A stretch of 64,000 nucleotides of DNA, taken from positions 41,528,551-41,592,550 of the forward strand of contig NC_054872.1 in assembly GCF_018320785.1 (NCBI RefSeq). The letters are read 5' to 3'. This DNA is from Cheilinus undulatus (lineage: Eukaryota > Chordata > Actinopteri > Labriformes > Labridae). The position numbers and the translations under genes are program-made. The notes below the pieces were generated by a model. It worked only from the letters and a program-made list of their open reading frames with translations. It was not told the origin of the DNA and made no database searches. This document shows positions 1 through 64,000 of this stretch, in pieces (position 1 is the stretch's first letter; each line of letters opens with the position of its first letter).

Positions 1-193
1 TTCATAATACTGTCGGGGCTCTGTACCTTTAGGATCTTCGGGTAAAGACAATGAAACTTAGAGAAAGAGGTTCTTTTTAAAGTACTCTCTGCACCACAGC
101 TCTGATCTGTAATGTACTCAAACCATTGCACATGGTAAGTATAGTAAAATTGTACAGGTACATGTTGTTCACACTGTGTTTGCTCCTCTTCAG

Positions 194-3100
194 GCCCTGC
201 ATATTATGGTTGGTTTGCTGAACATTGGCCTTGGAGCAATCCTCCTCAATAGTGGTTATGGCTCTTCGTGGCAGATGGATGAGAGCAAGTATCCTATTTG
301 GATGGGAGTACTGGTAAGCAAACCAACATGTTATTTGTTTTTTTGGTTATTTTGCTTATTAGCCAACATTTTCCATAATTCTAATTTAAGTCTGGTTTGT
401 GTTTCTGAATAACTCCAAGTCTTTTGTGAAGCTAGAATTAGGAACTCTGCAATTTCATTGGGGGGTTTGCAGTGATTCTGGGGTATTATGGCTTGTTCAT
501 ACAGGACAGGACCTGCTCTGCGTTAGCATGTTGACATTGATATTAAGATTAAAACACCAGAGATAGTTCACTAACCCTCTGAGCAGCTTTGAAAACGATT
601 TTCAAGAATATGTCAAGAGGGTTTTTTTTAATGATCTGGCATATTTCTGAAACAGTGCAGATTTGTTTTTTCCCCATCTCATTAAAAGTAGTTTTTTTTT
701 TTTTTTTTTTTTTTTACTGATTACAAGATTTGCCTTCTGTATATTTCCCTGTCTTACATCCGAGTGTACATGTTTTTTTATGGTTGTGAATACTTGACTA
801 AAAACAGAACGAAGACATATTTCTTATAGGCACAGGTCAACCCAAAAACAGCTCCTCAATGTTTCTTTAATGTCTTAGTTGTCAGTTGACATTAATAAGT
901 CTCATTATTAAATTGCTTACCCTGGTGCATGAGTGTTACCCTTGCTTCATGAAATACTTAAGTTGAGGACAATAGTAATGGCTCATGGTTCTCAGCCTTG
1001 GTGTGAAAAGGTGAAAGGTTAAATTATTTTCTTTTTTGTCTCTTCTTTAGTTTATTTTGTTCGGCATCATGAACATTTTGTCTGAGAAGTTCTCAAGTCC
1101 ATGTCTGGTGAGTAGTACAGCTTTATAACATCTTCATTTGAGCTTTCATTTGATGTTCAACTGTTATTCTTGTTTTGTATAAATCAGTGTTACTCAACCC
1201 TGCTAAACAATGAGCCAAATTGTTGAAACTAGAAAAGCACTTGGAGAGGGCAGACCTCCGCCATTAGCCCTATCTCGAAATAATACAGAATCCTTTAAAA
1301 AATTCCTGGATCCAGACAGTGATCCAGATCACTCCCAAAATCTAATCAGTTCTATGCCATTTCTGACATTTCCTGAAAATTTCATCAACATCCGTCCATA
1401 ACCTTTTGAGTTATGCTGCTAACAAACAAACTAACTAACAAACCCTGCCAATCACATAACCTCCTTGGCGGAGGTAAAAAAATACCTTTGCAAGAGCCAC
1501 AATCCAAATGCTCAGTCAGGCTGAGTGGGAACACAGTCTGAAACCACTGACTACAGGTACATGTGGTCATAAATTGAGTTTCCTGACATTTATAATGGAC
1601 CTGATTTTAGTACACAAAGCAGAGCCTGAAGGCTCTCGTCAGCTGAGCTCATCACTTAAGGATGTGAAGCTGAATTAATTTTGAAAAGTTTTGTTAATAT
1701 CAAGTTTTAGATCAGTTGTTTCTCTGTTTTTAAGCAATTCATTTACTTCTTTTTACTGAAGCTAATCGGCATAAAAATCGCTCCATGATTGATCAAAATC
1801 AAAGCGTAGCTTTAAGGTGTAGATCGATGTTTTGGTGTTCTACTGATTTGATTGGATAATTAATTAACAGGTTGGATGTATTGATATGAGGGGAGATCTC
1901 GTGAGATCGAAACGTCACGAGATTTCTCATCGAGGAAAAATCATAACTGGAAGTCATAAAAGATCACAAAGATGGCCTGGACACTTTAAAACTGTTGGTA
2001 GGAGAGCTAAAGAAGAAACGGAGCTGATCCGTGACCTATTCAGATCATGCTCCGTCCCCTCCGCTTGCGCTTCTTGGGGTTGCACATGATCTGCCAATGC
2101 GTAATAAGTTCATCATAACGGTCCAAAATGATGAAATGTTGCTGCTGTGCCGTCTCCATAAGGGGAATATAGTGTTAAATTAGTTTGTGTATGCACACAG
2201 ACTCGATCTTAGTGCCGGTATCTGTGAGTTTGTAACTTGGGTTACAACTTGGGTTGTAACTGTTTCCGCGTTTCTTTGTCATGTCTCCTTCTTGTCTCAC
2301 TGTCTGTCAGCCATACATCCATCAGCTGTTGGCTGCACGTATCATCAATCAGAAGATTAACATAAGCAGCGCAACAGGCGGTTTTATACTTCAGCGGTAA
2401 ACTTAGCGAAACAAACTCTTTTTTCAGCGCCATAGAGTCTATTGTTAGCTCCAAAAACCACAGTTTTAGCCCTATTTAAACGTGCCCTGCTTGTTGTCTG
2501 ACAGGCAGAGCAGAGACACACACTCGCTCACCAACGCACACATGCTCATCTGTGCGTCATGTCCAACACTGTCAAAGCTCATATGAACAAAAAGCGCACA
2601 AAAACGATCAAATAATCTATTTCTCTACATTACAGCAAATGTATTATTGACAGGAATATTTCTTCTGAGTGTTTTAAATATGGATGTCCTTAAAGAGGAT
2701 GAGAAATAGTTTGATTTTACTGATGCAGCTTTTTATATCTCAGTCTGTTGTAAACAGTGTTTAAAGTACTTTCAAAATAATCTAAATGCTTTTATTATAA
2801 TTATTGTAATTGTGCCAGTGAGTGTATAGTGTAGTAAAATAAAAATTTGGTGGACTATTACAATGAAAGATTTGATTTGAAGAGCATTAAAATGTACGGT
2901 TTGAGTCAGAGTTAGACAAGATAAACTGTTTGTAAGCACTAATAGCCTATTCAGTACAAGAGAAGTTAGTTTAAACATTTCTGAATAGACCTGAATGCTT
3001 TGCAATTATGACTTTCAGTTGTATAAAGTTCATATTATCCACCCATCTATTTTTTTCCAAAATTAAAAAAAGTGTAAAATCTTGTCTCGTCTCGTGAGAT

Positions 3101-5961
3101 AAGAGTCTCGTCACACCCCTAATTGATATACATCGATGGATGATTACACCCCTACTGAATACCAGTATTAGATACCTGAAAACTTGATATTCACCTTGAC
3201 TAAGTGCATGTTAGTGTGTCTGACAGAGTTGACAAAAAACAAGATATGATGGACAAAAAGTCATATTTCAGAAAAAAATTGAAATAGAAATCTGTTCCTT
3301 CACACAACTGCTAGTTTACACAAATCTCCCCTTCAAATTATTGTTGTAAAAAAAGTGCAAAGTCAGGAAATATCTGTGCAGTGTCACAGTGAAAAGAAAG
3401 CATTTACTGTACATGGGTGCTAGTGCTGCTGCTGTTTTGATGTTAAGAAAAAAAATTATCATAATTATTTTTAATTGAAATTGAGATCACAATAGTTTAA
3501 CACAATTACTCATGGGTTTTATAAGATCTGCATCAAATGCATTTATTGAATTTTAACACCTTTAACACTTTGACTAAAAAGCAGAAAATGAATTTAGATA
3601 AATGGGAAAAATTTAAATATCTAAAAATAATAGTGTATGGGTTAAAAACAACTGTGAGCCCGCATGCAATGCAGAAATCATTTAAACTCAGTTATGTTGT
3701 TATCATGTCTGTTGGATGCCAAAATCAGAATAAAGATAAAACCTCAGCACTAGTAGGCACCATGGATCACTCACCCCTACTCTGCACTTTGTGCATTGTT
3801 ACTTTTCCCTCAGCAGTGTTTTATTTTACACTGTTTGAGAAAAAATTATCACGATTATTCTCAATTGAAATTGAGATCACAATAAGTAAACACAATTACT
3901 CATGGGTTGTATTGAGATCCGCATCAAATTCATTTATTGAATTTCACACTTATAACACTTTAACAAAAAAGCAGAAAATGAATACACTAGTAGGTGCCAT
4001 GGACCACCCATTCCTAGTCTGCACTTTGTGCATTCTCACATATCCCTCAGCAGTGTTTCTGGTGTGTTTGGTTTTGAATAAATTATGTATTTTTTCTTTT
4101 TGCAGGTCATCCTCAGTGTGGCCTTGAATCTATCAGGAGTTGCCTTTGCCATCACAGCCATCGTTCTCTACATCATCAATGTCTTAAAAATTTATTTGTG
4201 GTGGATGTGTCATGATTATGATTGGGACTACAGATATGACCGCAGGGTGACACCTTCACCTGAAGAAATGACCAAATGCCTGGAGACACAAGATCTGCTT
4301 CTGGTATGTGTTTAAAAAATGGTATTTAGTGAGTGAAAACACACCCTGTGTAGCTGAGGAATGGAAAAATTATTTTAATGGTTAGATTTCAGCTTTAAAG
4401 TTGGATCAGGGATTATCATACAGACTAACAACAAATTAACTATGAAAAACTTTTAAAAGGAGTGATTTTAAAGGTCACATCATTTCTTTTGTGTCTGATC
4501 AGATGATTTTAAGGAGCATCAATGCTGTGCTGATCGTCCTGGCAGTCCTGGAGCTCTGTGTCACCATCAGTTCTGCTGTTTTGGGGATCAAAGCTCTAAA
4601 GCAGAAGACAGAGAACAAGGTAGAGTCTACACATCATATCTCACTGTTTAACTTGTTAACACAGGGAATACTGGCTGTACAAACATGCTCTCATTTTTTT
4701 TGTGAAGCATTAGAGGTGAGAGGTCCTGAGTTTTAGAAGGCACATTGCCTTTGATGTTTATTTATCCTGAATTTGTTTTCAAGCAAAATTTTTATATTTG
4801 AACAGTTCTTTTGTTGCATAAATGTTTGTCCACATTACAATTAACTGCATTTACTGCAGCACTGCCTGTACCTGTCTCTGTTATTTTTCCTACGTATTTC
4901 CTGCTGCACTCTCACATCAGCTCGGCGTGACTTCATGTAAAAGTCTACAGGGTCTGGTGGAGATGTAGGTAAAGTCTGGGTGAAAAGTTTGTCCTTTTGC
5001 ATTCAGACTTGCAGCTTACTTCAGACTTAACAGTACCTCCATTAAAATTTTAAAGAGTAGCCAACAATGGAAATAAGGTTGTTTTTGTGATGTGAACTGG
5101 TTTATGCCTTTAGAGTTAGAACTGCTCTCTGTAAAAGTCTATTAAAATGAGTTACCTGTGAAAGGAGCTATTAAAACTCACAGGTTCATTCTTACTCTAC
5201 CCATCATTCTTCTGATCTTCATCGTCCAAAAATTCTTACTTGCAGAGGTCAATTTTCATTCAGGTATAGAGGTAGCAAATTATGGAATAGCTTTTCTCAT
5301 CTGCTCAAGAAGTGTTCCTCTACAAATTGTTATAAAAGATATTTAAAGGATCATTTAATAACTGTTTTGAAATAGTTTCTCTTTTTCATGTCAGTTATGT
5401 GTACATTTTTTAATTTTTTTGTTTTTGTTTTTGTTTTTTAGTCATTATCTCTGGAGTCATTGGCAATACAGTCCCTCATAGAACTCACACATGATCATAC
5501 ACACCACTCACATTTTCTATGTAATCTTTTTTTTTTCTTTTCTTCCTTTTTATAATTGTTGTTGTATGTATTTTGTTGCTCGTTTGTCATAACTTCTGAG
5601 TAACTTGTTTTTTTGTTTATTTTTTTTTCTTTTTTGCATGTTATATGTGCATATAATATTGTGTAACTTTAATATCCTTTAGGTGGAGGCTTCAAATAAG
5701 CCCTTTGGGCTTTTCGCCTCTTTCTGCACCTCATACAATTTGTCATCTTTGTCTTTTTTGTATTTCATAATTGTGCAGAATAAATAAAATTAAATTAAAT
5801 TAAATTAAAAACTTTATTGCTGGTTTAAACTGTGTAACAAAAGTTCTCATAAAGATTACATCGTGCGATTTCATGATGTTGATTTTCTCTTCCAGAGCCC
5901 TGATGACCCAGAACAGTACAAACCACTGCTGGAGGAAGTCACCAGTAACCCTGCAGCTTAA
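194..5961 (+). CDS. ms4a-like: MS4A-like four-transmembrane protein, copy 1 (5' end outside window)
   Basis: Coding exons are 194-313 (B), 1051-1107 (C), 4106-4303 (D), 4503-4619 (E) and 5896-5961 (F, stop TAA). All junctions are phase 0 with GT/AG borders, giving 185 codons. The roughly 59-codon exon A found in the other copies must lie just upstream, because position 1 matches the first coding intron of copies 2 and 3. Exon B starts [18 protein letters not shown] (TM1), followed by the loop NSGYGSSWQMDESKYP. B and C form TM2, D holds TM3 plus an acidic, aromatic second loop (CHDYDWDYRYDRRVTPSP), E holds TM4 and F the tail [15 protein letters not shown]. The fold and hydrophobic pattern are those of the CD20/MS4A family, which are membrane proteins of blood cells and some chemosensory cells in mammals. 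The exact ortholog is not resolved. Exon C reads EKFSSPCL where the other copies read EKFPSPCL. Confidence 0.9.
1226..1475. repeat. Dispersed repeat inserted in intron C-D of copy 1
   Basis: Copy 2 runs directly from AGCCAAATTGTT to ATACCTTTGCAAG, while copy 1 has about 250 bp between them. The insert has short complementary ends (ACCTCCGCCA near 1255 and TTGGCGGAGGTA near 1465). A relative lies at 22765-23620. The family was not identified, and a MITE-like element is possible. Confidence 0.6.
1888..3121. mobile_element. Non-autonomous hAT-like element in copy 1 intron
   Basis: A 1234-bp insert is flanked by the 8-bp duplication ATTGATAT (1880-1887 and 3122-3129). The ends are imperfect inverted repeats: GAGGGGAGATCTCGTGAG on the left and CTCGTCACACCCCTA on the right. 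Copies 2 and 5 lack the insert. No transposase reading frame is visible. The 8-bp duplication and the TAGGGGTG-type end fit the hAT superfamily, which is an inference. Confidence 0.72.
3438..4060 (+). repeat. Local tandem duplication in the intron before exon D of copy 1
   Basis: Two diverged copies of the same segment lie side by side, about 3438-3830 and 3838-4060. Both contain AATTGAAATTGAGATCACAA, a CATGGATCA/CATGGACCA site, CTGCACTTTGTGCATT and CCCTCAGCAGTGTTT. Copies 2, 3 and 5 carry this segment once. The duplication keeps a long frame open by chance (3537-4127). Confidence 0.7.
5173..5810 (+). mobile_element. 3' end of a truncated non-LTR retrotransposon (LINE)
   Basis: This insert lies in the last intron of copy 1 and is absent from copies 2 to 4. 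The left part reads like a worn C-terminus of a LINE reverse-transcriptase ORF, and is followed by a T-rich 3' UTR. It ends in TAAATAAAATTAAATTAAAT, the short-repeat tail typical of L2/CR1/Rex-type elements. The 5' end is truncated. The clade assignment is uncertain. Confidence 0.6.
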
Positions 5962-6335
5962 ATCCAAATCTCTGCTTGGCACTATTACTGAAGAGAAAGT
6001 TTACTCCTAAGCTCTTATGCATCTTTACCACTGAATGTATTTACTCTTGAATTACGCTAATGCAGTGAGTACAAAGTCAGCTGAAATGTTGGGTCTCTTC
6101 CTGAGGGTTGCTTCAGAATGTTTGCACTTATTCTTCAGAGCACTTCGAATAATAATCAACAGCCACTCTTTGATTTCTTATGTTTCTGTTTTTTAAATGC
6201 TACTCTTTATTATGATTGTCGAGCGATGTGCCTTAAGGTCAGTAATTTTGTAACTGTAAGGGAAGTCCATGCATGTGTGTAACACTGATGGACTGATGGG
6301 GTTTCTGTTTTATTTTAAACCATGTTAAAAACATG

Positions 6336-6341
6336 AATAAA
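6336..6341 (+). other. Polyadenylation signal of copy 1
   Basis: AATAAA lies about 375 bp after the stop codon, in a 3' UTR conserved across copies 1 to 5 (motif CATGTTAAAAACATGAATAAA). It is the most plausible 3' end signal for the gene. Confidence 0.7.
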
Positions 6342-6639
6342 ATGACTTAAAGCTGTGGGTTTCATTTACTTTGTTCCTCTGCTCTGTCCTTTACAAGACA
6401 CCTTAGAGTGTGACTGAGAAATGGAATCACTTCATAACTACCTGCATTTGATTTTTCCACATCTGTTGGGTGAAAAGCTGCTTCTTTTTAAGTTGTAGAC
6501 AGCAATGAAGTATTGTGATGTACGTGGAATGGCTATTAAATAATGGGACTGCCTTTGTGGGGATAAAACCATGTGGTTCAGTCACATGGTGGTCAAATGC
6601 ACCACCTTTTCTTGTCCTTAATTCCCCAGTAAAAAGTTA

Positions 6640-6920
6640 ATATTTTTTCAAGAAAAATGTGAGCGATTTTGGGATAGTTTTTCTTTAAAAAAAAAAAAAT
6701 CATTTTCATAGCTTCAATTTAGGATGGACTGCGTTTTTGCTTACCTGTATGGGCCCCTGATGGGGCTGAGTCCCAGAAAGCTTTCCCCTTTATCCCGCCA
6801 TGGGGCTCTGTTCTTGGGTGATAGCATGAAGCTCGCCAACACTAAAAATGATCTATTATGCATTAGGATCACTGTTATTTTTAATGGAGTTTCCCACATG
6901 TTACAGAGTGTCTTTTGAAT
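6640..6920. repeat. Conserved downstream block, unit 1
   Basis: This block of about 250 bp lies roughly 330 bp after the poly(A) signal and recurs in the same place after copies 2 (22240-22450), 3 (36640-36860), 4 (48500-48720) and 5 (58740-58960). It contains GGGGCTGAGTCCCAG and CATGGGGCTCTGTTCTTGG. A frame of about 60 codons starting MDxVFAYLYGPLMGLSP is open in most copies. No function or homology was recognised, and it may simply be part of the duplicated unit. Confidence 0.5.
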
Positions 6921-7689
6921 CAAGAAAAATGTATAGAAAATTTATGCACAGTTCAAGGTGCTTTACAGAGATAAAATAAACATTAATAACAGAGCATCAA
7001 TAAACATCAAAATGACACTGAAATAGAATAAACTAGATTTTAAGATTTTAAGAAATAAGGAAACTGGCACTTAGCAAAAACAGAACTTAAAATATTTTGA
7101 AATATCCTCAATAGTGTTTCTGCTCAGTGTATCTTTCACCCCTAATCAAAATGAACAATCTACAGTAGTGGCTCTTCCTGAGGATTTTGGCTCACTGTTA
7201 CTCTGTCTGAGTTTGACACAGCCCTAAGCTGCCCAGAAAACATCTGTTTGGGTGCCTTCAAGTCTTCAAATATGCCACACATAATTTTATATTGCATCTG
7301 TCAATAACAGTGGGTGATTACTATACATACGCTTAGCCACAAATAACTCATTTGAATTGCTAAATGACTCAAAATAGGCATAATGTATCTCTCCATTTTG
7401 GCTATTTTCCTTGTATGGAGGGCACGTTAACAAAGTAAATTAAAAAAAAAATTCCCCATGAAAGTTTTATTGAAAATACTTTCACATCAATCAGGAAGTA
7501 AATAAATGTGTCACAATCCTGCTGAGGAAATTTGGCCTGGAGTCTTAACATTTGTCTTGGGTTTAGCTAAATGAGGAAGAAGGGGTTGGGTTTTCTTTTT
7601 AACTTCCAGATGAGGGGAAGTCCATCTGGGAACATGTTGATTCCTCCCTTTCCAAACAAACTAACTGTGCCATAAACTCACATTCAGTC
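6921..7689. other. Intergenic spacer upstream of the candidate leader exon, unit 1
   Basis: No gene was seen. The segment matches 58960-59780 and 23620-24220. Its last 200 bp carry a conserved GAGGAAGAAGG motif (near 7575) and CCATCTGGGAACATG, and are the best candidate for a promoter of copy 2. GAGGAA resembles a PU.1/ETS core, but that reading is only suggestive. Confidence 0.4.
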
Positions 7690-7732
7690 AGACTTTGTTG
7701 GATAGATCTTTTCCCTTTACTCTGACAAACAG
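7690..7732 (+). other. Candidate noncoding leader (5' UTR) exon of copy 2
   Basis: TTGGATAGATC...CTGACAAACAG is followed by a perfect donor, GTAAGT. Exon A of copy 2 is preceded by a strong acceptor (TTCTTTTCAG) 16 bases before the ATG, so an upstream noncoding exon is required. This conserved donor is the best candidate. The 5' boundary is unknown, and the intron would be about 5.8 kb. Confidence 0.45.
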
Positions 7733-8777
7733 GTAAGTCTTATTCTAGTACATGTGATTCAGTTTATGAACAGCCTGAAACATTTTGGCCAACACTTTCT
7801 ATGCTGCTATGAGGACTGCTACATGCGCTAATGGATGATATATTCCAGTATCACTATAAAACTTAACTTCACTAAAGTTAATAAAAAAATCCTACGGCTG
7901 GGTTCCCACTGTGTCTAATGACTGATGTGAGCAAGAAATGAACTTAAATGACCTTGCCAGTGTTGTACAGCTTTCGGCCAGTGGTGGCAGCACCGAACAC
8001 AATGCACTTGGGTTATGTGGTATTTATTTTAGAAATCTTGAACATTTACAGTATGGATGTAATACATTTATACGATGAATAGATGGTGTTAATGGCCATA
8101 AACAAGTAGGATGACACACTAATGCATTCCAACCACCAGTGGCAGTACTGAACTCAAAGCTACTGAGACAGCTGCATTCTAGTCCACGAAGAAGAAAGGC
8201 GTTTCGGGATGCGTGTGGCGTCTACGTATATCACGTATATGGTTACGTTGGTGTTAGATTTTCACGGAAATCATTCACTTTATCTGCTTAAATAGGGGGT
8301 TCTTCGGTTAAACATCAGCCGTATTCCTCTGTACGTCACGGAAAAGAGACGGGACAAGACTTTGTGTAAGTTCTTAATGCCTTAAACTGTTTATGTTCCT
8401 TCTTTAGATAAGTTAAAAAGGGGTGTGATAACTACAACTGGTCCAAGGCTCAGTGATGTTAATATGATACAACATACAATTATAGTTGCTTTATTAGTTC
8501 ACTTGTCTCATTATAATAAAGCAACCATAACGAAAACAGTGGTTTAAGGCTAAAGTTGATCGTTTTGTCGTTTCTGAAGTGTCTTGGATGTGCGCAGCAA
8601 AAAAAAACAAAAAAAAGTGGTGAACAGGAAGCAGAAGGGTTGTGGAAGGTAAAGATAAAGGTAACATTGGGATCATTCACAAAAGACCATGGTATAATTT
8701 ATGTATTCATTGTATTGCTTGAATTTAAGCTACCGGCAAACAAATTCAACCATGAATGCAGGTGTAAATGGGTAGAG
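7733..8777. other. Intron or spacer of unit 1, no gene seen
   Basis: The segment matches the other units (GTGGTGGCAGCACCGA near 7980, and the ACTTTGTGTAAGTTC block near 8360). A second conserved donor-like site (AAGACTTTGTGTAAGTTC, about 8355-8372) recurs near 26785 and 38163 and could mark an alternative leader exon. No coding potential was recognised. Confidence 0.4.
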
Positions 8778-11081
8778 GGGCCGTTCCTTGCTATTGGTGA
8801 CTTTTCTGTCCCCAGGATGTAACTCTTACTTTTTTACTCAAAGTAAATATAATCTATTTTTCCAAAGACTTTTTTAAAAGACTGAGGTCTCCTGTATAAT
8901 AATTACTCACAATAATGTTTGTAAATGTATTTTTCAATTTTTTTGGATGCCTTTTTATTCACACATATACTCATTTTTATGTTGTCCCCAGAACATTTTT
9001 TCAGTTTCAATGCGACACCATTGTAATATTAAAATAAATAAATAGATAAAGGACTTTATTGTTGCATATATCAAATTAGTATCCTTCTAATCATACATAA
9101 AAATAAGAGAAACAAATTGTATTATTATTAATTTTTTATAATTAAACGTGTGTCCCCAAAAACCAAGTTCCACCCTGTTAGTTTGTGGTTTTTCATCTAC
9201 TGTAGTGACATGACTTCTTGGAGGGAATTTAGAGAAGAAAAGAAAGGTGAGGAGCAACTTCATGTCTTCCGTTTTCAGAAGTGTTATGCTGTTAATCCGT
9301 CTGTGCCACTTTTAAACTTCCACCCTGTTAGGCTCAATTCTGACGGAAGAAAACCACTTAAAAAAAATTGATTCAATATTTGTATTAAAATACTGTTTAT
9401 CTGTGCAAAGTTAGCTAGCATAACTCTGCTCTCTGACATAGCTATTGCTAATTTGGTGTAAAAATTTTCCACCCTGTTAGGTATGTATTCCTAACAGGGT
9501 GGAACCTGACTCTAACAGGGTGGAAAATCTGACATAAAATGCCACGAAAGACATAAAATTGCTGATATCTGTATATTCAAATACCATTTAAACTATTTAT
9601 TTAATTAACCAATATTTGACAAAACTAGAACAACATAGTTATAATCAGTTATAAGACTTTAACTTGGCTTTACATCCATCCTGTATACCATAGTTGTGAT
9701 CAGCTGTTGATCACAATCTCTTGTGTATAACCAAATAATAAGCCTACCACAGCTGTTGTTCATAGCTAGTAGGCTTAAATTATGTCTAAACAACTTGCAT
9801 GGTTTTGAGGTTAAATTGTGCACAATTGTCAGGACATAGCTTCAGCAATGACTGCAGCGGAAATGCAGCGCCTACAAGCACACACAACATACAGTATAAG
9901 CAACCACATAACTACACACAAACACGTTTTGAAATAAAACTTTTTTAGATGATGTTCAAACTAGAATGAAGTCAAATTAATCAGTTAGTTCCTAATGAAC
10001 TTATTTTTCAGTAATGTTCAAAAATTCCTTAATGTCTTTTTTAAATGACACATTTGTTTACCACTTAAATCACCCTTTAATGCTTTAACTGCTTTTATTA
10101 TTTTCATTTCATTTTACAGCATTTAGGCCTAACTCTCTTACGTTATCTTATATTGCTGGTACGTTAGGTCTAAGTTCATGTTGTTGGGTTCTTGTATTTC
10201 TTGGGTTCTGTCTATGTTGGATTGATACCTTGTTTGAGGTTTTATTTTTGTTTGTCTTCTTCAGCTGTCAGGTCCCTATGTTGTTTTAGTGAGTGTTGGT
10301 TGTTTAAATTATCATTGGGTTCTTCTGATGTCATTTTATTAATTCTGTTCTGATATTTTTGTGTCTAAGTTTTTGCTTTGTACTCAAAGGTACTATATAG
10401 GCTAAATAAAGCTGTACTATTGTTTTTCTTTTTGTTATTATTATTATTATGTGCTCTCCAAGTTAAAATTAAAATCATAGTTGGAACTCATTGAGTTCTC
10501 ATTGAGAAGGTTTCCACCCTGTTAGGGTGCATTCCACCATGTTGAACTACTTTCCACCCTGTTAGTTACATGTGTTTTTTTAAAAGTTATATAATAACTA
10601 CATTGATTTTTTTTCATGTGTTTATGTACAGCATTAACAGCATACACGTGCTTTTTGGGGAAAAATCTCTGTTTTTTTTTTTTAAGTTGTTTTGGGAAAA
10701 ACAGGTGCAAAAATGATACATTGTTAAAATAGATATATTCTACTAAATATATTTGTGTTATTATTACTCAGAGGGAAAAAAATAGCATAATGGAAAAGGG
10801 GACACAAAAGTCTACAAAAAGTTAAGTATTAATGGATATATTATTAACATTTTGCAACACCTACGTATGTATATGTCCCTTAACAGGGTGGAATTTTCTC
10901 ACAGTCTTTCCAGAAACATTTACCTATAGTTTCTGTTTTTGGGTGGTTAAGCTGTACCAGTCAAGTTTCTGATGGTTTACCATGTCTTTAACAACATTCA
11001 GTCTGAAAAACTGGGAAAAAAAAGATTCTTTTTCCCCAAAAGTTAGCACATTGAAAAGTCACCAATAGCAAAGAATGACCC
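8778..11081. mobile_element. 2.3-kb TIR element with clustered TTCCACCCTGTTAG motifs
   Basis: The ends are long inverted repeats. The left starts GGGCCGTTCCTTGCTATTGG and the right ends CCAATAGCAAAGAATGACCC, and both continue into GTGACTTTTC. The insert is flanked by AGAG on both sides (8774-8777 and 11082-11085), a possible 4-bp duplication, and the empty site is present in unit 2 near 27341. Inside, TTCCACCCTGTTAG or its complement occurs at 9168, 9318, 9467, 9491, 9512, 10512, 10552 and 10880, with a worn copy at 10532. No transposase frame was seen. The superfamily is unassigned. Confidence 0.7.
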
Positions 11082-11340
11082 AGAGATCTGTATTCATGTA
11101 GTCCTCTGGCAGTCTAAGCCTACAGTATTAAGAGATGCTCTAATGTAAGCGTGAGCCAGCCTCCTCTTGAAAGTAGGGATGATGTCCACTGGCTCTTCCA
11201 AACTTCCATGCCTCCTACACCACTTTTGAAGAAATACTAAGTAAAAGGGATGAGCTATGTTATTGACATGACACCAGCCAGCATGATTTAAGTTTTAAAA
11301 GGTAATTATTGGCACTGTCAAATATGATACAGCTGAAATA

Positions 11341-12107
11341 TCATCCGTAAATATCAGGCTATATCAGCTGTAAATAATAGGCTATATTGGCTGCATATAT
11401 AAAACAACACTGGTCTTAAATATTCGGCTGTATGGCTATGAATGTCAGGCTATTTTGGCTGTGAATATTAGAACATGTTGTTTTTAAGTATCAGGCTATA
11501 TTGATTGTAAATATCAGACTCTATTAGCTTTAAATATCAGGCTTTATCAGCTTAAAAATAACACTATATTGGCTGCAAATAGTAGGCTATATTGACTATG
11601 GATATTGGGCTATATTTCTGTAAATTTGGGGCTATATTGGCTGTAAATATGGGGATATATTGGCTGTAAAATATCAGGCTATATTTGCCACAAATAGCAG
11701 GCTGTATTGTCTGTAAATATGGGGCTTTATTTGCTGTAAATATGGGGCTTTATTAGCTATAAATAGCAGGCTATGTTGGCCATTATTTTGGGCTGTATCA
11801 GGCTTTCTCTGCTGTAAAAATAATGCTGTATTGGCTGTCAATATTTGGCTATATCAGCTGTTAATGTTGAGGTATATTGGCTTGCCAATATCAGGCTATA
11901 TTGGCTGTAAATACGTGACTATGTTGGTTGTAAATATTAGGCTATATTTGCCATAAATAGCAGGCTATAAGCTATTTGCTATAAATAACAGGCTATATTG
12001 GCTTTAAATTAAGGGCTATATCTGCTATAAATAACAGGCTATATTTGCTATAAATAACAAGCTGTATTTTCTATAAATATCTGGCTATATTGGCTGTAAA
12101 CAGTGGA
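11341..12107. repeat. Minisatellite, unit 1
   Basis: About 30 diverged copies of a unit of roughly 23 bp with core ATCAGGCTATATTGGCTG, joined by TAAAT. The unit varies in length and sequence (GGGGCTTTATT, AACAGGCTATATT). Related arrays lie at the same relative position in units 2, 3 and 4. This is noncoding. Confidence 0.9.
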
Positions 12108-13554
12108 TGTATGTACCAGTGTGTTTGTGGAGTTTTAGGCAGAACTAACAGACCAACATCAGCTGAAGTCTTTTTTCCATTTCTTGTCCTCATGTGAAGT
12201 ATGTCTGAGGGACTGGATTTTTTTCTTGTTCATCTTTAAACTCTAAAATATCTTTCAAGGATTAAAGTTTGATTTCTGAACTTACTTTATGTATTAGTAA
12301 TGACATCTGTACTAAAATGAATTTGGAAGTACCTACATATCAGGTATGGGCAAAGATCACATGTCTTGGTCTGTATCAAGGACCACTAGCAGGCCTGCAT
12401 TCTGTAGACATTACAATATGTAGGCATATTATTTTAATTGGGTTACAGGGAACAACAAGCATTTTTTAAGCTGCTTGAGCTGTAAGGGCTCTATTAATTA
12501 GCACAGGGGAGTTGAATCTGCTGGAGCTATTCACATTGTTTCATGTAGTTTGTTAATTAATTCATTTAGAGGTAGGGACCTTAGCATTAAGTTTGATGTT
12601 GGTATTTCTGTGGTTTATAGCATTTGAGTTTTTGTTAATGCTTGTATTTTGATAGAATCTATAGTTTTGGCACCAGGTAACATCTATATTACGGACAGAT
12701 AAGATAGGATGGTTGGGGGGAAGTTAAATGTTTTCTTTACTATGTCTGCAAAGAGCACACCACAAAAATTTGTTTGCAGGAAATACTTGTTAAAGATACT
12801 TGTTTTTAAAACTACCTTTTTTGCTTGGACATTGACATATTTGATCCTGCTATTCAACAGTGGTCACTTTGATTTTTGAGGGTTTTTGTTTGTTTGTTTG
12901 TTTGTTTGTTTGTTTGTTTGTTTTTTGTTAATTTACAAAGCAAATCACCACAACAAATTATATCCAAGGCTCTGAATGGATGCCACTGCACAGAGGCTTA
13001 GATATATTTAAATGCAGCAGTGTTTTTGAAAAGAAAAAGGCATCTTTGAACACTTATTGTGCAGTATGATGATGATAAACAGAAATGGTCAGCCCATAAG
13101 AACTCAAATCTTTCCAAGCAATAATCCTTGAGACAATACATGCATGATTTTTGCAAAGTTACATGGTGATGATGGCAGTCTTTAAACACCCAGTCAGGCT
13201 TATACTGTAAGTCCTCTTTGGGAACAGACTGACCCAGAGCACTGACTGGTTGAGAAAAGCACTTCCACATTAAATATACATTTTTTTAAAGATTAGCTGT
13301 ATGACACCTTTTTACTGTTTGTGGAAATAGAATACAATCAGTGTTTTAGAGAAATGACATGTAGCATTGCTTCACTTGCCACGCAGTGGCAGTTTAAAGG
13401 AAGTCCGGTCACTTGACAGTAATGTTGGTGACCAAAGAGGAAATGAAAATAATGAATACTGTGGATTTTTATGTTAATACTCAGTATTTGTGTTTAGGTC
13501 AGAGAGTGAGAAACAGTAGCCATAATCTGATTTTGCATTTTTCTTCTTTTCAGT
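12108..13554. other. Spacer upstream of exon A of copy 2
   Basis: Sequence shared with units 2 and 4. It holds a (TTTG)n microsatellite and, at about 13000-13270, a conserved block of roughly 190 bp that recurs before each exon A. The minus strand of that block keeps a Cys/His-rich frame open in three units. No gene is supported. Confidence 0.45.
12884..12927. repeat. (TTTG)n microsatellite
   Basis: A run of about ten GTTT repeats. The other units have only poly-T or a short T/G run here, so it expanded in this unit alone. Confidence 0.9.
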
Positions 13555-13570
13555 CGACAGGATCAGCAGG

Positions 13571-16500
13571 ATGTCTGTGACCATGACCAGAAGTGACGGG
13601 GTCACTGTGTTCACTTTGACCTCGGACCCCCAAAGTTCTTTACCTCCAATATGCCAAATCCTCAAAGGCCTCTGCTACAGCCCTGTCTGCTGCTCTGTGT
13701 CTCAGCGCCTGAAGAAGTTTCAGGGAGCTTCTCAGTCAGTCCTGGGGGTGAGTTACAACCACACACGTTTTTCAACTTATTCTGTGAAACTTCACCTTTA
13801 GAATGTTTACATACAACTCAGCAGCTTTTGAATTAGTTTTTCTTCTTCCACACAGGTCTGATTTAATCTTTAATCTTTGAGGAAATAATTTGTTTCCAAA
13901 GAACTATTAGCTTAAGCAAAATGTTAATCCAACTGAATTTTTCATTCTCTTTCCTACCAGCTCTATAGTATTGTCATAATCATGTCAGTCTCATTTTAAA
14001 AGAGTGTTTTCATAATACTGTCAGAACTCTGTACCTCTAGGATCTTCAGGTAAAGTTCTTTTTATTTAGGAAAGCAACTTTTAGGAAAGATAATGAAACT
14101 TAGAGAAAGAGGTCCTATTAAAGTACTCTCTGCACCACAGCTCTGATTTCGAATGTACTCAAACCTAGGGATGGGAACCGACAACTGGTTCCTGTTGAGA
14201 ACCGATTCCAATTGGCTTGATCCATCGCCATCATTTACATTTAATCTTGATGATTTCCTTATTGATGCCTTACCTCCGCGTGCCATAAAAAGAAGGCCTC
14301 CCATGTGACAGTCAGCTAAACAGAGAAGCTGAGGAAATAAACATTTACTGGGCTATACAGTATTGCCGAAAGGTGTTTAAAAAACACATTTTCACAAGCA
14401 CTTGTCGGCATGCATGCATAAGCACAATGAGAGGAGTGTGCGTCTCTGCAGTGCTTCATCCAACCCTTTATCAAAATGCTTTGAGCCTAAAATAAAACAC
14501 GTTTATATGGAGATGTTTACAGGAGTGGGGTAAGTGAATTAGGTTAAATCAGGGCAGGGGATCAAATGAAGTTTCCTTTTTTTTCTTTTTCAATGACACA
14601 GACGTGCGCTCTTTTTCCTCCCTCCCCTCCCCTCCTCCCAGAGGTAAGATGAGAAGTAATAATCCAAATCTAATATCATAGAATCTGGGAATGTTAAGGA
14701 ATATTCTGTGTGCTTTTAAACAGAAAAAGATTGGATTTTATGATTGTTTACACCGCTTTCCACATTATTAAGCAAATGACATTTTTCTCTTATTTTCCTA
14801 AATATAAATGCAAATGACAGAGTATTTTTCAAGTCATCAGCCAGTAGAGCATAATTCAAATATTTTTGAACAAACTTCATAATGATAACCTATTTTTTTT
14901 TAAATAAAAACGTCAAAATGCACTGTTCCACATGTTCCACATTATTAAGCAGGCCACAGGTTTCAAGCAACATAGGAAAGAAAAAGGATCTCTCTGCTGC
15001 TGAAAAGTGTCAGATAGTGTAATGCCTTGGACAAGGAATGAGAACATTAGATATTTCATGAAAAATGAATCGTGATCAACGTACTGTGAAGGAATTTGTG
15101 GCTGATTCAGAGCACAGCCGGGTTCGTGCAGATAAAGGCATAATGAGGAAAGGTTTCTGCCAGACAAATTGATCAGATTAAGAGAGCAGCTGCTAAAATG
15201 CCATTGCAAAGCAGCAAACAGGTATTTGAAGCTGCTGGTGCCTCTAGAGTCCCACCAACCTCAAGGTGTAGGATCCTCCAGAGGCTGGCAGTCGTGCATA
15301 AACCTACTATTTGGCCGCCCGATCCAATACTCACAAGCAGAAACGGTTGCAGTGGGCCCAGAAATACATGAGGACTCATTTTCAAACAGTCTTGTTGACT
15401 GGTGAGTGCCGTGCAACCCTGGATGGTCCAGATGGAGGAGTGGTGGATGGTTGGTGGATGGCCACCATGTCCCAACAAGGCTGTGATGCCAGCAAGGAGG
15501 GGGTCCTGTTTTGGGCCAGATTCATGAGGAGAGAGCTGGTAGGCCCCTTTAGGGTCCCTGAAGGTGTGAAAATTACCTCAGCAAAGAGGTTCTGACTGAC
15601 CACTTTCTTCCATGGTAAAAAAAAAAGAAGAGCAGTTCCTTCTGTAGCAAAACTTTCTTCATGCATGACAATGCACCATCTCATGCTGCAAAGAATCCCT
15701 CTGTGTCATTGGCTGCTATGGGCATAACAGGAGAGAAAATCATGGTGTGGCCCCCATCCTCCCCTGACCTCAACCCTACTGAGAACCAATGGAGCATCCT
15801 CAAGCTAAAGATCTATGAGGGTGGGAGGCAGTTCACATCAAAACAGCAGCTCTAGGAGGATATTCTGACATCCTGCAAAGAAGTTCAAGCAGAAACTCTC
15901 CAAAAACTCGCAAGTTCAATGTATGCAAGAATAGTGAAAGTGATATCAAAAAAGAGCTCCTATGTTAACATGTAACTTGGCCTGTTAAGATGTTTTTGAT
16001 TGAAATAGCTTTTGATTTCAGTAAATATGACCTCCTAATGCTGTAAATTCAAAAAATGACCATTTTCAGTTCTTTACAACCTATAAAATGTTTTAAAACT
16101 CTGTCGTGCTTAAAAATGTGGAACAGTGCATTTGAGGTTTTTATTTTTAAAAAAATAATGGTTATTATTATGAAGTTTGTTCAAAAACATTTGAATTGTG
16201 CTCTTACGGCTGATGACTTGAAAAATATTCTGACTGTCATTTGCATTAATATTTAGGAAAATAAGAGAAAAATGTTGTTTGCTTAATAATGTGGAAAGCA
16301 GTGTATGTCCGCGTTGTGCTTCAATGGCGAGCTCTGTCCTGCTGAGTGTTTACTTTATGATGAGCCTATAAAACGTTAGAGAATACTTTAGTGCATAAAA
16401 TGACCAACAAGCACTAATTAATTTCATCTACATTCATATTAAACGGGTAAAGATAAGTTTAAACGTTTTTAAAAACCCTCAGTGGTTTCTATTGTACCGG

Positions 16501-19500
16501 ATGGGCATGGCTGCAGCAGCACCTGTGGGCATGCATAATAACTTCTCATCACTGATCTACATGCAGAAAGAAGAGCTAAAGCATTTTTAAACTTAAGTTG
16601 TTTTAGATATGTGCCGTACCAAGCCATGGCACGCGAGTATCTGTGCGCTGGTATATGTGCGAGTGTTCGTCCTTTGCAAAACTGTCCCAACATCATTGAC
16701 AGGAGTTCAGTCGCCAATTTTAAAGCGTCGTCATACACAGGCAGGGGTGCTGCAGGGGGAAAAATAGACATAGTCTTGAGAAATTGATTATTAATGTGCG
16801 CTCATCCCACAGCAGCATCTTCATGATGTTAATTAAAGCAACACCGTGGCCATTTTTAATACCCCAGGATACAGTATTACCGTATTACCACCCATTTCTA
16901 GTGAACTGTCACAAACACAGACTAAAGTAGCCAAAACTGTGGCTTCATTTCTCCTAAAATGATGCACACAGGGCATGAGAAACGTCTGTCAAACAATGAT
17001 GTCTAATGCATGAAATGCATCTTTTTGCCCAATAACTGTTAATTTTGTACAAGTTCAAGTTATTTTGATACCTCTGGAGATCTGGAATCCAGAGATTAGT
17101 TTTATATTTATTTTAAGGTTTTGTCTTTTAAAGAAAATGAGCAGTAGTACTGTATTCTAATTCGAGTTCACCGATTAAAGATCCAGAGAGCAGTTTGTTT
17201 TAACAAACATTTCCAACAAAAAGATCTTTTGTATATTTTAGAATGTCCTCCTCTCAAACACTTGATGTTTAACATTTTTTACAATCTAAAAAGAAAATTC
17301 ACAGGAAGGAATCGATAAGTGATTCGATAAAGAATCACATCAATAAGGAGAATCGATAACGGCATTGATATCAATAAAATTGTATCAATTCCCATCCCTA
17401 CTCAAACCATTGCACATGATAAGTATAGTAAAACTGTACAGGTACGTGTTGTTCACACTGTGTTTGCTCCTCCTCAGGCCCTGCATATTATGGTTGGTTT
17501 GCTGAACATCGGCCTTGGAGCAATCCTCCTCTATGGTGACGCTTCATGGCAGATGTATTACTACAAGTTTCCTATTTGGTTGGGAGTACTGGTAAGCAAA
17601 CCAACATTTAATTTGTTTTTTGGTTATTTTGCTCATTAACCAAAATTTTCCATAATTTTAATTTAGGTATGGTTTGTGTTTCTGAATAACTCCAAGTCTT
17701 TTGTGAAGCTAGAATTAGGAATGATGCAATTTCATTGGAGGTTTGCAGTGATTCTGGGGTATTACAGCTTGTTCACACAGGACAGGACCTGCTATGCATT
17801 AGCGTGTTGACATTAATATTAAAGGGATACTTCAAAATTTTGGCAAATTCGTCCATTGCCATAATCCCTATAGTCTTAGTAATAGGTTCGTCACCTTCAG
17901 TTGTCGGTGCAAGCTGGACAAGTTGTGACCCGTACATTCACCACGCTATGAAATAATCATGGAACATTACGAGACGGAGATGTTTTAATGCTAAATTCAA
18001 AGCCGGAACTACACTCCAGGCATGGCTGCTGCACTGTATCGCTCCGCCCAGTGGTTTACTCAAGAAATAGTATTTGCTTCATGCATCGTAATGTTACATA
18101 ATTATACGTTATTATTTCATAGCGTGGTGAATGTGCAGGTCACAACTTGTCCACAAGAGCGTTTTGGAGTTGTTGGATTGTGTATTTGATGAGTTTGATG
18201 AGGGAAAGCTGGAATACCATCTGCTTACATTGAGTTGGCACAGCAGGTCCGAACTCGGCAGCGGCCGATCTAAAAATAGCTTGCACCGACGACTAAAGGT
18301 AACGAACCTATTACTAAGACTATAGGGATTATGGCAATGGAAGAATTTGCCAAAATGTTGAAGTATCCCTTGAAGGTTAAAACACCAGAGATAGTTCACT
18401 AACCCTCAGAGCAACTTTGAAAATGATTTTCAAGAATATGTCCAGAGGGATTTTTTGATAATCTGACTGACTTTTTTAATCAGTGCAGATTTGTTTTTTC
18501 CCCATCTCATTAAAAGTAGGTTTTTTACTGATTACAAGATTTGCCTTCTGTACATTTCCCTGTCTTACATCTGAGTTCACATGTTTTTAATGGTTGTGAA
18601 TGCTTGACCAAATACAGAGCAACAACATATTTCTTTTAGGAACAGGCCAACCCAAAAACAGCTCCTCAAGGCTTCTTTAATGTCTTAGTTCTCAGCTGAC
18701 ATTAATAGGTCTCATTATTAAATTTCTTACTCTGGTGCATGGGTGTTACCCTTGCTTCATGAAATACTTAAGTTGAGGACAATAGTAATGGCTCGTGGTT
18801 CTCAGCCTTGGTGTGAAAAGGTGAAAGGTTAAATCATTTTCTTTTTTTTCTCTTCTTTAGTTCATTTTATTTGGCATCATGAACATTTTGTCTGAGAAGT
18901 TCCCAAGTCCATGTCTGGTGAGTAGTACAGCTTTATAACATCTTCATTTGAGCTTTCATTTGATGTTCAACTGTTATTCATATTTTGTATAAATCAGTGT
19001 TACTCAGTCCTGCTAAACAAAGAGCCAAATTGTTAAAAAAAAAAATACCTTTGCAAGAGCCACAATCCAAATGCTCAATCGGGCTGAGTGGGAAAATGGT
19101 CTGAAACACCACTGACCGCTCTATGAGAAACGGATGACAACAGGGAAAAACAGACTAATATCAGCTTAAATTATGGATATTTGGACTCAGCAGAGATCCA
19201 TCCATTTCCAAAAGACACAGTCGACCATGGACATTGATATGTGGTCATAAATCGAGTTTCCTGACATTTATAATGGACCTGATTTTAGTACACAAAGCAG
19301 AGCCTGAAGGCTCACACCAGCCGAGCTCGTCACTGAAGGATGTGAAGCTGAATTAACTTTGAAAAGTTTTGTTCATATCAAGGTTTAGATCAGTTGTTTC
19401 TCTGTATTTCAGCAATTCATTTACTTCTTTTTACCTAAGCTAATCAGCATAAAAATCGCTCCATGATTGTTCAAAATCAAAGCGTAGCTTTAAGGTGTAG

Positions 19501-21522
19501 ATCGATGTTTTGGTGTTCTACCGATTTGATTGGATAATTCATTAACAGGTGGATGTATTGACATACATTTATGGATGATTACATTCTACTAAATACCAGT
19601 ATTAGTTACCTGAAAACTTGATATTCACCTTGATTTAGTGCATGTTAGTGTGTCTGACAGAGTTGACAAAAATCAAGATATGATGGACAAAAGGTCATAT
19701 TACAGGAAAAAATTGAAATAAAAATCTGTTCCTTCACACAACTGCTAGTTTACACAAATCTCCCCTTCAAATTATTGTTGTAAAAAAGTACAAAGTCAGG
19801 AAATATCTGTGCAGTGTTACAGTGAAAGGAAAGCATTTACTGTAGTGCTGCTCGGTTTTTATTAAAGAAACAAATCACTATTATTTGTAATTGAAATTGA
19901 GATCACAACAATTAACACAATAACTCATGGGTTTTATAAGGTCTACTTCAAATGCATTTATTGAATTTAACACCTCAAACATTTTAACAAAAAAGCAGCA
20001 AATGAATTTAAATAAATGGGAAAAATATACTGTAAATATCTCAAAATAATAAAATATGGAGTTAAAAAACAACTGTGAGCCCGCATGCAATGCAGAAGTC
20101 ATTGGCACTTAGTTATGTCATCATGTCTGGGGGATGCCAAAATCAGAATAAAGATTAAAACTCAGCACCAGTAGGTGCCATGGATCACTCACCCCTAGTC
20201 GGCGCTTTGTGCATTTTCACTTATCCTTCAGCAGTGTTTTATTTTACACTGTTTGTGTTTGGTTTTGAACAAATTATGTATTTTTTTCTTTTTGCAGGTC
20301 ATCCTCAGTGTGATCTTGAATCTATCAGGAGTTGCCTTTGCCATCACAGCCATCGTTCTCTACATCATCAATGTCTTAAACATTTATCTGTGGTGGATGT
20401 GTCATGATTATGATTGGGACTACAGATACAGACACAGGGTGACACCTTCACCTGAAAAAATGACCAAATGCCTGGAGACACAAGATCTGGTTCTGGTATG
20501 TGTTTAAAAAGTGGTATTTAGTGAGTGAAAACACACCCTGTGTAGCTGAGGAATGGAAAAATTATTTTACTGATAGATTTCAACTTTAAAGTTAGATCAG
20601 GGATTATTACACAGCTTTACAACAAATTAACTATGAAAAACTTTTCAAAGGAGTGATATTAAAGGTCACATCATTTCTTTTGTGTCTGATCAGATGATTT
20701 TAAGGAGCATCAACGCTGTGCTGATCGTCCTGGCAGTCCTGGAGCTCTGTGTCACCATCAGTTCTGCTGTTTTGGGGATCAAAGCTCTAAAGCAGAAGCC
20801 AGAGAACAAGGTAGAGTCTACACATCATATCTCACTGTTTAACTTGTTAACACAGGGAATACTGGCTGAACAAACATGCTCTCATTTTCTTTGTAAAGCA
20901 TTAGAGGTGAGAGGTCCTTATTTTTAGAAGGCACATTGCCTTTGATGTGTATTTATCCCAAAATTGTTTTATTGCAAAATTTTTAGATTTGAATAATTCT
21001 TTTTTGCATAAATGTTTGTCCATGTTACAATTAACCACATTTACTTCGGAACTGCCTGTACCTGTCTGTGTGTAACTTTTCCTACGTATTTCTTGCTGCA
21101 CTCTCTCATCAGCTCAGTGTGACTGCATGTAAAAATGTACAGGGTCTGGTGGAGATGTAGGTAAAGTCTGGGTGAAAAGTTTGTCCTTTTGCATTCACAC
21201 TTGCAGCTTACCGCAGAATTAACAGTACCTCCATTAAAGATTTAAAGAGTAGCCAACAATGGAAGTAAGGTTGTTTTGGTGATCTGAACTGGTTTATGCC
21301 TTTAGAGTTAGAACTGCTCTCTGTAAAAGTCTATTTATTAAAATGAGTTACCTGTTAAAGGAGCTATTCTAACCTTTATTGCTGGTTTAACTGTGTAACA
21401 AAAGTTCTCATAAAGATAATATCGTGCGATTTCATGATATTGATTTTCTCTTTCAGAGCCCTGATGACCCAGAACAGTACAAACCACTGCTGGAGGAAGT
21501 CACCAGTAACCCTGCAGCTTAA
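13571..21522 (+). CDS. ms4a-like: MS4A-like four-transmembrane protein, copy 2
   Basis: Exons are 13571-13747 (A), 17478-17591 (B), 18861-18917 (C), 20298-20495 (D), 20694-20810 (E) and 21457-21522 (F). Together they give 242 codons, and all junctions are phase 0 with GT/AG borders. The start is the first ATG after the CAG acceptor. Residues 1-59 are a cytosolic N-terminus with a Cys cluster (LCYSPVCCS) that could be palmitoylated. TM1 is about 60-77, TM2 about 90-111, TM3 about 117-140 and TM4 about 186-214, followed by a tail ending [15 protein letters not shown]. Loop 1 is YGDASWQMYYYKFP and loop 2 is rich in Asp, Tyr and Trp (CHDYDWDYRYRHRVTPSP). YKPL fits the Yxx-hydrophobic sorting pattern. 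This is a CD20/MS4A family protein by topology and motif, expected at the plasma membrane. The first coding intron is swollen by an hAT-like element holding a Tc1. Exon A is identical to that of copy 3. Confidence 0.93.
14751..16303 (+). mobile_element. Tc1/mariner element nested inside the hAT-like element
   Basis: The element lies between TA dinucleotides (14749-14750 and 16304-16305). Its ends are CACCGCTTTCCACATTATTA on the left and TAATGTGGAAAGCAGTG on the right. The inverted repeats extend for about 200 bp, and TTCCACATTATTAAGCA recurs at about 14935, an inverted/direct repeat layout known from other fish Tc1-like elements. A decayed transposase gene lies between the repeats. Confidence 0.88.
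15020..15900 (+). pseudogene. Decayed Tc1-like transposase
   Basis: Reading-frame fragments in different frames carry DDE signatures. MHDNAPSHAAK (around 15661) holds the second catalytic Asp, and SSPDLNPTENQWSILK (around 15757) holds the SPDLNPxE motif with the last acidic residue. Stops and frameshifts between the pieces rule out an active protein. Confidence 0.8.
17823..18370. mobile_element. TTAA-flanked palindromic MITE in intron B-C of copy 2
   Basis: The 548-bp insert starts AGGGATACTTCAAAATTTTG and ends with the complementary CAAAATGTTGAAGTATCCCT. The inverted arms extend well over 100 bp (AATAGGTTCGT..., GACAAGTTGTGACC... and their complements). It is flanked by TTAA (17819-17822) and TGAA (18371-18374, probably a mutated TTAA). 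Copies 1 and 3 lack it. The target site suggests piggyBac-type mobilisation, which is an inference. A matching end remnant lies near 37225-37265. Confidence 0.82.
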
Positions 21523-21896
21523 ATCCAAATCTCTGCTTGGTACTGTTACTGAAGAGAAAGTTTACTCCTAAGTTCTTATGCGTCTTTACCACTGAATGTA
21601 TTTACTGTTGAATTACACTAATGCAGTGAGTACAAAGTCAGCTGAAATGTTGGGTCTTTTCCTGAGGGTTGCTTCAGAATCTTTGCACTTATTCTTCAGA
21701 GCACTTTGAATAATAATCAACAGCCACTCTTTGATTCCATCTGTTTCTGTTTTTTTAATGCTACTCTTTATTATGATTGTCGAGCGATGTGCCTTAAGGT
21801 CAGTAATTTTGTAACTGTAAGGGAAGTCTATGCATGTGTGTAACACTGATGGACTGATGGGGTTTCTGTTTTATTTTAAACCATGTTAAAAACATG

Positions 21897-21902
21897 AATA
21901 AA
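21897..21902 (+). other. Polyadenylation signal of copy 2
   Basis: AATAAA lies in the conserved 3' UTR context CATGTTAAAAACATG, about 375 bp after the stop codon. Confidence 0.7.
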
Positions 21903-22447
21903 AATGACTCAAAGCTGTGGGTTTCATTTATGTTGTTCCTCTGCTCTTTCCTTTACAAGACGCCTTAAAGCATGACTGAGAAATGGAATCACTTAATAAC
22001 TTCTTGTGTTTAATTTTTCCACAACTGTTGGGTGAATGGCTGCTTCTTTTGTAGTTGTAGACAGCAATGTAGTATTGTGATGTACAAGGTATGGCTATTA
22101 AATAATGAGACTGCCTTTGTGGGGATAAAACCATGTGGTTCAGTCACATGGTGGTCAAATGCACCACCTTTTCTTGTCCTTAATTCCCCAGTAAAAAGTC
22201 AATAAAGAAAAAAGTGGGCGATTTCGGGATAGTTTTTGTGTAAAAAAAAATCAATTTTCATTGCTTAAATTTAGGATGGACCATGTTTGCTTACCTGTAT
22301 GGGCCCTGATGGGGCTGAGTCCCAGAAAACTTTCCCGTTTGTCCCACCATGGGGCTCTGTTCTTGGGTGATAGCGTGAAGCTCACCAACACTAAAGATGA
22401 TCTATTATGCATTAGGATCACTGTTATTTTTAATGGAGTTTCCCATT

Positions 22448-22595
22448 TTTGACATATCTTTCAATCAATCAAGAACTTTATTTTCCCCCATAGGGGTGAT
22501 TCCGTCTGCAAAATATTGGGAGCATAAGAAACACACAAGCCACATAAAACACATAAGACTACATAAAAACATGTGACCGCACTGTCAAGAAAAGT
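22448..22595 (-). mobile_element. LINE-tail insertion shared by units 2 and 3
   Basis: Between TTTCCCA and the CAAGAAAAG block there is an extra segment of about 145 bp beginning TCAATCAATCAAGAAC and containing CCCCCATAGGGGTGATTC. On the minus strand it reads as the 3' end of a truncated non-LTR element. The same insertion follows copy 3 (about 36858-37000) but is absent after copies 1, 4 and 5. Confidence 0.6.
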
Positions 22596-22764
22596 TTATA
22601 GAACATTTGTGCACAGTTCAAGGTGCTTTACAGAGAAAAAAAAATTAATACCAAAGAGCATCAACAGACATCAAAATGACAGTAAAATAGAATAAACTAG
22701 AATTAAAGATAAAAGGAAATAGGAAAAATGACACTCAGCAAAAACAGAACTTAAAATATTTTAA

Positions 22765-23620
22765 ACTAGAAAAGCACTCAGAGAGTGAAGACCACTGCCA
22801 TTAGCCCTATCTCCCATTCGTAAAGAATCCTTAAAGGAGACATATTATGCAAAAATCACTTTTTCAGGCTTTTCTAACACAAATATGTGCCCCTGGCCTG
22901 TCCACAATCCCCTCAAATACCAGAAAAATCCATTCCCTCTCCCCCTCTCTTTCTCGACCTTTCAGAAAATGTGAAACAAGCTGTTCTCAGATTTAGCTCC
23001 TGGTGACCTCACCAGGAGTGTAAGCACCCACCCCCAGGTTTGGTTGGCCCGGAAAGTTCCGCCCTCCTCTACTGATCCTCTCAACTACCAGCTGAGATGC
23101 TGGATAGCTCAGTGGGTTATCCTGCTGGCTACAGTCTGGGAGGTTGATGGTTTGAATCACAGTCCCAACCTTTGGATAAAAGTGTCAGTAGTACCAGGAG
23201 TACTGCATCCATTTCCTGAGAAGGGTGTGGTCAGGGGCGGAGTCAGACAGCTAATTACCATTTAAAGCCACAGACACAGAAATGGCTCGTTCTGAGAAGG
23301 GCTGAAATAGAGGGGGTTTTAAACGTACAAAGATCCTATACTGAAGTGTTTTTTTTCGCAACAAACTTCACAGGCATGTTTTGGGGGCCTCTGAGTCCAA
23401 TTTAAGCTTGTCTTAAAAGGGTATAATATGTCTCCTTTAAAAAAATTCCTGGATCAAGATGGTAATCCAGATCACTCCCAAAATCTAATCAGTTCTTCCT
23501 TATGCCATTTCTGACATTTCCTGAAAATGTCATCAAAATTCGTCCATATATTTTGAGTTATGTTGCTAACAAACTAACAAACCCTGCCGATCACATAACC
23601 TCGTTGGCGGATGTAAATAT
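22765..23620. repeat. Dispersed repeat interrupted by a TTAA MITE
   Basis: The outer 250 bp match the repeat at 1226-1475 (ACTAGAAAAGCACT..., CACTCCCAAAATCTAATCAG, TTGGCGGA). The inner part is the MITE listed separately. Unit 3 lacks both, so the outer repeat arrived after duplication and the MITE later. Confidence 0.65.
22835..23436. mobile_element. 602-bp TTAA MITE containing tRNA-like boxes
   Basis: The element is flanked by TTAA (22831-22834 and 23437-23440). Its ends are AGGAGACATATTATGC and ATAATATGTCTCCT. It is the same family and length as 57430-58031 but in the opposite orientation. Near 23100-23165 it holds GGATAGCTCAGTGGGTTA and GGTTTGAATCAC, which resemble the A and B boxes of a tRNA gene. 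No cloverleaf could be supported, so it is not called as a tRNA. Confidence 0.85.
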
Positions 23621-24221
23621 CCTCATTAGTGTTGTTGCTCAGTTTGTCTTTCAGCCCTAATCAACATAAACAATCTATAATAGTGGCTCTTCCTGAGGAT
23701 TCTGGCTCACTGTTGCTTTGTCTGAGTTTGGCACAGCCCTAAGCTGCCCGGAAACATCCTATATGGGTGCCTTTGTGGAAAAATCCACTTAAGTTTCCAA
23801 GTATGCCATGCATAATTTTGTACTGGGTCTGTCAATAACCAGAAATAAATTATGAATCATTTGAATTGCTAAATTAATCAAACTGGCATAATGTATCTCT
23901 CCACTATGGCAATTTTCCTGATAAGGAGGTTAAATCTTGGAGGGCACGTTAACAAAGTAAATTAACAACAACAACAAAATCCCCTTAAAGGTTATTGAAA
24001 ATACTTTCATATCAATCAGGAAGTAAATAAATGCATCACAATCCTGCTAAGGAAATTTGGCCTGGGGTCTTAACATTTGTCTTGAGTTTAGCTAAATGAG
24101 GAAGAAGGGATTGGGTTGTCTTTATAACTTCCAGATGAGGGGTAGTCCATCTGGGAACATGTTGATTCCTCCCTTTCCAAATAAACATTAACTGTGCCAT
24201 AAACTCACATTCAGTCAGACT

Positions 24222-24265
24222 TTGTTGGATAGATCCTTTCCCTTTACTCTGACAAACACAAACAG
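24222..24265 (+). other. Candidate noncoding leader (5' UTR) exon of copy 3
   Basis: The segment GTTGGATAGATCC...CACAAACAG is followed by GTAAGT and is nearly identical to the candidates at 7690-7732 and 59781-59824. The upstream 200 bp, including GAGGAAGAAGG, are also conserved. The transcription start was not determined. Confidence 0.45.
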
Positions 24266-25290
24266 GTAAGTCTTATTCTATATGTGACTCAGTTTGTCAA
24301 CAGCCTGTAGCATTTTGGCCAACACTTTCTATGCTGCTATGAGGACTGCTACAGAACAGAGGTAGTTATTACATCCATTCTGTTTTCATTTAATGTGCTC
24401 ATGGATGATATATTCCAGTATCACCATAAAAGTTTACTAAAGTTAATAAAATATCCTACTACTGGGATCCTACTGTGTCTGATGACTGATGTGGGCCAGA
24501 AATGAACTTAAATGACCTTGCCAGTGCTATACAGCTATCAGCCTGTGGTGGCAGCACCGAGCACAATGCACGAATAAGCAACGCCCCAGTCTGCGAAGAA
24601 GGGCGAAGTTCTGGGTTGTGTGGTACCTATTGTAGAAATCTTGAACGTTTACAGCAAAACTGAAGTAGGATTTCTGTGTCTTCATATCTGCCATTGCTTA
24701 TCTTGGTATGTGTCGAAAAAAATCACACAACACGTCTCTGCATGCCTTCTGAAACGAATTTAACTTTTTCATTTAGTTTTAGGCATCAACTGTAAAGGTA
24801 GTTGTATTTATGCCAGTTTTAGTCAACGTTATGTTAGTAAAAGGGACACAAACACGGTGGTTATAAGATTAAAAGCCATAATTGTTTATTTAAAAAAGCA
24901 TAATTATGTAATAAAAATGAAATCATGAGCTAAAAATCAATAAAAATGAGATAAAAATATATAAATATGAGATAAAATCTAAATAACAAGGTAAAAGTCC
25001 ATAATTATGAGATGAAAAGTAAAAATTATAAGATTTACCAAACTATTAACTTGACTATGACTTTGAATGTCAAAATTTCAGCTTTTAAATCTCATATTAG
25101 ACTGTACAAGCTCATAATTTTGACCTTTTATCTTACAAATTAGACTCTTTATGTTATGATTTTGACTTATTCAATCAATTGTGGCAATCTGAAAAACATA
25201 ATCTTAACAATAACCGTAACAGTACGTATTATTTGCTTTTCAAGTGGTGGAAATGGGCTTCCGTAAAGTGTTTAACAAATTCAGATGAAT
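24266..25290. other. Spacer of unit 2, no gene seen
   Basis: The first 600 bp match units 4 and 5 (GCAACGCCCCAGTCTG, CACAACACGTCTCTGCATGC). From about 24840 the sequence is particular to this unit and very AT-rich, with repeated ATGAGATAAAA and ATAATTATG runs. No coding potential was recognised. Confidence 0.4.
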
Positions 25291-25314
25291 AATCACACTG
25301 AACTAGATGTTTTT

Positions 25315-25855
25315 GGGTTTTTTTGCGATCAAATTTTTATGATAATTTTCAAAGATATGCAGTTCGTTGTAGTAACAACTGAATGATACAAGTCAAGGCA
25401 TATCAAATTAAAATAAAACAAATCAGAGCAAAACAAACAAATGGCGACGTCCCCCTCCTCCCTCCCCAGAAAGATCTCAATGAATTATAATAAAATATAA
25501 TATGATAACAATGATAAATAGCGATGATAAATGGTGTACTAATAATAACAATAATAATTACAAATAATTAGTAATACCAGATTTCAGGCAACTCAGCCCC
25601 CCCCCCCCACGTCCTTCAGGAGCACAGAGACATTGGAGCGGTATGCAAAGACACCGCAGGTGGATCCTCACCTGTAGAGTCCCCACCTACCACCGCCATG
25701 CCAGCATACCTCCACCCTGTCACGTAGAAGTACCAACCAAAGAGCTGAAAGGCAGATATTGTCCCCACAACAAAAACGCACATTAACCCGACATTAACAC
25801 ACCATCCTTCACAGAAAGTCAGAAAATTGCATGAGAATATCAGATGCAGCAAACA
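25315..25855 (-). pseudogene. Possible retroposed transcript fragment (minus strand)
   Basis: The segment is bounded by a direct repeat of about 24 bp, AATCACACTGAACTAGATG... at 25291-25314 and the same with one extra base at 25856-25879. A T-rich run (GGGTTTTTTT) lies just inside the left repeat, as expected for the A tail of a minus-strand retrocopy. On the minus strand an open frame (25861-25616) reads through a hydrophobic stretch (GLMCVFVVGTISAFQLFGWY) and ends at a stop. The source gene was not recognised. A diverged mobile element is the alternative. Confidence 0.4.
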
Positions 25856-25879
25856 AATCACAACTGAACTAGATGTTTT

Positions 25880-27598
25880 AATGTTGGAAATTACTGCAAC
25901 GGCTCTTGCTAGTCACTTCACCTTCTTTTAAAGACCAAAACAAAGTCAAAGCAAAGCATAGCATTGCTTTTTGCCTTTTGAAACCCGTTAGACACTGAGA
26001 GGTTAGGATTTACAGTTTGAGTTAAATGTGTGGGAAGTACTTCTGGGAAGAGCTTCACTCCTCCCCCTAATAAGACACACACACAAAAACAATCATAGTG
26101 CGTATTGTTTGGACTTCCATAATTCTTTTACAGAAACAAACCGGTGAGTCTTTGAGTGTTTTACTTTAACGTAGTTCCCGGTTATCCAGACGGTATGCTA
26201 TTATTTATATAGCCTACAGTAGTCCAGTGGTGCTGATGCGAACTCCAATTATAACCGTCCCGTGTCATTTAAGGTATCTAACGGATGACATATGAAGCCA
26301 TTGAGATATGTAAAGCTTTCCGGTAGCATGCTTGGATAAAAACGTTTTAAATTCGGGCAGTATTAAAGGTTAAAAACACTAATTAGCCACATCAGGTTTC
26401 TTAAACTCATCCATTACACTGACGTCAGAGCTGTTAGCTTGCTAACCGCTCGTTAGGAAGCTCTGCTATTACAACAGTAACGTTAAGACCTACAAATACA
26501 AATGTAATACATTTACACAATGAATAGATTTGTGGCTGTGCGTTATTAACTGTTTTACCAGCGAAGATTATCTGAATGGTGTCAGTGGCCAAAAACAGGT
26601 AGGATGACATACTAATGCATTCCGACCACCAATGGCAGCACTGAGCACAAACTACCGATACAGCTGCATTCTAGCCCGCGAAGAAGAAAGGCATCTCGGG
26701 ATGGGGTTGCGTAGGTGTTAGACCTTCATCAAAAACATCACTTTAAAATTACCTGTGTAGGACACGGAAAACCTACGAAACAAGACTTTGTATAAGTTCT
26801 TAATGCATTAAACTGTTTATTTTCCTACTTTAGATAGGTAAGAAAGGGGTGTGATAACTACAACTGATCTAAGGCTCAGTGATGTTAGTATTTCACAATA
26901 TACAATCACAGTATATTGTTTTATTAGCTCACTTGTCTTATTATAATAAAGCAACCATAACGAAAACATCGGGGTTGGGCTTCATCGTTTTGTCGTTCCT
27001 GAAGTGTCTTGGAAAAGATGTGCGCAGTTAAAAAAGTGGTGAACTGGAAGCAGGTGTTGAAGGGGTGGGGAAGGTATAGGTAAAGGCAACACTGGGATCA
27101 TTCACTAAAGACCATGGTATAATTTACATTTTCATGTATTACTTGAATTTAAGCTGCCGACAAACAAATTTAACCAACAAAATGATAAGCACAGAGTTTT
27201 CCAAGCAACCAGTTTTATTGATAACCAAAAATAGCATGAAATTAAAAGTACACACACAGCGACCCACAAACCATCTGAGGACAACACAGAGCTAGTGTCA
27301 TGCATTATTGAGACATGAATGAATGCAGATGTAAATGGATAGAGGTCTGTGTTCATTTAGCCCCCTGGCGGTCTAAGCCTACAGTATTAAAACTAAGAGA
27401 TGCTCCATTGCAAGTGTGAGCCAGCCTCCTCTTGAAAGTAGAGATGATGTCCACTGGCTCTTCCAAACTTCCATGCTTCCTACACCACTTTGGAGAATAT
27501 CTAAGTAAAAGGGATGAGCTAAGTTATTGACATGACACCAGCCAGCATGATGTAAGTTTTAAAAGGTAATCACTGGCACTGTCAAATATGATACAGCT
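25880..27598. other. Spacer of unit 2 before the minisatellite
   Basis: From 25880 to about 26530 the sequence is particular to this unit. It contains ACAGAAACAAACCGGTGAGTC at about 26131-26151, a possible further leader-exon donor. From about 26530 it matches unit 1 (8060-8770). No gene was seen. Confidence 0.4.
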
Positions 27599-28370
27599 GA
27601 AATATCATCTGTAAATATCAGGCTATATCAGCTGTAAATATTGGGATATGATGGCTGCATATATCAGACAAAACTTGTCATAAATATTCAGCTGTATTGG
27701 CTATAAATGTCAGGCTATTTTGGCTGTAAATATCATGCCATGTTGGCTTTAAATATCAGGCTATATTTACTGTAAATATCAGGCTCTATTGGCTTTAAAT
27801 ATCAGGCTTTATCTGCTTGAAAAATAATGCTTTATTTGCTGCAAATAGTGGGCTATTTAGGCTATGGATATTGGGCTATATTTTTGGGCTACATTGGCTT
27901 CTAACATCAGGCTATATTGGCTGTGAAATATAAGGCTATATTTGCCACAAATAGCAGGCTTTATTGGCTGAAAATATGGGTTTATGTTGGCTGTAAGTAT
28001 CAGGCTATATTTGCTGTAAACATGGGGCTTTATCAGCTATAAATAACAGGCTTTGTTGGCCGTTAATATTGTGCTACATTGGCTATAATAATCAGGCCTT
28101 CTCTGCTGTACAAATAATGCTGTTTTGGCTGCAAACATTGGGCTGTATTTCTGTAAATGTCGAGCTATATTGGCTGCCAACATCAGGCTATATTGGCTGT
28201 AAATATTGGGCTATGTTGGTTGTAAATATCTGGCTGTATTTGGCATAAATTGCAGGCTAAATGGGCTGTGAATATTTGGCTATATTTGCTATAAATAACA
28301 GGCGATATTTGCTATTGATAACAAGCTATATTTTCCATAAATATCTGGCTATATTGGCTGTAAATAGTGG
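27599..28370. repeat. Minisatellite, unit 2
   Basis: Roughly 30 diverged units of about 23 bp with core ATCAGGCTATATTGGCTG, at the same relative position as the array at 11341-12107 and ending at the same flank (AGTGGATGTATGTACCAGTG). Confidence 0.9.
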
Positions 28371-29624
28371 ATGTATGTACCAGTGTGTTTATGGAGTTTT
28401 AGGCAGGACTAACAGACCAATGTCAGCTGAAGTCTTTTTTCCATTTCTTGTCCTCATGTGAAGAATGTCTGAAGGACTGGATTATACTTAGAAAGTATCT
28501 TTCAAGGATTAAAGTTTAATTTTTGAACTTAATTTATGTATCAGTAACGATATCTGTGCTAAAATTAATTTGGAAGCACCTACATATCGGATACGGGCAA
28601 AGATCACATGTCTTGGTCTCTATCAAGGACCACTAGCAGGCCAGCATCTTAATTGGGTTACAGGGAACAAAAGGCTTGTTTAAGCTGCTTGAGCTGTAAG
28701 GGCTCTATTAGTTAGCACAGGGGGTTTAAATCATCTGGAGCTATTTTGATAGAATCTGTTTTTGGCACCAGGTAACATCTATATTATGGACGGATAAGAT
28801 AGGATGGGCGGGGGGAAGTTAACAAGTTTTTTTTTTTTTTTACTAGGATGGCAAAGAGCACACCACAAAATTTGGTTTTCAGGAAAAACTTGTTAAATAC
28901 ATTTTTAACTATATTTTTTGCTTGGACATTGAGATTTTTGATCCTGCTATTCAACAGTGGTCTGTTCAGTTTTTGAGTTTTTTTTTTTTTTTTAATTGAC
29001 AAAGCAAATCACCACAACAGTTTATATCCAAGGCTCTGAATGGATGCCACTGCACAGAGGCTTAAACATAAGTCATCACAAATGCAGCAGTATTTTTGAA
29101 AACAAAAAAGGCGTCTTTGACCTCTTATTGTGCAGTATGATGATTATAAACTGAAAAGGTCAGCCCATAAGAACTCAAATCTTTCCAAGCAATAATCCTT
29201 GAGACAATACATGCATGATTTTTGCAAAGTTACATGGGGATGATGGGAGTCTTCAAACATCCAGTCAGGCTTATACTGTGGGTCCTCTTTGGGAACAGAC
29301 TGACCCAAAATACTGACTGGTTGAGAAAATCACTGCCACATTAAATATAACATTTTTAAAGATTAGCTGTATGACACCTTTTTACTGTTTGTGGAAATAG
29401 AATACAATCAGTGTTGTAGAGAAATGACGTAGCTTTGCTTCACTTGCCACTCAGTGGCAGTTTAATGGAAGTCCGGTCACTTGACAGTAATGTTTGTGAT
29501 CAACAAGGAAATGAAAATAATAAATACCGTGGATTTTAATGTCAATACTCAGTATTTGTTTTTAAGTCAAAGCGTAAGAAACAGTAGCCATAATCTGATT
29601 TTGCATTTTTTTTTTCTTTTCAGT
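28371..29624. other. Spacer upstream of exon A of copy 3
   Basis: The segment matches 12108-13554 with poly-T tracts in place of the (TTTG)n run. The conserved pre-exon block is at about 29100-29340. The exon A acceptor is preceded by a strong T/C tract. No gene was seen. Confidence 0.45.
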
Positions 29625-29640
29625 CGGCAGGATCAGCAGG

Positions 29641-32600
29641 ATGTCTGTGACCATGACCAGAAGTGACGGGGTCACTGTGTTCACTTTGACCTCGGACCCC
29701 CAAAGTTCTTTACCTCCAATATGCCAAATCCTCAAAGGCCTCTGCTACAGCCCTGTCTGCTGCTCTGTGTCTCAGCGCCTGAAGAAGTTTCAGGGAGCTT
29801 CTCAGTCAGTCCTGGGGGTGAGTTACAACCACACACGTTTTTCAACTTAGTCTGTGAAACTTCAGCTTTAGAGTGTTTACGTACAACTCAGCAGCTTTTA
29901 AATACGTTTTTCTTCTTCCACACAGGTCTGGTTTAATCTTTTATGAAAAAATTTGTTTCCAGAGAAACATTAGCTCAAGCAAAATGTTAATCCAACTGAA
30001 TTTTTCATTCTCTTTCCTAACAGTTGTATATTGTTGTCATAATCACGTTGGAGTCTCATTTTAAGAGTGTTTTCATAATACTGTCAGGACTCTGTACCTC
30101 TAGGATCAGGTAAAGTTATTTTTAAACAACTTTTAGGAAAGACAATGAAACTTAGAGAAAGAGGTCCTATTAAAATACTCTCTGCACCACAGCTCTGATC
30201 TCTAATGTACTCAAACCATTGCACATGGTAAGTATAGTAAAACTGTACAGGTACATGTTGTTCACACTGTGTTTGCTCCTCCTCAGGCCCTGCATATTAT
30301 GGTTGGTTTGCTGAACATCAGCCTTGGAGCAATCCTCCTCTATGGTGAATCTTCATGGCAGATGTATCACTACAAGTTTCCTATTTGGTTGGGAGTACTG
30401 GTAAGCAAACCAACATTTTATTTGTTTTTAAGGTTATTTTGCTTATTAGCCAACATTTTCCATAGTTTTAATTTAAGTCTGGTTTGTGTTTCTGAATACC
30501 ACCAAGTCTTCTGTGACGTTAGAATTAGGAGTGATGCAATTTCATTGGGGGTTTGCAGTGATTCTGGGGTATTACAGCTTGTTCACACAGGACAGGACCT
30601 GCTATGCATTAGCGTGTTGACACTGATATTAAGATTAAAACACCAGAGATAGTTCACTAACCAGTTCACTAAGCAGCTTTGAAAATGATTTTCAAGAATA
30701 TATCAAGAGGGTTTTTTAATGATCTGGCAGATTTCTGAAACAGTGCAGATTTGTTTTTTCCCCGTTTCATTAAAATTATTTTTTTTTGTACTGATTACAA
30801 GATTTGTCTTCTGTACATTTCCCTGTCTTACATCTGAGTTCACATGTTTTTTTATGGTTGTGAATACTTGACAAAAAACAGAGCAAAGATATATTTCTTT
30901 TAGGCACAGGCCAACCCAAACAAGTCTTCTCACAGCTTTTTTAATGTCTTAGTTGTCAGTTGGCATTATTAAGTCTCATGATTACATTTCTTGCCCTGGT
31001 GCATGAGTGTTATCCTTGCTTCATGAAATACTTAAGTTGAGGACGATAGTAATGGCTCATGGTTCTCAGCCTTGGTGTGAAAAGGTGAAAGGTTAAATCA
31101 TTTTTGTTTTTTGTCTCTTCTTTAGTTTATTTTATTCGGCATCATGAACATTTTGTCTGAGAAGTTCCCAAGTCCATGTCTGGTGAGTAGTACAGCTTTG
31201 TAACATCTTCATTTGAGCTTTCATTTGATGGTCAACTGTTATTCATGTTTTGTATGAATCAGTGTTACTCAGTCCTGCTAAACAAAGAGCCAAATTGTTA
31301 AAAAAAATACCTTTTCAAGAGCCACAATCCAAATGCCCAGTCCGACAGAGCGGGAAAATGGTCTGAAACACCACTGACTGCTCTATGAGAAACGGATGAC
31401 AACAGGGAAAAACAGACTAATATCAGCTTAAATGAGAGATATTTGGACTCAGCAGAGATCCATCCATTTCCAAAAGACACAGTCGACCATGGACATTGAT
31501 ATGTGGTCATAAAATCTCATTTCCTGACATTTATAATGGACCTGATTTCAGTACACATAGCAGAGCCTGAAGGCTCACATCAGCCAAGCTCATCACTGAC
31601 GGATTTGAAGCTGAATTAACTTTGAAAAGTTTTGTTCATATCAAGTTTTAGATCAGATGTTTCTCTGTATTTCAGCAATTCATTTAATTCTTTTTCCTTT
31701 CGCCTATCGCTGTAAAGATCGCTCCATAGTTGTCAACTCTGTTTGGGAAAATATGGGGTATATTTCAAAACCAGATAAACACACCCTGGTTGTTTTTCCT
31801 AATCTAGTCTCATTTTAAAACAAGTTAAACCCTCATTTCCCTTCTTTAATGTGACAGATTCCCATGGTATAGCCCTCAACTTTTATACTATGCTGTATAA
31901 ACTGTTAAGCCTCACATAGTGGAAACAACCCTAGTATTTCACTAAATTGAATGTATTCATCACTGAATGAATGATTGTTGTATTTACAGTAATCATCTCG
32001 TTTAATTATATGCATACCGTTACGGCTCCAAACATGTCTATAAACATAATATATCAGCTGAGGATCTCTGAGGATCAGGGGAGTTTGCATGTTCTCCTCG
32101 TACAAGCTTTGATTCTCTCCAAGTACTCCGGCTTCCTCCCACCACCAAGAACATGCTTGTTAGGTTGACTGAGCACTCTAAATTTGCTGTAGTTGTGAAT
32201 GTGAGCGAGCCTGGTTGTCTGTCTCTATATGTCAGCCTGCGCCTACCAACGGGATAAACAGTATAGAAAATTGGATGGATGTCTAAAATATGCCCACAGA
32301 TCCGGGAGAGAAGAGTCCTCTTTCCCTCAGCCACAAACTTTAAGCAACTACTGCCACCACTAGCCTGTTGAAGACACTGCTGGTAGGTGGAAACTGTCAA
32401 CAGGGGGCATAGGGTTAGATTTTCAAAATAAAAGCGTAGTTTTAAGGTGTAAGCTGGTAGTTTGATATTCTACTGATTTTCTTAGATAATTCTTAACCAG
32501 TAATTAATTAACCTACTGAATACCAGCATTAGATACTGAAAACTTGATATTCATCTTGATTTAGTACATTTTAGTGTCAGAGTTGACAAAAATCAAAATA

Positions 32601-35600
32601 TGATGGACAAAGAGTCATATTCTAGAAAAAAAAGATGACTCAAAAATCAGTTCCTTCACACAACTGCTAGTTGAGACCTCAACTGACACAAATCTTCATT
32701 TAAAATTTTTATTGAAAAAAAAAGTACAAAGTCAGGAAATATCTGTGCAGTGTCACAGTGAAAGGAAAGCTTTTACTGAACATGGGTGTGAGTGCTGCAC
32801 ATTTTTTTTTACATAAAAAGATAAACATAATCACAATTATTTTAAATTGAAATTGAGATCACAATAAGTAAACACAATTACTCATGGGTTTTATCAGATC
32901 TGCATCAACTGCATATATTGAATTTAAACACCTTTAACACTTTGACAAAAAGCAGCAAATGAATATAGATGAGTGGGAAAAGTTTAAATATCTAAAAATA
33001 ATAACATATGGGGTTAAAAAAACAAGTGTGAGCCTGCATGCAATGCAGAAATCATTTAAACTCAGTTATGTTGTTATCATGTCTGTTGGATGCCAAAATC
33101 AGAATAAAGATTAAAGACTCAGTACTAGCAGGTGCCATGGATCATCCACCCCTAGTCTGCAATTTGTGCATTGTCACATATCCCTCAGCGGTGTTTTATT
33201 TTACACTGTTTGTGCTTGGTTTTGAATAAATTATGTATTTTTTTCTTTTTGCAGGTCATCCTCAGTGTGATCTTGAATCTATCAGGAGTTGCTTTTGCCA
33301 TCACAGCCATCGTTCTCTACATCATCAATGTCTTAAACATTTGGTTGTGGTGGATGTGCCATGAATTTGATTATGATATCAGATACAGACACAGGGCGAC
33401 ACTTTCACCTGAAGAAATGACCAAATGCCTGGAGATACAAGGTCTGGTTCTGGTATGTGTTTAAAAAGTGGTATTTAGTGAGTGAAGACACACGCTGTGT
33501 AGCTGAGGAATGGAAAAATTATTTTACTGATAGATTTCAACTTTAAAGTTAGATCAGGGATTATTACACAGCTTTACAACAAATTAACTATGAAAAAACT
33601 TCAGTGATTTTAAAGGTCACATTGTTTCTTTTGTGTCTGATCAGATGATTTTAAGGAGCATCAACGCTGTGCTGATCGTCCTGGCAGTCCTGGAGCTCTG
33701 TGTCACCATCAGTTCTGCTGTTTTGGGGATCAAAGCTCTAAAGCAGAAGACAGAGAACAAGGTAGAGTCTACACATCATATCTCACTGTTTAACTTGTTA
33801 ACACAGGGAATACTGGCTGAACAAACATGCTCTCATTTTCTTTGAAAAGCATTACATGTCTGAATGTCTGTGCTGCTATGAGTTTGGCTTTTTGAACTAA
33901 TGTCACATCTTCACTCCTGAAAACATCAAAGAACTACATGACAATGGTGAACAAAGCAGCAGGGTTGGATGCCATTATGACAAAGTTGCTAAAGCGTTCC
34001 CACTGATCCTTGAAAAATCTTTAAAAGTCTTCAATTAGATTTTTGAAATTTAGGCCATGAAAAGTCTTAAGAGTCTTAATTTTACCTGTGAGAGGTATCG
34101 ATTTTTAGAAGGCACATTGCCTTCGATGTGTATTTATCCCAAATTTGATTTCTAGCAAAACTTTTAGATTAGAATAATTATTTTTTTGTATGTTTGTCCA
34201 CGTTACAATTAACCACATTTACTACAGCACTGCCTGTACCTGTCTGTGTCACTTTTCCTACATACACTATATTGCCAAAAGTATTCACTCACCCGTCCAA
34301 ATAATTGAAATCAGGTGTTCCAATCACTTCCATGGCCACAGGTGTATAAAATCAAGCACCTCAGCATGCAGACTGTTTCTACAAACATTTGTGAAAGAAT
34401 GGGTTGCTCTCAGGAGCTCAGTGAATTCCAGCCTGTTACTGTGATAGGATGCCACCTGTGGAACAAGTCCAGTGGTGAAATTTCCTCGCTCCTAAATATT
34501 CCACAGTCAACTGTCAGTGGTGTTATAACAAAGTGGAAGTGATTGGGAACAACAGCAACTCAGCCACCAAGTGGTAGGCCATATAAAATGACGGAGCGGT
34601 GTCAGTGGATGCTGAGGCGCATAGTGCACAGAGGTCGCCAACTTTCTGCAGAATCAATCGCTACAGACCTCCAAACTTCATGTGGCCTTCAGATTAGCTC
34701 AAGAACAGTGCATAGAGAGTTTCATGGAATGGATTTACATGGCCAAGCAGTTGCATCCAAGCCATACATCACCAAGTGCAATGCAAAGAGTCGGAGGCAG
34801 TGGTGTTAAGCACGCTGCCACTGGACTCTAGAGCAGTGGAGATGCATTCTCTGGAGTGGCAAATGCATTTCTCCATCTGGCAATCTGATGGACGAGTCTG
34901 GTTTTTGCGGTTGCCAGGAGAATGGTACTTGTCTGACTGCATTGTGCCAAGTGTAAAGTTTGGTGGAGGGGGGATTATGGTGTGGGGTTGTTTTTCAGGA
35001 GCTGGGCTTGGCCCCTTAGTTCCAGTGAAAGGAACTCTGAATGCTTCAGCAGACCAAGAGATTTTGGACAATTCCATGCTCCCAACTTTGTGGGAACAGC
35101 TTGGGGATGTTCCAACATGACTGTGCACCAGTGCACAAAGCAAGTTCCATAAAGACATGGATGAGAGAGTTTGGTGTGGATGAACTTGACTGGCCTGCAC
35201 AGAGTCCTGACCTCAACCTGATAGAACACTGTTGGGATGAATTAGAGCAGAGACTGAGAGCCAGGCCTTCTCGTCCAACATCAGTGTGTGACCTTATGAA
35301 TGCGTTTCTGGAAGAATGGTCAAAATTTCCATAAACACACTCCTAAAGCTTGTGGAATGCCTTTCCAGAAGAGTTGAAGCTGTTATAGCTGCAAAGGGTG
35401 GACCGACGTCATATTAAACCCTATGGATTAAGAAAAGGATGTCACTCAAGTTCATATGCGTGTCAAGGCAGGGGAGTGAATACTTTTGGCAATATAGTGT
35501 ATTTCCTGCTGCACTCTCACATCAGCTCAGCGCTACTTCATGTAAAAATGTACAGGGTCTGGTGGAGATGTAGGTAAAGTCTGGGTGAAAAGTTTGTCCT

Positions 35601-35934
35601 TTTGCATTCACACTTGCAGCTTACCGCAGAATTAACAGTACCTCCATTAAAGATTTAAAGAGTAGCCAACAATGGAAGTAAGGTTGTTTTGGTGATCTGA
35701 ACTGGTTTATGCCTTTAGAGTTAGAAGTGCTCTCTGTAAAAGTCTATTTATTAAAATGAGTTACCCGTGAAAGGAGCTATTCTAACCTTTATTTATGGTT
35801 TAACTGTGTAACAGAAGTTCTTATAAGATTACATTGTGCGATTTCATGATGTTGATTTTCTCTTTCAGAGCCCTGATGACCCAGAACAGTACAAACCACT
35901 GCTGGAGGAAGTCACCAGTAACCCTGCAGCTTAA
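29641..35934 (+). CDS. ms4a-like: MS4A-like four-transmembrane protein, copy 3
   Basis: Exons are 29641-29817 (A), 30287-30400 (B), 31126-31182 (C), 33255-33452 (D), 33645-33761 (E) and 35869-35934 (F), giving 242 codons with every junction in phase 0. Topology and domain order match copy 2. Loop 1 is [14 protein letters not shown]. Loop 2 is the most altered of the group that keeps full length ([18 protein letters not shown]), and the end of exon D reads EIQGLVL where copies 2 and 5 have ETQDLVL. The tail keeps YKPLLEEV. Exon A matches copy 2 base for base. The last intron carries a Tc1 element and a 240-bp insertion shared only with copy 4. Intron C-D has about 700 bp of extra sequence, also shared only with copy 4. 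Confidence 0.93.
32075..32285. repeat. Dispersed teleost repeat in intron C-D of copy 3
   Basis: The segment runs from GGGGAGTTTGCATGTTCTCC through ACTCCGGCTTCCTCCCACCA to TATAGAAAATTGGATGGATG. This phrase set is a very common interspersed repeat in fish genomes. It is absent from copy 4 at the corresponding place. Confidence 0.65.
33848..34095. repeat. 240-bp insertion shared by copies 3 and 4
   Basis: After exon E, copies 1, 2 and 5 go from AAGCATTA directly to GAGGTGAGAGGTCC. Copy 3 and copy 4 (46983-47215) carry an extra block containing CACATCTTCACTCCTGAAAA and GGGTTGGATGCCATTATGAC. Its origin was not recognised. Confidence 0.7.
34265..35499 (+). mobile_element. Tc1/mariner element in the last intron of copy 3
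   Basis: The element is 1235 bp between TA dinucleotides, with ends CACTATATTGCCAAAAGTAT and ATACTTTTGGCAATATAGTG. Copy 5 keeps the empty site (CCTACATATTTCCTGCTGC near 56312). It holds a mutated transposase gene, so it is probably inactive. Confidence 0.93.
34345..35334 (+). pseudogene. Inactive Tc1-like transposase
   Basis: The N-terminal part shows helix-turn-helix character ([19 protein letters not shown]) and the middle a GRPYKMTER linker. The catalytic part is split between frames and includes [29 protein letters not shown] with the second Asp, and [15 protein letters not shown] with the third acidic residue. A TGA after ITKWK and later frameshifts break the frame. Confidence 0.85.
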
Positions 35935-36309
35935 ATCCAAATCTCTGCTTGGCACTATTACTGAAGAGAAAGTTTACTCCTAAGTTCTTATGCGTCTTTA
36001 CCACCGAATGTATTTACTGTTGAATTACACTAATGCAGTGAGTACAAAGTCAGCTGAAATGTTGGGTCTCTTCCTGAGGGTTGCTTCAGAATCTTTGCAC
36101 TTATTCTTCAGAGCACTTTGAATAATAGTCAACAGCCACTCTTTTCATTTCTTCTGTTTCTGTTCTTTCAATGCTACTCATGATTAAGATTGTCGAGCGA
36201 TGTGCCGTAAGGTCAGTAATTTTGTAACTGTAAGGGAAGTCTATGCATGTGTGTAACACTGATGGACTGATGGGGTTTCTGTTTTATTCTAAACCATGTT
36301 AAAAACATG

Positions 36310-36315
36310 AATAAA
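36310..36315 (+). other. Polyadenylation signal of copy 3
   Basis: AATAAA in the conserved 3' UTR context, about 375 bp after the stop codon. Confidence 0.7.
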
Positions 36316-36329
36316 AATAACTCAAAGCT

Positions 36330-37224
36330 GTGGGTTTCATTTATGTTGTACCTCTGCTCTGTCCTTTACAAGATGCCTTAAAGCATGACTGAGAAATGGA
36401 ATCACTTAATATCTAATTGTGTTTAATTTTTCCACAACTGTTGGGTGAAAGGCTGCTTTTTTAAAGTTGCAGACAGCAATGTTGCATTGTGATATGCAAG
36501 GTATGGCTATTCAATAATGAGACTGCCTTTATGGGGATAAAATCATGTGTTTCAGTCACATGGTGGTCAAATGCACCACCTTTTCTTGTCCTTAATTTCC
36601 CAGTAAAAAGTCAATAAGGAAAAAAGTGGGCGATTTTGGGATAGTTTTTGACTTAAAAAAACATCAATTTTCATTGCTTAAATTTAGGATGGACTATGTT
36701 TTTGCTTACCTGTATGGGCCCCTGATGGGGCTGAGTCCCAGAAAGCTTTCCCCTTTGTCCCGCCATGGGGCTCTGTTCTTGGGTGATAGCGTGAAGCTCA
36801 CCAAAACTAAAATGATCTATTATGCATTAGGATCACTGTTATTTTTAATGGAGTTTCCCATGTTTGACATATCTTTCAATCAATCAAGAACTTTATTTTC
36901 CCCCATAGGGGTGATTCAGTCTGCAAATTATGGGGAGCATGAGAAACACACAAGCCACATAAAACACATAAGAGTACATAAAAACATGTAACGGCTTTGT
37001 CAAGAAAAGTTTATAGAACATTTATGCACACTTCAAGGTACTTTACAGAGATAAAACAGCATTTACAACAAAGAGCATCAATATACATTTAAATGACATT
37101 AAAATTGAATAAAGTAGAATTAAAGATAAAAGGAAATAGGAAAAATGACACTCAGCAAAAAAACAGAACTTAAAATATTTTGAAATATCCTCATTAGTGT
37201 TCTTGCTCAGTTTTTGCCAAAAAA
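36330..37224. other. Spacer downstream of copy 3
   Basis: It contains the conserved downstream block (36640-36860) and the LINE-tail insertion shared with unit 2 (about 36858-37000). A 121-codon open frame (36626-36991) crosses both and is not supported as a gene. Confidence 0.5.
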
Positions 37225-37965
37225 ACTGAAAAATCAGAATTTGCCAAAATCTTGAAGTATCCCTTTAAGAATTGAGTGGTCCTCCATATCAAAGGCCTTA
37301 GAAAGGTCAATAAAAAGGGTTACACAATGCTGCTTATTGTCAATAAAACCAATAAAAATCATTAAAAACTTTAAGAACTGCTGTTGTCGTGCTATGTTTC
37401 TTTCTACAACCAGATTGAGAGTGGACAGTACTATTGGTATTTAAAAACTCCTTCAGTTGGTTGCTTACCAGAGTCTCCAGAACTTCGGCCAGAACAGAAA
37501 GGTTAGAAATGGGTCTGTTATTATTCAAAAGACTGGGGTCCCCCCCTTTGAGCAGAGGTAGGACATATGAAGATTTCCAGACTTTGGGGATGTTGTTTGT
37601 GACCAGAGACAGATTAAAAATGTGGGTTTAAGGAGGTGCGATAAAATCAGCTGCTAACTTTAGAGAGAAAAGCTTCGGTGTGTCTGGGCCAGCAGACTTT
37701 GTGGTGTGCAAAATTTTGAGGGTTTTATGAACCAGAGACTAAAATCAGGCTAAAAGTAAAAGAGTTAAACGGACTGACTGACCCTGACTATCAATAATTG
37801 AATTAAAATTAGTAGGGCTAAAGGAAGGGTTAAGAGACTCGAATAAAAATCCAAAGGCTATAAAATGCTCATCAACACAGGCTAGCATCTCAGGCTTGTC
37901 AGAAATTTTTTGAGAGCCTTTCACAATGCTTGGAGGAGCGAAGCTCAAAGCCTTCCAGCTTTCGG
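37225..37965 (-). mobile_element. Truncated LINE reverse-transcriptase fragment replacing the leader-exon region
   Basis: The minus strand encodes typical non-LTR reverse-transcriptase text: SAGPDTPKLFSLKLA, then NNRPISNLSVLAEVLETLVS and HSQSGCRKKHSTTTAVLKV. It is broken by frameshifts. It starts next to a remnant of the MITE end seen at 18370 (CTTGAAGTATCCCTTTAA). Unit 2 has about 900 bp here, including the candidate leader exon, and unit 3 has lost that sequence. Confidence 0.8.
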
Positions 37966-39082
37966 CCAGTGGTGGCAGCACCGAAAAAATGCAGTCGAAT
38001 AAGCAACGCCCCAGTCTGCGAAGAATGGCGATGTTTTAGGTTATGTGGTATTTACTTTATAAATCTTGAAAATTTATACGAAAAACTTACGTTTTATCTG
38101 GGAGTTCTTCAGTTGAACATCGACTGTATTCCTCTGTAGGACACGGAAAAGATACGGAACAAGACTTTGTGTAAGTTCTTGCCTTAAACTTTTTATTTTC
38201 CTTCCTAGGTACGAAAGGGCTGTAATAACTACAACTGGTCCAAGACTCAGTGATGTTAATATTTCACAACATACAATTATTCTGCTTTATTAGTTCACTT
38301 GTCTCATTATGATAAAGCAACCATAACGAAAACAGTGGTTTTAGGCTTAAGTTGATCGTTTTGTCGTTCCTGGAGTGTCTTGGAAAAGATGGGCGCAGTT
38401 AAAAAAACTTATGTAAGTGTTAAACAAGGGGTTAACAGGAAGCGGTGAGAGGTATAGGTAAAGACAACATTGGGATCGTTCACGAAAGACTAAGGTATAA
38501 TTTATATTTTCATGTAATACTTGAATTTGAGCGACCATAAGACAAATTTAACCAACAAAATGATAAGCACAAGCACGACACCTCATGGAGACAGAGAAAA
38601 GTATGGCACAAGAATAATAATCAGGTTAAATTATAACAACGGCGGTCACACTGATGATAAATATGAGTTTTTTCAAATAACTAGTTTTAATGATAACCAA
38701 AAATATCATATGAAATTAAAAGTAGCAGTAAGATTGAAGTTTGACAGCTGGTATTCTTCCACACACAGCGACCCCCAAACTATCTGAGGACAACACAGAG
38801 CTAGTGGCATGCATTATTGAGACATGAATGAATGCAGATGTAAATGGATCTGTGTTCATTTAGTCCCCTGGCAGTTTATGCCTACAGAATTAAGAATAAG
38901 TGAGCCAGCCTCCTCCTGAAAGTAAGGATGATGTCCGCTGGCTCTTCCAAACTTCCTTGCTTCCTACACCGCTTTTGGATAATAACTAAGTAAAAGGGAT
39001 GAGCTATGTTATTGGCATGGCACCAGCCAGCATGATGCATGTTTTTAAAGGTAATTATTTGGACTGTCAAATATGATACAGC
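37966..39082. other. Spacer of unit 3 before the minisatellite
   Basis: The segment matches units 1, 2 and 4 (GTGGTGGCAGCACCGA, ACTTTGTGTAAGTTC at about 38163, CATGCATTATTGAGACATGAA). No gene was recognised. Confidence 0.4.
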
Positions 39083-39303
39083 TGAAATATCATCTGTAAA
39101 TATCAGGCTATATCAGCTGTAAATATCGGGCTATAATGGCTGCATCAAACAACACTGGTTGCAAAAATTTGGGTATATTGGCTATAAATATCAGGCCATG
39201 GTGGCTGTAAATATCGGGCTATATTGACTGAAAATATCAGGCTGTATTTACTGTAAATATCAGACTTTATCTGCTTGAAAAATAAAGCTGTATTGGCTTT
39301 ATA
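39083..39303. repeat. Minisatellite, unit 3 (truncated)
   Basis: About nine units related to ATCAGGCTATATTGGCTG. The array stops abruptly and joins sequence that in other units lies about 700 bp beyond the array, so its right part and flank were deleted. Confidence 0.85.
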
Positions 39304-39609
39304 CAATTTGGTCAGTTTGATTTTTTTTTTTTTTTTTTAAATCGACAAAGCAAATCACCATAACAAATTATATCCAAGGCTTTTCAAAACAAACAAGACT
39401 AGGTTAAAACCTAGTACATGGCTGACCGCAACTATCTGGGATGCCTGTTGAAATGCCTGACTGGCAGAGTGATTTTGTCATTATTGTTATTTTTCGTGAG
39501 GCAAATTTATTATGGCATCTTAAATGTATAGCTATATTCTGTCCCCTCTCTCTCTGTGTCTCCTCTTAATAAAGCTTTTCTCTGTGCACATATGACGCCC
39601 TACAGAGAG

Positions 39610-40124
39610 TAGAGCTGGGCAATTAATTACAAATTAGATTAAATGGCAATATGGCCTGCTGCAATTTTCAAATCGCAGACAGTGCAATATTTTTTTAACC
39701 TGAAATCTGGCAAAATACCAATTTGATAAAAAAAATGTTTGCAGCAGAAATTTCATTCTCTACACATTGTGCATATATACAGGTGATTTTTTTTCAAACT
39801 AAAATCCTACTTTTCTTGTCAGTGTATATGATTTTCTTGATAAAAATGAGAATAACATAAAAAAGGTATCATCCCTTCAGTATAGCTATCTATATCAAAT
39901 TTGCTATACAAGCCAAAATCACAATTAGAATTTTTTTTAAATCTCTCATCCCTAGTTTAATTTATCTAGTATTGCATTGGTTATAATATAGAATTATTTA
40001 TTGCTTATGTTTGTTGAATATAACATAAGATGAGGAACCTTGGAGTAATCGAATATCAAATTGCAATTGCAATTATGGGGGAGAAAATTGCAATTGGATT
40101 ATTTTCTTAAATTGTTCAGCCCTA
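39610..40124. mobile_element. hAT-like MITE upstream of copy 4
   Basis: The 515-bp element starts TAGAGCTGGGCAATTAATTA and ends AAATTGTTCAGCCCTA. It is flanked by ACAGAGAG and ACAGAGAT, an 8-bp duplication with one mismatch. It has no coding capacity. Confidence 0.78.
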
Positions 40125-41350
40125 ACAGAGATGTGTCAGACTTCACTGATAGAGACAGACACTGAGTCACTAGAGATTAAATGTTTTTTTGGCAGATATA
40201 AGTCTTTAATGGTAATAAGTTTATACTAACAATACAACACTAGCTGTTAATGAAGGTTTTTTTCTGAAATAAAATAAAAACTGCTGCAGATTTCATGAAC
40301 ATTTGTAATTCTCCTCAGACAGGTGTGTAAGGGTCTTGATATGTGTAAAATTAAGCTGAATTTCTACTTTAGTGTTCCTATTGTTTTGTTATCCGTTAAT
40401 TTTCTATAAACAGCACTTGCAACAGCAAAGCATATGCCCTGCAAATAAAGACATGCCAAATGTTTAAGTAGCATTCTCTTAACAATGCAAATGTGGAGAT
40501 AAACATTTATTTGTTCCCCATAATCATATAGTATAGATGGAATATTTACAAAGTTTTTTTTAACATAGCGCACGCCCCTGGCTCATGCAGGCAACACAGA
40601 GACACGCAGCTGGAGCGCACACACACAGCACTGACGCGCTGGTCCTCCTGGTCAGAGAGGAGCTTTAAGAGGAGAAAGTTCTGCTGTTTATCCTCCAGTA
40701 TTCTGAAACGTTTTCCCTCAGCAGATTGAAGCCTTGAGTCTACACTACCAACATGTTAGCTTGTGTTTCAGTGTAGGTGTGTGCGTGAGCATCGCGTTTA
40801 TGTGTGTCACTCTGCAGCATGAAAGCAGACCAGGATGAGAGGAGCGCATCCGACATTGCTGCATAAAAGACACATGAACAGTCAAAGAGAGAGGGACGAT
40901 AGGAGGATGATGAGAAACTGAAAAGGTCAGCCCATAAGAACTAAAATCTTTCCAAGCAATAATCCTTGAGACAATACGTGCATGATTTTTGCAAAGTTAC
41001 ATGGTGATGATGGGAGTCTTTAAACTTCCAGTCAGGCTTATACTGTAGGTTCTCTTTGGGAACTGACCCAAAACACTGGCTGTTTGAGAAAATCACTTCC
41101 ACATTAAATATAATATTTTTAAAGATTAGCTGTATGACACCTTTTTACTGTTTGTGGAAATAAAATACAGTCAGTGTTTTAGAGAAATGACATGTAGCTT
41201 TGTTTCACTTGACAGTAATGTTGGTGACCAAAGAGGAAATGAAAATAATAAATACTATGTACTTTAATGTTAATACTCATTATTTGTTTTTAAGTTAAAG
41301 AGTAAGAAACAGTATCCAAAAACTGATTTTGCATTTTTTTTCTTTTCAGT
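40125..41350. other. Spacer upstream of exon A of copy 4 with a GC-richer segment
   Basis: At 40560-40910 the sequence is richer in G, C and CpG than its surroundings (GCGCACGCCCCTGG, GACGCGCTGGTCCTCC) and is absent from the other units. It could be a foreign promoter-like or transposon 5' end. From 40918 it returns to the conserved pre-exon block. No reading frame was recognised. Confidence 0.4.
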
Positions 41351-41366
41351 CGACAGGATCAGCAGG

Positions 41367-44300
41367 ATGTCTGTGACCATGACCAGAAGTGACGGGGTCA
41401 CTGTGTTCACTTTGACCCCGGACCCCCAAAGTTCTTTACCTCCAATATGCCAAATCCTCAGAGGCCTCTGCTACAGCCCTGTCTGCTGCTCTGTGTCTCA
41501 GCGCCTGAAGAAGTTTCAGGGAGCTTCTCAGTCAGTCCTGGGGGTGAGTTACAGCCACACACATTTTTCAAGTTAGTCTGTGAAAGCACACAACTCAGCA
41601 GCTTTTAAATAAGTTTTTCTTCCTCCACACAGGTCTGGTTTAACCTTTTATGAAATAATTTGTTTCCAGAGATACATTAGCTTAAGCAAAATACTAGTCC
41701 AATTGAATTTTTCTTTCTCTTTCCTAACAGTTGTATATTGTTGTCATAATCATGTCAGAATCTCATTTTAAAAGAGTGTTTTCATAATACTTTCAGGGCT
41801 TTGTACCTCTAGGATCAGGTAAAGTCCTTTTTAAACAACTTTTAGGAAAGACAATGAAACTTAGAGAAAGAGGTCCTATTAAAGTACTCTCTGCACCACA
41901 GCTCTGATCTCTAATGTACTCAAAACCTTGCACATGGTAAGTATAGTAAAACTGTACAGGTATGTGTTGTTCACACTGTGTTTGCTCCTCCTCAGGCCCT
42001 GCATATTATGGTTGGTTTGCTGAACATCGGCCTTGGAGCAATCCTCCTCAGTAGTGGTCTTGGCTCTTGGCGGCAGATGGATGAGATGAAGTATCCTATT
42101 TGGATGGGAGTACTGGTAAGCAAACCAACATTTTATTTGTTTTTTGGTTATTTTGCTTATTAGCCAAAATTTTCCATAGTTTTAATTTAAGTCTGGTTTG
42201 TGTTTCTGAATAACTCCCAAGTCTTTTGTGAAGCTAGAATTAGGAATGATGCAATTTTACTGGGGGTTTGCAGTGATTCTGGGGTATTACAGCTTGTTCA
42301 TACAGGACAGCTAATGCTATACATTAGCATGTTAACATTGATATTAAGATTAAAACACCAGAGATAGTTCACTAACCCTCTGAGCAGCTTTGAAAACGAT
42401 TTTCAAGAATATATCGAGAGGGTTTTTTTTGATAATCTGACAGATTTCTGAATCAGTGCAGATTTGTTTTTCCCCATCTCGTTAAAAGTTTTTTTTTTTT
42501 TTGTACTGATCACAAGATTTGCCTTCTGTACATTTCCCTGTCTTACATCTGAGTTCACATGTTTTTTATGGTTGTGAATACTTGACCAAAAACAGAGCAA
42601 CAACATATTTCTTTTAGGCACAGGCCAACCCAAAAACAGCTCCTCAAGGCTTCTTTAATGTCTTAGTTGTCAGTTGACATTAATAAGTGTCATTATTACA
42701 TTTCTTGCCCTGGTGCATGTTATCCTTGCTTCATGAAATACTTAAGTTGAGGACAATAGTAATGGCTTGTGGTTCTCAGCCTTGGTGTGAAAAGGTGAAA
42801 GGTTAAATCATTTTCTTTTTTGTCTGTTCTTTAGTTCATTTTATTCGGCATCATGAACATTTTGTCTGAGAAGTTCCCAAGTCCATGTCTGGTGAGTAAT
42901 ACAGCTTTATAACATCTTCATTGGAGCTTTCATTTGATGGTCAACTGTTATCCACGCTTTGTATAAATCAGTGTTACTCAGTCCTGCTAAACAAAGAGCC
43001 AAATTGTTAAAAAAAAATACCTTTTCAAGAGCCACAATCCAAATGCTCAGTCTGGCTGAGCGGGAAAATGGTCTGAAACACCACTGGCTGCTCTATGAGA
43101 AACGGATGACAACAGGGAAAAACAGACTAATATCAGCTTAAATGAGAGATATTTGGACTCAGCAGAGATCCATCCATTCCCAAAAGACACAGTGGACCAT
43201 GGACATTGATATGTGGTCATAAATCGAGTTTCCTGACATTTATAATGGACCTGATTTCAGCACACAAAGCAGAGCCTGAAGGCTCACATCAGCTGAGCTC
43301 GTCACTGAAGGATGTGAAGCTGAATTAACTTTGAAAAGTTTTGTTAATATCAAATTTTAGATCAGATGTTTCTCTGTATTTCAGCAAGTCATTTAATTCT
43401 TTTCACTTTCTCTAATCGCTGTGAAGATCGCTCCATAGTTGTCAAATCTATTTGGGAACATTCGGGGTGTATTTCAGAACCAGCTCTACGTACCCCGGTT
43501 GTTTCTCCTAATCTAGTCAATTGTAACACAAGTTAAACCCTCATTTTCCTGCTTTAATTTGACAGACTCACATGGTATAGCCCTCAACTTTTATATAATG
43601 TTGTATAAACTGTTAAGCCTCAGATAGTGGAAATAACCCCACTATTTTTTTTATATATCTATATATTTTTGGGCATTTTTGTGCTTTTATTAGATAGAGG
43701 AGGACAGTGGATAGAGTCGGAAACAGGGTCAAGAGTGGGGAGAGACATGCGGTTAAGGGCTTCAGGCTGGATTAGAACCCGGGCCGCTCGCGTACATGGG
43801 AAGCGCCTTAAACCACTAGGCCACCTGCTCCCCATGACACCAGTATTTAACAAAATAGAACTTATTCATCACTGAATGAATGATTGTTGTATTTACACTT
43901 ATCGTCTTGTTTACTTATAAACATACCGTTATGACTCCAAAAATTTCTATAAACAAAAATCTATCAGCTGAGGATCTGGACTGACCGCCATGAACATTGT
44001 CAAGATGTAGTTATTAAAAAAAGACGGCAAATTTAACCTCTAACCTTGAATTGAGTTGTCTCTGTTTGAAATACAGTGCTGTGAAAAAGTATTTACCCCC
44101 TTTCTGATTCCAGATTTTTTTCCATATGTATCACACTTAAATGTTTCGGATCATCAGACCAATTTTAATATCTCACAAAGACGACCCAAGTAAATACAAA
44201 ATGCAGCTTCTTTTATTTATTAAGGGACAAAAATTCAAACCTGTCTGGCCCTATGTGAAAAAGTAAATGCCCCCTAACCTAATAACTGGTTATGCCACCC

Positions 44301-47300
44301 TTGGCAGCAATAACTGAAATCAAGCATTTGTGCATTGCTGTGGAGGAATTTTGGCCCACTCTTCTTCACAGAATTGTTTTAACCCAGCCATATTGGAGGG
44401 TTTTTCAGCATGAACTGCCTGTTTAAGGTCACACCATAGCATCTCAATTGGGTTTAAGTCCGGACTTTGACTTGGCCACTCCAAAACTTTAATTTTTTTT
44501 TTTTTTTTAACCATTCAGAGGTGGACTGGCTGGTATGTTTGGGGTCGTTGTCCTGCTGCATAACCCAAGAGCGCTTGAGCTTTAGGGCAGGAATTGATGG
44601 CTGGACGTTGGCCTTCAGGATTTTCTGATAGACAGCAGAATTCATTGTTCCATCAATCACAGCAAGTGGTCCAGGTCCTGAAGCAGCAAAGCAGCCCCAG
44701 ACCATCACACTGCCACCACCATGTTTGACTGTTGGCATGATGTTCTTTATCAAATACTGTGTTATTTTTACTCCAGATGTAACGGGCTGCAAACCCTCCA
44801 AAAAGTTCAATTTTTGTCTCATCAGTCCACAGAATATTTCTCCAAAAGTCCTGGGGATCATCAAGATGTTTCTTAGTAAATATAAAAGGTTTTTGCCTTG
44901 GAACTCTCCCATAATGCCATTGTTGCCCAGTGTCTTTCTTGTGGTTGAGTCATGAACTCTGACCTTAACTGAGGCCAGTAGGCCTGCAGTTCTTTGGATG
45001 TTCTTTTGTGACCTCCTGGATGAGTCATTGTTGCACTCTTGGAGTAATTTTCGTTGGCCGACCACTCCAATCAGGTAGGTTGATAAGCTGGCTCTAATGG
45101 CTCTGATTGTGGTTCGCTGGAGTCCCATAGCCTTGGAAATGGCTTGGCATCCTTTTCCAGATTGATAGATTTCAATCACTTTGTTTCACTTTGTCTTACA
45201 GCTTCTATTTAAGTGATTTTCTTGATTCATCTCATTGGCGGTGGTGGCGGTAATCAGGCCTGGGTGTGGCCAGTGAAATTGAACTCAGCTTTCCAAGAAC
45301 TGTGGTTAATCACAGTTAACTCATGATTTAACAAAGGGGGCAATTACTTTTTCACATAGTGCCTGATAGGTTTGGATTTTTCCCCTCAATAAATAAAACA
45401 ATTTAGAAACAGCATTTTGTATTTACTTGGGTTGTCTTTTTGAGATAATAGAATTGGTTTGATGATCCAAAACATCTAAGTGTGATAAATAGGCAAAAAC
45501 ATCTAGAATCAGAAAGGGGGCAAATACTTTTTCATGGCACTGTATGTCCACAAAGCCGAGAGAGAAGAGTCCCCTTTCCCTCAGCCGATAACTTTAAGCA
45601 ACTACTGCCACTGCTAGCTTGTTGCAGATGCTGCTGGTGGGCTGGAACTTTCACCAGGCATGCTGGGGGGATTTCAGAATAAAAGTGTAGTTTTAAGGTG
45701 TAGATTGATTTTGATGTTCGACCGATTTAATTGGATAATTAATTAACCAGTTGCTGTATTGATATTCATTGATGGATGGTTACACCCCTACTGAATATCA
45801 GTATAAGATACCTAAATACTTGCTATTCATCTTGATTTAGTACATTTTAATGTGTCTGACAAAAAAATCAAGATATGACGTGCACAAAAGTTATATTTTG
45901 GGAGAAAAAAAATGTAATTAAAAATCTGTTCCTTTACACAACTGCTAGTTGAGACCTCAACTTCCACAAAGTTCCACTTCAAATTATTGTTGTAAAAAAA
46001 AAAAACAAACTACAAAGTCAGGAAATATCTGTGCGGTGTCACAGTGAAAGAAAGCATTTACTGTAAGTGGGCAGGAATGCTGCTCTGTTTTTGCATGAAA
46101 AAAAAACATAATTATGATTATTTTTAATTGAAATTGAGATCATAATAATTGAACACAATTCCTCATGGGTTTTATTGAGAGCCACATCTGTATTTATTGA
46201 ATTTCAGCACCTTTAACTCTTTAACAAAAAAGCAGCAAATTAATACACTAGCAGGCGCCATTGATCATCCACCTCTAATCTGCACTTTGTGCATTGTCAT
46301 GTATCCCTCAGCAGTGTTTTATTTTACACTGTTTGTGTTTGGTTTTGAATAAATTATGTATTTGTTTCTTTTTGCAGGTCATCCTCACTGTGGTCTTAAA
46401 TCTATCAGGAGTTGCTATTGCCATCGCAGCCATCGTTCTCTACATCATCAACGTCTTAGGCATTTATTTGTGGTGGATGTGTCATGATGGTGCTTATGAC
46501 AAATATGATGACAGGTTGGCACCTTCACCTGAAGATATGCCCAAATGCCTGGAGGCTCAAGATCTGGTTCTGGTATGTGTTTAAAAAGTGGTATTTAGTG
46601 AGTGAAAACACACGCTTTGTAGCTGAGGAATGGAAAAATTATTTTAATGATTGGATTTCAAATTTAAAGTTAGATCAGTGATTATTATACAGCTTTACAA
46701 CAAGTTAACTATGAAAAAACTTTTAAAAGGAGTGATTTTAAAGGTCACTTTGTTTCTTTTGTGTCTGATCAGATGATTTTAAGGAGCATCAATGCTGTGC
46801 TGATCGTCCTGTCAGTCCTGGAGCTCTGTGTCACCATCAGTTCTGCTGTTTTGGGGATCAAAGCTCTAAAGCAGAAGACAGAGAACAAGGTAGAGTCTAC
46901 ACATCATATCTCACTGTTTAACTTGTTAACACAGGGAATACTGGCTGAGCAAACATGCTCTCATTTTCTTTGTAAAGCATTAGATGTCTGAATGTCTGTG
47001 CTGCTATGAGTTTGGCCTTTTGAACTAATGTCACATCTTCACTCCTGAAAACATCAAAGAACTACAGGATGATGGTGAACAAAGCAGCAGGGTTGGATGC
47101 CATTATGACAAAGTTGTTAAAGGGTTCCCACTGATCCTTGAAAAGTCTTTAAAAGTCTTAAATTAGATTTTTGAAATTTAAGGCTTTAAAAAGTCTTAAG
47201 AGTCTTAATTTTACTGATTTTAAGAAGGCACATTGCCTTAGCCGGTATTTATCCCAAAATTGTTTTCTAGCAAAATTTTTAGATTTGAACAATTCTTTTT

Positions 47301-47808
47301 TTCTTTTTTTGCATACATGTTTGTCCACATTACAATTAACCACATTTACTGCAGCAGTGTCAGTTTTACTATATATTTCCTGCTGCACTCTCTCATCAGC
47401 TCAGCCTGACTTCATGTAGAAGTGTACAGGGGCTGGTGGAGATGTAGGTAAAGTCTGGGTAAAAGTTTGTCATTTTGCATTCACACTTGCAGCTTACCTC
47501 AGAATTAACAGTACCTCCATTAAAGATTTAAAGAGTAGCCAACAATTGGAGTAAGGTTGTTTTGGTGATCTGAACTGGTTTATGCCTTTAGAGTTAGAAG
47601 TGCTCTCTGTAAAAGTCTATTTATTAAAATGAGTTACCTGTTAAAGAAGCTATTCTAACCTTTATTACTGGTTTAACTGTGTAACAAAAGTTCTCATAAA
47701 GATTACATTGTGTGATTTCATGATGTTGATTTTCTCTTTCAGAGCCCTGATGACCCAGAACAGTGCAAACCACTGCTGGAGGAAGTCACCAGTAACTGTG
47801 CAGCTTAA
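41367..47808 (+). CDS. ms4a-like: MS4A-like four-transmembrane protein, copy 4
   Basis: Exons are 41367-41543 (A), 41996-42115 (B), 42835-42891 (C), 46378-46572 (D), 46773-46889 (E) and 47743-47808 (F), giving 243 codons with all junctions in phase 0. Loop 1 is two residues longer than in copies 2 and 3 ([16 protein letters not shown]). Exon D is one codon shorter, with a changed second loop ([17 protein letters not shown]) and extra changes in TM3 ([20 protein letters not shown]). The tail reads [15 protein letters not shown], so the tyrosine of the YKPL motif present in the other complete copies is replaced by Cys, and NPAA becomes NCAA. Exon A is identical to copy 5. The candidate leader exon is missing upstream, so expression may rely on another promoter. 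Intron C-D carries a SINE-like repeat and a Tc1 element. Confidence 0.92.
43645..43838 (-). mobile_element. tRNA-derived SINE-like repeat in intron C-D of copy 4
   Basis: On the minus strand it starts GGGGAGCAGGTGGCCTAGTG and carries an A-box-like GTGGCCTAGTGG and a B-box-like GGGTTCTAATCC at the right spacing. It then continues into a tail ending in an AT-rich run. Copy 3 lacks it. The layout is that of a fish tRNA-derived SINE, with family not assigned. Confidence 0.7.
44074..45542 (-). mobile_element. Tc1/mariner element in intron C-D of copy 4
   Basis: The element is 1469 bp between TA dinucleotides (44072-44073 and 45543-45544). Its ends are CAGTGCTGTGAAAAAGTATT and AATACTTTTTCATGGCACTG, a well-known fish Tc1 end type. 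The transposase gene is on the minus strand. The sequence looks relatively young, since only a few lesions are visible. Confidence 0.93.
44320..45179 (-). pseudogene. Tc1-like transposase with frameshift
   Basis: A 241-codon frame starting at 45179 holds a DNA-binding region ([20 protein letters not shown]), [20 protein letters not shown] and the catalytic [13 protein letters not shown]-run at about 44496-44508 (a lysine run on the minus strand) shifts the frame. The rest, including [19 protein letters not shown], continues in another frame to 44320. Expansion of the homopolymer is the simplest explanation of the break. Confidence 0.88.
46983..47215. repeat. Insertion shared with copy 3
   Basis: Same block as 33848-34095, at the same site after exon E. 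It is absent from copies 1, 2 and 5. Confidence 0.7.
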
Positions 47809-48170
47809 ATCCAAATCTCTGCTTCACACTGTTACTGAAGAGAAAGTTTACTCCTAAGCTCTTATGCATCTTTACCACTGAACATATTTATTCTTGAATT
47901 ACACTAATGTAGTGAGTACAAAGTCAGCTGAAATGTTGGGTCTCTTCCTGAGGGATGTTTGCACTTATTCTTCGGAGCACTTTGAATAATAGTCAACAGC
48001 CACTCTGATTTCATCTGTTTCTGATTTTTAAATGCTACTCTTTATTATGATTGTCGAGCAATGTACCTTAAGGTCAGTAATTTTGTAACTGTAAGGGAAG
48101 TCCATGCATGTGTGTAATACTGATGGACTGATGGGGTTTCTGTTTTATTTTAAACCATGTTAAAAACATG

Positions 48171-48176
48171 AATAAA
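48171..48176 (+). other. Polyadenylation signal of copy 4
   Basis: AATAAA in the conserved 3' UTR context, about 365 bp after the stop codon. Confidence 0.7.
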
Positions 48177-48879
48177 AATGACTCAAAGCTGTGGGTTTTA
48201 TTTATTTTGTTCCTCTGCTCTGTCCTTTACAAGCCGCCTTAAAGCATGACTGAGAAATGGAATCACTGAATAACTACTTGTGTTTAATTTTTCCACAACT
48301 GTTGGGCAAAACTGCTTCTTTTTAAGTTGCAGACAGCAATAAAGTATTGTGATGTGCGAGGTATGGCTATTAAATAATGAGACTGCCTTTATAGGGATAA
48401 AACCATGTGGTTCAGTCACATGGTGGTCAAATGCAACTATTTTTCTTGCCCTTGATTCCCCACAGTAAAAAATTAATATTTTCTCAAGAAAAAGTGTGCG
48501 ATTTTGGGATAGTTTTTGTGTTAAAAAAAATAAATTTTTATTGCTTAAATTGAGGATGGACCATGTTTTTGCTTACCTGTATGGGCCCCTGATGGGGCTG
48601 AGTCCCAGAAAGCTTTCTCCTTTATCCCTCCATGGGGCTCTGTTCTTTGGTGATAGCATGAATCTCGCTAACACTAAAAATTATCCATTATTATTATGAT
48701 CATTGTAATTTTAATGGGGTTTCCCACATGTTAGTGTCTTTTTGAATCAAGAAAAGCTTATGGACCATTTATGCACAGTTCAAGGTGCTTTACAGAGATT
48801 AAAAAGAATTTATAACAAAGAGCATCAATAGACATCAAAATGAAATTGAACCAGAATTAACTGTTACCTCTTAGAATGT

Positions 48880-49565
48880 TCAGCAAAGATTTTTTTTTTT
48901 TTTTTTGAGGAAAATTAAAGCCTCCCATGTTTTTATCGAGATGACTCTCTTTTACAGAAGTTTTATGGAATCTGTTTTAACCTTTTGTATTGTTGCATGG
49001 TTTGACAACCTGAACTTGCCCAATCAAGAATCACCTTGGTAGTCTTGTTAAAACTGCTAGAAAAATCTCAGGAAGACAGCAGGCTGGAGTAATGCCCATC
49101 TATAGACAGGACCTTAGGAGGGCTAATGCTATTCTGGATTTTGCTAATCATCCACTTCAGAGTGAGTTTGAGCTTTTGCCTTTTTGTTGTTTCGGGGTTC
49201 CTATGAGGAAGACTAAAAGACTACAGGTGTCATTTATCCCCAGTGCAATTTATTTACTTAATGGCAAGTAGCCCTTAGGTTGCTCTTGTTCTTGCACTAT
49301 CTTTGCTTATTTGCACATCCTTACATAGCACTTTTTGCATCATTTGGTGGTAATTTTCCATGTTTTGTACAAGCTCTGAAATGATCTTTTGTTAGTGACT
49401 TTCTGTATGTGTATGGTGTTTCTTATAATGTGTTGCTTTTATTATGTCTGACTCTTAGGCTTTTAATTGGATCTTATTTTCACTGCTGATATTGCACATG
49501 TGTACCTTGTCTTTTGTGTGCCCCTGCTGCAACACTAAATTCCCTTTCATGGGAAAGTAAATCTA
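48880..49565 (+). mobile_element. 3' end of a non-LTR retrotransposon downstream of copy 4
   Basis: One frame ends with text typical of L2/CR1-like ORF2 C-termini (FELLPFCCFGVPMRKTKRLQ, then VSFIPSAIYLLNGK and a stop). It is followed by a 3' UTR ending AAATTCCCTTTCATGGGAAAG. It is 5' truncated. It replaces sequence that in units 1, 2 and 5 lies between the conserved downstream block and the leader-exon region. Confidence 0.72.
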
Positions 49566-50681
49566 TTATAAGTGTGCCACGATCCTGTTGAGGAAATTTG
49601 GCCTGGAGTCTTAACATTTGTCTTGAGTTTAGCTGAATGAGGAAGAAGGGGTTAGGTTTTCTTTGTTTTCGCTTAATGTGCTTATGGATGATATATTCCA
49701 GTATCCCCATAAAATTTCACTAAACTTAACAAAATATCCTACTACTGGGTTCCTACTTTGTCTGATGACTGATGTGAGCATGAAATGAACTTAAATGACC
49801 TTGCCATTGTTGTACAGCTTTCGGCCAGTGGTGGCAGCACCGAGCACAATGCAGTTGAAAAAGCAACGCCCCAGTCTGTGAAGAAGGGCGATGTTTTGGT
49901 TTATGTGGTATTTATTTTAGAAATCTTGAACATTTACAGCAAGCTTGAAATAGGATTTCTTTGTCTTCATCTCTGCCATTGTTCATCTTGGTATGTCTCG
50001 AAAAATTCGCACAACACGTCTCTGCATGCCTTCTGAAACGCATTAAACTTTCCATTTACTTTTTCGGTATCAACTGTGACGGTGGTGTATTTATGCTAGT
50101 TTTAGTCGACTTTATGATAGTTTGATATGATTTCAAAGGTTTGTGTATAGTTTTGTGGCTGTATTCGACCATTTAGCATAAAAAGTCATTTTATGCCTTT
50201 ATGCAAAGAAAGATGCGTTTTTGAAGGTGTTGTGCTGTAAAAAGTAACTGTGTTAATTGGCGACTTCCTGTAGTTTTAATGATAACCAAAAAGTGCATAT
50301 GAAATTTTAAGTAGCAGTGAGATTGAAGTTTGACAGCTGGTATTCTTCCACACACATCGACCCACAAACCATCTGAGAGCAACACAGAGCTAGTGTCATG
50401 CATTATTGAGACATAAATGGGTAGAGGTCTGTGTTCATTTAGTCTAAGCCTACGGTATTAAAACTAAGAGATGCTCCATTGCAAGCATGAGCCAGCCTCC
50501 TCTTGAAAGTAGAGATGATGTCCACTTGCTCTTCCAAACTTCCTTGCTTCCTACACCACTTTTGGATAATAACTAAGTAAAAGGGATGAGCTATGTTATT
50601 GACATGACACCAGCCAGCATGATGTAAGTTTTAAAAGGTAATTATTGGCACTGTCAAATATGATACAGCTGAAATATCATC
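49566..50681. other. Spacer of unit 4
   Basis: The segment matches the promoter-like part of other units up to GGTTTTCTTT (about 49664). It then jumps to CTTAATGTGCTTATGGATGATA, so about 250 bp holding the candidate leader exon are deleted. The rest matches units 2 and 5. No gene was seen. Confidence 0.5.
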
Positions 50682-51258
50682 TGTAAATATCAAGCTATAT
50701 CAGCTGATATTTGAACCAATGTTGGCTTTAAATATCAGGTTATATTATTTACTATAAATGTCAGGCTGTATTGGCTGTAAATGTCAGGCTTTATCTGCTC
50801 AAGAAATAACACTGTAAGCTTATTTACTGCAGTTCGTGGGCTATATTGACTATGGATTTTGGGCTATATTTCCTGTAAATTTTTGGCTATATTGGCTGAA
50901 AATATGGGTTTATGTTGGCTGTAAATATCAGGCTATATTTTCTGTAAATATGGGGCTTTATTAGCTATAAATAGCAGGCTATGTTGGCCATTAATATTGG
51001 GCTATATTGGCTATAATAATCATGCTTTCTCTGCTGTAAAAAAATATTGTGAATTGGCTGCAGTTATTTGGCTATATCAGGTGTTAATGTTGAGCTTTAT
51101 TGGCTGTAAATATGGGGCTATGTTGGTTGTAAATATCAGGCAATATTTGCCATAAATAGCAGGCTATATTGGCTGTAAATTAGGGGCTATATTTGCTGTA
51201 AATAACAGGCTATGCTTTCCATAAATAGCAGGTAATATTGGCTGTAAATAGTGGATTT
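50682..51258. repeat. Minisatellite, unit 4
   Basis: About 24 diverged units with core ATCAGGCTATATTGGCTG, ending at the same flank as units 1 and 2 (AGTGGATTTATGTACCAGTG). Confidence 0.88.
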
Positions 51259-51267
51259 ATGTACCAG

Positions 51268-51605
51268 TGTCAGGGTTGCCAGGTCCGCGGTTTTTCCCGT
51301 GGAATTGGGCTACTTTCAGCGTACCGCCGCAGGTAGATTTTTTTGTTGTTTTTTTGTTGTTTGTTTTGTTTGGTTGAGCAGACCAATTTTTTATGTCTTG
51401 TGTATGAGTATTTAATTTCTGTAACAGAACAAACTACTCTATCTACACTGAAGTACAACTAAAACAACGAGCAGAGAGGCAGGAAAACTTGGAACATGGC
51501 ACACAGACATACACACCACCCACAGAGGAGCAGAATATCTGCGGGCAATCAAGCAATATATGCAGTGTGACAGAGGTTTTACTGTATTATTTTGAATTTC
51601 AGCAT
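51268..51605. repeat. Dispersed repeat inserted next to the unit 4 minisatellite
   Basis: Starting CAGGGTTGCCAGGTCCGCGG, this block of about 335 bp interrupts the flank that follows the array in units 1 and 2. It contains a T/G-rich run. It resembles a widespread fish interspersed repeat, with family not assigned. Confidence 0.5.
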
Positions 51606-52705
51606 TGTCTTGGTCCCTATCAAGGACCACTAGCAGGCCTGCATTCTGTAGGCATGTTGTTTTAATTGTGTTACAGGGAACAACAAGCTTGTTTAAGCTG
51701 CTTGAACTGTAAGGGCTGTTAGCACAGGGGGTTTAAATCTGCTGGAGCTATTCACATTGTTTCATGTAGTTTATTGAGTTATTTATTTAGAGGGAGGGAC
51801 CTAGGCATTAAGTTTAATGTTGGTATTTTTGTGGTTTATAGCATTTGGGCTTTTGTTAATGCTTGTGTAGTTTAGGCACCAGGTAACATCTATACTATGG
51901 ACGGATAAGATAGGATGTGTGGGGAGAAGTTAAATGTTTTTTTGTTTTTTTTTTTAACTAGGATGGCAACAAGAACATCAAAAAAATTTGTTTGAAGGAA
52001 AAACCTACATTTTTTAAACCATATTTTTCACATGGACATTGACATGTTTGATCCTGGTATTCAACAGTGGTCAGTTCAGTTCTTGAGTTTGTTTTGTTTT
52101 TTTCTTTTGTTAATTGAAAAAGCAAATCACAACAACAAATTATATCCAAGGCTCTAAATGGATGCCACTGCACAGAGGCTTAAACATAAGTCATCACAAA
52201 TGCAGCAGTATTTTTGATTCAAAAATAGGCATCATTGAACTCTTATTGTGCAGTATGATGATGAGAAACTGAAAAGGTCTGCCCATAAGAACTCAAATCT
52301 TTCCAAGCAATAATCCTTGAGGCAATACGTGCATGATTTTTGCAAAGTTAAATGGTGATGATGGCAGTCTTCAAACGTCCAGTCAGGCTTATACTGTGGG
52401 TCCTCTTTGGAAACAGACTGACCCAAAACACTGACTGGTTGAGAAAATCACTTCCACATTAAATATAAAATTTTTAAAGATTAGCTGTATGACACCTTTT
52501 TACTGTTTGTGGAAATAGAATACAATCAGTGTTTTAAAGAAATGACATGTAGCTTTGTTTCACTTGACAGTAATGTTGGTGACCAAAGAGGAAATGAAAA
52601 TAATAAATACTATGTACTTTAATGTTAATACTCATTATTTGTTTTTAAGTTAAAGAGTAAGAAACAGTATCCAAAAACTGATTTTGCATTTTTTTTCTTT
52701 TCAGT
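51606..52705. other. Spacer upstream of exon A of copy 5
   Basis: The segment matches 12400-13554. The conserved pre-exon block is at about 52216-52450. From 52538 onward it is identical to the corresponding part of copy 4. No gene was seen. Confidence 0.5.
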
Positions 52706-52721
52706 CGACAGGATCAGCAGG

Positions 52722-55700
52722 ATGTCTGTGACCATGACCAGAAGTGACGGGGTCACTGTGTTCACTTTGACCCCGGACCCCCAAAGTTCTTTACCTCCAA
52801 TATGCCAAATCCTCAGAGGCCTCTGCTACAGCCCTGTCTGCTGCTCTGTGTCTCAGCGCCTGAAGAAGTTTCAGGGAGCTTCTCAGTCAGTCCTGGGGGT
52901 GAGTTACAGCCACACACATTTTTCAAGTTAGTCTGTGAAAGCACACAACTCAGCAGCTTTTAAATAAGTTTTTCTTCCTCCACACAGGTCTGGTTTAACC
53001 TTTTATGAAATAATTTGTTTCCAGAGATACATTAGCTTAAGCAAAATACTAGTCCAATTGAATTTTTCTTTCTCTTTCCTAACAGTTGTATATTGTTGTC
53101 ATAATTATGTTGGAGTCACATTTTATAAGAGTGTTTTCATAATACTGTCAGAGCTCTGTACCTCTAGGATCTTCAGGTAAAGTTCTGTTTATTTAGGAAG
53201 GAAAGACAATGGAATTTAGAGAAAGAGGTCCTATTAAAGTACTCTCTGCACCACAGCTCTGATCTCTAATGTACTCAAACCATTGCACATGGTAAGTATA
53301 GTAAAACTGTACAGGTACATGTTGTTCACACTGTGTTTGCTCCTCCTCAGGCCCTGCATATCATGGTTGGTTTGCTGAACATCGGCCTTGGAACAATCCT
53401 CCTCAATTGTGCTTCCGTCACTTCATGGCAGATGCGTGACTACGAGTATCCTATTTGGATGGGAGTACTGGTAAGCAAACCAACATTTTATTTGTTTTTT
53501 TATTTTGCTCTTAAACCAACATTTTCCATAACCTAAATTTAAGTATGGTATGTGTTTCTGAATAACTCCCAAGTCTTTTGTGAAGCTAGAATTAGGAATG
53601 ATGCAATTTCATTGGGGGTTTGCAGTGATTCTGGGGTATTACAGCTTGTTCACACAGGACAGGACCTGCTCTGCATTAGCATGTTGACACTGATATTAAG
53701 ATTAAAACACCAGAGATAGTTCACTAACCCTCTGAGCAGCTTTGAAAACGATTTTCAAGAATATATCAAGAGGGTTTTTTTAATGCCCTGGCATATTTCT
53801 GAATCAGTGCAATTTGTTTTTTCCCCATCTCATTAAAAGTAGTTTTTGACTGATCATAAGATTTGCCTTCTGTACGTTTCCCTGTCTTACATCTGAGTTT
53901 ACGCATATTTTTTTGAATACTTGACCAAAAACAGAGCAACAACATATTTCTTTTAGGCACAGGCCAACCCAAAAACAGCTCCTCAAGGCTTCTTTAATGT
54001 CGTTGTTCTCAGTTGGCATTAATAAGTCTCATTATTAAATTGCTTACCCTGGTGCATCAGTGTTACCCTTGCTTCATGAAATACTTAAGTTGAGGACAAT
54101 AGTAATGGCTTGTGGTTCTCAGCCTTGGTGTGAAAAGGTGAAAGGTTAAATCATTTTCTTTTTTGTCTCTTCTTTAGTTCATTTTATTCGGCATCATGAA
54201 CATTTTGTCTGAGAAGTTCCCAAGTCCATGTCTGGTGAGTAGTACAGCTTTATAACATCTTCATTGGAGCTTTCATTTGATGGTCAACTGTTATTCATGT
54301 TTTGTATAAATCAGTGTTACTCAGTCCTGCTAAACAAAGAGCCAAATTGTTGAAAAAATACCTTTGCAAGAGCCACAATCCAAATGCTCAGTCTGGCTGA
54401 GTGGGAAAATGGTCTGAAACACCACTGGCTGCTCTATAGGAAACAGATGAAAACAGGGAAAAACAGACTAATATCAGCTTAAATTATGGATATTTGGACT
54501 CAGCAGAGATCCATCCATTCCCAAAAGACACAGTGGACCATGGACATTGATATGTGGTCTTAAATCAAGTTTCCTGACATTTATAATGGACCTGATTTCA
54601 GTACACAAAGCAGAGTCTGAAGGCTCACATCAGCTGAGCTCGTCACTGAAGGATGTGAAGCTGAATTAACTTTGAAAAGTTGTGTCAATATCAAGTTTTA
54701 CATCAGTTGTTTCTCTGTATTTCAGCAATTCATTCACTTCCTAACTACCGATTTGATTGGATAATTAATTAACCAGTGGATGTACTGACATACATTTATG
54801 GATGATTACATTCTACTAAATACCAGTATTAGTTACCTGAAAACTTGATATTCACCTTGATTAAGTGCATGTTAGTGTGTCTGACAGAGCTGACAAAAAT
54901 CAAGATATGATGGACAAAAAGTCATATTTCAGAAAAGAAATGGAAATAAAAATCAGTCACTTCACACAACTACTAGTTTACACAAATCTCTACTTCAAAT
55001 TATTGTTGTAAAAAAGTAAAAAGTCAGGAAATATCTGTGCAGTGTCCCAGTGAAAGCATTTACTGTACATGGGTGCTAGTGCTGCTCGGTTTTTATATAA
55101 AAAAATTATCATGGTTATTTTTAATTGAAATTGAGATCACAATAATTAAACACAATTACTCATTGTTTTTTTTAAGATTTGCATCAAACGTATTTATTGC
55201 AGTTTATCACTTGAAACACTTTGACTAAAAAGCAGCAAATGAATTTAGATAAGTGGGGAAAATATAAATATCTAAAAATATTAATACATGGAGTTAAAAA
55301 AAACAACTGTGAGCCCTCATGCAATGCAGAAATCATTTAAACTCAGTTATGTTGTTATCATGTCTGTTGGATGCCAAAATCAGAATAAAGATTAAAACTC
55401 AGCACTAGTAGGCACCATGGATCACTCACACCTAGTCTGCACTTTGTGCATTGTTACTTTTCCCTCAGCAGTGTTTTATTTTACACTCTTTGTGTTTGGT
55501 TTTGAATAAATTATGTATTTTTTTCTTTTTGCAGGTCATCCTCAGTGTGACCTTGAATCTATCAGGAGTTGCCTTTGCCATCGCAGCCATCGCTCTCTAC
55601 ATCATCAACGTCTTAAAAATCTGGTTGGAGTGGATGTGTGATGATTATGATTATAATTACGAAAACAGACACAGGGTGACACCTTCACCTGAAGAAATGA

Positions 55701-57429
55701 CCAAATGCCTGGAGACACAAGATCTGGTTCTGGTATGTGTTTAATAAGTGGTATTTAGTGAGTGAAAACACACACTGTGTAGCTGAGGAATGGAAAAAAT
55801 ATTTTACTGATTGAATTTCAATTTTAGTTAGATCAGTGATTATTATACAGACTAACAACAAGTTAACTGTGAAAAAACTTTTCAAAGGAGTGATTTTAAA
55901 GGTCACATCATTTCTTTTGTGTCTGATCAGATGATTTTAAGGAGCATCAACGCTGTGCTGATCGTCCTGGCAGTCCTGGAGCTCTGTGTCACCATCAGTT
56001 CTGCTGTTTTGGGGATCAAAGCTCTAAAGCAGAAGACAGAGAACAAGGTAGAGTCTACACATCATATCTCACTGTTTAACTTGTTAACACAGGGAATACT
56101 GGCTGAACAAACATAATCTCATTTTCTTTGTGAAGCATTAGAGGTGAGAGGTCCTTATTTTTAGAAGGCATATTGCCTTTGATGTGTATTTATCCCAAAT
56201 TTGTAGCAAAATTTTTAGATTTGAACAATTCTTTTTTTGCATAAATGTTTGTCCACGTTACAATTAACCACATTTACTGCAGCACTACCTGTACCTGTCT
56301 GTGTTATTTTTCCTACATATTTCCTGCTGCACTCTCACATCAGCTCAGTGTGACTTCATGTAAAAGTGTACAGGGGCTGGTGGAGATGTAGGTAAAGTCT
56401 GGGTGAAAAGTTTGTCCTTTTGCATTCAGACTTGCAGCTTACCTCAGAATTAACAGTACCTCCATTAAAGATTTAAAGAGCCAAATATGGAAGTAAAGTT
56501 GTTTTGGTGATCTGAACTGGTTTATGCCTTTAGAGTTAAAACTGCTCTCTGTAAAAGTCTATTTATTTTATTTTATTTATCCGTTTATTTATCAGGGACA
56601 ATACATGAGCATTGCTGCATTTAATTACAGTGCAACCGATGCAATGTATAAAAGACATCTAGCCATGGCTAATTTGCAGTCCTTGTCCCTGGTTATGCTT
56701 TTGAGAAATAACACATATGATACAACAGAATAAAATGGACATAAAAGACTAACAATGGCAGAAGACATAAATGAACAACCACAAAAAATACATAAAAACA
56801 ACGGCAGCAAGACAAACATAAACATGCAGCCACATACATAAAAGCAACAGTAAGTCAGACATAAACATACGGACGAATGAAAATGACTAAAATGACAGTT
56901 AAGAGAATAGGTGAAGTAGCTAAGAAAAAAGATAAAAAGGAGTAAAATGAGCTGAATGATATAAAATTTTTAAGACATGTAGCTTAGTGTTCACAGATTT
57001 GCCTTTGTTTGAGCCATTGTTTTACCGTCTTATTGAATACTAGTCAGTCAGTGTTTTTTTATTTCTGATGGGAGAGTATTCCAGATCTGTGGGCCTTTAA
57101 CTGAGAAAGAGGACTGGCCAAATGTTGTTTTGCATTTTGCTGATTTACAGTCTCCACTAACTGCTCCTCTTGTAATGGCTCCTTTACTGGAGTACTTTTG
57201 AACCAGTTGACTGACCAGTTGTGGAGCAAGATCATTCACACACTTGAAAATCAGTTTGATGTTTATTAAAGATAGCTCATTGTGAAATGAGCTATTATAA
57301 CCTTTATAAAGTTCTCATAAAGATTACATTGCACGATTTCATGATATTGATTTTCTCTTCCAGTGCCCTGATGACCCAGATCAGTACAAACCACTGCTGG
57401 AGGAAGTCACCAGTAACCCTGCAGGTTAA
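52722..57429 (+). CDS. ms4a-like: MS4A-like four-transmembrane protein, copy 5
   Basis: Exons are 52722-52898 (A), 53351-53470 (B), 54178-54234 (C), 55535-55732 (D), 55931-56047 (E) and 57364-57429 (F), giving 244 codons with all junctions in phase 0. Loop 1 is NCASVTSWQMRDYEYP and TM1 has a Thr change (GLGTILL). Loop 2 is the most acidic (LEWMCDDYDYNYENRHRV), with Trp to Glu and His to Asp changes. Exon F starts [15 protein letters not shown], keeping the tyrosine motif, and ends NPAG. The stop codon TAA lies inside the TTAA target of a MITE, so the coding sequence ends exactly where the element begins. The candidate leader exon is missing upstream. The last intron carries a LINE tail. Confidence 0.93.
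56565..57270 (-). mobile_element. Truncated LINE in the last intron of copy 5
   Basis: The minus strand encodes a reverse-transcriptase ORF end (GAITRGAVSGDCKSAKCKTT, then QSSFSVKGPQIWNTLPSEIK), followed toward 56565 by a 3' UTR and an A/T tail. Copies 2 to 4 have the uninterrupted site (GTCTATTTATTAAAATGAG). Confidence 0.75.
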
Positions 57430-58031
57430 AGGGGACATATTCTACCTTTTAAGACAAGTTTATATTGTTCTCAGAGGTCCTCAAAACATGCCTGTGAAGT
57501 CTGTTGCTTAAAAAAGACTCCAGTACTAGATTTTTGCATGTCTGAAAAGCCCTCTGTTTCAGCCCTTCTCAGAACAAGCCGTTTCTGTGTCTGTGGCTTT
57601 ATATTGTAATTCGCTACCTGACTCCATCTCTTACCACACCCCTCTCAGGAAATGGATATGGCACTCCTTATGTTACAATGTCACAGATACTCTTATACAA
57701 AATTAAGGACCTGACTGGAATTTGAACCATCAACCTCCGAGACTAAGGTCAGACTGAGCTATCAAGAGGAAGATCTGGAGAGGAGTGTGGAACTTTCTTC
57801 CAAGTGGGGAGGGCCATCCAAACCTGGGGGCGTGTGCTTACTCCCCACTTGTCAACATGAGGTTAAAATCTGAGAACGGTTTGTTTTAGCACACATTTTC
57901 TGGAAGGTGGAGAAAGAGAGGGGGGTTAGGAATGGATTTTTCTGATTCTTAGGGGGGGTTGTGGACAGGCCAGGTGTTCATATTTTTGTTAGAAAAGCCT
58001 GAAAGAGTGATTTTTGCATAATATGTCCCCT
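57430..58031. mobile_element. 602-bp TTAA MITE abutting the stop codon of copy 5
   Basis: The element is flanked by TTAA (57426-57429 and 58032-58035), with ends AGGGGACATATTCT and CATAATATGTCCCCT. It is the same family and length as 22835-23436 but in the opposite orientation, including the tRNA-like boxes on the minus strand (GAGCTATC, TTTGAACCATCA). In other copies the stop codon runs straight into ATCCAAATCTCTGCTT, so this is a clean insertion that becomes the start of the 3' UTR. Confidence 0.92.
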
Positions 58032-58408
58032 TTAAATCCAAATCTCTGCTTTGCGCTATTACTGAAGAGAAAGTTTACTCCTAAGCTCTTATGCATCTTT
58101 ACCACTGAATGTATTTACTCTTGAATTACACTAATGCAGTGAGTACAAAGTCAGCTGAAATGTTGGGTCTTTTCTGGAGGGTTGTTTCAAAATGTTTGCA
58201 CTTATTCTTCAGAGCACTTTGAATAATAATCAACAGCCTCTCTTTGATTTCGTCTGTTTCTGTTTTTTAATGCTACTCTTTATTATGATTGTTGAGCGAT
58301 GTGCCTCAAGGTCAGTAGTTTTGTAACTGGAAGGGAAGTCCATGCATGTGTGTAACACTGATGGACTGATGGGGTTTCTGTTTTATTTTAAACCATGTTA
58401 AAAACATG

Positions 58409-58414
58409 AATAAA
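58409..58414 (+). other. Polyadenylation signal of copy 5
   Basis: AATAAA in the conserved context. Because of the MITE it is about 980 bp after the stop codon. No AATAAA was seen inside the MITE. Confidence 0.7.
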
Positions 58415-58429
58415 AATGGCTCATAGCTG

Positions 58430-59780
58430 TGGGTTTCATTTTCTTTGTACCTCTGCTCTGTCCTTTACAAGACGCCTTAAAGCATGACTGAGAAATGGAA
58501 TCACTGAATAACTACTTATATTTGATTTTTCCACAACTGTTGGGTGAAAAGCTGCTTCGTTTCAAGTTGTAGACAGCAATGAAGTATTGTGATGTACGAG
58601 GTATGGCTATTAAATAATGAGACTGCCTTTATGGGGATAAAACCATGTGGTTCAGTCACATGGTGGTCAAATGCACCATCTTTTCTTGTCCTTGATTCCC
58701 CAGCAAAATTTTAATATTTTCTCAAGAAAAAAGTGTGCGATTTTGGGATAGTTTTTTTATTTAAAAAAAAAATAAATTATTGCTTAAATTTAGGATGGAC
58801 CATGTTTTTGCTTACCTGTATGGGCCCCTGATGGGGCTGAGTCCCAGAAAGCTTTCCCCTTTATCCCGCCATGGGGCTCTGTTCTTGGGTGATAGCGTGA
58901 AGCTCGCCAACACTAAAAATGATCTATTATGCATTAGGATCACTTATTTTTAATGGGCTTTCCCACATGTTAGTGTCTTTTTGAATCAAGAAAAATTTAT
59001 AGACATTTAGGCACAGTTCAAGGTGCTTTACAGAGATACAATAAACATTTAAAACAAAGAGCATCAATAGACATCAAAATGACATTGAAGTAGAATAAAC
59101 TAGATTTTAAGATGTTAAGAAATAAGGAAACTGGCACTTAGCAAAAAAAGAACTTAAAATATTTTGAAATATCCTCAATAGTTTCTGCTCAGTGTATGTT
59201 TCACCCCTAATCAAATGAACAATCTACAGTAGTGGCTCTTCCTGAGGATTTTGGCTCACTGTTGCTCTGTCTGAGTTTGACACAGCCCTAAGCTGCCCAG
59301 AAACATCTGTTTGGGTGCCTTCAAGTCTTCAAATATGCCACGCATAATTGTGTATTGCATCTGTCAATAACAGTGGGTGATTACTATACATAAACTTAGC
59401 CACAAATAAATCATTTGAATTGCTAAATGAATCAAAATAGGCATAATGTATCTCTCCATTTTGGCTATTTTCCTGATAAGGAGGTTAAATCCTGGGGGGC
59501 ACGTTTAACAAAGTAAATTTAAAAAACTCATAAAATCCCCCATGAAAGGTTTACTGAAAATACTTTCACATCAATCAAGAAGTAAATAAATGTGTCACAA
59601 TCCTGCTAAGGAAATTTGGCCTGGAGTCTTAACATTTGTCTTGAGTTTAGCTAAATGAGGAAGAAGGGGTTGGGTTTTCTTTATAACTTCCAGATGAGGG
59701 GTAGTCCATCTGGGAACATGTTGATTCCTATTCCTCCCTTTCCAAACAAACTGTGCCATAAACTCACATTCAGTCAGACT
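58430..59780. other. Spacer downstream of copy 5
   Basis: It holds the conserved downstream block (58740-58960) and the promoter-like stretch with GAGGAAGAAGG (near 59657). No gene was seen. Confidence 0.45.
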
Positions 59781-59824
59781 TTGTTGGATAGATCCTTTCC
59801 CTTTACTCTGACAAACACAAACAG
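59781..59824 (+). other. Candidate noncoding leader (5' UTR) exon of copy 6
   Basis: Nearly identical to 24222-24265, with a GTAAGT donor. The intron to exon A of copy 6 would be about 2.2 kb, the shortest of the three cases. Confidence 0.45.
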
Positions 59825-61997
59825 GTAAGTCTTATTCTATATGTGACTCAGTTTGTAAACAGATGGGACCTGCAGCATTTTGGCCAACACTTTCTATGCT
59901 GCTATGAGGACTGCTACAGAACAGAGGTAGTTATTACATCCATTCTGTTTTCATTTAATGCGCCAATGGATGATATATTCCAGTATCACCATAAAAGTTT
60001 ACTAAAGTTAATAAAATATCCTACGACTGGGTTCCTACTTTGTCTGATGACAGCTGTGGGCCAGAAATGAACTTAAATGACCTTGTCAGTGTTGTACAGC
60101 TTTCGGCCAGTGGTGGCAGCACCGAGCACAATGCACGATTAAGCAACGCCCCAGTCTGAGAAGAAGGGCGATGTTTTGGTTTATGTGGTATTTATTTTAG
60201 AAATCTTGAACATTTACAGCAAATTTGAAGTAGGATTTCTTTGTTTTCATCTCTGCCATTGTCCGTCTTGGTATGTCCCAAAAAATTCACACAACACGTC
60301 TCTGCATGCCTTCTGAAACGATTTAAACTTTTCATTTAGTTTTCGGCATCAACTGTAAAGGTAGTGTATTTATGCTTGTTTTAGTCGACTTTATGTTAGT
60401 TTGATATGATTTCAAAGGTTTATGTATAGCTTTGTGGCTGTATTCGACCATTTAGCGTAATCTTGTAAAGTCATGATTATATAAACAGTCATTTTATGCC
60501 TTTATGTAAAGAAAGATGCGTTTTTAAAGGTGTTGTGATGTAAAAAGTAACTGTGTTAATTGGTGACTTCCTGTCGAAAACGTCGTGGTTGTTTTACAAC
60601 CAACGTTGAAGATGGAAAATGCCCTCATGTTCTCTACTTCGCCCTCTTCTTTCTTTATTTTTCACTAATTTACCACGAGTTATTGTTTAATTTAAACAAA
60701 ATACTTGAGAGGGCACATTAAGGTTTTAACATCTGTTGTACTCGATAACCACAGACGTGTTCAGCTGAAGACTCCAGTTAACATGGTCACATTTCAAAAC
60801 AGTACACCTTGTTGTTTGTTGACTGTCAACTGATTGTTGAACAGAAGCTCAAACAGAAGTTCATGCAAAAGTGGCAAAGAGAGCTGAAATGTATGACATT
60901 ATGTGATTTCTATTATCCATACAGGAGTTCAAACTGGAAAATAAAATATTATCTGAAAACCAAAAGTCAGAGGTGTAAAAAGTATATGACTATTGTACTC
61001 AAGTAAAAGTGCAGTTACTCTGGTTAAAATGTACCTAGGTAAAAGTTAGTAGGTTACTGTTCTATTATCCTCTCAAGTGAAAGTAAAAAGTACTCAATTT
61101 AAATGTTACTTTAGGTAGACGCTACTGAGTAATTGAACAGTAATATGATCTTCTTCTTATTGGCAATGACAACAAGAGAAAAGCTCTCCAACCAGGTTGT
61201 TCAGGTAAACTCACACCTCTTGTTAAAACAAAATGCACAGCAACGTGAACAGTGTTATTTAAGCCTGTATTGTGTTGATAGGTGTGTATAGGTATATATG
61301 TGTATATAGGAATTTGTGTTTATAGTTAAACATATTAATGTCTCCACTATCCAATCTGTAACATATTCAACATGTACATAACAGCTGTAGAGAAAGGTAT
61401 AATGTACGATCTAAACCATCCTTTGATTTATAAATTATTTTTTTCTGTTGCCATCAGAGAAACTATAAAAATTATTTGTCAGCTTGGTGCTGTTTTGAAG
61501 AATACTCATACATTATTTAAGTAATTATTGTCTTTAGGACTTGCTGCGTGCTATCCTTTGTTATTTGTATTGTGTGTTCTGTTTGTGCTCTATTTGTGAT
61601 TGGGATCTGAGTCACAGAAATAAATGAAAAGAAAAAAATGGAAAAGGAAGGGAAGTTGAAATATGGTGACTGGCTTCTTTAAAAAAAACATTTAGAACCG
61701 GAAGTTGAAAACTACACATTTCTTTAACTTTTTAGCAATTGACAAACATGTGTTGGTTACTTGGGGTTACTGTGAATGTTGGCTTGAGTCAACAGCATAA
61801 CAAAAGTCAGAGAGGAAGAAAAACACAAAGAGAGAGAGGAGATGGACAGAAGCAGAGCAACGTCAACATAACAAAACATGATAGAAAGATAATAACATCA
61901 TTATGACTGATGAACACAGAAGTACCAGTTTGAGTCGAGGCCAAATGCAAGAAGCTGAAAAAGAAATTATTAAATTTCCTCTTTTGTCTGTTTCAGT
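59825..61997. other. Spacer or intron upstream of copy 6
   Basis: The segment matches units 2 and 4 to about 60560, then diverges. The minisatellite is absent here. At 60965-61150 there is a dispersed fish repeat (GAGGTGTAAAAAGTA, CTCAAGTAAAAGTGCAGTTA). No gene was seen. Confidence 0.45.
60965..61150. repeat. Dispersed repeat rich in AAGTAAAAGT motifs
   Basis: The phrases GTGTAAAAAGTA, ACTCAAGTAAAAGTGCAG and AAAAGTACTCAATTTAAATG are those of a common fish interspersed repeat. The boundaries are approximate. Confidence 0.5.
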
Positions 61998-62014
61998 CTC
62001 CAGGAGCAGGCAGG

Positions 62015-63103
62015 ATGTCTGTGAGCAGGACCACAGCTGATGGGGTCACTGTGATCACTTTGACCTCAGACCCCAAAAGCCTTTGTCCCCCTTTTTGCCA
62101 AGTCATTAAAAATCTTTGCTACAGTCCTCCATGCTTCTCCTTATCTCAGGACCTGCGGAGGGTCCAGGGAGCTTCTCAGTCAATACTGGGGGTGAGTTTT
62201 AACCTTGTATGTTTTATGTTGCTCTGCAAATTCTGCCTTTAAGTTCACAACTGTTTAACACAACAGTTTTTGATTTATTTATTGTTTAGCAAATACATTT
62301 CATGGGATAATTTTCTGTATGTAAATACGTCCACAATTGTTTTTTTTTCTTCGCAAAAACTGCGTATTATTGCCATTCTTTGCCATTATATGTATTTCCA
62401 TGCCATTATGGAGTTTGCCCATTACTTGTAGGGATGCACAATATTATTGGCATGATATTCAGATAATGACTCACAAAGTTAAATATCTGTGTATGAATAT
62501 TTGAATACAGCTATAAAATCTTGTTTTTCATTACTTAATGTCCTCATTTGTCAAAGAATTCATTTTTCATTGATGGCAGGATCAGGTGTTGGCTTGTTTT
62601 ATGTCTGGTTCAACAACAAATAGACTGTTAGAGTAAGACTACCAGGTAAATTCTAGTACAGGAAAGGAAGTGGATTTGGCTGTAGATTTGTTTGTGTGGA
62701 CCTAAAAAATGTTGATGACTTTGGAAATAGCAGCATATTGGATATTGGGAAAAATCTAATCTCATTGATCCCTACGTTTTCATGTCTCTGTACCTACCAT
62801 CCATCCCTAGGCATAATTCTAGTGTTAGGGAAATTAAAGTGAGACAACATCATGAAACATTGAGAAATGTGTTTCCTCACCACAGCGTTGTTCTTATATT
62901 ATCTCTAACAGTTAAACCTGTTAACAGCAGTTTTCAAAGTACACTTGTTAATTCATAATTTTGCTCAAGTTGTGCATCTTCTTCCACAGGCTCTGCAAAT
63001 TCTGATTGGCTTGCTGAACATTGCTTTGGGTGCAATCGTCATCTGCAATACCCCGTTATGGCCCGGCTATGACTACATATTTCCTTTCTGGATAGGAGGA
63101 ATG
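62015..63103 (+). CDS. ms4a-like: MS4A-like four-transmembrane protein, copy 6 (3' end outside window, diverged)
   Basis: Exon A is 62015-62191 and exon B is 62990-63103, both phase 0. The 16-17 bases before the ATG follow a CAG acceptor as in the other copies. Exon A keeps the array signature (DGVTVxTLTSDP, LCYSP, QGASQSxLG) but has many changes (MSVSRTTADGVTVITLTSDP). Exon B reads ALQILIGLLNIALGAIVI, with loop CNTPLWPGYDYIFP and then FWIGGM. Exons C to F are not reached by 64000. The intronic sequence is not alignable by eye with copies 2 to 5, so this copy is older or evolves outside the homogenised group. Confidence 0.88.
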
Positions 63104-64000
63104 GTAAGCTGAAAGTTTGTCAGCAGATTTATTGATGTATTTGTTTCGTTCTTGTATGCCACTACCAAAAATTCTGCAGAATTTTTTCCCCCAAAGTCTA
63201 CACAAACATACCCAATACACAGTTAGAGCAAAGGCAGAACTTTGTTTAGGATGTTTTGTTGACTAAAAGGGGATTCTGTTCCCAGCTTTTACCTTATGGG
63301 ATGATCCAAAAAACATGTAGCCATTACAGAAGGCACTGAAAGTGTGAGCACTACAGGCTAATAAAGACATTCTTCACATTGTGTTGATCTTTAACATATC
63401 AGGGCAGAAATACGAAGCCAGTCACATGTGAGGTTAAAGCAAAAACATGTTACTCTTCCACCTAGAGAGTAGATCCTTAGAGCTCAGAGTCTCAGACTGA
63501 TTTAACTCATGGTTATTGCTTAGTAAAGCAATTTCACAGTAATATTAACTGATCTCATTTACACATCATTTGTTTTAAAGTCATTCAGAGGTGGAATTGT
63601 TTCTTGATCACTGGAAAGTTTGGGTATCATAAAAACTCTTGTGCACTTCTGTCAGCTCTTGCAGAAAGTAGTCTACTCTTTACTCTATTAACTGTGCTAT
63701 TACTGCCCTCATCATTAGATGTTTAATACAGTAAGGGCAATTTGCATGGAAAGGTGTGGATTTTTTTCCCCAAATAACTGCATATGAGCTCAATGTCTCT
63801 GCGCGCCTGTGTGTACCCCAAATAATAACAACATATTAATGTATTATGCCCTAAAGGATCAAAATAGCAGCAATGACCAATGACGTTCCAGGGGTTGAGC
63901 CAATGGTGGCCAGGACCGACTGTAGTCCCCTGAAATCTGATTGGCCACCTGAAATCCATAAAATGACTGATGGCTATTTCCCTTTCAGCCATTGACTAAT
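63104..64000. other. Intron B-C of copy 6, nothing recognised
   Basis: No exon C-like sequence and no clear repeat were seen. A minus-strand frame of 89 codons (63723-63992) has no recognisable features. Confidence 0.4.

Follow-up and report, generated by a model that had tools for sequence, protein, structure and literature searches.

Among the closest described systems, the mammalian MS4A chemoreceptors (mouse MS4A6C and CD20/MS4A1) are four-span proteins that in the mouse are encoded in a tandem array of 17 genes, and the excerpted report describes mouse MS4A proteins as olfactory receptors with ligands differing between members (PMC11026480). According to a table in a review, MS4A olfactory neurons have been demonstrated only in rodents, and the excerpted text of the same review calls the ancestry of non-GPCR odour receptors, as which MS4A proteins have been reported in rodents, little known (PMC7776563). 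In fish, the phylogeny and expression of the zebrafish MS4A17 genes were described by Zuccolo et al. (2010), and the one gene probed was expressed in the dorsal pharynx, the mesenchyme around the kidney glomerulus, and an unidentified neuron (PMC2826416). The array described here belongs to the same family and shares the tandem arrangement; unlike the mouse genes, for which ligands and olfactory expression have been reported (PMC11026480), it is known from sequence alone. Loop-confined selection and a comparison with noncoding sequence, the subjects considered here, do not feature in the excerpted parts of the zebrafish account (PMC2826416). Among the best-ranked open-licence literature matches, none reported loop-confined selection in fish MS4A arrays in its title or the start of its abstract, which is weak evidence that the observation is new. 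A 2016 report of MS4A chemosensors in Cell is said to discuss selection on mammalian MS4A loops, which could lower this novelty.

Our models place five MS4A genes (CD20 family) in tandem on the plus strand of the 64-kb window (i.e., the whole stretch of DNA that was analysed), each with six coding exons (A to F) (Table 1). The five tandem MS4A-like genes proposed in an earlier sequence-only reading were thus borne out; to these can be added exon A in genes 2 to 5, which encodes the N-terminal 59 aa, and a sixth MS4A-like gene. Exon A of gene 1 would be located off the window, upstream of its start, and gene 1 is known from exons B to F, which are joined by GT-AG introns in phase 0 and form an open frame of 185 aa. 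The copy starts are spaced at about 9 to 18 kb. The exon B donor of the sixth gene was placed by pattern alone, and this exon by itself scored 17.7 bits against the CD20 profile (cut-off, 27.9 bits). There were no Rfam matches at gathering scores in the window.

Table 1. Positions of the MS4A genes and their predicted extracellular loops (ECL) in the window
Feature	Position	Strand	Description	Basis
MS4A gene 1	194..5961	+	B 194-313, C 1051-1107, D 4106-4303, E 4503-4619, F 5896-5961 with stop; exons B-F, 194-5961	
MS4A gene 2	13571..21522	+	A 13571-13747, B 17478-17591, C 18861-18917, D 20298-20495, E 20694-20810, F 21457-21522; exons B-F, 17478-21522; 242 aa	
MS4A gene 3	29641..35934	+	A 29641-29817, B 30287-30400, C 31126-31182, D 33255-33452, E 33645-33761, F 35869-35934; exons B-F, 30287-35934; 242 aa	
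MS4A gene 4	41367..47808	+	A 41367-41543, B 41996-42115, C 42835-42891, D 46378-46572, E 46773-46889, F 47743-47808; exons B-F, 41996-47808; 243 aa	
MS4A gene 5	52722..57429	+	A 52722-52898, B 53351-53470, C 54178-54234, D 55535-55732, E 55931-56047, F 57364-57429; exons B-F, 53351-57429; 244 aa	
Sixth MS4A-like gene	62015..63103	+	A 62015-62191, B 62990-63103; start only, more divergent, common exon layout	
ECL1, gene 1	248..292	+	NSGYGSSWQMDESKY	gene model, alignment
ECL1, gene 2	17532..17570	+	YGDASWQMYYYKF	gene model, alignment
ECL1, gene 3	30341..30379	+	13 residues	gene model, alignment
ECL1, gene 4	42050..42094	+	15 residues	gene model, alignment
ECL1, gene 5	53405..53449	+	NCASVTSWQMRDYEY	gene model, alignment
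ECL2, gene 1	4187..4294	+	two invariant Cys	gene model, alignment
ECL2, gene 2	20379..20486	+		gene model, alignment
ECL2, gene 3	33336..33443	+		gene model, alignment
ECL2, gene 4	46459..46563	+	one codon shorter	gene model, alignment
ECL2, gene 5	55616..55723	+		gene model, alignment

By their profile matches, the array genes belong to the MS4A/CD20-like family (Pfam PF04103): the two of the five that were submitted, genes 2 and 5, scored 103.7 bits (E = 1.3e-29) and 106.6 bits (E = 1.7e-30), respectively, above the curated cut-off of 27.9 bits. Gene 5 also matched a solved CD20 chain (6vja; E = 1.2e-8); at E values up to 1, 8 of the 10 distinct sequences that it matched among solved chains were CD20 or FcRbeta, and the other two (E = 0.72 and 0.84) were an unrelated protein. 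With a profile of the five genes, all six matches at E values up to 0.001 were CD20 or FcRbeta. In the gene 5 and five-gene profile searches, CD20 chains had E values of 3e-9 to 3e-8. The matches to CD20 (MS4A1) and the Fc epsilon receptor beta chain (MS4A2) (chains such as 6vja, 6y92, and 8k7t) began at TM1 and ran up to loop 2, at the start of which the CD20 alignment stopped; in loop 1 the alignment with CD20 is positional, and hardly any residues match. Four membrane spans, two extracellular loops, and cytosolic ends are predicted from the CD20 alignment and the hydrophobic stretches. Loop 2 of the array genes has a high content of Asp, Tyr, and Trp, unlike that of CD20/MS4A2, and carries Cys residues at alignment columns 153 and 176 in all five genes, which bound the middle of the loop. 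In CD20, the Cys pair of the large extracellular loop forms a disulfide.

The variable loop sequences named in the sequence-only reading (all five for loop 1 and three for loop 2) were located at their positions. Between-copy divergence per site was 0.077 for well-aligned noncoding sequence and approximately 0.01 for exons A and E, and it reached 0.272 in ECL1 and 0.178 in ECL2; the peak ended at the loop edges, with low flanking values (0.030 for TM1 and 0.029 for the TM2 portion of exon B). Variable codons amounted to 13 of 15 in ECL1 and 24 of 36 in ECL2, against a filtered noncoding baseline of 37.3% of 1,419 triplets (binomial p = 1.2e-4 and 3.3e-4, respectively). None of the 4,372 and 4,303 equal-length noncoding windows of the filtered set was as divergent as the loops, a comparison that is partly circular because stretches with a local mean of at least 0.16 had been removed beforehand; in the unfiltered set, 3.5% of 4,841 and 5.3% of 4,772 windows reached the loop level. 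In the divergence profile, the high noncoding values were confined to a few stretches of intron C-D and to the upstream end, which probably reflect repeat or non-homologous alignment.

We performed the codon-likelihood fits with purpose-written code in place of published software and held kappa at the value estimated from noncoding sequence; the six single-part rate tests used 2 of the 15 trees. The nonsynonymous rate of the loops was 3.60 times the filtered noncoding rate (LRT, 74.2; p = 7e-18), with ratios of 5.52 for ECL1 and 2.86 for ECL2. Using all 4,879 noncoding columns as the yardstick lowered the loop ratio to 2.85 (LRT, 52.6; p = 4e-13; ECL1, 4.34; ECL2, 2.26) and left the conclusion unchanged. 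The loop synonymous rate was 1.36 times the unfiltered (p = 0.37) and 1.66 times the filtered (p = 0.15) noncoding rate. In a parsimony count in which all doubtful changes were assigned to the synonymous class, silent changes in the loops were clearly raised (7 versus 1.3 expected; 15 versus 3.1).

Against the loops' own synonymous sites, the selection signal was positive and modest. On the best loop tree, omega was 2.17 (LRT, 5.70; p = 0.017), and this LRT was reached in 4 of 300 simulations run on the same tree under neutrality, two of which had omega above 1; a star tree gave 2.03 (p = 0.018). ECL1 had the highest omega (4.38), and ECL2 alone gave 1.84 (LRT, 2.20; p about 0.14). The p value was 0.052 without the 9 gap-adjacent codons, 0.077 for the Cys-to-Cys segment, and 0.072 when ECL1 was combined with the variable half of ECL2. 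A site model in which no loops were predefined (M2a versus M1a), and which assumes a single gene-wide synonymous rate that the region-wise fits show not to be uniform, yielded LRTs of 59.6 to 71.2 on the 4 of 15 trees tried. Sites with P > 0.8 fell inside the loops, which make up 51 of the 244 codons, in 12/13, 12/13, 20/23, and 21/27 cases on the four trees, and column 124, in TM3, was selected in all four M2a fits. Pairwise Nei-Gojobori pN/pS was weaker (ECL1, 1.51; ECL2, 1.05), with some single pairs below 1; we weighted the likelihood fits above pair counts because many loop codons carry several changes. For these five sequences from one genome, the proposal of diversifying selection on the loops was upheld by likelihood: the check set out in the sequence-only reading (dN/dS exceeding 1 in the loop codons alone, and loops more divergent than introns) came out positive, and the opposite pattern (loop dN/dS below 1, with equal loop and intron divergence) was not seen. 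That the two loops may have separate histories is suggestive only: when both loops were fitted jointly, the tree favoured by loop 1 fell only 0.68 lnL short of the best one, and the second tree of loop 2 was 1.49 worse.

Outside the loops, silent changes in exons B, C, and D were noncoding-like (8 versus 9.8 expected), and nonsynonymous rates relative to noncoding sequence were 0.27 for TM1 and 0.18 for exon C; therefore, these two parts look held by purifying selection. TM3 showed no clear constraint (0.75 times noncoding). This assessment rests on the noncoding yardstick because the scaffold omega against its own silent sites was 0.84 (LRT, 0.23). Exons A, E, and F, which were grouped after the results were seen, together had too few silent changes (2 versus 13.3 expected; p = 1.7e-4, Poisson count; F alone, p = 0.30). 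The Poisson count was used for exon A because its rate fit was uninformative (with no data for gene 1 there, the fixed tree length is taken up by the gene 1 branch).

Mosaic introns and an identity run point to sequence exchange between copies. In noncoding sequence, 61 of 95 informative sites conflicted with the best tree (three sets of 300 simulations each gave maxima of 25, 34, and 38), which makes the copies mosaics and thus argues that exchange occurred. The longest identity runs had p < 0.05 in 12 of 16 pair tests, and five passed 0.05/16; two of these, which represent a single g2-g5 tract seen in both sets (p = 0.0030), passed narrowly, and a third, the g3-g5 upstream run, sits where the alignment breaks down for other genes. 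A neighbour-incompatibility test was weak (p = 0.043), and long gap patterns were dropped as evidence of exchange, being too fragmented by insertions. The suggestion that conversion keeps the scaffold uniform held in part: it agrees with the mosaic introns and with a g4-g5 identity run of 566 columns that covers exon A, but not with the noncoding-like silent sites of exons B, C, and D; for exons E and F, no exchange tract was seen.

We consider that the locus is probably a tandem MS4A array in which positive (diversifying) selection has driven the two extracellular loops apart, with the tails and the greater part of the membrane region near constant (probability, about 0.72). The array would have arisen by repeated duplication of a long unit. 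Each copy would be a four-span surface protein in which loop 1 and the Cys-bounded loop 2 make one outer face; constant helices may let the copies fold and assemble alike, and the array would offer a set of outer faces built on a common chassis. Such selection would most likely arise because each face meets a different ligand, chemical or microbial.

The loops could instead be old rather than fast, exchange having homogenised the introns and scaffold and loop variants having escaped, such that silent and amino-acid divergence are both older. The noncoding mosaic, the loop synonymous point estimate of 1.66, and the raised conservative parsimony count fit this account. Age lifts both classes equally, yet loop omega exceeded 2, and there is no raised shoulder beside the loops in TM1 or the TM2 part of exon B; we regard the account as improbable, and selection keeping loop variants apart would itself be a form of diversifying selection. 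Even less probable is relaxed constraint combined with a locally raised mutation rate, without selection for change. Loop 2 appears GAT- and TAT-rich by eye and silent changes are possibly somewhat raised, but under relaxation the amino-acid rate would be capped at the neutral level, against 3.6 (filtered) or 2.85 (unfiltered) times noncoding and 2.2 times local synonymous sites; moreover, none of the 16 tandem-repeat rows with scores of at least 80 overlaps exon B or D, and it is loop 1 that shows the highest omega.

In an arms race, a virus, parasite, or toxin would bind at the loops, and the changes there would serve to evade this contact, not to acquire ligands; such an account draws on the same sequence evidence as diversification of the loops for ligands. 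The excerpted report of a nine-primate scan for host-virus conflict lists MS4A12 among 14 genes with at least 12 positively selected residues (PMC5737536). The contrast lies between copies within a single genome, for which a division of labour is a more natural fit than escape, and we consider an arms race rather unlikely. Tentatively, the diversified loops may belong to a receptor repertoire, i.e., a fish non-GPCR chemosensory or microbe-sensing set, in which a shared chassis mixes in oligomers, the two-loop face is diversified, and exchange reshuffles the loops independently.

Amino-acid change in the loops that outruns noncoding change names specific codons and copies for ligand tests. The array is also an independent sign that MS4A proteins have an outer face whose function repays diversification.

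The window carries five tandem MS4A (CD20-like) genes on the plus strand, and repeat analysis (five-copy families) gave five copies of a long unit, approximately 9 to 18 kb from start to start. Gene models were scripted from conserved exon seeds. Genes 2 to 5 have coding exons A to F, all in phase 0 and separated by GT-AG introns, with open frames that encode 242 to 244 amino acids; gene 1 has exons B to F in the window (185 amino acids) and its exon A upstream. Both genes submitted to Pfam (2 of 5) matched CD20 (gene 2, E = 1.3e-29; gene 5, E = 1.7e-30), and all six PDB sequences reached by a five-gene profile at E ≤ 0.001 were CD20 or Fc epsilon receptor beta chains. The loop strings quoted by the sequence-only reading, which had proposed variable loops on a near-constant membrane scaffold, were recovered by pattern search. 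The data set is these five copies from one genome, whose source is probably a fish, judging by the type of gene, a DDE_3 transposase fragment, and the MS4A genes of fish.

Features of the array (positions in the window)
Feature	Gene	Positions	Detail
Exon A	2, 3, 4, 5	13571-13747, 29641-29817, 41367-41543, 52722-52898	0 silent changes in four genes vs 5.9 expected, p = 0.0027
23-base minisatellite arrays	2, 3, 4, 5	11347-12100, 27609-28366, 39087-39298, 50837-51251	One per gene; tandem-repeat score ≥ 80
DDE_3 (PF13358) transposase fragment	2	15619-15852	Intron A-B; E = 1.1e-9
C-terminal exon	4	47743-47808	Cys replaces Tyr and Pro
MS4A-like gene, more divergent	6	62015-63103	Exons A and B

The sixth gene runs off the window, within which no further exons of it were found; its loop 1 is unlike that of the other five. 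The minisatellites are AT rich, lie upstream of exon A, and are a possible site of unequal exchange between units; none with a score of at least 80 precedes gene 6. Intron A-B measures 3,730 bases in gene 2 vs 452 to 469 in genes 3 to 5. The Tyr replaced in gene 4 belongs, in the four other genes, to a YKPL stretch resembling a sorting motif.

Copies were aligned separately for each intron and exon, giving 4,879 noncoding columns covered by four or more genes, of which 469 (local mean ≥ 0.16) were dropped as likely misaligned and 4,410 kept. The mean pairwise difference per site was 0.272 in loop 1 (exon B) and 0.178 in loop 2 (exon D), vs 0.077 in filtered noncoding DNA, 0.008 in exon A, 0.030 in TM1, 0.032 in exon C, 0.057 in TM3, and 0.010 in the TM4 part of exon E, and the peaks stop at the loop edges. 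Variable codons numbered 13 of 15 in loop 1 (all 13 changing the amino acid) and 24 of 36 in loop 2 (21 altering it); 37.3% of 1,419 filtered noncoding triplets varied. No filtered noncoding window of equal length matched the loops, a comparison in which the filter itself takes out high stretches; without it, 3.5% of windows reached the divergence of loop 1 and 5.3% that of loop 2.

Measured against noncoding DNA, positive selection on the loops has good support. When the tree length of the filtered noncoding columns served as the neutral yardstick, the loop nonsynonymous rate was 3.60 times noncoding (LRT, 74.2) and the synonymous rate 1.66 times (LRT, 2.04; p = 0.15); with all 4,879 columns, these values were 2.85 (LRT, 52.6) and 1.36 (p = 0.37). 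A site-class model in which the loops were not preset favored a class at omega 9.7 to 14.5 on all four trees tried (LRT, 59.6 to 71.2), although its p values are too strong because it takes a single silent rate per gene. Sites with P > 0.8 fell within the loops in 12/13, 12/13, 20/23, and 21/27 cases on the four trees. Against local silent sites, support is moderate. Codon fits with each part on its own best tree gave a local omega of 2.17 for both loops (LRT, 5.70), 4.38 for loop 1 (LRT, 4.75), and 1.84 for loop 2 (LRT, 2.20). In a parametric bootstrap on the fitted tree, 4 of 300 neutral sets reached the observed LRT, two of them with omega > 1. The local test gave p = 0.018 on a star tree, 0.0145 with the loops extended three codons per side, 0.052 without nine gap-adjacent codons, 0.072 when loop 1 was combined with only the variable half of loop 2, 0.077 for the Cys-to-Cys segment, and 0.26 for the conserved half of loop 2. 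Simple pair counting was weaker (ratio, 1.51 for loop 1 and 1.05 for loop 2).

The uniformity of the scaffold (coding sequence outside the loops) seems to have two causes. Relative to filtered noncoding DNA, its synonymous rate was 0.37 times (LRT, 16.2; p = 5.7e-5; 0.30 times and LRT, 25.5, with all 4,879 columns) and its nonsynonymous rate 0.31 times (LRT, 44.6); its own silent sites give no purifying selection (local omega, 0.84; LRT, 0.23). Outside the loops, exons B, C, and D had 8 silent changes vs 9.8 expected from noncoding DNA. With silent change there near the noncoding level and amino acid change low, purifying selection seems to act, by the noncoding yardstick, at least in TM1 (nonsynonymous rate, 0.27 times noncoding; p = 0.018) and the TM2/exon C part (0.18 times; p = 0.0009); in TM3, the reduction was not clear (0.75 times; p = 0.41). 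Exons A, E, and F, grouped post hoc, had 2 silent changes vs 13.3 expected (p = 1.7e-4); singly, the deficit had p = 0.0027 for A, 0.043 for E, and 0.30 for F.

The copies are clearly mosaic: filtered noncoding DNA has 95 informative sites, and 61 of these contradict the best single tree, vs simulated maxima of 25, 34, and 38 (three sets of 300). Genes 4 and 5 agree at a run of 57 polymorphic sites (566 columns) spanning exon A, whose uniformity between these two genes can be explained by exchange or by recent common descent. On some sides, the low-divergence patch of exons E and F stops close to the exon boundary, a pattern compatible with exchange and with silent-site constraint alike. Loop 1 (genes 1 and 4, 5, 2 and 3) and loop 2 (genes 1 and 4, 2, 3 and 5) have different best trees, hinting that the loops were reshuffled separately; for the two combined, both trees fit nearly equally (0.68 lnL apart).

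By homology to CD20, both loops presumably face outward. Loop 2 has two invariant Cys in all five genes, with much of its variation directly after the first; CD20 has a disulfide at the place of this pair. Among the five genes, only gene 5 has a Cys in loop 1. The data would fit ligand diversification and pathogen escape alike. In zebrafish, the MS4A family numbers 21 genes, and for the one that was probed, no expression was seen at sites of blood formation (PMC2826416). In the mouse, MS4A proteins are reported to be olfactory receptors with ligands that differ between members (PMC11026480). A constant chassis carrying a variable outer face in two parts is the form that a small receptor repertoire would be expected to take.
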